A stretch of 64,000 nucleotides of DNA, from NCBI GenBank assembly GCA_037783545.1, contig JBBELK010000376.1, positions 620,001-684,000 of the forward strand, written 5' to 3'. The translations under genes and the position numbers were made by a program. The stretch comes from Henricia sp. BOLD:AAB3569. Lineage: Eukaryota > Echinodermata > Asteroidea > Spinulosida > Echinasteridae. Positions 1 to 64,000 of the stretch are shown piece by piece; the first letter of the stretch is position 1; each line of letters begins with the position of its first letter. The notes under the pieces were generated by a model that was not told where the DNA came from, ran no database searches, and was given only the letters and a program-made list of their open reading frames with translations.

Positions 1-91
1 ATACTTCGCATCGCTACAACTGGTTCTGTTGAACAGTTCAATTGAGCAGGGTTCGAATCCCGCAGCTGTCGTCCACTAGCGCAGTCCAGCA
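1..91 (+). repeat. Partial tRNA-like module B (window edge)
   Basis: The right 91 bp of module B of the unit that starts left of the window. It contains the perfect box B (GGTTCGAATCC, 50-60) and ends in CCAGCA at 86-91. The box A half lies outside the window. Confidence 0.7.
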
Positions 92-840
92 TTTTTTTTG
101 AATCTTTATTTCCATGACACGTACACGGTCAGAAGTCCGCAAGGTTTGCAAATTTACAAACGAAATTAAATTCTTCAAAACGTCAAAAGATACACCACTT
201 GCACAGTGCGCCCTCTATACTCTTTAAGCACAGCCCAGAGGTCGACATGTTTGAAAATTATCCCTGCACTGCGGTGGCCAAATAGAGCACTTTCCTGCCC
301 TCATTTCGGCCACATTTCAAGGAGTTGCAAGCCCACCGACCAGGTTGTGTGTCAGCATGCAGCCGTTTCTTTACCTCCTATTAGATTTGGGGTTCCTAAA
401 GCGATTTATCGGGAATTTATTAAACCCGGAGGTCGGAGGTACCCGGAGGTAGATTGTTTTTTCGCCCGAGGTTGATGTAAAATTTATGTTAGTGCTAGAA
501 GAGATCTGCAAACAAGGGAAACGATACTGTTAATTACAAAGTTGCACGATTTTACACATTAACATTTGATGGCAACATAATGACATCAATTATGGCATGG
601 TAAATATTCATTCATAGATTCACACCTTTTTGTCGGTGCCTTGCGTGTACTTTTGCTCTATTGCGTCGCGGTCAGTGAACCATGGTTTGAGGCCAACGCT
701 GCACCACTGTCTGGAGTTTACCGCCGTTTTTGCATTGTCTAAATGCCGCTCAAGTCACGGTCTAAGCGGTTAAAAGCAGCAGCGCTTGCTCCGTTGGCAT
801 CATTTTCAGTCTTCCAAGCATTCTGTGGATACCTCGTGAT
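92..840 (+). promoter_or_regulatory. nanos 5' flank (representative unit 1)
   Basis: Non-coding stretch between module B and the nanos ORF, repeated in every unit, so it must contain whatever promoter and 5' UTR each copy has. I see no convincing TATA box, initiator or splice signal. A short run with GGAGGT repeated three times lies around 428-452. The last ~140 bp (641-780) has a diverged counterpart in the spacer at 2007-2156. The nanos frame is open from 766, after a stop at 763-765. Copy 24 retains most of this flank (62334-63046), so it belongs to the gene rather than to the array spacer. The small ORFs here are not supported. Confidence 0.4.
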
Positions 841-1431
841 ATGTATTCCTGCAGCTCTCTTTTCCTCCAAGAGGTCACTGAGATGGTCACCGAGCCAAAA
901 CAGTTTGACTGTTTTCGTGATTATTTCGGCCTTGCCAGTCTCATCACCAAGACACGTTCTCCTTATGCCAAGACTAATTCGGTCTCGCAACCATCCAAAG
1001 ATCACGTTTTTCAGCACCAGGTTCAAGACAAGAAACCGAGCCAACAGGTCAGCAGCAGCGACAGCGGACACGTTCCAGGGTTCCGTCCCTTTACCATCCA
1101 TGAGCTGGAACGAGAGGTCCAACCGCCTCGACGGGAAAATCGCTGGGCGGTCAAACCCACCTGGTGCGTCTTCTGTAAGAACAACGGAGAGAGCGAAGCA
1201 GTGTTCACCTCTCACGTACTCAAGAACGGCCAAGACAAGACAGTCTGTCCAAGACTTCGGGCATACATCTGTCCGTTGTGTGGAGCTAGCGGAGATGACG
1301 CCCACACCGTCAAGTACTGTCCGACCAACCTGGGCAGTCTTCAGCCAGAATCGTCCAAAACAGCCACTAACCTTGGGATGTTCATCAGCGACAGGATGCT
1401 TCCCTCGATGGGTTCAAGAATTGCGGTATAA
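841..1431 (+). CDS. nanos: Nanos homologue, copy 1 (intact)
   Basis: Intronless 196-codon ORF for a Nanos-family translational repressor. Family members act with Pumilio on mRNA 3' UTRs in germ cells and embryos and recruit the CCR4-NOT deadenylase. Both Nanos CCHC fingers are present with exact spacing: C109-x2-C112-x12-H125-x10-C136, seven residues, then C144-x2-C147-x7-H155-x4-C160. Residues 22-36 (consensus [15 protein letters not shown]) match the NOT1-interacting motif of vertebrate Nanos. Residues 37-100 are a polar linker, and a 36-residue tail follows the fingers. The ATG at 841 is the first in the open frame. The ATG at 883 (codon 15) has a better context (G at -3 and +4) and still precedes the motif, so a 182-aa product is equally possible. 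Relative to the array consensus this copy has Arg24Cys and Ala70Val. Intronless structure is usual for vertebrate nanos1, so it does not by itself indicate a retrocopy. Confidence 0.93.
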
Positions 1432-1502
1432 CTTGCACCGAGATAACCTACAAACGGCTCTTCTCAGAGCCAACAAAACATCAAAAAAAGAGAAATTTCT
1501 GG

Positions 1503-1680
1503 CATTTGCTAATAATACGTCTTATTAGATTTTTTGTTTTACTTGAAAAAAAAAAATAACCGACGAGTTCCGTCCGTACTATTTATCTCATTTGCCAAAA
1601 ATACATGTACGTCTTATTACATTCATCTTTACATTTTTTTAACTTGGGAAACAAAAAACCAACGAGTTCCGTCCGTACTA
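1503..1680 (+). repeat. Internal tandem duplication in the nanos 3' flank
   Basis: Two imperfect ~80-90 bp copies, about 1503-1581 and 1590-1680. Each runs from ATTTGC(C/T)AATAATA-like sequence through CGTCTTATTA and an A-rich stretch to ACGAGTTCCGTCCGTACTA. The same pair recurs downstream of every array copy. Outlying copy 24 has only one such block (about 63680-63770), so the duplication probably arose in the array lineage. It probably lies in the 3' UTR; I find no canonical AATAAA signal nearby. Confidence 0.8.
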
Positions 1681-1727
1681 GTGACTGTGCTCTTTAATAG
1701 AAGGGGGCCTTTTTCCGATTACCTTTC

Positions 1728-1842
1728 GTGCTGGCTCAGCTAAGTGGATGCTTCGAATCACTACAGACGGTGATGGTAACTGCATAAATAAGTTACCGGG
1801 GTTCGAATCCCGCAGCTTTTCTCCACTGGCGCAATCCAGCAC
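1728..1842 (+). repeat. tRNA-like module A (class II tRNA-like, SINE-like)
   Basis: 115-bp element whose ends pair as a 7-bp acceptor-like stem (GTGCTGG 1728-1734 with CCAGCAC 1836-1842). A box A-like TGGCTCAGC begins at 1732 and a perfect Pol III box B (GGTTCGAATCC) is at 1800-1810. Between them are an anticodon-like hairpin (ATCAC 1757-1761 with GTGAT 1770-1774, 8-nt loop) and a long variable-arm-like hairpin (GGTAACT 1775-1781 with AGTTACC 1791-1797), as in Ser/Leu-type tRNAs. About 25 extra bases after the T arm and the 8-nt loop argue against a working tRNA. Other copies start at 4028, 6327, 8614, 10912, 13211, 15513, 17737, 19992, 22249, 24547, 26802, 29101, 31357, 34056, 36312, 38612, 40868, 43168, 45466, 48342 and 50635. 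Several (such as 19992, 22249, 26802) have a G change in the 3' stem strand. Confidence 0.7.
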
Positions 1843-2265
1843 TTTGAGGGTAACAAAAATCGGTGCAATTTCTCAAGCAAATGAAAACTTTTGTTGCCTC
1901 TCCAGTCCAGGGCAGCGGTAATTGTTAGCATTCTGGGATGACCCACAGCATGTAGGGATGAATAGATAAATGGGTACAGTGCTGGACTTGGACCACAAGA
2001 CGCGATACTAATCCCGGCACTGCGTGCGTACTTTGTCACTTCAATGCGTACCGGCTGGTGTTCGGTAACGCAGCATCAACGCCTGAGAACGTCTGAAGTT
2101 ACCGCGGCTTCGTCTTTGTATTGCCTAAATGCCGCCCTCGTTCACGGACAAAGCAGACAGCCGGGAATAGGAATTGACGCACCGAGAAAAGCAAGGCCAG
2201 CTTCGCACTTGTTACTAGTTCTAGTACCACTGCATTCATAGGAAACTTTCCCTCAAGGAACATTC
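1843..2265 (+). other. Decayed half-unit: nanos flanks without a coding region
   Basis: The ~423 bp between modules A and B. It holds no gene but resembles the gene-bearing half. About 2007-2156 aligns by eye with the nanos 5' flank at 641-780: both share a TGCGTG..GTACTTT..G block, then GTCTG(A/G)AGTT, TTG(C/T)ATTG(C/T)CTAAATGCCGC and TCACGG. About 2218-2272 aligns with the nanos 3' tail at 1675-1734 (CTAGT..CT and TTCGTGCTGG). The beginning (TGCAATTT..AAATGAAAACTTT) resembles the start of the 5' flank after module B. I infer a former second nanos copy whose CDS was deleted. The same segment occurs in every unit. Confidence 0.65.
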
Positions 2266-2376
2266 GTGCTGGCTCAGCCGAGTGGATACTTCGCATCGCT
2301 ACAACTGGTTCTGTTGAACAGTTCAATTGAGCAGGGTTCGAATCCCGCAGCTGTCGTCCACTAGCGCAGTCCAGCA
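2266..2376 (+). repeat. tRNA-like module B (paralogue of module A)
   Basis: 111-bp element related to module A, with TGCTGG/CCAGCA end pairing, box A-like TGGCTCAGCCGAGTGG, and a perfect box B GGTTCGAATCC at 2335-2345. Its variable-arm equivalent pairs AACTG with CAGTT. Other copies end at 4675, 6974, 9261, 11560, 13859, 16161, 18384, 20640, 22896, 25194, 27449, 29749, 32404, 34703, 36959, 39260, 41515, 43815, 46114, 48982 and 51275, each about 110 bp long. The last two have CCAGAA instead of CCAGCA, weakening the stem. Confidence 0.68.
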
Positions 2377-3141
2377 TTTTTTTTGAATCTTTATTTCCAT
2401 GACACGTACACGGTCAGAAGTCCGCAAGGTTTGCAAATTTCCAATGAAAATTTACAACAAACGAAATTAAATTCTTCAAAACGTCAAAAGATACACCACT
2501 TGCACAGTGCGCCCTCTATACTCTTTAAGCACAGCCCAGAGGTCGACATGTTTGAAAATTATCCCTGCACTGCGGTGGCCAAATAGAGCACTTTCCTGCC
2601 CTCATTTCGGCCACATTTCAAGGAGTTGCAAGCCCACCGACCAGGTTGTGTGTCAGCATGCAGCCGTTTCTTTACCTCCTATTAGATTTGGGGTTCCTAA
2701 AGCGATTTATCGGGAATTTATTAAACCCGGAGGTCGGAGGTACCCGGAGGTAGATTGTTTTTTTGCCCGAGGTTGATGTAAAATTTATGTTAGTGCTAGA
2801 AGAGATCTGCAAACAAGGGAAACGATACTGTTAATTACAAAGTTGCACGATTTTACACATTAACATTTGATGGCAACATAATGACATCAATTATGGCATG
2901 GTAAATATTCATTCATAGATTCACACCTTTTTGTCGGTGCCTTGCGTGTACTTTTGCTCTATTGCGTCGCGGTCAGTGAACCATGGTTTGAGGCCAACGC
3001 TGCACCACTGTCTGGAGTTTACAGCCGTTTTTGCATTGTCTAAATGCCGCTCAAGTCACGGTCTAAGCGGTTAAAAGCAGCAGCGCTTGCTCCGTTGGCA
3101 TCATTTTCAGTCTGCCAAGCATTCTGTGGATACCTCGTGAT

Positions 3142-3732
3142 ATGTATTCCTGCAGCTCTCTTTTCCTCCAAGAGGTCACTGAGATGGTCACCGAGCCAAA
3201 ACAGTTTGACTGTTTTCGTGATTAATTCGGCCTTGCCAGTCTCATCACCAAGACACGTTCTCCTTATGCCAAGACTAATTCGGTCTCGCAACCATCCAAA
3301 GATCACGTTTTTCAGCACCAGGTTCAAGACAAGAAACCGAGCCAACAGGTCAGCAGCAGCGACAGCGGACACGTTCCCGGGTTCCGTCCCTTTACCATCC
3401 ATGAGCTGGAACGAGAGGTCCAACCGCCTCGACGGGAAAATCGCTGGGCGGTCAAACCCACCTGGTGCGTCTTCTGTAAGAACAACGGAGAGAGCGAAGC
3501 AGTGTTCACCTCTCACGTACTCAAGAACGGCCAAGACAAGACAGTCTGTCCAAGACTTCGGGCATACATCTGTCCATTGTGTGGAGCTAGCGGAGATGAC
3601 GCCCACACCGTCAAGTACTGTCCGACCAACCTGGGCAGTCTTCAGCCAGAATCGTCCAAAACAGCCACTAACCTTGGGATGTTCATCAGCGACAGGATGC
3701 TTCCCTCGATGGGTTCAAGAATTGCGGTATAA
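3142..3732 (+). pseudogene. nanos: nanos copy 2, nonsense in the NOT1 motif
   Basis: Same frame and length as copy 1, but codon 28 (3223-3225) is TAA instead of TAT (Tyr), stopping the protein in the middle of the NOT1-interacting motif. Both zinc fingers downstream are intact in sequence. No in-frame ATG lies between the stop and the fingers, so a short zinc-finger product would need a non-ATG start. It shares Arg24Cys and Ala70Val with copy 1 and is essentially the same allele as copy 3. Confidence 0.9.
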
Positions 3733-5439
3733 CTTGCACCGAGATAACCTACAAACGGCTCTTCTCAGAGCCAACAAAACATCAAAAAAAGAGAAATTTC
3801 TGGCATTTGCTAATAATATGTCTTATTAGATTTTTTGTTTTACTTGAAAAAAAAATAACCGACGAGTTCCGTCCGTACTATTTATCTCATTTGCCAAAAA
3901 TACATGTACGTCTTATTACATTCATCTTTACATTTTTTTAACTTGGGAAACAAAAAACCAACGAGTTCCGTCCGTACTAGTGACTGTGCTCTTCAATAGA
4001 AGGGGGCCTTTTTTCCGATTACCTTTCGTGCTGGCTCAGCTAAGTGGATGCTTCGAATCACTACAGACGGTGATGGTAACTGCATAAATAAGTTACCGGG
4101 GTTCGAATCCCGCAGCTTTTCTCCACTTGCGCAATCCAGCACTTTGAGGGAAAAAAAATCGATGCAATTTCTCAAGCAAATGAAAACTTTTGTTGCCTCT
4201 CCAGTCCAGGGCAGCGGTAATTGTTAGCATTCTGGGATGACCCACAGCATGTAGGGATGAATAGATAAATGGGTACAGTGCTGGACTTGGACCACAAGAC
4301 GCGATACTAATCCCGGCACTGCGTGCGTACTTTGTCACTTCAATGCGTACCGGCTGGTGTTCGATAACGCAGCATCAACGCCTGAGAACGTCTGAAGTTA
4401 CCGCGGCTTCGTCTTTGTATTGCCTAAATGCCGCCCTCGTTCACGGACAAAGCAGACAGCCGGGAATAGGAATTGACGCACCGAGAAAAGCAAGGCCAGC
4501 TTCGCACTTGTTACTAGTTCTAGTACCACTGCATTCATAGGAAACTTTCCCTCAAGGAACATTCGTGCTGGCTCAGCCGAGTGGATACTTCGCATCGCTA
4601 CAACTGGTTCTGTTGAACAGTTCAATTGAGCAGGGTTCGAATCCCGCAGCTGTCGTCCACTAGCGCAGTCCAGCATTTTTTTGAATCTTTATTTCCATGA
4701 CACGTACACGGTCAGAAGTCCGCAAGGTTTGCAAATTTCCAATGAAAATTTACAACAAACGAAATTAAATTCTTCAAAACGTCAAAAGATACACCACTTG
4801 CACAGTGCGCCCTCTATACTCTTTAAGCACAGCCCAGAGGTCGACATGTTTGAAAATTATCCCTGCACTGCGGTGGCCAAATAGAGCACTTTCCTGCCCT
4901 CATTTCGGCCACATTTCAAGGAGTTGCAAGCCCACCGACCAGGTTGTGTGTCAGCATGCAGCCGTTTCTTTACCTCCTATTAGATTTGGGGTTCCTAAAG
5001 CGATTTATCGGGAATTTATTAAACCCGGAGGTCGGAGGTACCCGGAGGTAGATTGTTTTTTTGCCCGAGGTTGATGTAAAATTTATGTTAGTGCTAGAAG
5101 AGATCTGCAAACAAGGGAAACGATACTGTTAATTACAAAGTTGCACGATTTTACACATTAACATTTGATGGCAACATAATGACATCAATTATGGCATGGT
5201 AAATATTCATTCATAGATTCACACCTTTTTGTCGGTGCCTTGCGTGTACTTTTGCTCTATTGCGTCGCGGTCAGTGAACCATGGTTTGAGGCCAACGCTG
5301 CACCACTGTCTGGAGTTTACAGCCGTTTTTGCATTGTCTAAATGCCGCTCAAGTCACGGTCTAAGCGGTTAAAAGCAGCAGCGCTTGCTCCGTTGGCATC
5401 ATTTTCAGTCTGCCAAGCATTCTGTGGATACCTCGTGAT

Positions 5440-6030
5440 ATGTATTCCTGCAGCTCTCTTTTCCTCCAAGAGGTCACTGAGATGGTCACCGAGCCAAAAC
5501 AGTTTGACTGTTTTCGTGATTAATTCGGCCTTGCCAGTCTCATCACCAAGACACGTTCTCCTTATGCCAAGACTAATTCGGTCTCGCAACCATCCAAAGA
5601 TCACGTTTTTCAGCACCAGGTTCAAGACAAGAAACCGAGCCAACAGGTCAGCAGCAGCGACAGCGGACACGTTCCCGGGTTCCGTCCCTTTACCATCCAT
5701 GAGCTGGAACGAGAGGTCCAACCGCCTCGACGGGAAAATCGCTGGGCGGTCAAACCCACCTGGTGCGTCTTCTGTAAGAACAACGGAGAGAGCGAAGCAG
5801 TGTTCACCTCTCACGTACTCAAGAACGGCCAAGACAAGACAGTCTGTCCAAGACTTCGGGCATACATCTGTCCATTGTGTGGAGCTAGCGGAGATGACGC
5901 CCACACCGTCAAGTACTGTCCGACCAACCTGGGCAGTCTTCAGCCAGAATCGTCCAAAACAGCCACTAACCTTGGGATGTTCATCAGCGACAGGATGCTT
6001 CCCTCGATGGGTTCAAGAATTGCGGTATAA
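5440..6030 (+). pseudogene. nanos: nanos copy 3, same nonsense as copy 2
   Basis: Carries the identical TAT to TAA change at codon 28 (5521-5523) and the same Arg24Cys and Ala70Val substitutions. Flanking sequence is also nearly indistinguishable from unit 2, including the AGCCGTTTTTGC variant upstream. Copies 2 and 3 are therefore a recent duplication of one already broken unit. Confidence 0.9.
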
Positions 6031-7738
6031 CTTGCACCGAGATAACCTACAAACGGCTCTTCTCAGAGCCAACAAAACATCAAAAAAAGAGAAATTTCTG
6101 GCATTTGCTAATAATATGTCTTATTAGATTTTTTGTTTTACTTGAAAAAAAAATAACCGACGAGTTCCGTCCGTACTATTTATCTCATTTGCCAAAAATA
6201 CATGTACGTCTTATTACATTCATCTTTACATTTTTTTTAACTTGGGAAACAAAAAACCAACGAGTTCCGTCCGTACTAGTGACTGTGCTCTTCAATAGAA
6301 GGGGGCCTTTTTTCCGATTACCTTTCGTGCTGGCTCAGCTAAGTGGATGCTTCGAATCACTACAGACGGTGATGGTAACTGCATAAATAAGTTACCGGGG
6401 TTCGAATCCCGCAGCTTTTCTCCACTTGCGCAATCCAGCACTTTGAGGGAAAAAAAATCGATGCAATTTCTCAAGCAAATGAAAACTTTTGTTGCCTCTC
6501 CAGTCCAGGGCAGCGGTAATTGTTAGCATTCTGGGATGACCCACAGCATGTAGGGATGAATAGATAAATGGGTACAGTGCTGGACTTGGACCACAAGACG
6601 CGATACTAATCCCGGCACTGCGTGCGTACTTTGTCACTTCAATGCGTACCGGCTGGTGTTCGATAACGCAGCATCAACGCCTGAGAACGTCTGAAGTTAC
6701 CGCGGCTTCGTCTTTGTATTGCCTAAATGCCGCCCTCGTTCACGGACAAAGCAGACAGCCGGGAATAGGAATTGACGCACCGAGAAAAGCAAGGCCAGCT
6801 TCGCACTTGTTACTAGTTCTAGTACCACTGCATTCATAGGAAACTTTCCCTCAAGGAACATTCGTGCTGGCTCAGCCGAGTGGATACTTCGCATCGCTAC
6901 AACTGGTTCTGTTGAACAGTTCAATTGAGCAGGGTTCGAATCCCGCAGCTGTCGTCCACTAGCGCAGTCCAGCATTTTTTTGAATCTTTATTTCCATGAC
7001 ACGTACACGGTCAGAAGTCCGCAAGGTTTGCAAATTTCCAATGAAAATTTACAACAAACGAAATTAAATTCTTCAAAACGTCAAAAGATACACCACTTGC
7101 ACAGTGCGCCCTCTATACTCTTTAAGCACAGCCCAGAGGTCGACATGTTTGAAAATTATCCCTGCACTGCGGTGGCCAAATAGAGCACTTTCCTGCCCTC
7201 ATTTCGGCCACATTTCAAGGAGTTGCAAGCCCACCGACCAGGTTGTGTGTCAGCATGCAGCCGTTTCTTTACCTCCTATTAGATTTGGGGTTCCTAAAGC
7301 GATTTATCGGGAATTTATTAAACCCGGAGGTCGGAGGTACCCGGAGGTAGATTGTTTTTTTGCCCGAGGTTGATGTAAAATTTATGTTAGTGCTAGAAGA
7401 GATCTGCAAACAAGGGAAACGATACTGTTAATTACAAAGTTGCACGATTTTACACATTAACATTTGATGGCAACATAATGACATCAATTATAGCATGGTA
7501 AATATTCATTCATAGATTCACACCTTTTTGTCGGTGCCTTGCGTGTACTTTTGCTCTATTGCGTCGCGGTCAGTGAACCATGGTTTGAGGCCAACGCTGC
7601 ACCACTGTCTGGAGTTTACCGCCGTTTTTGCATTGTCTAAATGCCGCTCAAGTCACGGTCTAAGCGGTTAAAAGCAGCAGCGCTTGCTCCGTTGGCATCA
7701 TTTTCAGTCTGCCAAGCATTCTGTGGATACCTCGTGAT

Positions 7739-8329
7739 ATGTATTCCTGCAGCTCTCTTTTCCTCCAAGAGGTCACTGAGATGGTCACCGAGCCAAAACA
7801 GTTTGACCGTTTTCGTGATTATTTCGGCCTTGCCAGTCTCATCACCAAGACACGTTCTCCTTATGCCAAGACTAATTCGGTCTCGCAACCATCCAAAGAT
7901 CACGTTTTTCAGCACCAGGTTCAAGACAAGAAACCGAGCCAACAGGCCAGCAGCAGCGACAGCGGACACGTTCCCGGGTTCCGTTTCTTTACCATCCATG
8001 AGCTGGAACGAGAGGTCCAACCGCCTCGATGGGAAAATCGCTGGGCGGTCAAACCCACCTGGTGCGTCTTCTGTAAGAACAACGGAGAGAGCGAAGCAGT
8101 GTTCACCTCTCACGTACTCAAGAACGGCCAAGACAAGACAGTCTGTCCAAGACTTCGGGCATACATCTGTCCGTTGTGTGGAGCTAGCGGAGATGACGCC
8201 CACACCGTCAAGTACTGTCCGACCAACCTGGGCAGTCTTCAGCCAGAATCGTCCAAAACAGCCACTAACCTTGGGATGTTCATCAGCGACAGGATGCTTC
8301 CCTCGATGGGTTCAAGAATTGCGGTATAA
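7739..8329 (+). CDS. nanos: Nanos homologue, copy 4 (intact, F83/W98 type)
   Basis: Open 196-codon nanos frame with the NOT1 motif and all eight zinc ligands. It differs from consensus by Pro83Phe and Arg98Trp in the linker. These two changes also mark every 43-bp-deleted pseudogene (copies 8, 9, 10, 12, 14, 16, 18). Copy 4 therefore represents the pre-deletion ancestor of that lineage, or a copy repaired by gene conversion. The downstream 3' flank has lost about 10 bp of the second internal repeat (near 8510). Confidence 0.92.
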
Positions 8330-10026
8330 CTTGCACCGAGATAACCTACAAACGGCTCTTCTCAGAGCTAACAAAACATCAAAAAAAGAGAAATTTCTGG
8401 CATTTGCTAATAATACGTCTTATTAGATTTGTTGTTTTACTTGAAAAAAAAAATAACCGACGAGTTCCGTCCGTACTATTTATCTCATTTGCCAAAAATA
8501 CATGTACGTCATCTTTACATTTTTTTAACTTGGGAAACAAAAAACCAACGAGTTCCGTCCGTACGAGTGACTGTGCTCTTCAATAGAAGGGGGCCTTTTT
8601 CCGATTACCTTTCGTGCTGGCTCAGCTAAGTGGATGCTTCGAATCACTACAGACGGTGATGGTAACTGCATAAATAAGTTACCGGGGTTCGAATCCCGCA
8701 GCTTTTCTCCACTGGCGCAATCCAGCACTTTTAGGGCAAAAAAATCGGTGCAATTTCTCAAGCAAATGAAAACTTTTGTTGCCTCTCCAGTCCAGGGCAG
8801 CTGTAATTGTTAGCATTCTGGGATGACCCACAGCATGTAGGGATGAATAGATAAATGGGTACAGTGCTGGACTTGGACCACAAGACGCGATACTAATCCC
8901 GGCACTGCGTGCGTACTTTGTCACTTCAATGCGTACCGGCTGGTGTTCGGTAACGCAGCATCAACGCCTGAGAACGTCTGAAGTTACCGCGGCTTCGTCT
9001 TTGTATTGCCTAAATGCCGCCCTCGTTCACGGACAAAGCAGACAGCCGGGAATAGGAATTGACGCACCGAGAAAAGCAAGGCCAGCTTCGCACTTGTTAC
9101 TAGTTCTAGTACCACTGCATTCATAGGAAACTTTCCCTCAAGGAACATTCGTGCTGGCTCAGCCGAGTGGATACTTCGCATCGCTACAACTGGTTCTGTT
9201 GAACAGTTCAAGTGAGCAGGGTTCGAATCCCGCATCTGTCGTCCACTAGCGCAGTCCAGCATTTTTTTGAATCTTTATTTCCATGACACGTACACGGTCA
9301 GAAGTCTGCAAGGTTTGCAAATTTCCAATGAAAATTTACAACAAACGAAATTAAATTCTTCAAAACGTCAAAAGATACACCACTTGCACAGTGCGCCCTC
9401 TATACTCTTTAAGCACAGCCCAGAGGTCGACATGTTTGAAAATTATCCCTGCACTGCGGTGGCCAAATAGAGCACTTTCCTGCCCTCATTTCGGCCACAT
9501 TTCAAGGAGTTGCAAGCCCACCGACCAGGTTGTGTGTCAGCATGCAGCCGTTTCTTTACCTCCTATTAGATTTCGGGTTCCTAAAGCGATTTATCGGGAA
9601 TTTATTAAACCCGGAGGTCGGAGGTACCCGGAGGTAGATTGTTTTTTTTGCCCGAGGTTGATGTAAAATTTATGTTAGTGCTAGAAGAGATCTGCAAACA
9701 AGGGAAACGATACTGTCAATTACAAAGTTGCACGATTTTACACATTAACATTTGATGGCAACATAATGACATCAATTATGGCATGGTAAATATTCATTCA
9801 TAGATTCACACCTTTTTGTCGGTGCCTTGCGTGTACTTTTGCTCTATTGCGTCGCGGTCAGTGAACCATGGTTTGCCGCCAATGCTGCACCACTGTCTGA
9901 AGTTTACCGCCGTTTTTGCATTGTCTAAATGCCGCTCAAGTCACGGTCTAAGCGGTTAAAAGCAGCAGCGCTTGCTCCGTTGGCATCATTTTCAGTCTGC
10001 CAAGCATTCTGTGGATACCTCGTGAT

Positions 10027-10617
10027 ATGTATTCCTGCAGCTCTCTTTTCCTCCAAGAGGTCACTGAGATGGTCACCGAGCCAAAACAGTTTGACCGTTT
10101 TCGTGATTATTTCGGCCTTGCCAGTCTCATCACCAAGACACGTTCCCCTTATGCCAAGACTAACTCGGTCTCGCAACCATCCAAAGATCACGTCTTTCAG
10201 CACCAGGTTCAAGACAAGAAACCGAGCCAACAGGCCAGCAGCAGCGACAGCGGACCCGTTACCGGGTTCCGTCCCTTTACCATCCATGAGCTGGAACGAG
10301 AGGTCCAACCGCCTCGACGGGAAAATCGCTGGGTGGTCAAACCCACCTGGTGCGTCTTCTGTAAGAACAACGGAGAGAGCGAAGCAGTGTTCACCTCTCA
10401 CGTACTCAAGAACGGCCAAGACAAGACAGTCTGTCCAAGACTTCGGGCATACATCTGTCCGTTGTGTGGAGCTAGCGGAGATGACGCCCACACCGTCAAG
10501 TACTGTCCGACCAACCTGGGCAGTCTTCAGCCAGAATCGTCCAAAACAGCCACTAACCTTGGGATGTTCATCAGCGACAGGATGCTTCCCTCGATGGGTT
10601 CAAGAATTGCGGTATAA
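10027..10617 (+). CDS. nanos: Nanos homologue, copy 5 (intact, PVTG/V103 type)
   Basis: Open 196-codon nanos frame with complete NOT1 motif and both CCHC fingers. Linker variants are His77Pro, Pro79Thr and Ala103Val. The same three occur in copies 7 and 11 and in outlying copy 24, so this type is probably the ancestral state. It also has synonymous changes shared with that class (CCC for Pro41, AAC for Asn46). Confidence 0.92.
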
Positions 10618-12325
10618 CTTGCACCGAGATAACCTACAAACGGCTCTTCTCAGAGCCAACAAAACATCAAAAAAAGAGAAATTTCCGGCATTTGCTAATA
10701 ATACGTCTTATTAGATTGTTTGTTTTACTTGAAAAAAAAATAACCGACGAGTTCCGTCCGTACTATTTATCTCATTTGCCAATAATACATGTACGTCTTA
10801 TTACATTCATCTTTACATTTTTTTAACTTGAAAAAATAAAAAACAACGAGTTCCGGCCGTACTAGTGACTGTGCTCTTCAATAGAAGGGGGCCTTTTTCC
10901 GATTACCTTTCGTGCTGGCTCAGCTAAGTGGATGCTTCGAATCACTACAGACGGTGATGGTAACTGCATAAATAAGTTACCGGGGTTCGAATCCCGCAGC
11001 TTTTCTCCACTGGCGCAATCCAGCACTTTTAGGGCAAAAAAAATCGGTGCAATTTCTCAAGCAAATGAAAACTTTGTTTGCCTCTCCAGTCCAGGGCAGC
11101 GGTAATTGTTAGCATTCTGGGATGACCCACAGCATGTAGGGATGAATAGATAAATGGGTACAGTGCTGGACTTGGACCACAAGACGCGATACTAATCCCG
11201 GCACTGCGTGCGTACTTTGTCACTTCAATGCGTACCGGCTGGTGTTCGGTAACGCAGCATCAACGCCTGAGAACGTCTGAAGTTACCGCGGCTTCGTCTT
11301 TGTATTGCCTAAATGCCGCCCTCGTTCACGGACAAAGCAGACAGCCGGGAATAGGAATTGACGCACCGAGAAAAGCAAGGCCAGCTTCGCACTTGTTACT
11401 AGTTCTAGTACCACTGCATTCATAGGAAACTTTCCCTCAAGGAACATTCGTGCTGGCTCAGCCGAGTGGATACTTCGCATCGCTACAACTGGTTCTGTTG
11501 AACAGTTCAAGTGAGCAGGGTTCGAATCCCGCATCTGTCGTCCACTAGCGCAGTCCAGCATTTTTTTGAATCTTTATTTCCATGACACGTACACGGTCAG
11601 AAGTCTGCAAGGTTTGCAAATTTCCAATGAAAATTTACAACAAACGAAATTAAATTCTTCAAAACGTCAAAAGATACACCACTTGCACAGTGCGCCCTCT
11701 ATACTCTTTAAGCACAGCCCAGAGGTCGACATGTTTGAAAATTATCCCTGCACTGCGGTGGCCAAATAGAGCACTTTCCTGCCCTCATTTCGGCCACATT
11801 TCAAGGAGTTGCAAGCCCACCGACCAGGTTGTGTGTCAGCATGCAGCCGTTTCTTTACCTCCTATTAGATTTCGGGTTCCTAAAGCGATTTATCGGGAAT
11901 TTATTAAACCCGGAGGTCGGAGGTACCCGGAGGTAGATTGTTTTTTTTGCCCGAGGTTGATGTAAAATTTATGTTAGTGCTAGAAGAGATCTGCAAACAA
12001 GGGAAACGATACTGTCAATTACAAAGTTGCACGATTTTACACATTAACATTTGATGGCAACATAATGACATCAATTATGGCATGGTAAATATTCATTCAT
12101 AGATTCACACCTTTTTGTCGGTGCCTTGCGTGTACTTTTGCTCTATTGCGTCGCGGTCAGTGAACCATGGTTTGCCGCCAATGCTGCACCACTGTCTGAA
12201 GTTTACCGCCGTTTTTGCATTGTCTAAATGCCGCTCAAGTCACGGTCTAAGCGGTTAAAAGCAGCAGCGCTTGCTCCGTTGGCATCATTTTCAGTCTGCC
12301 AAGCATTCTGTGGATACCTCGTGAT

Positions 12326-12916
12326 ATGTATTCCTGCAGCTCTCTTTTCCTCCAAGAGGTCACTGAGATGGTCACCGAGCCAAAACAGTTTGACCGTTTT
12401 CGTGATTATTTCGGCCTTGCCAGTCTCATCACCAAGACACGTTCTCCTTATGCCAAGACTAATTCGGTCTCGCAACCATCCAAAGATCACGTTTTTCAGC
12501 ACCAGGTTCAAGACAAGAAACCGAGCCAACAGGCCAGCAGCAGCGACAGCGGACACGTTCCCGGGTTCCGTCCCTTTACCATCCATGAGCTGGAACGAGA
12601 GGTCCAACCGCCTCGACGGGAAAATCGCTGGGCGGTCAAACCCACCTGGTGCGTCTTCTGTAAGAACAACGGAGAGAGCGAAGCAGTGCTCACCTCTCAC
12701 GTACTCAAGAACGGCCAAGACAAGACAGTCTGTCCAAGACTTCGGGCATACATCTGTCCGTTGTGTGGAGCTAGCGGAGATGACGCCCACACCGTCAAGT
12801 ACTGTCCGACCAACCTGGGCAGTCTTCAGCCAGAATCGTCCAAAACAGCCACTAACCTTGGGATGTTCATCAGCGACAGGATGCTTCCCTCGATGGGTTC
12901 AAGAATTGCGGTATAA
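12326..12916 (+). CDS. nanos: Nanos homologue, copy 6 (intact)
   Basis: Open 196-codon nanos frame matching the array consensus except Phe122Leu, which lies within zinc finger 1 between C112 and H125. All zinc ligands and the NOT1 motif are unchanged. Confidence 0.92.
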   Translation: MYSCSSLFLQEVTEMVTEPKQFDRFRDYFGLASLITKTRSPYAKTNSVSQPSKDHVFQHQVQDKKPSQQASSSDSGHVPGFRPFTIHELEREVQPPRRENRWAVKPTWCVFCKNNGESEAVLTSHVLKNGQDKTVCPRLRAYICPLCGASGDDAHTVKYCPTNLGSLQPESSKTATNLGMFISDRMLPSMGSRIAV

Positions 12917-14623
12917 CTTGCACCGAGATAACCTACAAACGGCTCTTCTCAGAGCCAACAAAACATCAAAAAAAGAGAAATTTCTGGCATTTGCTAATAA
13001 TACGTCTTATTAGATTGTTTGTTTTACTTGAAAAAAAAATAACCGACGAGTTCCGTCCGTACTATTTATCTCATTTGCCAATAATACATGTACGTCTTAT
13101 TACATTCATCTTTACATTTTTTTAACTTGGGAAAAAAAAAACCAACGAGTTCCGGCCGTACTAGTGACTGTGCTCTTCAATAGAAGGGGGCCTTTTTCCG
13201 ATTACCTTTCGTGCTGGCTCAGCTAAGTGGATGCTTCGAATCACTACAGACGGTGATGGTAACTGCATAAATAAGTTACCGGGGTTCGAATCCCGCAGCT
13301 TTTCTCCACTGGCGCAATCCAGCACTTTTAGGGCAAAAAAAATCGGTGCAATTTCTCAAGCAAATGAAAACTTTGTTTGCCTCTCCAGTCCAGGGCAGCG
13401 GTAATTGTTAGCATTCTGGGATGACCCACAGCATGTAGGGATGAATAGATAAATGGGTACAGTGCTGGACTTGGACCACAAGACGCGATACTAATCCCGG
13501 CACTGCGTGCGTACTTTGTCACTTTAATGCGTACCGGCTGGTGTTCGGTAACGCAGCATCAACGCCTGAGAACGTCTGAAGTTACCGCGGCTTCGTCTTT
13601 GTATTGCCTAAATGCCGCCCTCGTTCACGGACAAAGCAGACAGCCGGGAATAGGAATTGACGCACCGAGAAAAGCAAGGCCAGCTTCGCACTTGTTACTA
13701 GTTCTAGTACCACTGCATTCATAGGAAACTTTCCCTCAAGGAACATTCGTGCTGGCTCAGCCGAGTGGATACTTCGCATCGCTACAACTGGTTCTGTTGA
13801 ACAGTTCAAGTGAGCAGGGTTCGAATCCCGCATCTGTCGTCCACTAGCGCAGTCCAGCATTTTTTTGAATCTTTATTTTCATGACACGTACACGGTCAGA
13901 AGTCTGCAAGGTTTGCAAATTTCCAATGAAAATTTACAACAAACGAAATTAAATTCTTCAAAACGTCAAAAGATACACCACTTGCACAGTGCGCCCTCTA
14001 TACTCTTTAAGCACAGCCCAGAGGTCGACATGTTTGAAAATTATCCCTGCACTGCGGTGGCCAAATAGAGCACTTTCCTGCCCTCATTTCGGCCACATTT
14101 CAAGGAGTTGCAAGCCCACCGACCAGGTTGTGTGTCAGCATGCAGCCGTTTCTTTACCTCCTATTAGATTTGGGGTTCCTAAAGCGATTTATCGGGAATT
14201 TATTAAACCCGGAGGTCGGAGGTACCCGGAGGTAGATTGTTTTTTTGCCCGAGATTGATGTAAAATTTATGTTAGTGCTAGAAGAGATCTGCAAACAAGG
14301 GAAACGATAATGTTAATTACAAAGTTGCACGATTTTACACATTAACATTTGATGGCAACATAATGACATCAATTATGGCATGGTAAATATTCATTCATAG
14401 ATTCACACCTTTTTGTCGGTGCCTTGCGTGTACTTTTGCTCTATTGCGTCGCGGTCAGTGAACCATGGTTTGCCGCCAATGCTGCACCACTGTCTGAAGT
14501 TTACCGCCGTTTTTGCATTGTCTAAATGCCGCTCAAGTCACGGTCTAAGCGGTTAAAAGCAGCAGCGCTTGCTCCGTTGGCATCATTTTCAGTCTGCCAA
14601 GCATTCTGTGGATACCTCGTGAT

Positions 14624-15214
14624 ATGTATTCCTGCAGCTCTCTTTTCCTCCAAGAGGTCACTGAGATGGTCACCGAGCCAAAACAGTTTGACCGTTTTCG
14701 TGATTATTTCGGCCTTGCCAGTCTCATCACCAAGACACGTTCCCCTTATGCCAAGACTAACTCGGTCTCGCAACCATCCAAAGATCACGTCTTTCAGCAC
14801 CAGGTTCAAGACAAGAAACCGAGCCAACAGGCCAGCAGCAGCGACAGCGGACCCGTTACCGGGTTCCGTCCCTTTACCATCCATGAGCTGGAACGAGAGG
14901 TCCAACCGCCTCGACGGGAAAATCGCTGGGTGGTCAAACCCACCTGGTGCGTCTTCTGTAAGAACAACGGAGAGAGCGAAGCAGTGTTCACCTCTCACGT
15001 ACTCAAGAACGGCCAAGACAAGACAGTCTGTCCAAGACTTCGGGCATACATCTGTCCGTTGTGTGGAGCTAGCGGAGATGACGCCCACACCGTCAAGTAC
15101 TGTCCGACCAACCTGGGCAGTCTTCAGCCAGAATCGTCCAAAACAGCCACTAACCTTGGGATGTTCATCAGCGACAGGATGCTTCCCTCGATGGGTTCAA
15201 GAATTGCGGTATAA
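14624..15214 (+). CDS. nanos: Nanos homologue, copy 7 (intact, PVTG/V103 type)
   Basis: Open 196-codon nanos frame, identical in protein to copy 5 (His77Pro, Pro79Thr, Ala103Val). NOT1 motif and both zinc fingers are intact. The 5' flank differs from copy 5 (GAGATTGATG near 14250 and GATAATGTTAA near 14307), so the two copies sit in different unit backgrounds, as expected if segments have been exchanged by gene conversion. Confidence 0.92.
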
Positions 15215-16893
15215 CTTGCACCGAGATAACCTACAAACGGCTCTTCTCAGAGCCAACAAAACATCAAAAAAAGAGAAATTTCTGGCATTTGCTAATAATA
15301 CGTCTTATTAGATTTTTTGTTTTACTTGAAGAAAAAAAAAATAACCAACGAGTTCCGTCCGTACTATTTATCTTATTTGCCAAAAATACATGTACGTCTT
15401 ATTACATTCATCTTTACATTTTTTTAACTTGGGAAACAAAAAACCAACGAGTTCCGTCCGTACTAGTGACTGTGCTCTTTAATAGAAGGGGGCCTTTTTC
15501 CGATTACCTTTCGTGCTGGCTCAGCTAAGTGGATGCTTCGAATCACTACAGACGGTGATGGTAACTGCATAAATAAGTTACCGGGGTTCGAATCCCGCAG
15601 CTTTTCTCCACTGGCGCAATCCAGCACTTTGAGGGTAACAAAAATCGATGCAATTTCTCAAGCAAATGAAAACTTTTGTTGCCTCTCCAGTCCAGGGCAG
15701 CGGTAATTGTTAGCATTCTGGGATGACCCACAGCATGTAGGGATGAATAGATAAATAGGTACAGTGCTGGACTTGGACCACAAGACGCGATACTAATCCC
15801 GGCACTGCGTGCGTACTTTGTCACTTCAATGCGTACCGGCTGGTGTTCGGTAACGCAGCATCAACGCCTGAGAACGTCTGAAGTTACCGCGGCTTCGTCT
15901 TTGTATTGCCTAAATGCCGCCCTCGTTCACGGACAAAGCAGACAGCCGGGAATAGGAATTGACGCACCGAGAAAAGCAAGGCCAGCTTCGCACTTGTTAC
16001 TAGTTCTAGTACCACTGCATTCATAGGAAACTTTCCCTCAAGGAACATTCGTGCTGGCTCAGCCGAGTGGATACTTCGCATCGCTACAACTGGTTCTGTT
16101 GAACAGTTCAAGTGAGCAGGGTTCGAATCCCGCAGCTGTCGTCCACTAGCGCAGTCCAGCATTTTTTTGAATCTTTATTTCCATGACACGTACACGGTCA
16201 GAAGTCTGCAAGGTTTGCAAATTTCCAATGAAAATTTACAACAAACGAAATTAAATTCTTCAATACGTCAAAAGATACACCACTTGCACAGTGCGCCCTC
16301 TATACCTCTATATCCCTCCACTGCGGTGGCCAAATAGAGCACTTTCCTGCCCTCATTTCGGCCACATTACAAGGAGTTGCAAGCCCACCGACCAGGTTGT
16401 GTGTCAGCATGCAGCCGTTTCTTTACCTCCTATTAGATTTCGGGTTCCTAAAGCGATTTATCGGGAATTTATTAAACCCGGAGGTCGGAGGTACCCGGAG
16501 GTAGATTGTTTTTTTTGCCCGAGGTTGATGTAAAATTTATGTTAGTGCTAGAAGAGATCTGCAAACAAGGGAAACGATACTGTTAATTACAAAGTTGCAC
16601 GATTTTACACATTAACATTTGATGGCAACATAATGACATCAATTATGGCATGGTAAATATTCATTCATAGATTCACACCTTTTTGTCGGTGCCTTGCGTG
16701 TACTTTTGCTCTATTGCGTCGCGGTCAGTGAACCATGGTTTGCCGCCAATGCTGCACCACTGTCTGAAGTTTACCGCCGTTTTTGCATTGTCTAAATGCC
16801 GCTCAAGTCACGGTCTAAGCGGTTAAAAGCAGCAGCGCTTGCTCCGTTGGCATCATTTTCAGTCTGCCAAGCATTCTGTGGATACCTCGTGAT

Positions 16894-17538
16894 ATGTATT
16901 CCTGCAGCTCTCTTTTCCTCCAAGAGGTCACTGAGATGGTCACCGAGCCAAAACAGTTTGACCGTTTTCGTGATTATTTCGGCCTTGCCAGTCTCATCAC
17001 CAAGACACGTTCTCCTTATGCCAAGACTAATTCGGTCTCGCAACCATCCAAAGATCACGTTTTTCAGCACCAGGTTCAAGACAAGAAACCGAGCCAACAG
17101 GCCAGCAGCAGCGACAGCGGACACGTTCCCGGGTTCCGTTTCTTTACCATCCATGAGCTGGAACGAGAGGTCCAACCGCCTCGATGGGAAAATCGCTGGG
17201 CGGTCAAACCCACCTGGTGCGTCTTCTGTAAGAACAACGGAGAGACAAGACAGTCTGTCCAAGACTTCGGGCATACATCTGTCCGTTGTGTGGAGCTAGC
17301 GGAGATGACGCCCACACCGTCAAGTACTGTCCGACCAACCTGGGCAGTCTTCAGCCAGAATCGTCCAAAACAGCCACTAACCTTGGGATGTTCATCAGCG
17401 ACAGGATGCTTCCCTCGATGGGTTCAAGAATTGCGGTATAACTTGCACCGAGATAACCTACAAACGGCTCTTCTCAGAGCTAACAAAACATCAAAAAAAG
17501 AGAAATTTCTGGCATTTGCTAATAATACGTCTTATTAG
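16894..17538 (+). pseudogene. nanos: nanos copy 8, 43-bp deletion in zinc finger 1
   Basis: First 117 codons are normal (NOT1 motif, linker with Phe83 and Trp98, and the first C-x2-C). A 43-bp deletion at about 17245/17246, with AGA microhomology, then removes H125 and its surroundings and shifts the frame. Translation would continue for 97 unrelated residues in the +1 frame, giving a 214-aa ORF without a Nanos finger. In the normal frame the remaining sequence would end at 17441. The 5' flank of this unit also lacks about 30 bp near 16304. Confidence 0.9.
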
Positions 17539-19148
17539 ATTTTTTGTTTTACTTGAAAAAAAAAATAACCGACGAGTTCCGTCCGTACTATTTATCTCAT
17601 TTGCCAAAAATACATGTACGTCTTATTACATTCATCTTTACATTTTTTTAACTTAGGAAACAAAAAACCAACGACTTCCGTCCGTACTAGTGACTGTGCT
17701 CTTCAATAGAAGGGGGCCTTTTTCCGATTACCTTTCGTGCTGGCTCAGCTAAGTGGATGCTTCGAATCACTACAGACGGTGATGGTAACTGCATAAATAA
17801 GTTACCGGGGTTCGAATCCCGCAGCTTTTCTCCACTTGCGCAATCCAGCACTTTGAGGAAAAAAAAATCGATGCAATTTCTCAAGCAAATGAAAACTTTT
17901 GTTGCCTCTCCAGTCCAGGGCAGCTGTAATTGTTAGCATTCTGGGATGACCCACAGCATGTAGGGATGAATAGATAAATGGGTACAGTGCTGGACTTGGA
18001 CCACAAGACGCGATACTAATCCCGGCACTGCGTGCGTACTTTGTCACTTCAATGCGTACCGGCTGGTGTTCGATAACGCAGCATCAACGCCTGAGAACGT
18101 CTGAAGTTACCGCGGCTTCGTCTTTGTATTGCCTAAATGCCGCCCTCGTTCACGGACAAAGCAGACAGCCGGGAATAGGAATTGACGCACCGAGAAAAGC
18201 AAGGCCAGCTTCGCACTTGTTACTAGTTCTAGTACCACTGCATTCATAGGAAACTTTCCCTCAAGGAACATTCGTGCTGGCTCAGCCGAGTGGATACTTC
18301 GCATCGCTACAACTGGTTCTGTTGAACAGTTCAATTGAGCAGGGTTCGAATCCCGCAGCTGTCGTCCACTAGCGCAGTCCAGCATTTTTTTGAATCTTTA
18401 TTTCCATGACACGTACACGGTCAGAAGTCCGCAAGGTTTGCAAATTTCCAATGAAAATTTACAACAAACGAAATTAAATTCTTCAAAACGTCAAAAGATA
18501 CACCACTTGCACAGTGCGCCCTCTATACTCTTTAAGCACAGCCCAGAGGTCGACATGTTTGAAAATTATCCCTGCACTGCGGTGGCCAAATAGAGCACTT
18601 TCCTGCCCTCATTTCGGCCACATTTCAAGGAGTTGCAAGCCCACCGACCAGGTTGTGTGTCAGCATGCAGCCGTTTCTTTACCTCCTATTAGATTTGGGG
18701 TTCCTAAAGCGATTTATCGGGAATTTATTAAACCCGGAGGTCGGAGGTACCCGGAGGTAGATTGTTTTTTTGCCCGAGGTTGATGTAAAATTTATGTTAG
18801 TGCTAGAAGAGATCTGCAAACAATGGAAACGATACTGTTAATTACAAAGTTGCACGATTTTACACATTAACATTTGATGGCAACATAGTGACATCAATTA
18901 TGGCATGGTAAATATTCATTCATAGATTCACACCTTTTTGTCGGTGCCTTGCGTGTACTTTTGCTCTATTGCGTCGCGGTCAGTGAACCATGGTTTGAGG
19001 CCAACGCTGCACCACTGTCTGAAGTTTACCGCCGTTTTTGCATTGTCTAAATGCCGCTCAAGTCACGGTCTAAGCGGGTAAAAGCAGCAGCGCTTGCTCC
19101 GTTGGCATCATTTTCAGTCTGCCAAGCATTCTGTGGATACCTCGTGAT

Positions 19149-19793
19149 ATGTATTCCTGCAGCTCTCTTTTCCTCCAAGAGGTCACTGAGATGGTCACCG
19201 AGCCAAAACAGTTTGACCGTTTTCGTGATTATTTCGGCCTTGCCAGTCTCATCACCAAGACACGTTCTCCTTATGCCAAGACTAATTCGGTCTCGCAACC
19301 ATCCAAAGATCACGTTTTTCAGCACCAGGTTCAAGACAAGAAACCGAGCCAACAGGCCAGCAGCAGCGACAGCGGACACGTTCCCGGGTTCCGTTTCTTT
19401 ACCATCCATGAGCTGGAACGAGAGGTCCAACCGCCTCGATGGGAAAATCGCTGGGCGGTCAAACCCACCTGGTGCGTCTTCTGTAAGAACAACGGAGAGA
19501 CAAGACAGTCTGTCCAAGACTTCGGGCATACATCTGTCCGTTGTGTGGAGCTAGCGGAGATGACGCCCACACCGTCAAGTACTGTCCGACCAACCTGGGC
19601 AGTCTTCAGCCAGAATCGTCCAAAACAGCCACTAACCTTGGGATGTTCATCAGCGACAGGATGCTTCCCTCGATGGGTTCAAGAATTGCGGTATAACTTG
19701 CACCGAGATAACCTACAAACGGCTCTTCTCAGAGCTAACAAAACATCAAAAAAAGAGAAATTTCTGGCATTTGCTAATAATACGTCTTATTAG
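19149..19793 (+). pseudogene. nanos: nanos copy 9, 43-bp deletion type
   Basis: Same 43-bp deletion (junction near 19500), Phe83 and Trp98 as copy 8, giving the same 214-aa ORF with an intact NOT1 motif but no complete zinc finger. It is one of three consecutive deleted copies (8, 9, 10). The 5' flank has private changes (such as CAATGG near 18823). Confidence 0.9.
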
Positions 19794-21405
19794 ATTTTTT
19801 GTTTTACTTGAAAAAAAAAATAACCGACGAGTTCCGTCCGTACTATTTATCTCATTTGCCAAAAATACATGTACGTCTTATTACATTCATCTTTACATTT
19901 TTTTAACTTAGGAAACAAAAAACCAACGAGTTCCGTCCGTACTAGTGACTGTGCTCTTCAATAGAAGGGGGCCTTTTTCCGATTACCTCTCGTGCTGGCT
20001 CAGCTAAGTGGATGCTTCGAATCACTACAGACGGTGATGGTAACTGCATAAATAAGTTACCGGGGTTCGAATCCCGCAGCTTTTCTCCACTGGCGCAATC
20101 CGGCACTTTGAGGGCAAAAAAATCGGTGCAATTTCTCAAGCAAATGAAAACTTTTGTTGCCTCTCCAGTCCAGGGCAGCTGTAATTGTTAGCATTCTGGG
20201 ATGACCCACAGCATGTAGGGATGAATAGATAAATGGGTACAGTGCTGGACTTGGACCACAAGACGCGATACTAATCCCGGCACTGCGTGCGTACTTTGTC
20301 ACTTCAATGCGTACCGGCTGGTGTTCGGTAACGCAGCATCAACGCCTGAGAACGTCTGAAGTTACCGCGGCTTCGTCTTTGTATTGCCTAAATGCCGCCC
20401 TCGTTCACGGACAAAGCAGACAGCCGGGAATAGGAATTGACGCACCGAAAAAAGCAAAGGCCAGCTTCGCACTTGTTACTAGTTCTAGTACCACTGCATT
20501 CATAGGAAACTTTTCCTCAAGGAACATTCGTGCTGGCTCAGCCGAGTGGATACATCGCATCGCTACAACTGGTTCTGTTGAACAGTTCAATTGAGCAGGG
20601 TTCGAATCCCGCAGCTGTCGTCCACTAGCGCAGTCCAGCATTTTTTTGAATCTTTATTTCCATGACACGTACACGGTCAGAAGTCTGCAAGGTTTGCAAA
20701 TTTCCAATGAAAATTTACAACAAACGAAATTAAATTCTTCAAAACGTCAAAAGATACACCACTTGCACAGTGCGCCCTCTATACTCTTTAAGCACAGCCC
20801 AGAGGTCGACATGTTTGAAAATTATCCCTCCACTGCGGTGGCCAAATAGAGCACTTTCCTGCCCTCATTTCGGCCACATTTCAAGGAGTTGCAAGCCCAC
20901 CGACCAGGTTGTGTGTCAGCATGCAGCCGTTTCTTTACCTCCTATTAGATTTGGGGTTCCTAAAGCGATTTATCGGGAATTTATTAAACCCGGAGGTCGG
21001 AGGTACCCGGAGGTAGATTGTTTTTTTTGCCCGAGGTTGATGTAAAATTTATGTTAGTGCTAGAAGAGATCTGCAAACAAGGGAAACGATACTGTCAATT
21101 ACAAAGTTGCACGATTTTACACATTAACATTTGATGGCAACATAATGACATCAATTATGGCATGGTAAATATTCATTCATAGATTCACACCTTTTTGTCG
21201 GTGCCTTGCGTGTACTTTTGCTCTATTGCGTCGCGGTCAGTGAACCATGGTTTGCCGCCAATGCTGCACCACTGTCTGAAGTTTACCGCCGTTTTTGCAT
21301 TGTCTAAATGCCGCTCAAGTCACGGTCTAAGCGGTTAAAAGCAGCAGCGCTTGCTCCGTTGGCATCATTTTCAGTCTGCCAAGCATTCTGTGGATACCTC
21401 GTGAT

Positions 21406-22050
21406 ATGTATTCCTGCAGCTCTCTTTTCCTCCAAGAGGTCACTGAGATGGTCACCGAGCCAAAACAGTTTGACCGTTTTCGTGATTATTTCGGCCTTGC
21501 CAGTCTCATCACCAAGACACGTTCTCCTTATGCCAAGACTAATTCGGTCTCGCAACCATCCAAAGATCACGTTTTTCAGCACCAGGTTCAAGACAAGAAA
21601 CCGAGCCAACAGGCCAGCAGCAGCGACAGCGGACACGTTCCCGGGTTCCGTTTCTTTACCATCCATGAGCTGGAACGAGAGGTCCAACCGCCTCGATGGG
21701 AAAATCGCTGGGCGGTCAAACCCACCTGGTGCGTCTTCTGTAAGAACAACGGAGAGACAAGACAGTCTGTCCAAGACTTCGGGCATACATCTGTCCGTTG
21801 TGTGGAGCTAGCGGAGATGACGCCCACACCGTCAAGTACTGTCCGACCAACCTGGGCAGTCTTCAGCCAGAATCGTCCAAAACAGCCACTAACCTTGGGA
21901 TGTTCATCAGCGACAGGATGCTTCCCTCGATGGGTTCAAGAATTGCGGTATAACTTGCACCGAGATAACCTACAAACGGCTCTTCTCAGAGCTAACAAAA
22001 CATCAAAAAAAGAGAAATTTCTGGCATTTGCTAATAATACGTCTTATTAG
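21406..22050 (+). pseudogene. nanos: nanos copy 10, 43-bp deletion type
   Basis: Same deletion and frame as copies 8 and 9 (junction near 21757). The first 117 residues remain Nanos-like, followed by 97 out-of-frame residues. The following spacer shares the CCGGCAC module A variant with units 9, 12, 14, 16 and 18. Confidence 0.9.
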
Positions 22051-23661
22051 ATTTTTTGTTTTACTTGAAAAAAAAAATAACCGACGAGTTCCGTCCGTAC
22101 TATTTATCTCATTTGCCAAAAATACATGTACGTCTTATTACATTCATCTTTACATTTTTTTAACTTAGGAAACAAAAAACCAAGGAGTTCCGTCCGTACT
22201 AGTGACTGTGCTCTTCAATAGAAGGGGGCCTTTTTCCGATTACCTTTCGTGCTGGCTCAGCTAAGTGGATGCTTCGAATCACTACAGACGGTGATGGTAA
22301 CTGCATAAATAAGTTACCGGGGTTCGAATCCCGCAGCTTTTCTCCACTGGCGCAATCCGGCACTTTGAGGGCAAAAAAATCGGTGCAATTTCTCAAGCAA
22401 ATGAAAACTTTTGTTGCCTCTCCAGTCCAGGGCAGCTGTAATTGTTAGCATTCTGGGATGACCCACAGCATGTAGGGATGAATAGATAAATGGGTACAGT
22501 GCTGGACTTGGACCACAAGACGCGATACTAATCCCGGCACTGCGTGCGTACTTTGTCACTTCAATGCGTACCGGCTGGTGTTCGGTAACGCAGCATCAAC
22601 GCCTGAGAACGTCTGAAGTTACCGCGGCTTCGTCTTTGTATTGCCTAAATGCCGCCCTCGTTCACGGACAAAGCAGACAGCCGGGAATAGGAATTGACGC
22701 ACCGAAAAAAGCAAGGCCAGCTTCGCACTTGTTACTAGTTCTAGTACCACTGCATTCATAGGAAACTTTTCCTCAAGGAACATTCGTGCTGGCTCAGCCG
22801 AGTGGATACATCGCATCGCTACAACTGGTTCTGTTGAACAGTTCAAGTGAGCAGGGTTCGAATCCCGCAGCTGTCGTCCACTAGCGCAGTCCAGCATTTT
22901 TTTGAATCTTTATTTCCATGACACGTACACGGTCAGAAGTCTGCAAGGTTTGCAAATTTCCAATGAAAATTTACAACAAACGAAATTAAATTCTTCAAAA
23001 CGTCAAAAGATACACCACTTGCACAGTGCGCCCTCTATACTCTTTAAGCACAGCCCAGAGGTCGACATGTTTGAAAATTATCCCTCCACTGCGGTGGCCA
23101 AATAGAGCACTTTCCTGCCCTCATTTCGGCCACATTTCAAGGAGTTGCAAGCCCACCGACCAGGTTGTGTGTCAGCATGCAGCCGTTTCTTTACCTCCTA
23201 TTAGATTTCGGGTTCCTAAAGCGATTTATCGGGAATTTATTAAACCCGGAGGTCGGAGGTACCCGGAGGTAGATTGTTTTTTTTGCCCGAGGTTGATGTA
23301 AAATTTATGTTAGTGCTAGAAGAGATCTGCAAACAAGGGAAACGAAACTGTCAATTACAAAGTTGCACGATTTTACACATTAACATTTGATGGCAACATA
23401 ATGACATCAATTATGGCATGGTAAATATTCATTCATAGATTCACACCTTTTTGTCGGTGCCTTGCGTGTACTTTTGCTCTATTGCGTCGCGGTCAGTGAA
23501 CCATGGTTTGCCGCCAATGCTGCACCACTGTCTGAAGTTTACCGCCGTTTTTGCATTGTCTAAATGCCGCTCAAGTCACGGTCTAAGCGGTTAAAAGCAG
23601 CAGCGCTTGCTCCGTTGGCATCATTTTCAGTCTGCCAAGCATTCTGTGGATACCTCGTGAT

Positions 23662-24252
23662 ATGTATTCCTGCAGCTCTCTTTTCCTCCAAGAGGTCACT
23701 GAGATGGTCACCGAGCCAAAACAGTTTGACCGTTTTCGTGATTATTTCGGCCTTGCCAGTCTCATCACCAAGACACGTTCCCCTTATGCCAAGACTAACT
23801 CGGTCTCGCAACCATCCAAAGATCACGTCTTTCAGCACCAGGTTCAAGACAAGAAACCGAGCCAACAGGCCAGCAGCAGCGACAGCGGACCCGTTACCGG
23901 GTTCCGTCCCTTTACCATCCATGAGCTGGAACGAGAGGTCCAACCGCCTCGACGGGAAAATCGCTGGGTGGTCAAACCCACCTGGTGCGTCTTCTGTAAG
24001 AACAACGGAGAGAGCGAAGCAGTGTTCACCTCTCACGTACTCAAGAACGGCCAAGACAAGACAGTCTGTCCAAGACTTCGGGCATACATCTGTCCGTTGT
24101 GTGGAGCTAGCGGAGATGACGCCCACACCGTCAAGTACTGTCCGACCAACCTGGGCAGTCTTCAGCCAGAATCGTCCAAAACAGCCACTAACCTTGGGAT
24201 GTTCATCGGCGACAGGATGCTTCCCTCGATGGGTTCAAGAATTGCGGTATAA
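23662..24252 (+). CDS. nanos: Nanos homologue, copy 11 (intact, PVTG/V103 type)
   Basis: Open 196-codon nanos frame of the copy 5/7 type (His77Pro, Pro79Thr, Ala103Val) with one further change, Ser183Gly, in the C-terminal tail. All zinc ligands and the NOT1 motif are intact. From here to copy 19, intact and deleted copies alternate strictly. Confidence 0.92.
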
Positions 24253-25958
24253 CTTGCACCGAGATAACCTACAAACGGCTCTTCTCAGAGCCAACAAAAC
24301 ATCAAAAAAAGAGAAATTTCTGGCATTTGCTAATAATACGTCTTATTAGATTTTTTGTTTTACTTGAAAAAAAAATAACCGACGAGTTCCGTCCGTACTA
24401 TTTATCTCATTTGCCAAAAATACATGTACGTCTTATTACATTCATCTTTACATTTTTTTAACTTGGGAAACAAAAAACCAAGGAGTTCCGTCCGTACTAG
24501 TGACTGTGCTCTTCAATAGAAGGGGGCCTTTTTCCGATTACCTTTCGTGCTGGCTCAGCTAAGTGGATGCTTCGAATCACTACAGACGGTGATGGTAACT
24601 GCATAAATAAGTTACCGGGGTTCGAATCCCGCAGCTTTTCTCCACTTGCGCAATCCAGCACTTTGAGGGAAAAAAAATCGATGCAATTTCTCAAGCAAAT
24701 GAAAACTTTTGTTGCCTCTCCAGTCCAGGGCAGCGGTAATTGTTAGCATTCTGGGATGACCCACAGCATGTAGGGATGAATAGATAAATGGGTACAGTGC
24801 TGGACTTGGACCACAAGACGCGATACTAATCCCGGCACTGCGTGCGTACTTTGTCACTTCAATGCGTACCGGCTGGTGTTCGATAACGCAGCATCAACGC
24901 CTGAGAACGTCTGAAGTTACCGCGGCTTCGTCTTTGTATTGCCTAAATGCCGCCCTCGTTCACGGACAAAGCAGACAGCCGGGAATAGGAATTGACGCAC
25001 CGAGAAAAGCAAGGCCAGCTTCGCACTTGTTACTAGTTCTAGTACCACTGCATTCATAGGAAACTTTCCCTCAAGGAACATTCGTGCTGGCTCAGCCGAG
25101 TGGATACTTCGCATCGCTACAACTGGTTCTGTTGAACAGTTCAATTGAGCAGGGTTCGAATCCCGCAGCTGTCGTCCACTAGCGCAGTCCAGCATTTTTT
25201 TGAATCTTTATTTCCATGACACGTACACGGTCAGAAGTCCGCAAGGTTTGCAAATTTCCAATGAAAATTTACAACAAACGAAATTAAATTCTTCAAAACG
25301 TCAAAAGATACACCACTTGCACAGTGCGCCCTCTATACTCTTTAAGCACAGCCCAGAGGTCGACATGTTTGAAAATTATCCCTGCACTGCGGTGGCCAAA
25401 TAGAGCACTTTCCTGCCCTCATTTCGGCCACATTTCAAGGAGTTGCAAGCCCACCGACCAGGTTGTGTGTCAGCATGCAGCCGTTTCTTTACCTCCTATT
25501 AGATTTGGGGTTCCTAAAGCGATTTATCGGGAATTTATTAAACCCGGAGGTCGGAGGTACCCGGAGGTAGATTGTTTTTTTGCCCGAGGTTGATGTAAAA
25601 TTTATGTTAGTGCTAGAAGAGATCTGCAAACAAGGGAAACGATACTGTTAATTACAAAGTTGCACGATTTTACACATTAACATTTGATGGCAACATAATG
25701 ACATCAATTATGGCATGGTAAATATTCATTCATAGATTCACACCTTTTTGTCGGTGCCTTGCGTGTACTTTTGCTCTATTGCGTCGCGGTCAGTGAACCA
25801 TGGTTTGAGGCCAACGCTGCACCACTGTCTGAAGTTTACCGCCGTTTTTGCATTGTCTAAATGCCGCTCAAGTCACGGTCTAAGCGGTTAAAAGCAGCAG
25901 CGCTTGCTCCGTTGGCATCATTTTCAGTCTGCCAAGCATTCTGTGGATACCTCGTGAT

Positions 25959-26603
25959 ATGTATTCCTGCAGCTCTCTTTTCCTCCAAGAGGTCACTGAG
26001 ATGGTCACCGAGCCAAAACAGTTTGACCGTTTTCGTGATTATTTCGGCCTTGCCAGTCTCATCACCAAGACACGTTCTCCTTATGCCAAGACTAATTCGG
26101 TCTCGCAACCATCCAAAGATCACGTTTTTCAGCACCAGGTTCAAGACAAGAAACCGAGCCAACAGGCCAGCAGCAGCGACAGCGGACACGTTCCCGGGTT
26201 CCGTTTCTTTACCATCCATGAGCTGGAACGAGAGGTCCAACCGCCTCGATGGGAAAATCGCTGGGCGGTCAAACCCACCTGGTGCGTCTTCTGTAAGAAC
26301 AACGGAGAGACAAGACAGTCTGTCCAAGACTTCGGGCATACATCTGTCCGTTGTGTGGAGCTAGCGGAGATGACGCCCACACCGTCAAGTACTGTCCGAC
26401 CAACCTGGGCAGTCTTCAGCCAGAATCGTCCAAAACAGCCACTAACCTTGGGATGTTCATCAGCGACAGGATGCTTCCCTCGATGGGTTCAAGAATTGCG
26501 GTATAACTTGCACCGAGATAACCTACAAACGGCTCTTCTCAGAGCCAACAAAACATCAAAAAAAGAGAAATTTCTGGCATTTGCTAATAATACGTCTTAT
26601 TAG
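25959..26603 (+). pseudogene. nanos: nanos copy 12, 43-bp deletion type
   Basis: Carries the shared 43-bp deletion (junction near 26310) with Phe83 and Trp98. Its 5' flank is of the TTTGAGGCCAACG type, also found in units 14 and 18, and differs from that of the deleted copies 8, 10 and 16. Confidence 0.9.
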
Positions 26604-28214
26604 ATTTTTTGTTTTACTTGAAAAAAAAAATAACCGACGAGTTCCGTCCGTACTATTTATCTCATTTGCCAAAAATACATGTACGTCTTATTACATTCAT
26701 CTTTACATTTTTTTAACTTAGGAAACAAAAAACCAACGAGTTCCGTCCGTACTAGTGACTGTGCTCTTCAATAGAAGGGGGCCTTTTTCCGATTACCTTT
26801 CGTGCTGGCTCAGCTAAGTGGATGCTTCGAATCACTACAGACGGTGATGGTAACTGCATAAATAAGTTACCGGGGTTCGAATCCCGCAGCTTTTCTCCAC
26901 TGGCGCAATCCGGCACTTTGAGGGCAAAAAAATCGGTGCAATTTCTCAAGCAAATGAAAACTTTTGTTGCCTCTCCAGTCCAGGGCAGCTGTAATTGTTA
27001 GCATTCTGGGATGACCCACAGCATGTAGGGATGAATAGATAAATGGGTACAGTGCTGGACTTGGACCACAAGACGCGATACTAATCCCGGCACTGCGTGC
27101 GTACTTTGTCACTTCAATGCGTACCGGCTGGTGTTCGGTAACGCAGCATCAACGCCTGAGAACGTCTGAAGTTACCGCGGCTTCGTCTTTGTATTGCCTA
27201 AATGCCGCCCTCGTTCACGGACAAAGCAGACAGCCGGGAATAGGAATTGACGCACCGAAAAAAGCAAGGCCAGCTTCGCACTTGTTACTAGTTCTAGTAC
27301 CACTGCATTCATAGGAAACTTTTCCTCAAGGAACATTCGTGCTGGCTCAGCCGAGTGGATACATCGCATCGCTACAACTGGTTCTGTTGAACAGTTCAAG
27401 TGAGCAGGGTTCGAATCCCGCAGCTGTCGTCCACTAGCGCAGTCCAGCATTTTTTTGAATCTTTATTTCCATGACACGTACACGGTCAGAAGTCTGCAAG
27501 GTTTGCAAATTTCCAGTGAAAATTTACAACAAACGAAATTAAATTCTTCAAAACGTCAAAAGATACACCACTTGCACAGTGCGCCCTCTATACTCTTTAA
27601 GCACAGCCCAGAGGTCGACATGTTTGAAAATTATCCCTCCACTGCGGTGGCCAAATAGAGCACTTTCCTGCCCTCATTTCGGCCACATTTCAAGGAGTTG
27701 CAAGCCCACCGACCAGGTTGTGTGTCAGCATGCAGCCGTTTCTTTACCTCCTATTAGATTTGGGGTTCCTAAAGCGATTTATCGGGAATTTATTAAACCC
27801 GGAGGTCGGAGGTACCCGGAGGTAGATTGTTTTTTTTGCCCGAGGTTGATGTAAAATTGATGTTAGTGCTAGAAGAGATCTGCAAACAAGGGAAACGATA
27901 CTGTCAATTACAAAGTTGCACGATTTTACACATTAACATTTGATGGCAACATAATGACATCAATTATGGCATGGTAAATATTCATTCATAGATTCACACC
28001 TTTTTGTCGGTGCCTTGCGTGTACTTTTGCTCTATTGCGTCGCGGTCAGTGAACCATGGTTTGCCGCCAATGCTGCACCACTGTCTGAAGTTTACCGCCG
28101 TTTTTGCATTGTCTAAATGCCGCTCAAGTCACGGTCTAAGCGGTTAAAAGCAGCAGCGCTTGCTCCGTTGGCATCATTTTCAGTCTGCCAAGCATTCTGT
28201 GGATACCTCGTGAT

Positions 28215-28805
28215 ATGTATTCCTGCAGCTCTCTTTTCCTCCAAGAGGTCACTGAGATGGTCACCGAGCCAAAACAGTTTGACCGTTTTCGTGATTATTT
28301 CGGCCTTGCCAGTCTCATCACCAAGACACGTTCTCCTTATGCCAAGACTAATTCGGTCTCGCAACCATCCAAAGATCACGTTTTTCAGCACCAGGTTCAA
28401 GACAAGAAACCGAGCCAACAGGCCAGCAGCAGCGACAGCGGACACGTTCCCGGGTTCCGTCCCTTTACCATCCATGAGCTGGAACGAGAGGTCCAACCGC
28501 CTCGACGGGAAAATCGCTGGGCGGTCAAACCCACCTGGTGCGTCTTCTGTAAGAACAACGGAGAGAGCGAAGCAGTGTTCACCTCTCACGTACTCAAGAA
28601 CGGCCAAGACAAGACAGTCTGTCCAAGACTTCGGGCATACATCTGTCCGTTGTGTGGAGCTAGCGGAGATGACGCCCACACCGTCAAGTACTGTCCGACC
28701 AACCTGGGCAGTCTTCAGCCAGAATCGTCCAAAACAGCCACTAACCTTGGGATGTTCATCAGCGACAGGATGCTTCCCTCGATGGGTTCAAGAATTGCGG
28801 TATAA
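28215..28805 (+). CDS. nanos: Nanos homologue, copy 13 (intact, consensus)
   Basis: Open 196-codon frame equal to the array consensus protein, with complete NOT1 motif and both fingers. Downstream, a CCCACAAAAC variant (28843), TTATTTGCC and GGTAGCTGC are shared only with copy 17. This marks the two as counterparts in a four-unit higher-order repeat. Confidence 0.93.
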
Positions 28806-30513
28806 CTTGCACCGAGATAACCTACAAACGGCTCTTCTCAGAGCCCACAAAACATCAAAAAAAGAGAAATTTCTGGCATTTGCTAATAATACGTCTTATT
28901 AGATTTTTTGTTTTACTTGAAAAAAAAAAAAACCGACGAGTTCCGTCCGTACTATTTATCTTATTTGCCAAAAATACATGTACGTCTTATTACATTCATC
29001 TTTACATTTTTTAAACTTGGGAAACAAAAAACCAACGAGTTCCGTCCGTACTAGTGACTGTGCTCTTTAATAGAAGGGGGCCTTTTTCCGATTACCTTTC
29101 GTGCTGGCTCAGCTAAGTGGATGCTTCGAATCACTACAGACGGTGATGGTAGCTGCATAAATAAGTTACCGGGGTTCGAATCCCGCAGCTTTTCTCCACT
29201 GGCGCAATCCAGCACTTTGAGGGTAACAAAAATCGGTGCAATTTCTCAAGCAAATGAAAACTTTTGTTGCCTCTCCAGTCCAGGGCAGCGGTAATTGTTA
29301 GCATTCTGGGATGACCCACAGCATGTAGGGATGAATAGATAAATGGGTACAGTGCTGGACTTGGACCACAAGACGCGATACTAATCCCGGCACTGCGTGC
29401 GTACTTTGTCACTTCAATGCGTACCGGCTGGTGTTCGGTAACGCAGCATCAACGCCTGAGAACGTCTGAAGTTACCGCGGCTTCGTCTTTGTATTGCCTA
29501 AATGCCGCCCTCGTTCACGGACAAAGCAGACAGCCGGGAATAGGAATTGACGCACCGAGAAAAGCAAGGCCAGCTTCGCACTTGTTACTAGTTCTAGTAC
29601 CACTGCATTCATAGGAAACTTTCCCTCAAGGAACATTCGTGCTGGCTCAGCCGAGTGGATACTTCGCATCGCTACAACTGGTTCTGTTGAACAGTTCAAT
29701 TGAGCAGGGTTCGAATCCCGCAGCTGTCGTCCACTAGCGCAGTCCAGCATTTTTTTGAATCTTTATTTCCATGACACGTACACGGTCAGAAGTCCGCAAG
29801 GTTTGCAAATTTCCAATGAAAATTTACAACAAACGAAATTAAATTCTTCAAAACGTCAAAAGATACACCACTTGCACAGTGCGCCCTCTATACTCTTTAA
29901 GCACAGCCCAGAGGTCGACATGTTTGAAAATTATCCCTGCACTGCGGTGGCCAAATAGAGCACTTTCCTGCCCTCATTTCGGCCACATTTCAAGGAGTTG
30001 CAAGCCCACCGACCAGGTTGTGTGTCAGCATGCAGCCGTTTCTTTACCTCCTATTAGATTTGGGGTTCCTAAAGCGATTTATCGGGAATTTATTAAACCC
30101 GGAGGTCGGAGGTACCCGGAGGTAGATTGTTTTTTTGCCCGAGGTTGATGTAAAATTTATGTTAGTGCTAGAAGAGATCTGCAAACAAGGGAAACGATAC
30201 TGTTAATTACAAAGTTGCACGATTTTACACATTAACATTTGATGGCAACATAATGACATCAATTATGGCATGGTAAATATTCATTCATAGATTCACACCT
30301 TTTTGTCGGTGCCTTGCGTGTACTTTTGCTCTATTGCGTCGCGGTCAGTGAACCATGGTTTGAGGCCAACGCTGCACCACTGTCTGAAGTTTACCGCCGT
30401 TTTTGCATTGTCTAAATGCCGCTCAAGTCACGGTCTAAGCGGTTAAAAGCAGCAGCGCTTGCTCCGTTGGCATCATTTTCAGTCTGCCAAGCATTCTGTG
30501 GATACCTCGTGAT

Positions 30514-31158
30514 ATGTATTCCTGCAGCTCTCTTTTCCTCCAAGAGGTCACTGAGATGGTCACCGAGCCAAAACAGTTTGACCGTTTTCGTGATTATTTC
30601 GGCCTTGCCAGTCTCATCACCAAGACACGTTCTCCTTATGACAAGACTAATTCGGTCTCGCAACCATCCAAAGATCACGTTTTTCAGCACCAGGTTCAAG
30701 ACAAGAAACCGAGCCAACAGGCCAGCAGCAGCGACAGCGGACACGTTCCCGGGTTCCGTTTCTTTACCATCCATGAGCTGGAACGAGAGGTCCAACCGCC
30801 TCGATGGGAAAATCGCTGGGCAGTCAAACCCACCTGGTGCGTCTTCTGTAAGAACAACGGAGAGACAAGACAGTCTGTCCAAGACTTCGGGCATACATCT
30901 GTCCGTTGTGTGGAGCTAGCGGAGATGACGCCCACACCGTCAAGTACTGTCCGACCAACCTGGGCAGTCTTCAGCCAGAATCGTCCAAAACAGCCACTAA
31001 CCTTGGGATGTTCATCAGCGACAGGATGCTTCCCTCGATGGGTTCAAGAATTGCGGTATAACTTGCACCGAGATAACCTACAAACGGCTCTTCTCAGAGC
31101 TAACAAAACATCAAAAAAAGAGAAATTTCTGGCATTTGCTAATAATACGTCTTATTAG
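30514..31158 (+). pseudogene. nanos: nanos copy 14, 43-bp deletion type
   Basis: Shared 43-bp deletion (junction near 30865) with Phe83 and Trp98, plus a private Ala43Asp. The spacer that follows carries the 391-bp TIR element at 31795-32185, absent from the corresponding position after copy 18. Confidence 0.9.
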
Positions 31159-31794
31159 ATTTTTTGTTTTACTTGAAAAAAAAAATAACCGACGAGTTCC
31201 GTCCGTACTATTTATCTCATTTGCCAAAAATACATGTACGTCTTATTACATTCATCTTTACATTTTTTTAACTTAGGAAACAAAAAACCAACGAGTTCCG
31301 TCCGTACTAGTGACTGTGCTCTTCAATAGAAGGGGGCCTTTTTCCGATTACCTTTCGTGCTGGCTCAGCTAAGTGGATGCTTCGAATCACTACAGACGGT
31401 GATGGTAACTGCATAAATAAGTTACCGGGGTTCGAATCCCGCAGCTTTTCTCCACCGGCGCAATCCGGCACTTTGAGGGCAAAAAAATTGGTGCAATTTC
31501 TCAAGCAAATGAAAACTTTTGTTGCCTCTCCAGTCCAGGGCAGCTGTAATTGTTAGCATTCTGGGATGACCCACAGCATGTAGGGATGAATAGATAAATG
31601 GGTACAGTGCTGGACTTGGACCACAAGACGCGATACTAATCCCGGCACTGCGTGCGTACTTTGTCACTTCAATGCGTACCGGCTGGTGTTCGGTAACGCA
31701 GCATCAACGCCTGAGAACGTCTGAAGTTACCGCGGCTTCGTCTTTGTATTGCCTAAATGCCGCCCTCGTTCACGGACAAAGCAGACAGCCGGGA

Positions 31795-32185
31795 GCGTAA
31801 TTTTTTTTCCCAGGATGGTAAAGGCCATTGAGAATATTCTCTGCTTTTGATTGGTGCATTGTAAATGAATATTCATATTTTCTATATAGCGCCCTCAAGA
31901 GTTATTAAATAAAAGGGATATAAGAAAGAAAATTTAAGGGTTTGTCGAGCCGTTTGGTAGTCTAGTAGTTAAGACGTGGGGCTATCAATCGAGAGATTGC
32001 AGGTTCGAATCTCCTCTCTCACAGTTTTTTCTTCATTAATTGAGGAAAGGTCTAACTCTCGACGAACCCACGCAGTTGTGTTAAGTGACAGCTATCAACA
32101 AAACACATCAGTATGCAATATATGCATGTGGTAAGGCCAATCAGGAGCAATCTTCCCTTAACCATCCTGGGAAAAAAAATTACGC
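31795..32185. mobile_element. 391-bp TIR element with 9-bp TSD and tRNA-like promoter
   Basis: Non-autonomous DNA transposon. The terminal inverted repeats match perfectly over about 25 bp, beginning GCGTAATTTT and ending near CAGGATGGT. It is flanked by a 9-bp direct duplication CAGCCGGGA (31786-31794 and 32186-32194); other units have this site once, so the insertion is clean. A 9-bp duplication is usual for Mutator-like elements, but the TIR family is not recognised. Inside, about 31950-32023, is a tRNA-like segment with box A-like TAGTCTAGTAGTTAAGACG and box B-like GGTTCGAATCT, then a T run (32024-32029) that could stop Pol III. No transposase is encoded. Confidence 0.85.
31950..32029 (+). 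repeat. tRNA-like Pol III promoter segment inside the 391-bp element
   Basis: Box A-like sequence in 31955-31975 and box B GGTTCGAATCT at 32002-32012, about 30 bp apart as in tRNA genes, followed by TTTTTT at 32024-32029. The T-arm pairing is poor, so this is more likely a tRNA-derived SINE head captured by the transposon than a functional tRNA. It is unrelated to modules A and B beyond the box B core. Confidence 0.55.
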
Positions 32186-33169
32186 CAGCCGGGAATAGGA
32201 ATTGACGCACCGAAAAAAGCAAGGCCAGCTTCGCACTTGTTACTAGTTCTAGTACCACTGCATTCATAGGAAACTTTTCCTCAAGGAACATTCGTGCTGG
32301 CTCAGCCGAGTGGATACATCGCATCGCTACAACTGGTTCTGTTGAACAGTTCAAGTGAGCAGGGTTCGAATCCCGCAGCTGTCGTCCACTAGCGCAGTCC
32401 AGCATTTTTTTGAATCTTTATTTCCATGACACGTACACGGTCAGAAGTCTGCAAGGTTTGCAAATTTCCAATGAAAATTTACAACAAACGAAATTAAATT
32501 CTTCAAAACGTCAAAAGATACACCACTTGCACAGTGCGCCCTCTATACTCTTTAAGCACAGCCCAGAGGTCGACATGTTTGAAAATTATCCCTCCACTGC
32601 GGTGGCCAAATAGAGCACTTTCCTGCCCTCATTTCGGCCACATTTCAAGGAGTTGCAAGCCCACCGACCAGGTTGTGTGTCAGCATGCAGCCGTTTCTTT
32701 ACCTCCTATTAGATTTCGGGTTCCTAAAGCGATTTATCGGGAATTTATTAAACCCGGAGGTCGGAGGTACCCGGAGGTAGATTGTTTTTTTTGCCCGAGG
32801 TTGATGTAAAATTTATGTTAGTGCTAGAAGAGATCTGCAAACAAGGGAAACGATACTGTCAATTACAAAGTTGCACGATTTTACACATTAACATTTGATG
32901 GCAACATAATGACATCAATTATGGCATGGTAAATATTCATTCATAGATTCACACCTTTTTGTCGGTGCCTTGCGTGTACTTTTGCTCTATTGCGTCGCGG
33001 TCAGTGAACCATGGTTTGCCGCCAATGCTGCACCACTGTCTGAAGTTTACCGCCGTTTTTGCATTGTCTAAATGCCGCTCAAGTCACGGTCTAAGCGGTT
33101 AAAAGCAGCAGCGCTTGCTCCGTTGGCATCATTTTCAGTCTGCCAAGCATTCTGTGGATACCTCGTGAT

Positions 33170-33760
33170 ATGTATTCCTGCAGCTCTCTTTTCCTCCAAG
33201 AGGTCACTGAGATGGTCACCGAGCCAAAACAGTTTGACCGTTTTCGTGATTATTTCGGCCTTGCCAGTCTCATCACCAAGACACGTTCTCCTTATGCCAA
33301 GACTAATTCGGTCTCGCAACCATCCAAAGATCACGTTTTTCAGCACCAGGTTCAAGACAAGAAACCGAGCCAACAGGCCAGCAGCAGCGACAGCGGACAC
33401 GTTCCCGGGTTCCGTCCCTTTACCATCCATGAGCTGGAACGAGAGGTCCAACCGCCTCGACGGGAAAATCGCTGGGCGGTCAAACCCACCTGGTGCGTCT
33501 TCTGTAAGAACAACGGAGAGAGCGAAGCAGTGTTCACCTCTCACGTACTCAAGAACGGCCAAGACAAGACAGTCTGTCCAAGACTTCGGGCATACATCTG
33601 TCCGTTGTGTGGAGCTAGCGGAGATGACGCCCACACCGTCAAGTACTGTCCGACCAACCTGGGCAGTCTTCAGCCAGAATCGTCCAAAACAGCCACTAAC
33701 CTTGGGATGTTCATCAGCGACAGGATGCTTCCCTCGATGGGTTCAAGAATTGCGGTATAA
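33170..33760 (+). CDS. nanos: Nanos homologue, copy 15 (intact, consensus)
   Basis: Open 196-codon frame equal to the array consensus. The 3' flank has AACTTTGGAAAC and the spacer has AGGGATAAATAG, both shared only with copy 19, its counterpart 9111 bp further on. Confidence 0.93.
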
Positions 33761-35468
33761 CTTGCACCGAGATAACCTACAAACGGCTCTTCTCAGAGCT
33801 AACAAAACATCAAAAAAAGAGAAATTTCTGGCATTTGCTAATAATACGTCTTATTAGATTTTTTGTTTTACTTGAAAAAAAAAATAACCGACGAGTTCCG
33901 TCCGTACTATTTATCTCATTTGCCAAAAATACATGTACGTCTTATTACATTCATCTTTACATTTTTTTAACTTTGGAAACAAAAAACCAACGAGTTCCGT
34001 CCGTACTAGTGACTGTGCTCTTCAATAGAAGGGGGCCTTTTTCCGATTACCTTTCGTGCTGGCTCAGCTAAGTGGATGCTTCGAATCACTACAGACGGTG
34101 ATGGTAACTGCATAAATAAGTTACCGGGGTTCGAATCCCGCAGCTTTTCTCCACTGGCGCAATCCAGCACTTTTAGGGCAAAAAAATCGGTGCAATTTCT
34201 CAAGCAAATGAAAACTTTTGTTGCCTCTCCAGTCCAGGGCAGCGGTAATTGTTAGCATTCTGGGATGACCCACAGCATGTAGGGATAAATAGATAAATGG
34301 GTACAGTGCTGGACTTGGACCACAAGACGCGATACTAATCCCGGCACTGCGTGCGTACTTTGTCACTTCAATGCGTACCGGCTGGTGTTCGGTAACGCAG
34401 CATCAACGCCTGAGAACGTCTGAAGTTACCGCGGCTTCGTCTTTGTATTGCCTAAATGCCGCCCTCGTTCACGGACAAAGCAGACAGCCGGGAATAGGAA
34501 TTGACGCACCGAGAAAAGCAAGGCCAGCTTCGCACTTGTTACTAGTTCTAGTACCACTGCATTCATAGGAAACTTTCCCTCAAGGAACATTCGTGCTGGC
34601 TCAGCCGAGTGGATACTTCGCATCGCTACAACTGGTTCTGTTGAACAGTTCAAGTGAGCAGGGTTCGAATCCCGCATCTGTCGTCCACTAGCGCAGTCCA
34701 GCATTTTTTTGAATCTTTATTTCCATGACACGTACCCGGTCAGAAGTCTGCAAGGTTTGCAAATTTCCAATGAAAATTTACAACAAACGAAATTAAATTC
34801 TTCAAAACGTCAAAAGATACACCACTTGCACAGTGCGCCCTCTATACTCTTTAAGCACAGCCCAGAGGTCGACATGTTTGAAAATTATCCCTCCACTGCG
34901 GTGGCCAAATAGAGCACTTTCCTGCCCTCATTTCGGCCACATTTCAAGGAGTTGCAAGCCCACCGACCAGGTTGTGTGTCAGCATGCAGCCGTTTCTTTA
35001 CCTCCTATTAGATTTCAGGTTCCTAAAGCGATTTATCGGGAATTTATTAAACCCGGAGGTCGGAGGTACCCGGAGGTAGATTGTTTTTTTTGCCCGAGGT
35101 TGATGTAAAATTTATGTTAGTGCTAGAAGAGATCTGCAAACAAGGGAAACGATACTGTCAATTACAAAGTTGCACGATTTTACACATTAACATTTGATGG
35201 CAACATAATGACATCAATTATGGCATGGTAAATATTCATTCATAGATTCACACCTTTTTGTCGGTGCCTTGCGTGTACTTTTGCTCTATTGCGTCGCGGT
35301 CAGTGAACCATGGTTTGCCGCCAATGCTGCACCACTGTCTGAAGTTTACCGCCGTTTTTGCATTGTCTAAATGCCGCTCAAGTCACGGTCTAAGCGGTTA
35401 AAAGCAGCAGCGCTTGCTCCGTTGGCATCATTTTCAGTCTGCCAAGCATTCTGTGGATACCTCGTGAT

Positions 35469-36113
35469 ATGTATTCCTGCAGCTCTCTTTTCCTCCAAGA
35501 GGTCACTGAGATGGTCACCGAGCCAAAACAGTTTGACCGTTTTCGTGATTATTTCGGCCTTGCCAGTCTCATCACCAAGACACGTTCTCCTTATGCCAAG
35601 ACTAATTCGGTCTCGCAACCATCCAAAGATCACGTTTTTCAGCACCAGGTTCAAGACAAGAAACCGAGCCAACAGGCCAGCAGCAGCGACAGCGGACACG
35701 TTCCCGGGTTCCGTTTCTTTACCATCCATGAGCTGGAACGAGAGGTCCAACCGCCTCGATGGGAAAATCGCTGGGCGGTCAAACCCACCTGGTGCGTCTT
35801 CTGTAAGAACAACGGAGAGACAAGACAGTCTGTCCAAGACTTCGGGCATACATCTGTCCGTTGTGTGGAGCTAGCGGAGATGACGCCCACACCGTCAAGT
35901 ACTGTCCGACCAACCTGGGCAGTCTTCAGCCAGAATCGTCCAAAACAGCCACTAACCTTGGGATGTTCATCAGCGACAGGATGCTTCCCTCGATGGGTTC
36001 AAGAATTGCGGTATAACTTGCACCGAGATAACCTACAAACGGCTCTTCTCAGAGCTAACAAAACATCAAAAAAAGAGAAATTTCTGGCATTTGCTAATAA
36101 TACGTCTTATTAG
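35469..36113 (+). pseudogene. nanos: nanos copy 16, 43-bp deletion type
   Basis: Shared 43-bp deletion (junction near 35820) with Phe83 and Trp98. The 5' flank has a GATTTCAGGTTCC variant (about 35011) found otherwise only before copy 20. Copy 20 is intact, so the two counterparts differ in the gene but match in the flank, which points to gene conversion or a crossover between them. Confidence 0.9.
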
Positions 36114-37724
36114 ATTTTTTGTTTTACTTGAAAAAAAAAATAACCGACGAGTTCCGTCCGTACTATTTATCTCATTTGCCAAAAATACATGTACGTCTTA
36201 TTACATTCATCTTTACATTTTTTTAACTTAGGAAACAAAAAACCAACGAGTTCCGTCCGTACTAGTGACTGTGCTCTTCAATAGAAGGGGGCCTTTTTCC
36301 GATTACCTTTCGTGCTGGCTCAGCTAAGTGGATGCTTCGAATCACTACAGACGGTGATGGTAACTGCATAAATAAGTTACCGGGGTTCGAATCCCGCAGC
36401 TTTTCTCCACTGGCGCAATCCGGCACTTTGAGGGCAAAAAAATCGGTGCAATTTCTCAAGCAAATGAAAACTTTTGTTGCCTCTCCAGTCCAGGGAAGCT
36501 GTAATTGTTAGCATTCTGGGATGACCCACAGCATGTAGGGATGAATAGATAAATGGGTACAGTGCTGGACTTGGACCACAAGACGCGATACTAATCCCGG
36601 CACTGCGTGCGTACTTTGTCACTTCAATGCGTACCGGCTGGTGTTCGGTAACGCAGCATCAACGCCTGAGAACGTCTGAAGTTACCGCGGCTTCGTCTTT
36701 GTATTGCCTAAATGCCGCCCTCGTTCACGGACAAAGCAGACAGCCGGGAATAGGAATTGACGCACCGAAAAAAGCAAGGCCAGCTTCGCACTTGTTACTA
36801 GTTCTAGTACCACTGCATTCATAGGAAACTTTTCCTCAAGGAACATTCGTGCTGGCTCAGCCGAGTGGATACATCGCATCGCTACAACTGGTTCTGTTGA
36901 ACAGTTCAAGTGAGCAGGGTTCGAATCCCGCAGCTGTCGTCCACTAGCGCAGTCCAGCATTTTTTTGAATCTTTATTTCCATGACACGTACACGGTCAGA
37001 AGTCTGCAAGGTTTGCAAATTTCCAGTGAAAATTTACAACAAACGAAATTAAATTCTTCAAAACGTCAAAAGATACACCACTTGCACAGTGCGCCCTCTA
37101 TACTCTTTAAGCACAGCCCAGAGGTCGACATGTTTGAAAATTATCCCTCCACTGCGGTGGCCAAATAGAGCACTTTCCTGCCCTCATTTCGGCCACATTT
37201 CAAGGAGTTGCAAGCCCACCGACCAGGTTGTGTGTCAGCATGCAGCCGTTTCTTTACCTCCTATTAGATTTCGGGTTCCTAAAGCGATTTATCGGGAATT
37301 TATTAAACCCGGAGGTCGGAGGTACCCGGAGGTAGATTGTTTTTTTTGCCCGAGGTTGATGTAAAATTTATGTTAGTGCTAGAAGAGATCTGCAAACAAG
37401 GGAAACGATACTGTCAATTACAAAGTTGCACGATTTTACACAATAACATTTGATGGCAACATAATGACATCAATTATGGCATGGTAAATATTCATTCATA
37501 GATTCACACCTTTTTGTCGGTGCCTTGCGTGTACTTTTGCTCTATTGCGTCGCGGTCAGTGAACCATGGTTTGCCGCCAATGCTGCACCACTGTCTGAAG
37601 TTTACCGCCGTTTTTGCATTGTCTAAATGCCGCTCAAGTCACGGTCTAAGCGGTTAAAAGCAGCAGCGCTTGCTCCGTTGGCATCATTTTCAGTCTGCCA
37701 AGCATTCTGTGGATACCTCGTGAT

Positions 37725-38315
37725 ATGTATTCCTGCAGCTCTCTTTTCCTCCAAGAGGTCACTGAGATGGTCACCGAGCCAAAACAGTTTGACCGTTTTC
37801 GTGATTATTTCGGCCTTGCCAGTCTCATCACCAAGACACGTTCTCCTTATGCCAAGACTAATTCGGTCTCGCAACCATCCAAAGATCACGTTTTTCAGCA
37901 CCAGGTTCAAGACAAGAAACCGAGCCAACAGGCCAGCAGCAGCGACAGCGGACACGTTCCCGGGTTCCGTCCCTTTACCATCCATGAGCTGGAACGAGAG
38001 GTCCAACCGCCTCGACGGGAAAATCGCTGGGCGGTCAAACCCACCTGGTGCGTCTTCTGTAAGAACAACGGAGAGAGCGAAGCAGTGTTCACCTCTCACG
38101 TACTCAAGAACGGCCAAGACAAGACAGTCTGTCCAAGACTTCGGGCATACATCTGTCCGTTGTGTGGAGCTAGCGGAGATGACGCCCACACCGTCAAGTA
38201 CTGTCCGACCAACCTGGGCAGTCTTCAGCCAGAATCGTCCAAAACAGCCACTAACCTTGGGATGTTCATCAGCGACAGGATGCTTCCCTCGATGGGTTCA
38301 AGAATTGCGGTATAA
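37725..38315 (+). CDS. nanos: Nanos homologue, copy 17 (intact, consensus)
   Basis: Open 196-codon frame equal to the array consensus and the counterpart of copy 13 (shared CCCACAAAAC, TTATTTGCC and GGTAGCTGC variants downstream). NOT1 motif and both zinc fingers are intact. Confidence 0.93.
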
Positions 38316-40024
38316 CTTGCACCGAGATAACCTACAAACGGCTCTTCTCAGAGCCCACAAAACATCAAAAAAAGAGAAATTTCTGGCATTTGCTAATAAT
38401 ACGTCTTATTAGATTTTTTGTTTTACTTGAAAAAAAAAAATAACCGACGAGTTCCGTCCGTACTATTTATCTTATTTGCCAAAAATACATGTACGTCTTA
38501 TTACATTCATCTTTACATTTTTTAAACTTGGGAAACAAAAAACCAACGAGTTCCGTCCGTACTAGTGACTGTGCTCTTTAATAGAAGGGGGCCTTTTTCC
38601 GATTACCTTTCGTGCTGGCTCAGCTTAGTGGATGCTTCGAATCACTACAGACGGTGATGGTAGCTGCATAAATAAGTTACCGGGGTTCGAATCCCGCAGC
38701 TTTTCTCCACTGGCGCAATCCAGCACTTTGAGGGTAACAAAAATCGGTGCAATTTCTCAAGCAAATGAAAACTTTTGTTGCCTCTCCAGTCCAGGGCAGC
38801 GGTAATTGTTAGCATTCTGGGATGACCCACAGCATGTAGGGATGAATAGATAAATGGGTACAGTGCTGGACTTGGACCACAAGACGCGATACTAATCCCG
38901 GCACTGCGTGCGTACTTTGTCACTTCAATGCGTACCGGCTGGTGTTCGGTAACGCAGCATCAACGCCTGAGAACGTCTGAAGTTACCGCGGCTTCGTCTT
39001 TGTATTGCCTAAATGCCGCCCTCGTTCACGGACAAAGCAGACAGCCGGGAATAGGAATTGACGCACCGAGAAAAGCAAGGCCAGCTTCGCACTTGTTACT
39101 AGTTCTAGTACCACTGCATTCATAGGAAACTTTCCCTCAAGGAACATTCGTGCTGGCTCAGCCGAGTGGATACTTCGCATCGCTACAACTGGTTCTGTTG
39201 AACAGTTCAATTGAGCAGGGTTCGAATCCCGCAGCTGTCGTCCACTAGCGCAGTCCAGCATTTTTTTGAATCTTTATTTCCATGACACGTACACGGTCAG
39301 AAGTCCGCAAGGTTTGCAAATTTCCAATGAAAATTTACAACAAACGAAATTAAATTCTTCAAAACGTCAAAAGATACACCACTTGCACAGTGCGCCCTCT
39401 ATACTCTTTAAGCACAGCCCAGAGGTCGACATGTTTGAAAATTATCCCTGCACTGCGGTGGCCAAATAGAGCACTTTCCTGCCCTCATTTCGGCCACATT
39501 TCAAGGAGTTGCAAGCCCACCGACCAGGTTGTGTGTCAGCATGCAGCCGTTTCTTTACCTCCTATTAGATTTGGGGTTCCTAAAGCGATTTATCGGGAAT
39601 TTATTAAACCCGGAGGTCGGAGGTACCCGGAGGTAGATTGTTTTTTTGCCCGAGGTTGATGTAAAATTTATGTTAGTGCTAGAAGAGATCTGCAAACAAG
39701 GGAAACGATACTGTTAATTACAAAGTTGCACGATTTTACACATTAACATTTGATGGCAACATAATGACATCAATTATGGCATGGTAAATATTCATTCATA
39801 GATTCACACCTTTTTGTCGGTGCCTTGCGTGTACTTTTGCTCTATTGCGTCGCGGTCAGTGAACCATGGTTTGAGGCCAACGCTGCACCACTGTCTGAAG
39901 TTTACCGCCGTTTTTGCATTGTCTAAATGCCGCTCAAGTCACGGTCTAAGCGGTTAAAAGCAGCAGCGCTTGCTCCGTTGGCATCATTTTCAGTCTGCCA
40001 AGCATTCTGTGGATACCTCGTGAT

Positions 40025-40669
40025 ATGTATTCCTGCAGCTCTCTTTTCCTCCAAGAGGTCACTGAGATGGTCACCGAGCCAAAACAGTTTGACCGTTTTC
40101 GTGATTATTTCGGCCTTGCCAGTCTCATCACCAAGACACGTTCTCCTTATGCCAAGACTAATTCGGTCTCGCAACCATCCAAAGATCACGTTTTTCAGCA
40201 CCAGGTTCAAGACAAGAAACCGAGCCAACAGGCCAGCAGCAGCGACAGCGGACACGTTCCCGGGTTCCGTTTCTTTACCATCCATGAGCTGGAACGAGAG
40301 GTCCAACCGCCTCGATGGGAAAATCGCTGGGCGGTCAAACCCACCTGGTGCGTCTTCTGTAAGAACAACGGAGAGACAAGACAGTCTGTCCAAGACTTCG
40401 GGCATACATCTGTCCGTTGTGTGGAGCTAGCGGAGATGACGCCCACACCGTCAAGTACTGTCCGACCAACCTGGGCAGTCTTCAGCCAGAATCGTCCAAA
40501 ACAGCCACTAACCTTGGGATGTTCATCAGCGACAGGATGCTTCCCTCGATGGGTTCAAGAATTGCGGTATAACTTGCACCGAGATAACCTACAAACGGCT
40601 CTTCTCAGAGCTAACAAAACATCAAAAAAAGAGAAATTTCTGGCATTTGCTAATAATACGTCTTATTAG
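40025..40669 (+). pseudogene. nanos: nanos copy 18, 43-bp deletion type
   Basis: Shared 43-bp deletion (junction near 40376) with Phe83 and Trp98. Counterpart of copy 14, but without Ala43Asp and without the 391-bp insertion in the following spacer. Both changes therefore postdate the higher-order duplication. Confidence 0.9.
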
Positions 40670-42280
40670 ATTTTTTGTTTTACTTGAAAAAAAAAATAAC
40701 CGACGAGTTCCGTCCGTACTATTTATCTCATTTGCCAAAAATACATGTACGTCTTATTACATTCATCTTTACATTTTTTTAACTTAGGAAACAAAAAACC
40801 AACGAGTTCCGTCCGTACTAGTGACTGTGCTCTTCAATAGAAGGGGGCCTTTTTCCGATTACCTTTCGTGCTGGCTCAGCTAAGTGGATGCTTCGAATCA
40901 CTACAGACGGTGATGGTAACTGCATAAATAAGTTACCGGGGTTCGAATCCCGCAGCTTTTCTCCACTGGCGCAATCCGGCACTTTGAGGGCAAAAAAATC
41001 GGTGCAATTTCTCAAGCAAATGAAAACTTTTGTTGCCTCTCCAGTCCAGGGCAGCTGTAATTGTTAGCATTCTGGGATGACCCACAGCATGTAGGGATGA
41101 ATAGATAAATGGGTACAGTGCTGGACTTGGACCACAAGACGCGATACTAATCCCGGCACTGCGTGCGTACTTTGTCACTTCAATGCGTACCGGCTGGTGT
41201 TCGGTAACGCAGCATCAACGCCTGAGAACGTCTGAAGTTACCGCGGCTTCGTCTTTGTATTGCCTAAATGCCGCCCTCGTTCACGGACAAAGCAGACAGC
41301 CGGGAATAGGAATTGACGCACCGAAAAAAGCAAGGCCAGCTTCGCACTTGTTACTAGTTCTAGTACCACTGCATTCATAGGAAACTTTTCCTCAAGGAAC
41401 ATTCGTGCTGGCTTAGCCGAGTGGATACATCGCATCGCTACAACTGGTTCTGTTGAACAGTTCAAGTGAGCAGGGTTCGAATCCCGCAGCTGTCGTCCAC
41501 TAGCGCAGTCCAGCATTTTTTTGAATCTTTATTTCCATGACACGTACACGGTCAGAAGTCTGCAAGGTTTGCAAATTTCCAATGAAAATTTACAACAAAC
41601 GAAATTAAATTCTTCAAAACGTCAAAAGATACACCACTTGCACAGTGCGCCCTCTATACTCTTTAAGCACAGCCCAGAGGTCGACATGTTTGAAAATTAT
41701 CCCTCCACTGCGGTGGCCAAATAGAGCACTTTCCTGCCCTCATTTCGGCCACATTTCAAGGAGTTGCAAGCCCACCGACCAGGTTGTGTGTCAGCATGCA
41801 GCCGTTTCTTTACCTCCTATTAGATTTCGGGTTCCTAAAGCGATTTATCGGGAATTTATTAAACCCGGAGGTCGGAGGTACCCGGAGGTAGATTGTTTTT
41901 TTTGCCCGAGGTTGATGTAAAATTTATGTTAGTGCTAGAAGAGATCTGCAAACAAGGGAAACGATACTGTCAATTACAAAGTTGCACGATTTTACACATT
42001 AACATTTGATGGCAACATAATGACATCAATTATGGCATGGTAAATATTCATTCATAGATTCACACCTTTTTGTCGGTGCCTTGCGTGTACTTTTGCTCTA
42101 TTGCGTCGCGGTCAGTGAACCATGGTTTGCCGCCAATGCTGCACCACTGTCTGAAGTTTACCGCCGTTTTTGCATTGTCTAAATGCCGCTCAAGTCACGG
42201 TCTAAGCGGTTAAAAGCAGCAGCGCTTGCTCCGTTGGCATCATTTTCAGTCTGCCAAGCATTCTGTGGATACCTCGTGAT

Positions 42281-42871
42281 ATGTATTCCTGCAGCTCTCT
42301 TTTCCTCCAAGAGGTCACTGAGATGGTCACCGAGCCAAAACAGTTTGACCGTTTTCGTGATTATTTCGGCCTTGCCAGTCTCATCACCAAGACACGTTCT
42401 CCTTATGCCAAGACTAATTCGGTCTCGCAACCATCCAAAGATCACGTTTTTCAGCACCAGGTTCAAGACAAGAAACCGAGCCAACAGGCCAGCAGCAGCG
42501 ACAGCGGACACGTTCCCGGGTTCCGTCCCTTTACCATCCATGAGCTGGAACGAGAGGTCCAACCGCCTCGACGGGAAAATCGCTGGGCGGTCAAACCCAC
42601 CTGGTGCGTCTTCTGTAAGAACAACGGAGAGAGCGAAGCAGTGTTCACCTCTCACGTACTCAAGAACGGCCAAGACAAGACAGTCTGTCCAAGACTTCGG
42701 GCATACATCTGTCCGTTGTGTGGAGCTAGCGGAGATGACGCCCACACCGTCAAGTACTGTCCGACCAACCTGGGCAGTCTTCAGCCAGAATCGTCCAAAA
42801 CAGCCACTAACCTTGGGATGTTCATCAGCGACATGATGCTTCCCTCGATGGGTTCAAGAATTGCGGTATAA
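42281..42871 (+). CDS. nanos: Nanos homologue, copy 19 (intact)
   Basis: Open 196-codon nanos frame with one change from consensus, Arg185Met, in the C-terminal tail. Counterpart of copy 15. The T run after the stop is expanded relative to other units (around 42971). Confidence 0.92.
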
Positions 42872-44580
42872 CTTGCACCGAGATAACCTACAAACGGCTC
42901 TTCTCAGAGCTAACAAAACATCAAAAAAAGAGAAATTTCTGGCATTTGCTAATAATACGTCTTATTAGATTTTTTTTTTTACTTGAAAAAAAAAAATAAC
43001 CGACGAGTTCCGTCCGTACTATTTATCTCATTTGCCAAAAATACATGTACGTCTTATTACATTCATCTTTACATTTTTTTAACTTTGGAAACAAAAAACC
43101 AACGAGTTCCGTCCGTACTAGTGACTGTGCTCTTCAATAGAAGGGGGCCTTTTTCCGATTACCTTTCGTGCTGGCTCAGCTAAGTGGATGCTTCGAATCA
43201 CTACAGACGGTGATGGTAACTGCATAAATAAGTTACCGGGGTTCGAATCCCGCAGCTTTTCTCCACTGGCGCAATCCAGCACTTTTAGGGCAAAAAAATC
43301 GGTGCAATTTCTCAAGCAAATGAAAACTTTTGTTGCCTCTCCAGTCCAGGGCAGCGGTAATTGTTAGCATTCTGGGATGACCCACAGCATGTAGGGATAA
43401 ATAGATAAATGGGTACAGTGCTGGACTTGGACCACAAGACGCGATACTAATCCCGGCACTGCGTGCGTACTTTGTCACTTCAATGCGTACCGGCTGGTGT
43501 TCGGTAACGCAGCATCAACGCCTGAGAACGTCTGAAGTTACCGCGGCTTCGTCTTTGTATTGCCTAAATGCCGCCCTCGTTCACGGACAAAGCAGACAGC
43601 CGGGAATAGGAATTGACGCACCGAGAAAAGCAAGGCCAGCTTCGCACTTGTTACTAGTTCTAGTACCACTGCATTCATAGGAAACTTTCCCTCAAGGAAC
43701 ATTCGTGCTGGCTCAGCCGAGTGGATACTTCGCATCGCTACAACTGGTTCTGTTGAACAGTTCAAGTGAGCAGGGTTCGAATCCCGCAGCTGTCGTCCAC
43801 TAGCGCAGTCCAGCATTTTTTTGAATCTTTATTTCCATGACACGTACACGGTCAGAAGTCTGCAAGGTTTGCAAATTTCCAATGAAAATTTACAACAAAC
43901 GAAATTAAATTCTTCAAAACGTCAAAAGATACACCACTTGCACAGTGCGCCCTCTATACTCTTTAAGCACAGCCCAGAGGTCGACATGTTTGAAAATTAT
44001 CCCTCCACTGCGGTGGCCAAATAGAGCACTTTCCTGCCCTCATTTCGGCCACATTTCAAGGAGTTGCAAGCCCACCGACCAGGTTGTGTGTCAGCATGCA
44101 GCCGTTTCTTTACCTCCTATTAGATTTCAGGTTCCTAAAGCGATTTATCGGGAATTTATTAAACCCGGAGGTCGGAGGTACCCGGAGGTAGATTGTTTTT
44201 TTTGCCCGAGGTTGATGTAAAATTTATGTTAGTGCTAGAAGAGATCTGCAAACAAGGGAAACGATACTGTCAATTACAAAGTTGCACGATTTTACACATT
44301 AACATTTGATGGCAACATAATGACATCAATTATGGCATGGTAAATATTCATTCATAGATTCACACCTTTTTGTCGGTGCCTTGCGTGTACTTTTGCTCTA
44401 TTGCGTCGCGGTCAGTGAACCATGGTTTGCCGCCAATGCTGCACCACTGTCTGAAGTTTACCGCCGTTTTTGCATTGTCTAAATGCCGCTCAAGTCACGG
44501 TCTAAGCGGTTAAAAGCAGCAGCGCTTGCTCCGTTGGCATCATTTTCAGTCTGCCAAGCATTCTGTGGATACCTCGTGAT

Positions 44581-45171
44581 ATGTATTCCTGCAGCTCTCT
44601 TTTCCTCCAAGAGGTCACTGAGATGGTCACCGAGCCAAAACAGTTTGACCGTTTTCGTGATTATTTCGGCCTTGCCAGTCTCATCACCAAGACACGTTCT
44701 CCTTATGCCAAGACTAATTCGGTCTCGCAACCATCCAAAGATCACGTTTTTCAGCACCAGGTTCAAGACAAGAAACCGAGCCAACAGGCCAGCAGCAGCG
44801 ACAGCGGACACGTTCCCGGGTTCCGTCCCTTTACCATCCATGAGCTGGAACGAGAGGTCCAACCGCCTCGACGGGAAAATCGCTGGGCGGTCAAACCCAC
44901 CTGGTGCGTCTTCTGTAAGAACAACGGAGAGAGCGAAGCAGTGTTCACCTCTCACGTACTCAAGAACGGCCAAGACAAGACAGTCTGTCCAAGACTTCGG
45001 GCATACATCTGTCCGTTGTGTGGAGCTAGCGGAGAAGACGCCCACACCGTCAAGTACTGTCCGACCAACCTGGGCAGTCTTCAGCCAGAATCGTCCAAAA
45101 CAGCCACTAACCTTGGGATGTTCATCAGCGACAGGATGCTTCCCTCGATGGGTTCAAGAATTGCGGTATAA
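44581..45171 (+). CDS. nanos: Nanos homologue, copy 20 (intact)
   Basis: Open 196-codon nanos frame with Asp152Glu, a conservative change in zinc finger 2 between C147 and H155. Its 5' flank matches copy 16 (GATTTCAGGTTCC near 44125), while its 3' flank matches units 5 and 6 (TCCGGCCGTACTAG, AAACTTTGTTTGCC), so this unit is a mosaic. Confidence 0.92.
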
Positions 45172-46266
45172 CTTGCACCGAGATAACCTACAAACGGCTC
45201 TTCTCAGAGCCAACAAAACATCAAAAAAAGAGAAATTTCCGGCATTTGCTAATAATACGTCTTATTAGATTGTTTGTTTTACTTGAAAAAAAAATAACCG
45301 ACGAGTTCCGTCCGTACTATTTATCTCATTTGCCAATAATACATGTACGTCTTATTACATTCATCTTTACATTTTTTTAACTTGGGAAAAAAAAAACCAA
45401 CGAGTTCCGGCCGTACTAGTGACTGTGCTCTTCAATAGAAGGGGGCCTTTTTCCGATTACCTTTCGTGCTGGCTCAGCTAAGTGGATGCTTCGAATCACT
45501 ACAGACGGTGATGGTAACTGCATAAATAAGTTACCGGGGTTCGAATCCCGCAGCTTTTCTCCACTGGCGCAATCCAGCACTTTTAGGGCAAAAAAAATCG
45601 GTGCAATTTCTCAAGCAAATGAAAACTTTGTTTGCCTCTCCAGTCCAGGGCAGCGGTAATTGTTAGCATTCTGGGATGACCCACAGCATGTAGGGATGAA
45701 TAGATAAATGGGTACAGTGCTGGACTTGGACCACAAGACGCGATACTAATCCCGGCACTGCGTGCGTACTTTGTCACTTCAATGCGTACCGGCTGGTGTT
45801 CGGTAACGCAGCATCAACGCCTGAGAACGTCTGAAGTTACCGCGGCTTCGTCTTTGTATTGCCTAAATGCCGCCCTCGTTCACGGACAAAGCAGACAGCC
45901 GGGAATAGGAATTGACGCACCGAGAAAAGCAAGGCCAGCTTCGCACTTGTTACTAGTTCTAGTACCACTGCATTCATAGGAAACTTTCCCTCAAGGAACA
46001 TTCGTGCTGGCTCAGCCGAGTGGATACTTCGCATCGCTACAACTGGTTCTGTTGAACAGTTCAATTGAGCAGGGTTCGAATCCCGCAGCTGTCGTCCACT
46101 AGCGCAGTCCAGCATTTTTTTTGAATCTTTATTTCCATGACACGTACACGGTCAGAAGTCCGCAAGGTTTGCAAATTTACAATGAAAATTTACAACAAAC
46201 GAAATTAAATTCTTCAAAACGTCAAAAGATACACCACTTGCACAGTGCGCCCTCTATACTCTTTAA

Positions 46267-46839
46267 AGGGCCTGTGACATCCAAAATAACTTTGTGCCTA
46301 AGCTTTGCTTCATAATGATGGAATACTTGTTCAGCAAGACATACTATTGTTCGTTTGGATGTAAAATCAATAAAAGGTGGCCTTTTGCAACTTTGAAGAT
46401 TTCATTGCAATAAATCACAGACAGAGGGCGCTGTTTTGAGTGCATCACATAAGGAAGACAGAAGGGAAAAGTTAAGAAAAAACATAAGACTTCAAGTTGG
46501 ACTTGTGGCAAATTGCTGCAGTTTCTACCCCCAGTTTTATCATGGCTTACAGCAGGCAACATGTAAATCAAACTCAAACAGCCATGGATTACAAAAGTTT
46601 CAGGAAAATTGAGAAAAAAGTGGAATCGTTTGTGCACAATTGTATGTGATTTTCCTGTCTGTGCCTCTTGTGACATCGTGACCTTGGTCATGAATATGCA
46701 TATTCGCATTAGCATAAAAACTAAAAACCTTCGTTTTAACCCCCAAAGCAAGCTCCAAATAGAATTTTTATGACTTTAACTGAGTAGAGTGGTTTTAAAG
46801 CATAGATTTCATTGATAAAAATCCTAAATAAGGGGCCCT
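46267..46839. mobile_element. 573-bp TTAA-flanked non-autonomous element
   Basis: Insertion in the 5' flank of copy 21, between CTCT and GCACAG. The four-base sequence TTAA is present once in other units and on both sides here (46263-46266 and 46840-46843). The element begins AGGGCC and ends GGCCCT, a 6-bp inverted repeat. TTAA duplication with short TIRs is typical of piggyBac-type MITEs. The interior encodes no recognisable protein; an open minus-strand frame at 46344-46751 resembles nothing I know. The insertion lies about 620 bp upstream of the nanos ATG. Confidence 0.75.
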
Positions 46840-47456
46840 TTAAGCACAGCCCAGAGGTCGACATGTTTGAAAATTATCCCTGCACTGCGGTGGCCAAATA
46901 GAGCACTTTCCTGCCCTCATTTCGGCCACATTTCAAGGAGTTGCAAGCCCACCGACCAGGTTGTGTGTCAGCATGCAGCCGTTTCTTTACCTCCTATTAG
47001 ATTTGGGGTTCCTAAAGCGATTTATCGGGAATATATTAAACCCGGAGGTCGGAGGTACCCGGAGGTAGATTGTTTTTTTGCCCGAGATTGATGTAAAATT
47101 TATGTTAGTGCTAGAAGAGATCTGCAAACAAGGGAAACGATACTGTTAATTACAAAGTTGCACGATTTTACACATTAACATTTGATGGCAACATAATGAC
47201 ATCAATTATGGCATGGTAAATATTCATTCATAGATTCACACCTTTTTGTCGGTGCCTTGCGTGTACTTTTGCTCTATTGCGTTGCGGTCAGTGAACCATG
47301 GTTTGCCGCCAATGCTGCACCACTGTCTGAAGTTTACCGCCGTTTTTGCATTGTCTAAATGCCGCTCAAGTCACGGTCTAAGCGGTTAAAAGCAGCAGCG
47401 CTTGCTCCGTTGGCATCATTTTCAGTCTGCCAAGCATTCTGTGGATACCTCGTGAT

Positions 47457-48047
47457 ATGTATTCCTGCAGCTCTCTTTTCCTCCAAGAGGTCACTGAGAT
47501 GGTCACCGAGCCAAAACAGTTTGACCGTTTTCGTGATTATTTCGGCCTTGCCAGTCTCATCACCAAGACACGTTCCCCTTATGCCAAGACTAACTCGGTC
47601 TCGCAACCATCCAAAGATTACGTCTTTCAGCACCAGGTTCAAGACAAGAAACCGAGCCAACAGGCCAGCAGCAGCGACAGCGGACACGTTTGCGGGTTCC
47701 GTCCCTTTACCATCCATGAGCTGGAACGAGAGGTCCAACCGCCTCGGCGGGAAAATCGCTGGGCGGTCAAACCCACCTGGTGCGTCTTCTGTAAGAACAA
47801 CGGAGAGAGCGAAGCAGTGTTCACCTCTCACGTACTCAAGAACGGCCAAGACAAGACAGTCTGTCCAAGACTTCGGGCATACATCTGTCCGTTGTGTGGA
47901 GCTAGCGGAGATGACGCCCACACCGTCAAGTACTGTCCGACCAACCTGGGCAGTCTTCAGCCAGAATCGTCCAAAACAGCCACTAACCTTGGGATGTTCA
48001 TCAGCGACAGGATGCTTCCCTCGATGGGTTCAAGAATTGCGGTATAA
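47457..48047 (+). CDS. nanos: Nanos homologue, copy 21 (intact)
   Basis: Open 196-codon nanos frame with His55Tyr and Pro79Cys in the linker; Pro79Cys is shared with copy 22. NOT1 motif and fingers are intact. The 5' flank is interrupted by the 573-bp TTAA element, so upstream regulatory sequence is displaced. Confidence 0.92.
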
Positions 48048-49749
48048 CTTGCACCGAGATAACCTACAAACGGCTCTTCTCAGAGCCAACAAAACATCAA
48101 AAAAAGAGAAATTTCTGGCATTTGCTAATAATACGTCTTATTAGATTTTTTGTTTTACTTGAAAAAAAAAATAACCGACGAGTTCCGTCCGTACTATTTA
48201 TCTCATTTGCCAATAATACATGTACGTCTTATTACATTCATCTTTACATTTATTTAACTTGGGAAAAAAAAACCAACGAGTTCCGTCCGTACTAGTGACT
48301 GTGCTCTTCAATAGAAGGGGGCCTTTTTCCGATTACCTTTCGTGCTGGCTCAGCTAAGTGGATGCTTCGAATCACTACAGACGGTGATGGTAACTGCATA
48401 AATAAGTTACCGGGGTTCGAATCCCGCAGCTTTTCTCCACTGGCGCAATCCAGCACTTTTAGGGCAAAAAAATCGGTGCAATTTCTCAAGCAAATGAAAA
48501 CTTTTTTTGCCTCTCCAGTCCAGGGCAGCGGTAATTGTTAGCATTCTGGGATGACCCACAGCATGTAGGGATGAATAGATAAATGGGTACAGTGCTGGAC
48601 TTGGACCACAAGACGCGATACTAATCCCGGCACTGCGTGCGTACATTGTCACTTCAATGCGTACCAGCCGGTAACGCAGCATCAACGCCTGAGAACGTCT
48701 GAAGTTACCGCGGCTTCGTCTTTGTATTGCCTAAATGCCGCCCTCGTTCACGGACAAAGCAGACAGCCGGGAATAGGAATTGACGCACCGAGAAAAGCAA
48801 GGCCAGCTTCGCACTTGTTACTAGTTCTAGTACCACTGCATTCATAGGAAACTTTCCCTCAAGGAACATTCGTGCTGGCTCAGCCGAGTGGATACTTCGC
48901 ATCGCTACAACTGGTTCTGTTGAACAGTTCAAGTGAGCAGGGTTCGAATCCCGCAGCTGTCGTCCACTAGCGCAGTCCAGAATTTTTTTGAATCTTTATT
49001 TCCATGACACGTACACGGTCAGAAGACCGCAAGGTTTGCAAATTTCCAATGAAAATTTACAACAAACGAAATTAAATTCTTCAAAACGTCAAAAGATACA
49101 CCACTTGCACAGTGCGCCCTCTATACTCTTTAAGCACAGCCCAGAGGTCGACATGTTCGAAAATTATCCCTCCACTGCGGTGGCCAAATAGAGCACTTTC
49201 CTGCCCTCATTTCGGCCACATTTCAAGGTGTTGCAAGCCCACCAACCAGGTTGTGTGTCAGCATGCAGCCGTTTCTTTACCTCCTATTAGATTTGGGGTT
49301 CCTAAAGCGATTTATCGGGAATTTATTAAACCCGGAGGTCGGAGGTACCCGGAGGTAGATTTTTGTTTTTTTGCCCGAGGTTGATCTAAAATTTATGTTA
49401 GTGCTAGAAGAGATCTGCAAACAAGGGAAACGATACTGTTAATTACAAAGTTGCACGATTTTACACATTAACATTTGATGGCAACATAATGACATCAATT
49501 ATGGCATGGTAAATATTCATTCATAGATTCACACCTTTTTGTCGGCGCCTTGCGTGTACTTTTGCTCTATTGCGTCGCGGTCAGTGAACCATGGTTTGCC
49601 GCCAACGCTGCACCACTGTCTGAAGTTTACCGCCGTTTTTGCATTGTCTAAATGCCGCTCAAGTCACGGTCTAAGCGGTTAAAAGCAGCAGCGCTTGCTC
49701 CGTTGGCATCATTTTCAGTCTGCTAAGCATTCTGTGGATACCTCGTGAT

Positions 49750-50340
49750 ATGTATTCCTGCAGCTCTCTTTTCCTCCAAGAGGTCACTGAGATGGTCACC
49801 GAGCCAAAACAGTTTGACCGTTTTCGTGATTATTTCGGCCTTGCCAGTCTCATCACCAAGACACGTTCCCCTTATGCCAAGACTAACTCGGTCTCGCAAC
49901 CATCCAAAGATCACGTCTTTCAGCACCAGGTTCAAGACAAGAAACCGAGCCAACAGGCCAGCAGCAGCGACAGCGGACACGTTTGCGGGTTCCGTCCCTT
50001 TACCATCCATGAGCTGGAACGAGAGGTCCAACCGCCTCGACGGGAAAATCGCTGGGCGGTCAAACCCACCTGGTGCGTCTTCTGTAAGAACAACGGAGAG
50101 AGCGAAGCAGTGTTCACCTCTCACGTACTCAAGAACGGCCAAGACAAGACAGTCTGTCCAAGACTTCGGGCATACATCTGTCCGTTGTGTGGAGCTAGCG
50201 GAGATGACGCCCACACCGTCAAGTACTGTCCGACCAACCTGGGCAGTCTTCAGCCAGAATCGTCCAAAACAGCCACTAACCTTGGGATGTTCATCAGCGA
50301 CAGGATGCTTCCCTCGATGGGTTCAAGAATTGCGGTATAA
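49750..50340 (+). CDS. nanos: Nanos homologue, copy 22 (intact)
   Basis: Open 196-codon nanos frame with Pro79Cys. Upstream, a C to T change gives TGCTAAGC at 49721, which breaks the overlapping alternative frame but not nanos; this supports nanos as the real frame. Units 21 and 22 share an ~8-bp deletion in the spacer (ACCAGCCGGTAACG at 48664 and 50957) and the CCAGAA change in module B, so they are a recent pair. Confidence 0.92.
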
Positions 50341-51944
50341 CTTGCACCGAGATAACCTACAAACGGCTCTTCTCAGAGCCAACAAAACATCAAAAAAAGA
50401 GAAATTTCTGGCATTTGCTAATAATACGTATTATTAGATTTTTTGTTTTACTTGAAAAAAAAAATAACCGACGAGTTCCGTCCGTACTATTTATCTCATT
50501 TGCCAATAATACATGTACGTCTTATTACATTCATCTTTACATTTATTTAACTTGGGAAAAAAAAACCAACGAGTTCCGTCCGTACTAGTGACTGTGCTCT
50601 TCAATAGAAGGGGGCCTTTTTCCGATTACCTTTCGTGCTGGCTCAGCTAAGTGGATGCTTCGAATCACTACAGACGGTGATGGTAACTGCATAAATAAGT
50701 TACCGGGGTTCGAATCCCGCAGCTTTTCTCCACTGGCGCAATCCAGCACTTTTAGGGCAAAAAAATCGGTGCAATTTCTCAAGCAAATGAAAACTTTTTT
50801 TGCCTCTCCAGTCCAGGGCAGCTGTAATTGTTAGCATTCTGGGATGACCCACAGCATGTAGGGATGAATAGATAAATGGGTACAGTGCTGGACTTGGACC
50901 ACAAGACGCGATACTAATCCCGGCACTGCGTGCGTACATTGTCACTTCAATGCGTACCAGCCGGTAACGCAGCATCAACGCCTGAGAACGTCTGAAGTTA
51001 CCGCGGCTTCGTCTTTGTATTGCCTAAATGCCGCCCTCGTTCACGGACAAAGCAGACAGCCGGGAATAGGAATTGACGCACCGACAAAAGCAAGGCCAGC
51101 TTCGCACTTGTTACTAGTTCTAGTACCACTGCATTCATAGGAAACTTTCCCTCAAGGAACATTCGTGCTGGCTCAGCCGAGTGGATACTTCGCATCGCTA
51201 CAACTGGTTCTGTTGAACAGTTCAAGTGAGCAGGGTTCGAATCCCGCAGCTGTCGTCCACTAGCGCAGTCCAGAATTTTTTTGAATCTTTATTTCCATGA
51301 CACGTACACGGTCAGAAGACCGCAAGGTTTGCAAATTTCCAATGAAAATTTACAACAAACGAAATTAAATTCTTCAAAACGTCAAAAGATACACCACTTG
51401 CACAGTGCGCCCTCTATACTCTTTAAGCACAGCCCAGAGGTCGACATGTTCGAAAATTATCCCTCCACTGCGGTGGCCAAATAGAGCACTTTCCTGCCCT
51501 CATTTCGGCCACATTTCAAGGTGTTGCAAGCCCACCAACCAGGTTGTGTGTCAGCATGCAGCCGTTTCTTTACCTCCTATTAGATTTGGGGTTCCTAAAG
51601 CGATTTATCGGGAATTTATTAAACCCGGAGGTCGGAGGTACCCGGAGGTAGATTTTTGTTTTTTTGCCCGAGGTTGATCTAAAATTTATGTTAGTGCTAG
51701 AAGAGATCTGCAAACAAGGGAAACGATACTGTTAATTACAAAGTTGCACGATTTTACACATTAACATTTGATGGCAACATAATGACATCAATTATGGCAT
51801 GGTAAATATTCATTCATAGATTCACACCTTTTTGTCGGCGCCTTGCGTGTACTTTTGCTCTATTGCGTCGCGGTCAGTGAACCATGGTTTGCCGCCAACG
51901 CTGCACCACTGTCTGAAGTTTACCGCCGTTTTTGCATTCTCTAA

Positions 51945-53739
51945 TGCTAGGAGTCCACTGGGCCAGCGCCAGTTGGTGCCAGTTCGCGCCAAAGATTATG
52001 TGATTGGCGCGTAGTGGCTCGCTGTGGCGCCGAATTAATGTCCGCTCGGCATGTGTCTCCAAGTGGAATAAACTGGGTGCCATATGGCGTGCGCCAAATG
52101 CCACCCGGCTTGCTCCAAAATGTTGCGCCAGTTTGCGCCAGTTCGCGCCATTACACGGCCATTTGATTCCAAAATTCACCCTGTTGGCGCCATTCGCGCC
52201 AATAGACGGCTACTTTGCGCCACTTGGTGATTAGTTTGTGCCAAAGGTCGCCAAATTGGTTTAAACTTGCCGCCGCTTGGCGCTACTTGCCGACTATATA
52301 AATACCGGCCATCGGCTACCTGGTTCAGACCCTCCTCAGCTGCTGTATGAACAACATCTCTACTAAATATTTACAATTTTGATATGTCTGAGGCTTTTGA
52401 TAATGTTGGAGTGATGATGCTGCTCCATCAGAAGATGATGAGAGATGCTGAGGTGGCCACTGCCTATCAACTTATGCTGACCAATCCTGAAGAAGAAGAG
52501 CCTCCTAAGAAGAAAAGGAAGCACAACTGGTGGTTTAGACCCATGCTCCACCCACAGTTGAGGGCCGAACGTGGACAGTACCACACTTTGATGGAAGAGC
52601 TGAGGGAGAATGACAAGAGGAAGTTTAAGAACTACACCAGGGTGTCCCCAGAGATGTTTGATGACCTGTTGGTCAGGCTTACACCCCACTTGCAGAAGAA
52701 GGACACCCACTTCAGGAAGGCCATTCCCCCTGGTCTCAAGTTGTCCGTCTTCCTGCGCCATCTCGCCACTGGGGCCACCTATGCCGAGCTGTCTTATACA
52801 ACTTCCGAGTGGGCAAGGAAACCATCCAGAAGTTTGTCCCTGATGTAGCCAGAGCAATAGTGGATGAGTATGCTGCAGAAGTCATCTCCCTCCCCACAAC
52901 CAATGAAGGCTGGCTTGAGGTTGCAGGTGATTTTGAAGCCAGATGGAATCTTCCTCACTGTCTGGGAGCCTATGATGGAAAGCACATCCGTCTCCAGAAG
53001 CCCAACAAATCAGGCAGCCTTTACTTCAACTACAAGCAGTTCTTCTCGGTTGTCCTGATGGCTCTGGTAGATTCAAAGTACCAGTTCCTGTGGATCGATG
53101 TTGGTGGGGTTGGCCATCAGTCTGATGCCCAGATCTACAACAACAGTGAACTGAAGGAGTGCATTGAAGCTGGCACTTTAGGCATCCCAGATCCAGCTCC
53201 TCTTCCCCATGATGATGAAGAGCACCCTATGCCGTACTTCTTCGTGGGAGACGATGCCTTCGCCATGAGGACGTACATGATGAAGCCCTATGGCCGTCGT
53301 AACATGGACCAACAGCAGAAGATCTTCAACTACAGGCTGTCCAGGGCAAGGCGTGTGGTTGAAAATGCCTTTGGTATTCTGGCTCTGCGGTTCCAGTGCT
53401 TCCTTGGCTCAACTTGGCGCGCGCCATTACATTCCAGTGGATTTCAATAGGCGGATTGTTTGCGCCAAAGGGCGATATGTTCGCGCCATTTGGTGCCACT
53501 TGGCGGACACTTGGCGCTGATTGCTCGATGCAAGTGGCGCGACGAAAATTTCAAACATTTCGAAATTTTCTTGCCGCCACATTCAAATTTGGTGCCGTTA
53601 CGGGCCACCACGAGCCAGTTGGGAGGAAGTTTGAGCCACTACACGCCACTAGGCACCTTATTGGCGACACTAGGCGCCACAGCAAATTGCATTGGCGCAA
53701 ACTGGCACCAACTGGCGCTGGCCCAGTGGACTCCTAGCA
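51945..53739 (+). mobile_element. PIF/Harbinger-type DNA transposon
   Basis: 1795-bp element flanked by the 3-bp target duplication TAA (51942-51944 and 53740-53742), the signature of PIF/Harbinger elements. The TIRs begin TGCTAGGAGTCCACTGGGCC and match for about 45 bp with one mismatch. Both subterminal regions (about 51985-52300 and 53410-53730) are packed with GCGCCA/TGGCGC motifs in both orientations. It inserted about 100 bp upstream of the copy 23 nanos ATG, at a site that reads GTCTAAATG in other units. The transposase is frameshifted and truncated, and no second (Myb-like) Harbinger ORF is present, so the element is non-autonomous now. Confidence 0.93.
52384..53450 (+). pseudogene. 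Harbinger (HARBI1-like) transposase, frameshifted and truncated
   Basis: Two overlapping reading frames form one transposase. The first (52384-52848) gives the N-terminal part, with a basic KKKRK stretch and a WWFRPML motif typical of HARBI1 relatives. The frame changes near 52800 and the second frame (from about 52809 to 53450) carries the DDE nuclease: Asp in GAYDGKH (codon 52974-52976), Asp in VGDDAF (codon 53250-53252) and Glu in RVVENAFG (codon 53361-53363). The usual C-terminal region after the Glu helix is missing: the protein runs into the GCGCCA-rich subterminal sequence. Inactivating changes are one frameshift and a C-terminal deletion. Confidence 0.9.
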
Positions 53740-53840
53740 TAAGTGCCGCTCAAGTCACGGTCTAAGCGGTTAAAAGCAGCAGCGCTTGCTCCGTTTGCAT
53801 CATTTTCAGTCTGCCAAGGATTCTGTGGATACCTCGTGAT

Positions 53841-54420
53841 ATGTATTCCTGCAGCTCTCTTTTCCTCCAAGAGGTCACTGAGATGGTCACCGAGCCAAAA
53901 CAGTTTGACCGTTTTCGTGATTATTTCGGCCTTGCCAGTCTCATCACCAAGACACGTTCTCCTTATGCCAAGACTAACTCGGTCTCGCAACCATCCAAAG
54001 ATCACGACTTTCAGCACCAGGTTCAAGACAAGAAACCGAGCCAACAGGCCAGCAGCAGCGACAGCTGACCCGTTACCGGGTTCCGTCCCTTTACCATCCA
54101 TGAGCTGGAACGAGAGGTCCAACCGCCTCGACGGGAAAATCGCTGGGCGGTCAAACCCACCTGGTGCGTCTTCTGTAAGAACAACGGAGAGAGCGAAGCA
54201 GTGTTCACCTCTCACGTACTCAAGAACGGCCAAGACAAGACAGTCTGTCCAAGACTTCGGGCATACATCTGTCCGTTGTGTGGAGCTAGCGGAGATGACG
54301 CCCACACCGTCAAGTATATACTGTCCGACCAACCTGGGCAGTCTTCAGCCAGAATCGTCCAAAACAGCCACTAACCTTGGGATGTTCATCAGTGACAGGA
54401 TGCTTCCCTCGATGGGATTC
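53841..54420 (+). pseudogene. nanos: nanos copy 23, broken
   Basis: Nanos frame with an in-frame TGA at codon 76 (54066-54068), leaving a 75-aa product with only the NOT1 motif. A 4-bp TATA insertion near 54316 further shifts the frame just before C160 of zinc finger 2. The 3' end is rearranged after 54413. Its promoter region is separated from it by the Harbinger element. Homology to the unit 3' flank ends near 54550, where BEL/Pao sequence begins. Like copy 24, it has no module A. Confidence 0.88.
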
Positions 54421-54654
54421 ATGTACTCAAGAACGGCCAATCTTAATTTTTGTAACTTAAAAAACAAACGACGAGTTCCGTCCGTACTATTTCTGTCATT
54501 TGCCAATAATACGTCTTATTACATTTATCTGTACATTTTCAATGTGCAAATTGCCGCAAGATGGTGAAGATGTGGGAAATCGGTCAGTGAATTAAATGAT
54601 TAGACACCTGCAAAGACCGAAATTGGAAATGGAGTAATTCAGTGGTGAGGCAAC

Positions 54655-55343
54655 ATGAGAATGTTTAATGCCAGGGTGGCGAAGTTGTGTGACACCGACG
54701 ATGAGCGTCTGTATTATTTGGAGCAGTTGACAACAGGAGAGGCGCATAAAATAGTGACGGGATATGGCTACCTCGACGGTGCTGTGGGATATGAGGCAGC
54801 TGTCAATGAACTTACAGAGCGCTATGGAAACCCTGAGGTGATAGCAAATGCATTCATCAAGAAAGCTGCTTTGTGGCCCCCTATAAAGGCAGATAACCCC
54901 AAAACTCTTGATACTTATGCAATCTTCCTCAGTGAATGTGAGAGTGCCGTCAGATGCGTCAGATGGTCATGAAGCTCCCATACACCTGTCACGACAGATG
55001 AAGATCTTGTGTGCAACAGTGCAAGAAAAGGGGAGAATTGGTGCGATTCCATCACCTAGTGGAGTTTGTCAAGTTTGAGTCCAGAAAGGTTAATGATCCA
55101 GTTTATGGCAGAGATGCTTTTTTCACTTCGCCTGTAAGTTTTCAGAAGAAAGCTGCTAATTGTGTGACGAGGTCAAAGATAGCTGTGGCAACAATAGAAA
55201 CGGAGGAGATCAAGACATTTAAGGAGGATAGCACAGGGGTATGTTGGTTTTGCGATGGTTCACATTTGTTGAAAGGCTGCTCTACGCTAAAAGAGAAACC
55301 GTTGAGCGACCGAATAAAGTTCTTAAGGAAGAAGCGACTTTGA
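54655..55343 (+). pseudogene. BEL/Pao gag region
   Basis: The frame at 54655-54972 resembles the Pao gag domain (a YYLEQLTTGEAHKIVTGY-type stretch followed by a YGNP motif). A stop and frameshift follow. The frame at 55011-55343 ends with a zinc-knuckle-like C-x2-C-x3-H-x4-C (CWFCDGSHLLKGC). A second CDVCKGRHPTLLH motif, also typical of Pao gag, lies in the next frame near 55366-55404. Confidence 0.8.
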
Positions 55344-56110
55344 AGAGGACATGTAACATCAAATCTGTATGTGATGTTTGCAAAGGTCGGCATCCAACTC
55401 TTCTGCATGTGAACCGCAGTGATATGACCCCAGCATTCTCAAGGTTTGATGGAGATCAGAAACAGCCAAGTGTTAAACCCACGAATGAAAACGTTGAGTA
55501 TACCAATGTAGCCTGTGACAACGATAGCGAGGGAGAGTGTACGATGACAATGATCCCCGTTCGTGTGAGACTCACTAATGAACTGAATGATGTCGTCACT
55601 TATGCGTTTCTGGATCCAGGAAGTAGTGTGTCGTTCTGCAGTGAAGCCTTGATGAAGAAGTTATGTGGCGTAGGCAGACGAATGCGCATTAAGTGGGACA
55701 CAATGGGTGTGCCCCATAGTATGGATACCTACCTGATTAGAGGCCTAGAGGTACAGAGTTTGGACGGTACGGATACAGTTAACATTGCAAGAGCCTATAC
55801 CAAGCATAACCTTCCTGTGAAGAAACACCATATACCAAAGCACGATGATGTGTCTCACTGGGACCACCTGAAGGATCTTCATCTTCCTCAAGTTGATGCA
55901 GACATTGATCTGTTGATTGGCAACAATGTTCCCTTAGAAGTTAGAACAGAACCACGTGGTAGCCCTCATGCGACAAAGACGGCTCTTGGATTGGTTCCAT
56001 GGAATTTCGTAAGGTCGTCTCCAAAATGTCAACAGTTTTCTGTAAACTTCGTGGATGTTGTTGCTATGAGGAAGCCAAGAGACTTAACATGTTGGTCAGA
56101 GAGAGTTTGA
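55344..56110 (+). pseudogene. BEL/Pao protease region
   Basis: The open frame at 55241-56110 contains a retropepsin-like motif (FLDPGSSVSFC, about 55608-55640) followed by the conserved DLLIGNNVP stretch (about 55908-55934) found between protease and RT in Pao elements. The C-terminal end runs out of frame into the RT segment. Confidence 0.8.
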
Positions 56111-57112
56111 ACTACGACTTTCCGGAGCGTACAGTAGATGACAAACGGGAGCTGTCTCACGAGGACAGATTGTTTATGAGAAAGGTCAGCAATTCCTGTA
56201 AGTTAGTAGATGATCATTACCAGATCGGCCTGCCCTTCAGAAACGAGGTTGAGTTGCCCGACAACTCTGTTATGGCATTGAACCGTCTTCAAAATCTTGA
56301 AAGGAAACTTAAGAATAACGAGAAGTTCAACCATGACTATAATCTCTTCATGTCAAACGTCCTTGACAAAGGATATGCTGAGGTAGTACCAGAATCGCAG
56401 GTGAATAGGAGAGATGGGCGAATCTGGTACATACCTCATCATGGCGTTTACAATGTGAGAAAACCGGAAAAGGTCCGAGTTGTTTTCGACTGTACTGTCA
56501 GTTATAATGGGATTGCCCTGAATGATCTACTTCTCCCTGGACCGAACCTGACGAATAACCTGATCGGCGTCCTAATGAGATTCAGACAAGAGAGCATTGC
56601 TATAATGGGCGACATTTAATCGATGTTTTATCAAGTTTTGGTTCCTGAGCGAGAGAGAGACTACCTGCGGTTCTACTGGTGGCCAAATGGAGATCCGTGT
56701 ACAAAGCCAACAATCTGTTAAGTCCACAGATGATGCGATTGATCTAATCACAAAGTTACAAGCACTCTGCAAGAACGGCCGGTTCAATTTAACCAAGTGG
56801 ATCAGCAATGACCAAGGTGTAATGCAAGCTGTGCCTGTTGCTGATACCGCCAAGAGCTTCAGGTTAGACATGAGCGATCCTTCTTTGATGCCACATGAAA
56901 GGGCCCTGGGTGTTAGCTGGGATGTCAAACCTGATACACTGGGCTTTATGATCTCGACGATAATAAAGGAACCAACCAGGAGGAACATCTTGTCAATCGT
57001 AAGCTCGGTGTACGATCCTTTAGGATTTGCCTGCCCTGTTATTTTGCCAGTCAAATGCCTCCTGCAGAAGTTATGTAAAGAAAATGCCGACTGGGATGCA
57101 AGGGTCAAATGA
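55999..57112 (+). pseudogene. BEL/Pao reverse transcriptase, catalytic core deleted
   Basis: The frame 55999-56619 contains the RT palm entry (KVRVVFDC and LNDLLLPGPNL motifs) and stops at TAA 56617-56619, just after the motif A aspartate. After a few codons on the other side of the stop (to about 56700) the sequence jumps to the region normally downstream of the YxDD box (frame 56687-57112). The YxDD active site is therefore deleted. Confidence 0.82.
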
Positions 57113-57157
57113 GATGATTTACAAGCTTGGAATGAGTGGCTGGCAGACCGTCAGAAG

Positions 57158-57623
57158 TTGGGAAGCCTGGTTGTTCCTAGATGCTATAAATCACTGAATT
57201 TTGATGTTGTCCAGCGGCAATTTCATAACTTTTGTGATGCGAGTGATAGTGGCTATGGAGTCGTGTCATACTTGCGCCAAGTGAATGATCAAGGAGACAT
57301 TCACTGTTCTTTCCAGAGTCGCTCCCTTGAAGAAAGTGACTGTGCCACGGATGGAATTGACAGCAACAACTATGGCGGTTCGCATAAACAAGATTTTGGA
57401 AGACGAACTCGATGACCACATACATGCTGTCTATTTCTGGACAGATAGTACAGCAGTTCTCAAGTATATCGCTAATGATTCGGCCCGCTACCACACATCC
57501 GTTGCCAACAGAGTGCAGGTGATCCGCGGGAGGCTACTGATGTTAATCAGTGGAGGTTTGTTGACACAAAGCTCAATCCAGCAGATTATGCTTCAAGAGG
57601 GTTGCAAGTTAACAAGTTTTTGA
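57158..57623 (+). pseudogene. BEL/Pao RNase H region
   Basis: The RNase H catalytic residues can be seen in FCDASDSGYG (about 57233-57262, frame 57158), PRMELTA (about 57339-57359, frame 57285) and FWTDSTAVLKYI (about 57435-57470). A frameshift lies between the first and second, and another after about 57530. Confidence 0.8.
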
Positions 57624-58079
57624 ACAAGCCACGATGGCTAAAAGGGTCCTGCTTTCCTGTGGAACACAGAAGATAAATGGCCAAGTATCAAAGTAATGCT
57701 TCCTGTTGATGCTGGTGATGCAGAGGTTAAAGCAGTTGGAAATGCGGCTTTAGTGGATAAAACACCCTCCGCAATAGATGAGTTGTTGACGAAATACTCG
57801 AGCTGGACCCGACTAAGAAGAATTGTAGCTTGGATATTGTTGTTCAAACGTCAGTTCTTCGTGTTGAAGACCGGAAGGGACGAGGTTAAAGCTCAAGGTA
57901 AATATAGTCAACTAACCTACCTGACCCCTGACATGCTGGATGCTGCTGAAGTGGCATTGGTTAAGTACGTCCAGCACAGAGCCTTCCCGGATGAGCTGAA
58001 ACGTTTAGCAGAGGGTCGAAGTATTACCAAGTAAAGTGCCGTCTGTAAGCTGAGACCAGTACTGGTAAATGGAATTATG

Positions 58080-58692
58080 AGAGTGGGAGGACAAATTGAT
58101 AGAGCATCTGCCCTTCAGTTCGATGCAAGGCATCCGATTATTTTGCTCAAGGATTCCCCAGTTTCTACATTGCTATTGGACGAGGCACATAGACGTGTTG
58201 GTCATCAAGGGAGAAAATGCTATGCTGGCACATGTGAGACAGAAATACTGGATAATTGGAGCAAATGCTGCTTCAAAGAGAATTGCTCTTCGATGTGTGA
58301 TCTGTCGAAAATATCAGAAAAGACCAAGTGAGCAGATGATGGCAAACCTGCCTGATGAGCGTCTTGAAGCCAATCGGCCTCCTTTTACGAATGTAGGTAT
58401 GGACTACTTTGGACCACTGATGGTGAAACGTGGCAGGGCTGCAGTGAAATGCTATGGGGTGATATTTACATGTCTTTCATATCGTGCTGTTCACCTAGAA
58501 GTAGCCTACTCCTTGGATACTGACTCGGCAATCAATGCGATCTGGAGATTTACAGCCCGACGGGGAATGATAAAGCATATCAGGTCAGATAATGGCACAA
58601 ATATTGTTGGGGCAGAGAAGGAGTTACGCCAGGAATTAGCTAAGCTGAACCAGTCGAGAGTAGGGAATTGGCATTTGTTGCCGGAAAGATAA
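58080..58692 (+). pseudogene. BEL/Pao integrase, 3'-truncated
   Basis: The H2C2 zinc-binding region is split between two frames (HRRVGHQG near 58190 and CVICRKYQ near 58298-58321). The catalytic core has Asp in VGMDYFGPL (about 58396-58422), Asp in IRSDNGTNIVGAEKEL (about 58579-58626) and the Glu in the same stretch. The frame ends at 58692 before the usual C-terminal domain. Unassigned coding remains at 57696-58034 probably connect RNase H and integrase. Confidence 0.85.
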
Positions 58693-58722
58693 GTTCTTCT
58701 ATGCCAGTAGTTGTCAGAATTA

Positions 58723-59099
58723 AAAGACTCCGCGAGGATACCCAGTCCTCAAAATCTCCTTCGAAAAATTAGAAATGAACTATTGCTTGAAAAGAGAAAC
58801 GGCCAAAAAAGCGGCCGATGGCCAACAAGGTACAACGAGAGTACTTATTGCCTTACAGGCATGTATTTGAAATAAGGCTCGGGGAATTAAGTATAAAGGT
58901 GGCACGAGCCAATTATTTTCTCCCCCCCCCCCCCCCCCCCCCCCAGTGGGGAGCCAATGTATCTACATGTGCTGTTCCAGGGCACCAGTATTTTGAATTC
59001 ATTGAAAACAGGGGTTTTCTTGTTAAGATTGTCGGCAAATCTATCGATGGTGTGAGGTCCAAGATTGAACCAATAAACTGAAAAAAACACCCTAATCAT
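58723..59099 (-). pseudogene. DIRS-like RNase H downstream domain with expanded G run
   Basis: The minus-strand frame contains GPHTIDRFADNLNKK (about 59064-59020), a signature of the region after RNase H in DIRS-type elements, and further on a WLVPPLYLIPRALF-type and LVVPCWPSA stretch. Between them a run of 23 C on the + strand (58922-58944) encodes polyglycine; family members have only a few glycines there, so the run looks expanded. Confidence 0.7.
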
Positions 59100-59382
59100 C
59101 GAGATCGATTAACCTGCTCAAATCGTCCGCAATCTGGTTCTCTTTTCTGGGGATCCACTGAAGATCCAATCAATCATGCTATCATGGCATAACTTGAAAA
59201 TATCAAGGCTTATCGAATGTAACTTGGGTATCATATAACCCGCCTGGATGATTGATACCACGGACAGATTATCCGTAAAGAGCTTATACTGACCTCTTTG
59301 TTGAAATGCGTGAAGAGCAGTTATGATGCCTTCCAGCTCCCGCCAGGTGGAACTTTCTCGGGACTCGGTCTCAGACTAGGAT

Positions 59383-60416
59383 CTATAATAATAAAATCCG
59401 AGCCTTGTGTACAAAGGCCACGCAACCGGTATTACTGGCGTCACTGTAAACGAGAACCTGATAAACTGAATAAGGTAAAACAAGACATTTGTTAAAAGCA
59501 ACCAAATTATGTTTGCAAGAGAATAACTCATGTATGGCCAGGCTACCTGAGGAAATATTGAAATTACCGTCCCAACTTGAACTGCCGTTAATTTCATGAT
59601 GGGGGAATCTGGTCATAATTCTGACTACTGGGCCAACTACTGGCATAGAAGAACTTATCTTTTCTGTAACATATGCCAATTTTCTGGCAGAGGTCAAAGG
59701 AAAATTATTGATAATACCATCAATGGCATCATGTGTCATTGATACGTCTTTCCGCAATAGAAATCGACCCGTCTGTGCCGTTCCACGTTAACCCCAACCA
59801 TGCATTCAATACTCTATGTGGGAATCCACTTGGATTTACTCGACTCTAATTGGGAACTAATCCCGCATTGATCAAATCATGTTTGACAGTGGGAGAAGTC
59901 TTTTAGCCAAACCTTCATCAGGGGCTCTAGTACCACGTCGACGTCATCAAGATACAGACCGATGAAAATCCCTTGTTCCCTCCAGTGTTTGACCAACGGT
60001 CGAAGGCACTTGGTAAAGATGTATCGGGCTGTTGACAATCCAAAAGGAAGAACTGTAAAAACAAAGAATCCATCTATATCATTACAGGGCTAAGAAAAAA
60101 CCAAAACACGTTTGATGGGGCTCAAAAATGTCCAGGTGATGATATCCTGACTTAAGATCAATAAAACAAAAATCGCCTTTGCGAAATATTCTACAGCCAT
60201 TTTCCAGTCGTCGAATTTGGTGGATTATTTCCAATATGTGCATTGACGTGTCTGAGATATAGAATTAACCTGTTTTTGCTCGCAGAATTTAATCGAGACT
60301 GAAAGTGGGTTAACAACTGTGGGTTGTTGACTTACTTGCCGAACTAACCCTTTGAAAACAAATCTTCGATTGCTTCCGTAACAAAACGAACATTATCAAG
60401 GGCACATTTATTGTTA
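59383..60416 (-). pseudogene. DIRS-like reverse transcriptase and RNase H
   Basis: On the minus strand near 60060-59930 the frame reads FTVLPFGLSTARYIFTK and then YLDDVDV; the YLDD box is on the reverse complement of about 59941-59952. LPFGL plus YLDD is the RT palm of DIRS-like elements. HDLINAGLVPN follows near 59890. The open minus-strand frame 59383-59757 carries KISSSMPVVGPVVRI and a YSDASNTGC RNase H motif. Several stops and frameshifts make it non-functional. Confidence 0.8.
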
Positions 60417-60419
60417 CTA

Positions 60420-61217
60420 CAGGGTGTTTAAAAAAAGGAAACCGAGATTAATTTGTTAATTTCGTGGAGATGGCTAAATATTTTGGAAATTGGCAACCAC
60501 CATCTATTAGCTAATAATGTCCTCTGTCTTATGACACCACGAAATCCAATTTACAGTCACACATGACTGAGCACGGAGCAGTGTAATCGACCATGTCAGA
60601 ACTGGTCTTGCACCAAAAATATGTTTTCATAATGAACCATGTCTGCCCAGTGCAGGGCTTTTGTTGGGCCTCCAAATTATGCAATCCTCAGCCTGTTATT
60701 TCATTGCACACTCCTTAAAAGTTGGAAAGGTTGTTCATTTTCTCAGATGGTATTTTCGGATGTTTTTCCAAATTGTCGACTTGGTGGGAATGACACGGTC
60801 AGGAAAACGCTGACCAAAGGCATCTGCTACTTGCTGTAGGCTTCCAGTCCTCAACCACTCTGTTACCACAAACACACGCTGCTCAGTTGTAAGCTGCATT
60901 TTGCTGGTCTGAGAAAATGAACAACCTTTTCAACTTTTAAGGAGTGTGCAATGAAATAACAGGCTGAGGATTGCAAAAGCCCTGCACTGGGCAGACATGG
61001 TTAATTATGAAAACATCTTTTTGGTGCAAGACCAGTTCTGACATGGTTGATTACACTGCTCTGTGCTCAGTCATGTGTGACCGTAAATTGGATTTCGTGG
61101 TGTCATAAGAAAGAGGACATAATTAGCTAATAGATGGTGGTTGCCAATTTTCAAAATATTTAATCATCTCCACGAAATTAACAAATTAATATCGGTTTCC
61201 TTTTTTAAAACATCCTG
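60420..61217. mobile_element. 798-bp fold-back MITE with TA target duplication
   Basis: Two long inverted arms (about 60420-60747 and 60908-61217, roughly 310-330 bp each, with one ~20-bp indel) flank a ~160-bp centre. Ends are CAGGGTG and CATCCTG, bounded by TA on both sides (60418-60419 and 61218-61219), as in Tc1/mariner-like elements. It splits the DIRS-like RT: recognisable RT sequence continues on both sides. The centre encodes the start of a transposase. Confidence 0.88.
60735..60899 (-). pseudogene. Transposase N-terminal helix-turn-helix remnant (DUF4817-like)
   Basis: 54-codon minus-strand ORF starting at the ATG complement 60897-60899 and ending at TGA (60735-60737). It begins MQLTTEQRVFVVTEWLRTGS and contains FGQRFPDR and PTKSTIWK, the pattern of the N-terminal DNA-binding domain seen in Tc1/mariner-related transposases (DUF4817 type). 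The rest of the transposase is absent. Its last codons lie in the fold-back arm. It shows which autonomous family gave rise to this MITE. Confidence 0.75.
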
Positions 61218-61219
61218 TA

Positions 61220-61311
61220 TAAGTAAAACTGGTGGGGTGGCGATCAACGGAATTGTATAGCCTTGATTAAACACACTGATAACAAATTTGTTTGTTCCTA
61301 TCTTTTCCCAA
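61220..61311 (-). pseudogene. DIRS-like pre-RT segment
   Basis: The minus-strand frame reads FWEKIGTNKFVISVFNQGYT followed by a proline-rich end, matching the segment just before the RT palm in DIRS-like elements. It is cut at 61219 by the fold-back MITE and continues at 60416 (SNNKCALDN.. then FVTEAIEDL). The stretch 61312-61712 upstream is probably decayed DIRS linker; I recognise nothing definite in it. Confidence 0.65.
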
Positions 61312-61712
61312 AACTGAATATCTCGTAAATTCTTCCTTTGACTATTGGCTAAGAGTGTCCTTGTTTGTAATCAAAGAACCTTTGCCGCAAAATGTCCGGC
61401 CTGGGGCTTTAACGGTAGCTACTGAACTCTTCAGCTGCACAATCTGGTTAAAAAATGGGAAGAATTTTATAAAAGGACACGAAACTATACCATCTGCAAG
61501 ATAACAATTATGCACCTAGACGTGAATGGGCATAAATCCACATAGAACCATTATATATGAAAGTAATGGTTCCAATCGATTAATGAACACATTATGCAAT
61601 CATTCAACAGCATTATCATTGTCTTTCTGGATCAAGGCCATAATAATTTAATTACATAATCCGAGAACACAAAACAAACCGACCCGACAATGAGCTTGGT
61701 GCAACGTCACCA

Positions 61713-62126
61713 TCACTGCTTTAGTGGTGTTGGTCTGACCGCAGAAGTTGCGAGGGTCACGGTAACAGGGCATGATCGTCTCCAGAGACTGGCATTCCCG
61801 TAGCTGAAGCAAACGTCGGTTGAGGCTGGCTGCCTTTGGCCAAAGCGTCGTCTACCGAATTGCATATCTACATTGGCCGAGGAGAGAATGTTTTGGGCCT
61901 TTTCTACCTTCAGGGAGATACCGGAAATTAACTCCCACTGAATTGTATTACTTTTGAACTTAAATGTAGGTGTTGATGGCTTGATTTTAGCAATTTTTTC
62001 CTGCGAGGTGGATGTTTGGTGCTCAATTTCCTTCTTGAAGTCAGTAAGCTTGTCCTCGAAGTAGGACCTGAACGAGTCCAATAATTCTAAAAATGGAGAA
62101 TTAGTCCCGGAATTGCCCGAGCACAC
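61713..62126 (-). pseudogene. DIRS-like gag-type ORF remnant
   Basis: 137-codon minus-strand frame. The middle (FKFKSNTIQWEL, then a helical stretch) and the downstream GRRRFGQRQP followed by a cysteine-containing CFSYGNASLWRRSC resemble the first ORF of DIRS/Ngaro-like elements, where a FKFK..N..Q motif precedes an Arg/Gly/Gln-rich region and a zinc knuckle. The fit is by pattern only, and the knuckle is incomplete. Confidence 0.55.
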
Positions 62127-62333
62127 AGCGTATTTTATTCAGACATTCCGCTGTATGGTAACACGGCGTTGAGAAAGAAAATTTAGTACATCCTGTCTGT
62201 GGCGTGCGAAAAACATAAGTGACCAATGCGCTCAAGCATGCATGTTTATACTGCTTTGCTACAATTGTTATTCAATGCACTACTGCACCTGTGCCCCAAG
62301 TATGCGACACGCTCCTGCTTCTTTAAAAAATAC
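62127..62333. other. Unassigned spacer between the DIRS-like element and copy 24
   Basis: About 200 bp without a recognisable gene. It may contain the end of the DIRS-like element. Homology to the nanos unit starts abruptly near 62334 (TTTGCAAATTTCCAATGAAAATTT). Confidence 0.5.
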
Positions 62334-63046
62334 ATTTGCAAATTTCCAATGAAAATTTATAACAAGCGAAATTAAATTCTTCAAAACGTCAAAAGATACA
62401 CCACTTACACAGTGCGCCCTCTATACTCTTTAAGCACAGCCCAGAGGTCGACATGTTTGAAAATTATCCCTCCACTGCGGTGGCCAAATAGAGCACTTTC
62501 CTGCCCTCATTTTAGCTACAACGAGTTGCAAGCCCACCGACCAGGCTGTGTGTCAGCATGCAGCCGTTTCTTCACCTCCTATTAGATTTGGGGTTCCTAA
62601 AGCGATTTATCCAGAAATTTATCAAACCCGGAGGCCGGAGGTACCCGGAGGTAGATTGTTTTTTTGCCCGAGGTTGATGTAAAGTTTACGTCAGTGCTAG
62701 AGGAGATCTGCAAACAAGGGAAACGATACTGTTAATTACAAAGTTGCACGATTTTACACATTAACATTAATGGCAACATAATGACATCAATTATGGCATG
62801 ATAAATATTCAGTCATAGATTCACACCTTTTTGTCGGTGCCTTGCGTGTACTTTTACTCTATTGCGTCGCGGTCAGTGATCTATGGTTTGCCGCCAACGC
62901 TGCACCACTGTCTGAAGTTAACCGCCGTACCGTTTTTGCATTGTCTTAATGCCGCCCAAGTCACGGTCTAAGCGGTTAAAAGCAGCAGCGCTTGCTTAGT
63001 TGGCATCATTTTCACTCTGCCAAGCATTCTGTAGATAACTCGTGAT
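62334..63046 (+). promoter_or_regulatory. 5' flank of divergent nanos copy 24
   Basis: Homologous to the array 5' flank (compare 2438-3141) but with many substitutions and short indels, so it is an older branch. Blocks that stay nearly unchanged include CGTCAAAAGATACACCACTT, the TTAAGCACAGCCCAGAGGTC region and TCACACCTTTTTGTCGGTGC. These are candidates for conserved promoter or 5' UTR sequence. There is no module B upstream. Confidence 0.45.
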
Positions 63047-63643
63047 ATGTACATGTATTCCTGCAGCTCTCTTTTCCTCCAAGAGGTCACTGAGATGGTC
63101 ACCGAGCCAAAACAGTTTGACCGTTTTCGTGATTATTTCGGCCTTGCCAGTCTCATCACCAAGACACGTTCTCCTTATACCAAGACCAACTCGGAATCGC
63201 AACCATCCCAAGATCACGTCTTTCAGCACCAGGCTCAAGACAAGAAACCAAGCCAACAGGCCAGCAGCAGCGACAGCGGACCCGTTACCGGGTTCCGTCC
63301 TTTTACCATCGATGAGCTGGAACGAGAGGTCCAACCGCCTCGACGGGAAAATCGCTGGGTGGTCAAACCCACCTGGTGCGTCTTCTGTAAGAACAACGGA
63401 GAGAGCGAAGCAGTGTTCACCTCTCACGCGCTCAAGAACGGCCATGACAAGACAGTCTGTCCAAGACTTCGGGCATACATCTGTCCGCTGTGTGGAGCTA
63501 GCGGAGATGACGCCCACACCGTTAAGTACTGTCCGACCAACCTGGGAAGTCTTCAGCCAGAACCGTCCAAGACAGCCACCAACCTAGGGGTGTTCATCAG
63601 CGACAGGATGCTTTCCTCGATTGGTTCAACAATTTCGGTGTAA
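63047..63643 (+). CDS. nanos: Nanos homologue, copy 24 (divergent, intact)
   Basis: Open 198-codon nanos frame: two extra N-terminal residues from an ATGTAC insertion, otherwise alignable throughout. The NOT1 motif is unchanged and all eight zinc ligands are present. In consensus numbering it has Ala43Thr, Val48Glu, Lys53Gln, Val61Ala, His77Pro, Pro79Thr, His87Asp, Ala103Val, Val126Ala, Gln131His, Ser171Pro, Met180Val, Pro188Ser, Met190Ile, Arg193Thr and Ala195Ser. Most changes fall in the linker and tail, few in the fingers, as expected for a protein under constraint. The overlapping alternative frame is broken here by TAG at 62997-62999. This may be closest to the founder gene. Confidence 0.93.
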
Positions 63644-64000
63644 CTTGTACCAACAAAACATCCAAAAAGAGAATTTCTGCCATTTGCTAATAATACGTCT
63701 TATTACATTGATCTATACATTTTTAAAAACTTAAAACAAAACAAAACAAACAACGAGTTCCGTCCGTACTACTGGCTGTGCTCGTAAATATAAGGGGGCT
63801 TTTCCGATTGCTTTTCGTTCTGGCTCAGCTCTTTTCTTGTTTTCGTTCTCTCAGAAAAAGGAGCGAATACTTCCCAACGAGACCGCCTTTGGGTTGCCAC
63901 AAAGAGCGCAGCTGTAAAGGTGGTCTTGGCTGAGCTTTATAACCTAACAAGCATAAATGTTCGGCCACTGTTGGGGACGATATTTTATTTGTCATCGTTG
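63644..64000. other. Copy 24 3' flank and unrecognised flank
   Basis: 63644-63830 matches the nanos 3' flank with a single CGAGTTCCGTCCGTACTA block. Homology stops at CTGGCTCAGCT (63820-63830), that is, within the first ~15 bp of module A. The remaining 170 bp to the window edge shows no gene or repeat that I recognise. Confidence 0.6.

Follow-up and report, generated by a model that had tools for sequence, protein, structure and literature searches.

A very large tandem array of nanos genes lies on one contig of this genome, and we consider it likely that nanos is here built, and probably expressed, in the manner of a replication-dependent histone gene. There are well over a hundred tandem copies of this germline regulator, most of them with the tail signal typical of histone genes and with vault RNA genes alongside, which suggests that it is made in bulk, histone-fashion. 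Animals usually carry one to a few nanos genes. A more far-reaching form of this reading, which we put forward tentatively, is that nanos has joined the histone gene class, with at least ~100 templates, a stem-loop mRNA without poly(A) under SLBP and U7, and a ~500-kb supply locus that would also make vault RNA, SRP RNA and tRNA.

Two nanos arrays on one contig

The window, by which we mean the whole 64-kb stretch of DNA analyzed, corresponds to positions 620001-684000 of contig JBBELK010000376.1 (hereafter C376) in an assembly of 740.7 Mb. Mitochondrial evidence points to an echinoderm, probably a sea star: by eye, cox1 reads sensibly with the echinoderm code (AAA as Asn; tables 5, 9 and 13 compared), and the tRNAs ahead of cox1 (Leu-, Gly-, Tyr-, Leu-, Asn-, Gln+) are in an order that agrees with the asteroid inversion. 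On these grounds a reading as germline-restricted DNA of a lamprey or hagfish was given up. BLAST of one unit against the window found 22 units head to tail on the + strand, with nanos starts running from 841 to 49750. The units repeat every 2,255-2,301 bp, except where insertions lengthen two of them to 2,656 and 2,876 bp. Two more nanos copies lie beyond this run, at 53841 and 63053. Among the 24 copies, 14 are open at 196 aa. In seven, another frame takes the place of the zinc finger as the result of a 43-bp deletion (214 aa); two end at a stop following codon 27, and the last is broken (75 aa). The array and its copies are as follows, with the basis of each entry in brackets.

1..51944, + strand, right end of the array, unit ~2.3 kb, order nanos - stem-loop - vault RNA gene V1 - vault RNA gene V2 (BLAST, genome-wide search)
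841..1431, + strand, nanos copy 1, open, 196 aa (reading frame)
3142..3732, + strand, nanos copy 2, stop after codon 27 (BLAST, alignment)
5440..6030, + strand, nanos copy 3, stop after codon 27 (BLAST, alignment)
7739..8329, + strand, nanos copy 4, open, 196 aa (reading frame)
10027..10617, + strand, nanos copy 5, open, 196 aa (reading frame)
12326..12916, + strand, nanos copy 6, reference copy, open, 196 aa (zf-nanos E 3.3e-23)
14624..15214, + strand, nanos copy 7, open, 196 aa (reading frame)
16894..17538, + strand, nanos copy 8, 43-bp deletion, 214 aa, without Pfam match (reading frame, Pfam)
19149..19793, + strand, nanos copy 9, deleted type, 214 aa (reading frame)
21406..22050, + strand, nanos copy 10, deleted type, 214 aa (reading frame)
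23662..24252, + strand, nanos copy 11, open, 196 aa (reading frame)
25959..26603, + strand, nanos copy 12, deleted type, 214 aa (reading frame)
28215..28805, + strand, nanos copy 13, open, 196 aa (reading frame)
30514..31158, + strand, nanos copy 14, deleted type, 214 aa (reading frame)
33170..33760, + strand, nanos copy 15, open, 196 aa (reading frame)
35469..36113, + strand, nanos copy 16, deleted type, 214 aa (reading frame)
37725..38315, + strand, nanos copy 17, open, 196 aa (reading frame)
40025..40669, + strand, nanos copy 18, deleted type, 214 aa (reading frame)
42281..42871, + strand, nanos copy 19, open, 196 aa (reading frame)
44581..45171, + strand, nanos copy 20, open, 196 aa (reading frame)
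47457..48047, + strand, nanos copy 21, open, 196 aa (reading frame)
49750..50340, + strand, nanos copy 22, open, 196 aa (reading frame)
53841..54421, + strand, nanos copy 23, broken (75 aa), insertion between copy and array (BLAST, alignment)
63053..63643, + strand, nanos copy 24, diverged edge copy, open, without stem-loop, downstream element kept (BLAST, alignment); an in-frame ATG also at 63047 would give 198 aa

These units are the right end of a 2.3-kb-unit nanos array (array B) that is cut by the left window edge and spans 230 kb (C376:444-672 kb), with stray copies reaching 684 kb. All 102 nanos pieces between C376:430 and 694 kb share one orientation, and 99 array-B copies comprise 52 distinct coding sequences. 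Transposon reading frames occur at the array edge. A second nanos array with a 1.5-kb unit (array A; C376:210-303 kb) is inverted relative to array B and holds 45 scored zf-nanos matches; in the profile search of the genome, C376 carries 144 such matches. The initial annotation had counted 24 window copies, 14 of them open, which BLAST and the reading frames reproduce exactly, and at least 22 head-to-tail units running past the left edge, where 22 were found and the array extends to 444 kb. The amplification that it described is real, with the window showing only part of a locus made up of array B and array A, and the search for other nanos loci that it had proposed found array A, a dispersed copy on contig C201 and a locus on contig C9. 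Its interpretation as a large amplification with a dosage increase fits the evidence, while the histone-type 3′ end and the two vault RNA genes in almost all units had escaped it.

Coding potential and constraint

The reading frame is uninterrupted in the 2.3-kb unit, the reference copy matches Pfam zf-nanos (PF05741) with E 3.3e-23, and the array protein also matches solved nanos chains. Like other metazoan nanos genes, the array genes encode two CCHC zinc fingers; unlike them, they come as 144 scored matches on one contig and have a histone-type 3′ end. Nanos proteins bind Pumilio and CNOT1 and repress mRNAs, and an N-terminal stretch of 14 residues in the array protein is similar to the CNOT1-binding motif known from other members of the family. 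Full-length frames are found in 73 of 99 start-containing array-B copies and in 11 of 13 copies in the part of array A that was read, and the zinc-ligand spacing of the two CCHC motifs is intact in 72 of the 73 full-length array-B proteins and in 9 of the 11 from array A. The remaining 26 of 99 array-B copies are not full length and include a recurring type that lacks the zinc finger. Between the consensuses of arrays A and B, dN/dS is 0.42, a value that derives from only 6 synonymous and 9 nonsynonymous changes; between array B and the dispersed C201 nanos it is 0.46, and variants within array B (50 nonsynonymous, 35 synonymous) give about 0.4 per site. The average constraint on the array nanos is moderate.

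A histone-type 3′ end

To our knowledge, histone-type 3′ ends are nearly exclusive to histone genes. In the reference copy, a 6-bp stem with a 4-nt loop lies 24 nt past the nanos stop codon. Of the 24 copies in the window, 20 are followed on the coding strand by a match at gathering score to the histone 3′-UTR stem-loop model RF00032 (E 5.9e-08 in 11 cases, 4.8e-06 in 9).

12215..12293, + strand, reference unit, upstream block carrying TATA-like GGTTAAAA and initiator-like TCATTTTCA (sequence comparison)
12936..12981, + strand, histone 3′-UTR stem-loop of the reference unit with downstream AAAAGAG (RF00032; comparison with H4 and H1-like)
starts at 1451, 3752, 6050, 8349, 10637, 15234, 17461, 19716, 21973, 24272, + strand, first 10 of the 19 other window stem-loops that match at gathering score (RF00032)
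starts at 26526, 31081, 33780, 36036, 40592, 42891, 45191, 48067, 50360, + strand, remaining 9 of the 19 other window stem-loops that match at gathering score (RF00032)

At 82 of the 101 stem-loop places in array B the sequence is exactly GGCTCTTCTCAGAGCC, and 14 others differ only by a final C to T, so that a G-U pair remains. The same six-base-pair stem is present in the H4 gene of this genome and in an H1-like gene (named H1-like by eye), and the purine-rich AAAAGAG follows 13-14 nt past the stem in the nanos genes of arrays A and B, the C201 nanos, H4 and the H1-like gene. The C201 nanos (dS about 0.30 from the array) retains both stem-loop and element despite changed flanks, and has an AATAAA 345 nt past its stop. 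Of the 72 copies that encode 196 aa, 69 have neither AATAAA nor ATTAAA in the 300 nt past their stop. The nanos locus on C9 has no RF00032 match at gathering score within its 3 kb. RF00032 also matches at seven further dispersed places in the genome, and since no histone was recognised at the single one that was read, the signal may not be histone-only in this genome. Acquisition of the stem-loop from an adjacent histone cluster was considered and rejected because no histone was found on C376 among 150 scored matches of 1,124 candidates.

About 40 nt ahead of the ATG, the reference unit and the array-A unit aligned with it have identical upstream blocks, and the TATA-like and initiator-like pair stands before nanos in 96 of the 99 copies of array B. 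The genome also encodes an SLBP domain. Candidate U7-like RNAs reach 27.3-28.4 bits, short of the cut-off of 34; with the threshold lowered so far, 6 of 14 prokaryote control genomes matched as well, none of them above the cut-off. The CUCUUUU of these sub-threshold RNAs could pair over 7 bp with the nanos downstream element; energy alone does not single this out as a unique site in the unit, as 5.5% of unit windows reach an equal or better value.

Tandem replication-dependent histone clusters, such as the early histone repeats of echinoderms, share with the nanos arrays short head-to-tail genes, near-identical copies and a stem-loop with downstream element, and a histone array in this genome (contig C835; stem-loops about 4.13 kb apart) has the same stem as nanos. 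The nanos arrays differ from them in that the product is Nanos and not a histone, and in that the units add vault RNA genes. On the histone model, the U7 snRNP/SLBP machinery would cut the nanos pre-mRNA, leaving a short mRNA that lacks a poly(A) tail and would follow SLBP in its stability and translation. About a hundred templates in array B, and more in array A, could permit rapid bulk synthesis as for histones, perhaps in oogenesis or early cleavage, in company with vault RNA and with the SRP RNA and tRNA encoded next to the arrays. Concerted evolution keeps the array units alike. Counting against a maternal role, the sea star Patiria miniata is described as specifying germ cells by induction (PMC12673967).

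Vault RNA, SRP RNA and tRNA genes

Nearly every array-B unit contains two vault RNA genes, which amount to 44 in the window (22 V1 and 22 V2; RF00006, 48-58 bits).

13211..13329, + strand, vault RNA gene V1 of the reference unit (RF00006, 57.7 bits)
13749..13864, + strand, vault RNA gene V2 of the reference unit (RF00006, 55.2 bits)

All of the window matches cover model positions 1-99, and because they span the entire model, a reading of them as a SINE was set aside. A candidate B-box-like stretch, GGTTCGAATCC, and a terminal T run can be recognised by eye, and at least 49 of 100 V1 genes have just three T in the expected terminator. What departs from known vault RNA genes is their presence as a pair in each nanos unit of an array, and vault RNA genes on contigs C275 and C1000 were found without nanos. 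Outside the window, SRP-RNA/tRNA repeats flank the nanos arrays, with a spacing of about 706 bp where regular, and 25 of 26 scored SRP RNA matches fall on C376. In this they resemble other arrayed Pol III genes (5S, 7SL and tRNA repeats), whereas here such genes share a 500-kb stretch with a Pol II germline gene.

Alternative explanations

Pol III genes are commonly arrayed, and the vault RNA, together with the adjacent SRP RNA and tRNA, could be the amplified product, with nanos as a passenger. The vault RNA genes in nearly every unit, the flanking SRP-RNA/tRNA repeats, the 26 of 99 array-B nanos copies that are not full length and two well-scoring vault RNA genes where array A ends on the left (58.6 and 54.9 bits) speak for such hitchhiking. 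We regard it as unlikely, as the parts of array A that were read have nine weak vault matches (35.8-40.1 bits) yet keep full-length nanos frames in 11 of 13 copies, dN/dS stays under 0.5 and the nanos 3′ signal hardly varies. The best-scoring vault RNA genes of the genome are those on C275 and C1000; the 3.1 kb read there contains no nanos, and none of the scored zf-nanos matches falls on either contig. Tandem repetition, broken and zinc-finger-less copies and transposon frames at the edge could instead point to a locus that gives rise to antisense or piRNA-like small RNAs directed at nanos, or to a mostly silent satellite-like repeat. This is very unlikely given that 102 of 102 array-B nanos pieces share one orientation, most frames are open, and the upstream motif pair and the 3′ signal are conserved; the open frames, the intact 3′ signals and a dN/dS below 1 speak in particular against a pure small-RNA source.

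Slightly less credible still is an assembly artefact with an inflated repeat number or stacked haplotypes. The assembly is not fully curated, as seen from haplotig-like duplicates on contigs C26 and C201 (99.94% over 3,159 bp) and from contig C955, which has three cox1 copies 16,221 bp apart. However, the array units differ by a mean pairwise 1.19% (89 aligned units), identity is complete in only 4 of 3,916 pairs, 52 distinct coding sequences occur among 99 copies, adjacent units are closer in sequence than units far apart, and the two arrays, of different unit length and opposite orientation, are both internal to one 1.31-Mb contig. The lowest probability goes to a sex-linked or germline-restricted ampliconic locus: an amplified germline gene in two inverted arrays on one contig would suit it, but the histone-type signal and the Pol III neighbours indicate bulk supply instead. 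A nanos gene organized and probably expressed like a replication-dependent histone gene remains our preferred reading.

Implications for germline biology

Nanos silences its targets by recruiting the CCR4-NOT deadenylase. Because it works through deadenylation, a nanos mRNA that has no tail would escape the machinery recruited by its own protein. Among the papers listed in literature searches, no title or abstract opening dealt with nanos arrays, with a histone stem-loop on nanos or with an association of nanos with vault RNA. The pairing of nanos with vault RNA may provide a handle on what vaults do; the major vault protein stored in a sea urchin egg is reported to suffice for 10^7 vaults (PMC550661). 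If the histone-like reading is correct, nanos would clearly exemplify a developmental regulator that has switched its mode of mRNA metabolism, and its dosage would be coupled to oogenesis or S phase. RNA-Seq after poly(A) selection would then miss such a gene, which could distort the timing of first nanos expression in such animals.

Nanos and Vault RNA Genes in the Window

With one unit searched against the window, nanos appears as 22 head-to-tail units, and two outlying copies bring the total to the 24, 14 of them open, counted by the initial annotation. That annotation described the nanos array correctly and made no mention of the vault RNA genes and histone stem-loops: at gathering score, Rfam recognizes 44 vault RNA genes in the window (22 V1 and 22 V2, the two that follow nanos and its stem-loop in nearly every unit) and 20 histone 3′-UTR stem-loops, all on the + strand. 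The non-open copies comprise seven with a 43-bp deletion, by which another frame substitutes for the zinc finger to give 214 aa, two stopping after codon 27 and one broken.

Features of the window
841–49750 (starts), + strand: 22 nanos units, period ~2.3 kb
53841 and 63053: outlying nanos copies, the second diverged (the edge copy)
16894, 19149, 21406, 25959, 30514, 35469, 40025: 43-bp-deletion nanos, 214 aa
52384–53450: insertion separating copies 22 and 23, with transposase frames (a DDE_Tnp_4 match in one of them), which we take to be Harbinger-like
55241–58692: frames resembling those of retroelements, located after copy 23 and before copy 24 and possibly BEL/Pao-like; one has a weak Integrase_H2C2 match (E 0.00091) that falls short of the curated cut-off

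Extent of the Arrays and Their Neighborhood

The window spans positions 620001–684000 of contig JBBELK010000376.1 (here C376) and holds the right end of a larger + strand array (array B, C376:444–672 kb), which, as the initial annotation noted, passes the left window edge and is mostly coding. C376:430–694 kb as read contains 102 nanos pieces, 101 stem-loop places, 100 V1 and 99 V2, in the nearly uninterrupted order nanos, stem-loop, V1, V2. Among 99 start-containing copies, 72 give a 196-aa protein and one a 197-aa protein; 10 stop after codon 27, six have other breaks and 10 are of the deleted 214-aa type, which has itself been amplified and alternates with intact copies in part of the window. 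Other nanos loci, for which a search had been proposed, do exist. A genome-wide zf-nanos search (740.7-Mb assembly, 2,104 contigs), in which the best 150 of 226 candidates were scored so that counts are lower bounds, gave by hand count at least 98 matches in array B (+, edge copy included) and at least 45 in an inverted array A (C376:210–303 kb, −), with at least six on other contigs, a single match at C376 384 kb (−) among the matches listed, and none in any of 14 prokaryote control genomes. In array A, of which 20 of about 93 kb were read, the ~1.5-kb unit combines nanos and its stem-loop with a single vault-like gene; nine vault matches passed gathering score (35.8–40.1 bits), the left end of the array has two vault RNA genes that score higher, and 11 of 13 start-containing nanos copies encode 196 aa. 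One unit from each array aligned at 93.8% identity over 1,389 columns.

Of the dispersed loci, the C201 nanos locus has a 99.94% copy on C26, probably the other haplotype, and C346:271.6–272 kb holds broken nanos-like pieces of C9-type resemblance in shuffled order. Elsewhere in the assembly, C955 carries mitochondrial cox1 three times at intervals of 16,221 bp, probably an assembly concatemer artefact; reading AAA as Asn (table 9) gives the cox1 residues expected from other animals, and the order and strands of the tRNAs before cox1 match the asteroid arrangement, which makes a sea star the probable source.

SRP RNA and tRNA genes lie on both sides of array B, and 25 of 26 scored SRP RNA matches (best 26 of 4,334 candidates) fall on C376. 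Where their spacing is regular, these repeats recur every ~706 bp. They border the nanos arrays, and C376:210–714 kb (328–390 kb and most of 390–430 kb unread) thus joins Pol III repeats with nanos.

SRP RNA on C376
430–432 kb: three, with tRNA-Leu
687 kb: one, with tRNA-Ser
311–328, 390, 409 and 684–714 kb: scored matches

The top-scoring vault RNA genes among the matches listed lie at C275:1148–1151 kb and C1000:234–239 kb, spaced ~1.9–2.35 kb; no nanos was found in the 3.1 kb read on C275, nor on either contig among the scored zf-nanos matches. The largest histone array among the matches listed is on C835, away from C376.

Constraint and Divergence

Consensus coding sequences of array A (11 copies) and array B (72 copies, edge copy included) differ by 6 synonymous changes over 129.8 sites and 9 nonsynonymous over 458.2, a ratio of 0.42; the ratio is 0.46 between array B and C201 nanos and ~0.4 per site among the 72 array-B copies (35 synonymous and 50 nonsynonymous variants). 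Coding constraint is moderate, not strict, and zinc-ligand spacing is intact in 72 of 73 full-length array-B and 9 of 11 array-A proteins. The 89 units of ordinary length diverge by 1.19% on average, adjacent units by 0.88% and those >80 kb apart by 1.27% (Spearman 0.16, 3,916 pairs), the likeness of neighbors expected under unequal exchange or conversion.

Histone-Type 3′ End and Putative Promoter

In array B, array A and C201, the nanos stop is followed after 24–26 nt by GGCTCT-4 nt-AGAGCC and, 13–14 nt beyond the stem, by AAAAGAG; an H4 gene (C835) and an H1-like gene (C9), identified by eye from their translations, share this stem, with AAAAGAG equally far beyond it. The C201 gene, at dS ~0.30 from the array and with an altered 3′ flank, keeps both elements and has AATAAA 345 nt past the stop. 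The stem is exact at 82 of 101 array-B places and still paired via a terminal G-U at 14; AATAAA/ATTAAA is absent within 300 nt of the stop in 69 of 72 196-aa copies. No stem-loop was found at the edge copy, nor at the C9 nanos locus at gathering score. The genome-wide stem-loop search is not a census because only 75 of 128,444 candidates were scored, and no C376 place is among those best 75; one of 14 control genomes gave a match, below cut-off. Seven dispersed places (C15, C84, C119, C161, C479, C667, C711) share a score of 46.9 bits and may belong to a family, mobile or retrocopied, that carries a histone 3′ end; in the 201 bp read at C15, no histone end was recognized before the stem-loop.

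Upstream, a 79-bp block is identical between the two arrays (one unit each), and a GGTTAAAA ... TCATTTTCA pair with TATA box/initiator-like spacing, also present in C201 and the edge copy, precedes 96 of 99 array-B copies (gap of 18–26 nt allowed). Its position would place the transcription start ~40 nt before the ATG and thus predicts an mRNA of ~680 nt, compact like histone mRNA.

Three U7-like matches score 27.3–28.4 bits against a cut-off of 34, and six of 14 control genomes also matched, none above cut-off. By eye they contain CUCUUUU, a AATTTCTCAAG Sm-like site and a hairpin; this CUCUUUU, from matches below cut-off, is complementary to the AAAAGAG of the nanos, H4 and H1-like genes, although by energy alone 5.5% of unit windows do equally well or better. 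C95 codes for the RNA-binding domain of SLBP in two pieces, and C254 codes for it again.

Discussion

Array anatomy and sequence signals are observed features; for the processing, timing and purpose of the locus we infer the following course. A nanos would first have gained a histone-type 3′ end, with a dispersed survivor on C201, and the stem-loop-ended gene would later have multiplied with vault RNA as its neighbor. Oocytes or cleaving cells would then produce nanos mRNA in bulk, with processing by U7 and SLBP. In Patiria miniata, nanos reportedly does not become specific to a cell type until late gastrula (PMC10396339, citing Fresques et al., 2014) and the germ line is reportedly induced (PMC12673967), which lends no direct support to a maternal role. 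Titles and abstract openings among the matches listed in the open-licence literature mention no nanos array, nanos histone stem-loop or nanos-vault RNA pairing. Sea urchin eggs reportedly contain large vault protein stores (PMC550661), which fits a bulk supply of vault RNA. The simplest account of the nanos arrays is a histone-like supply locus.
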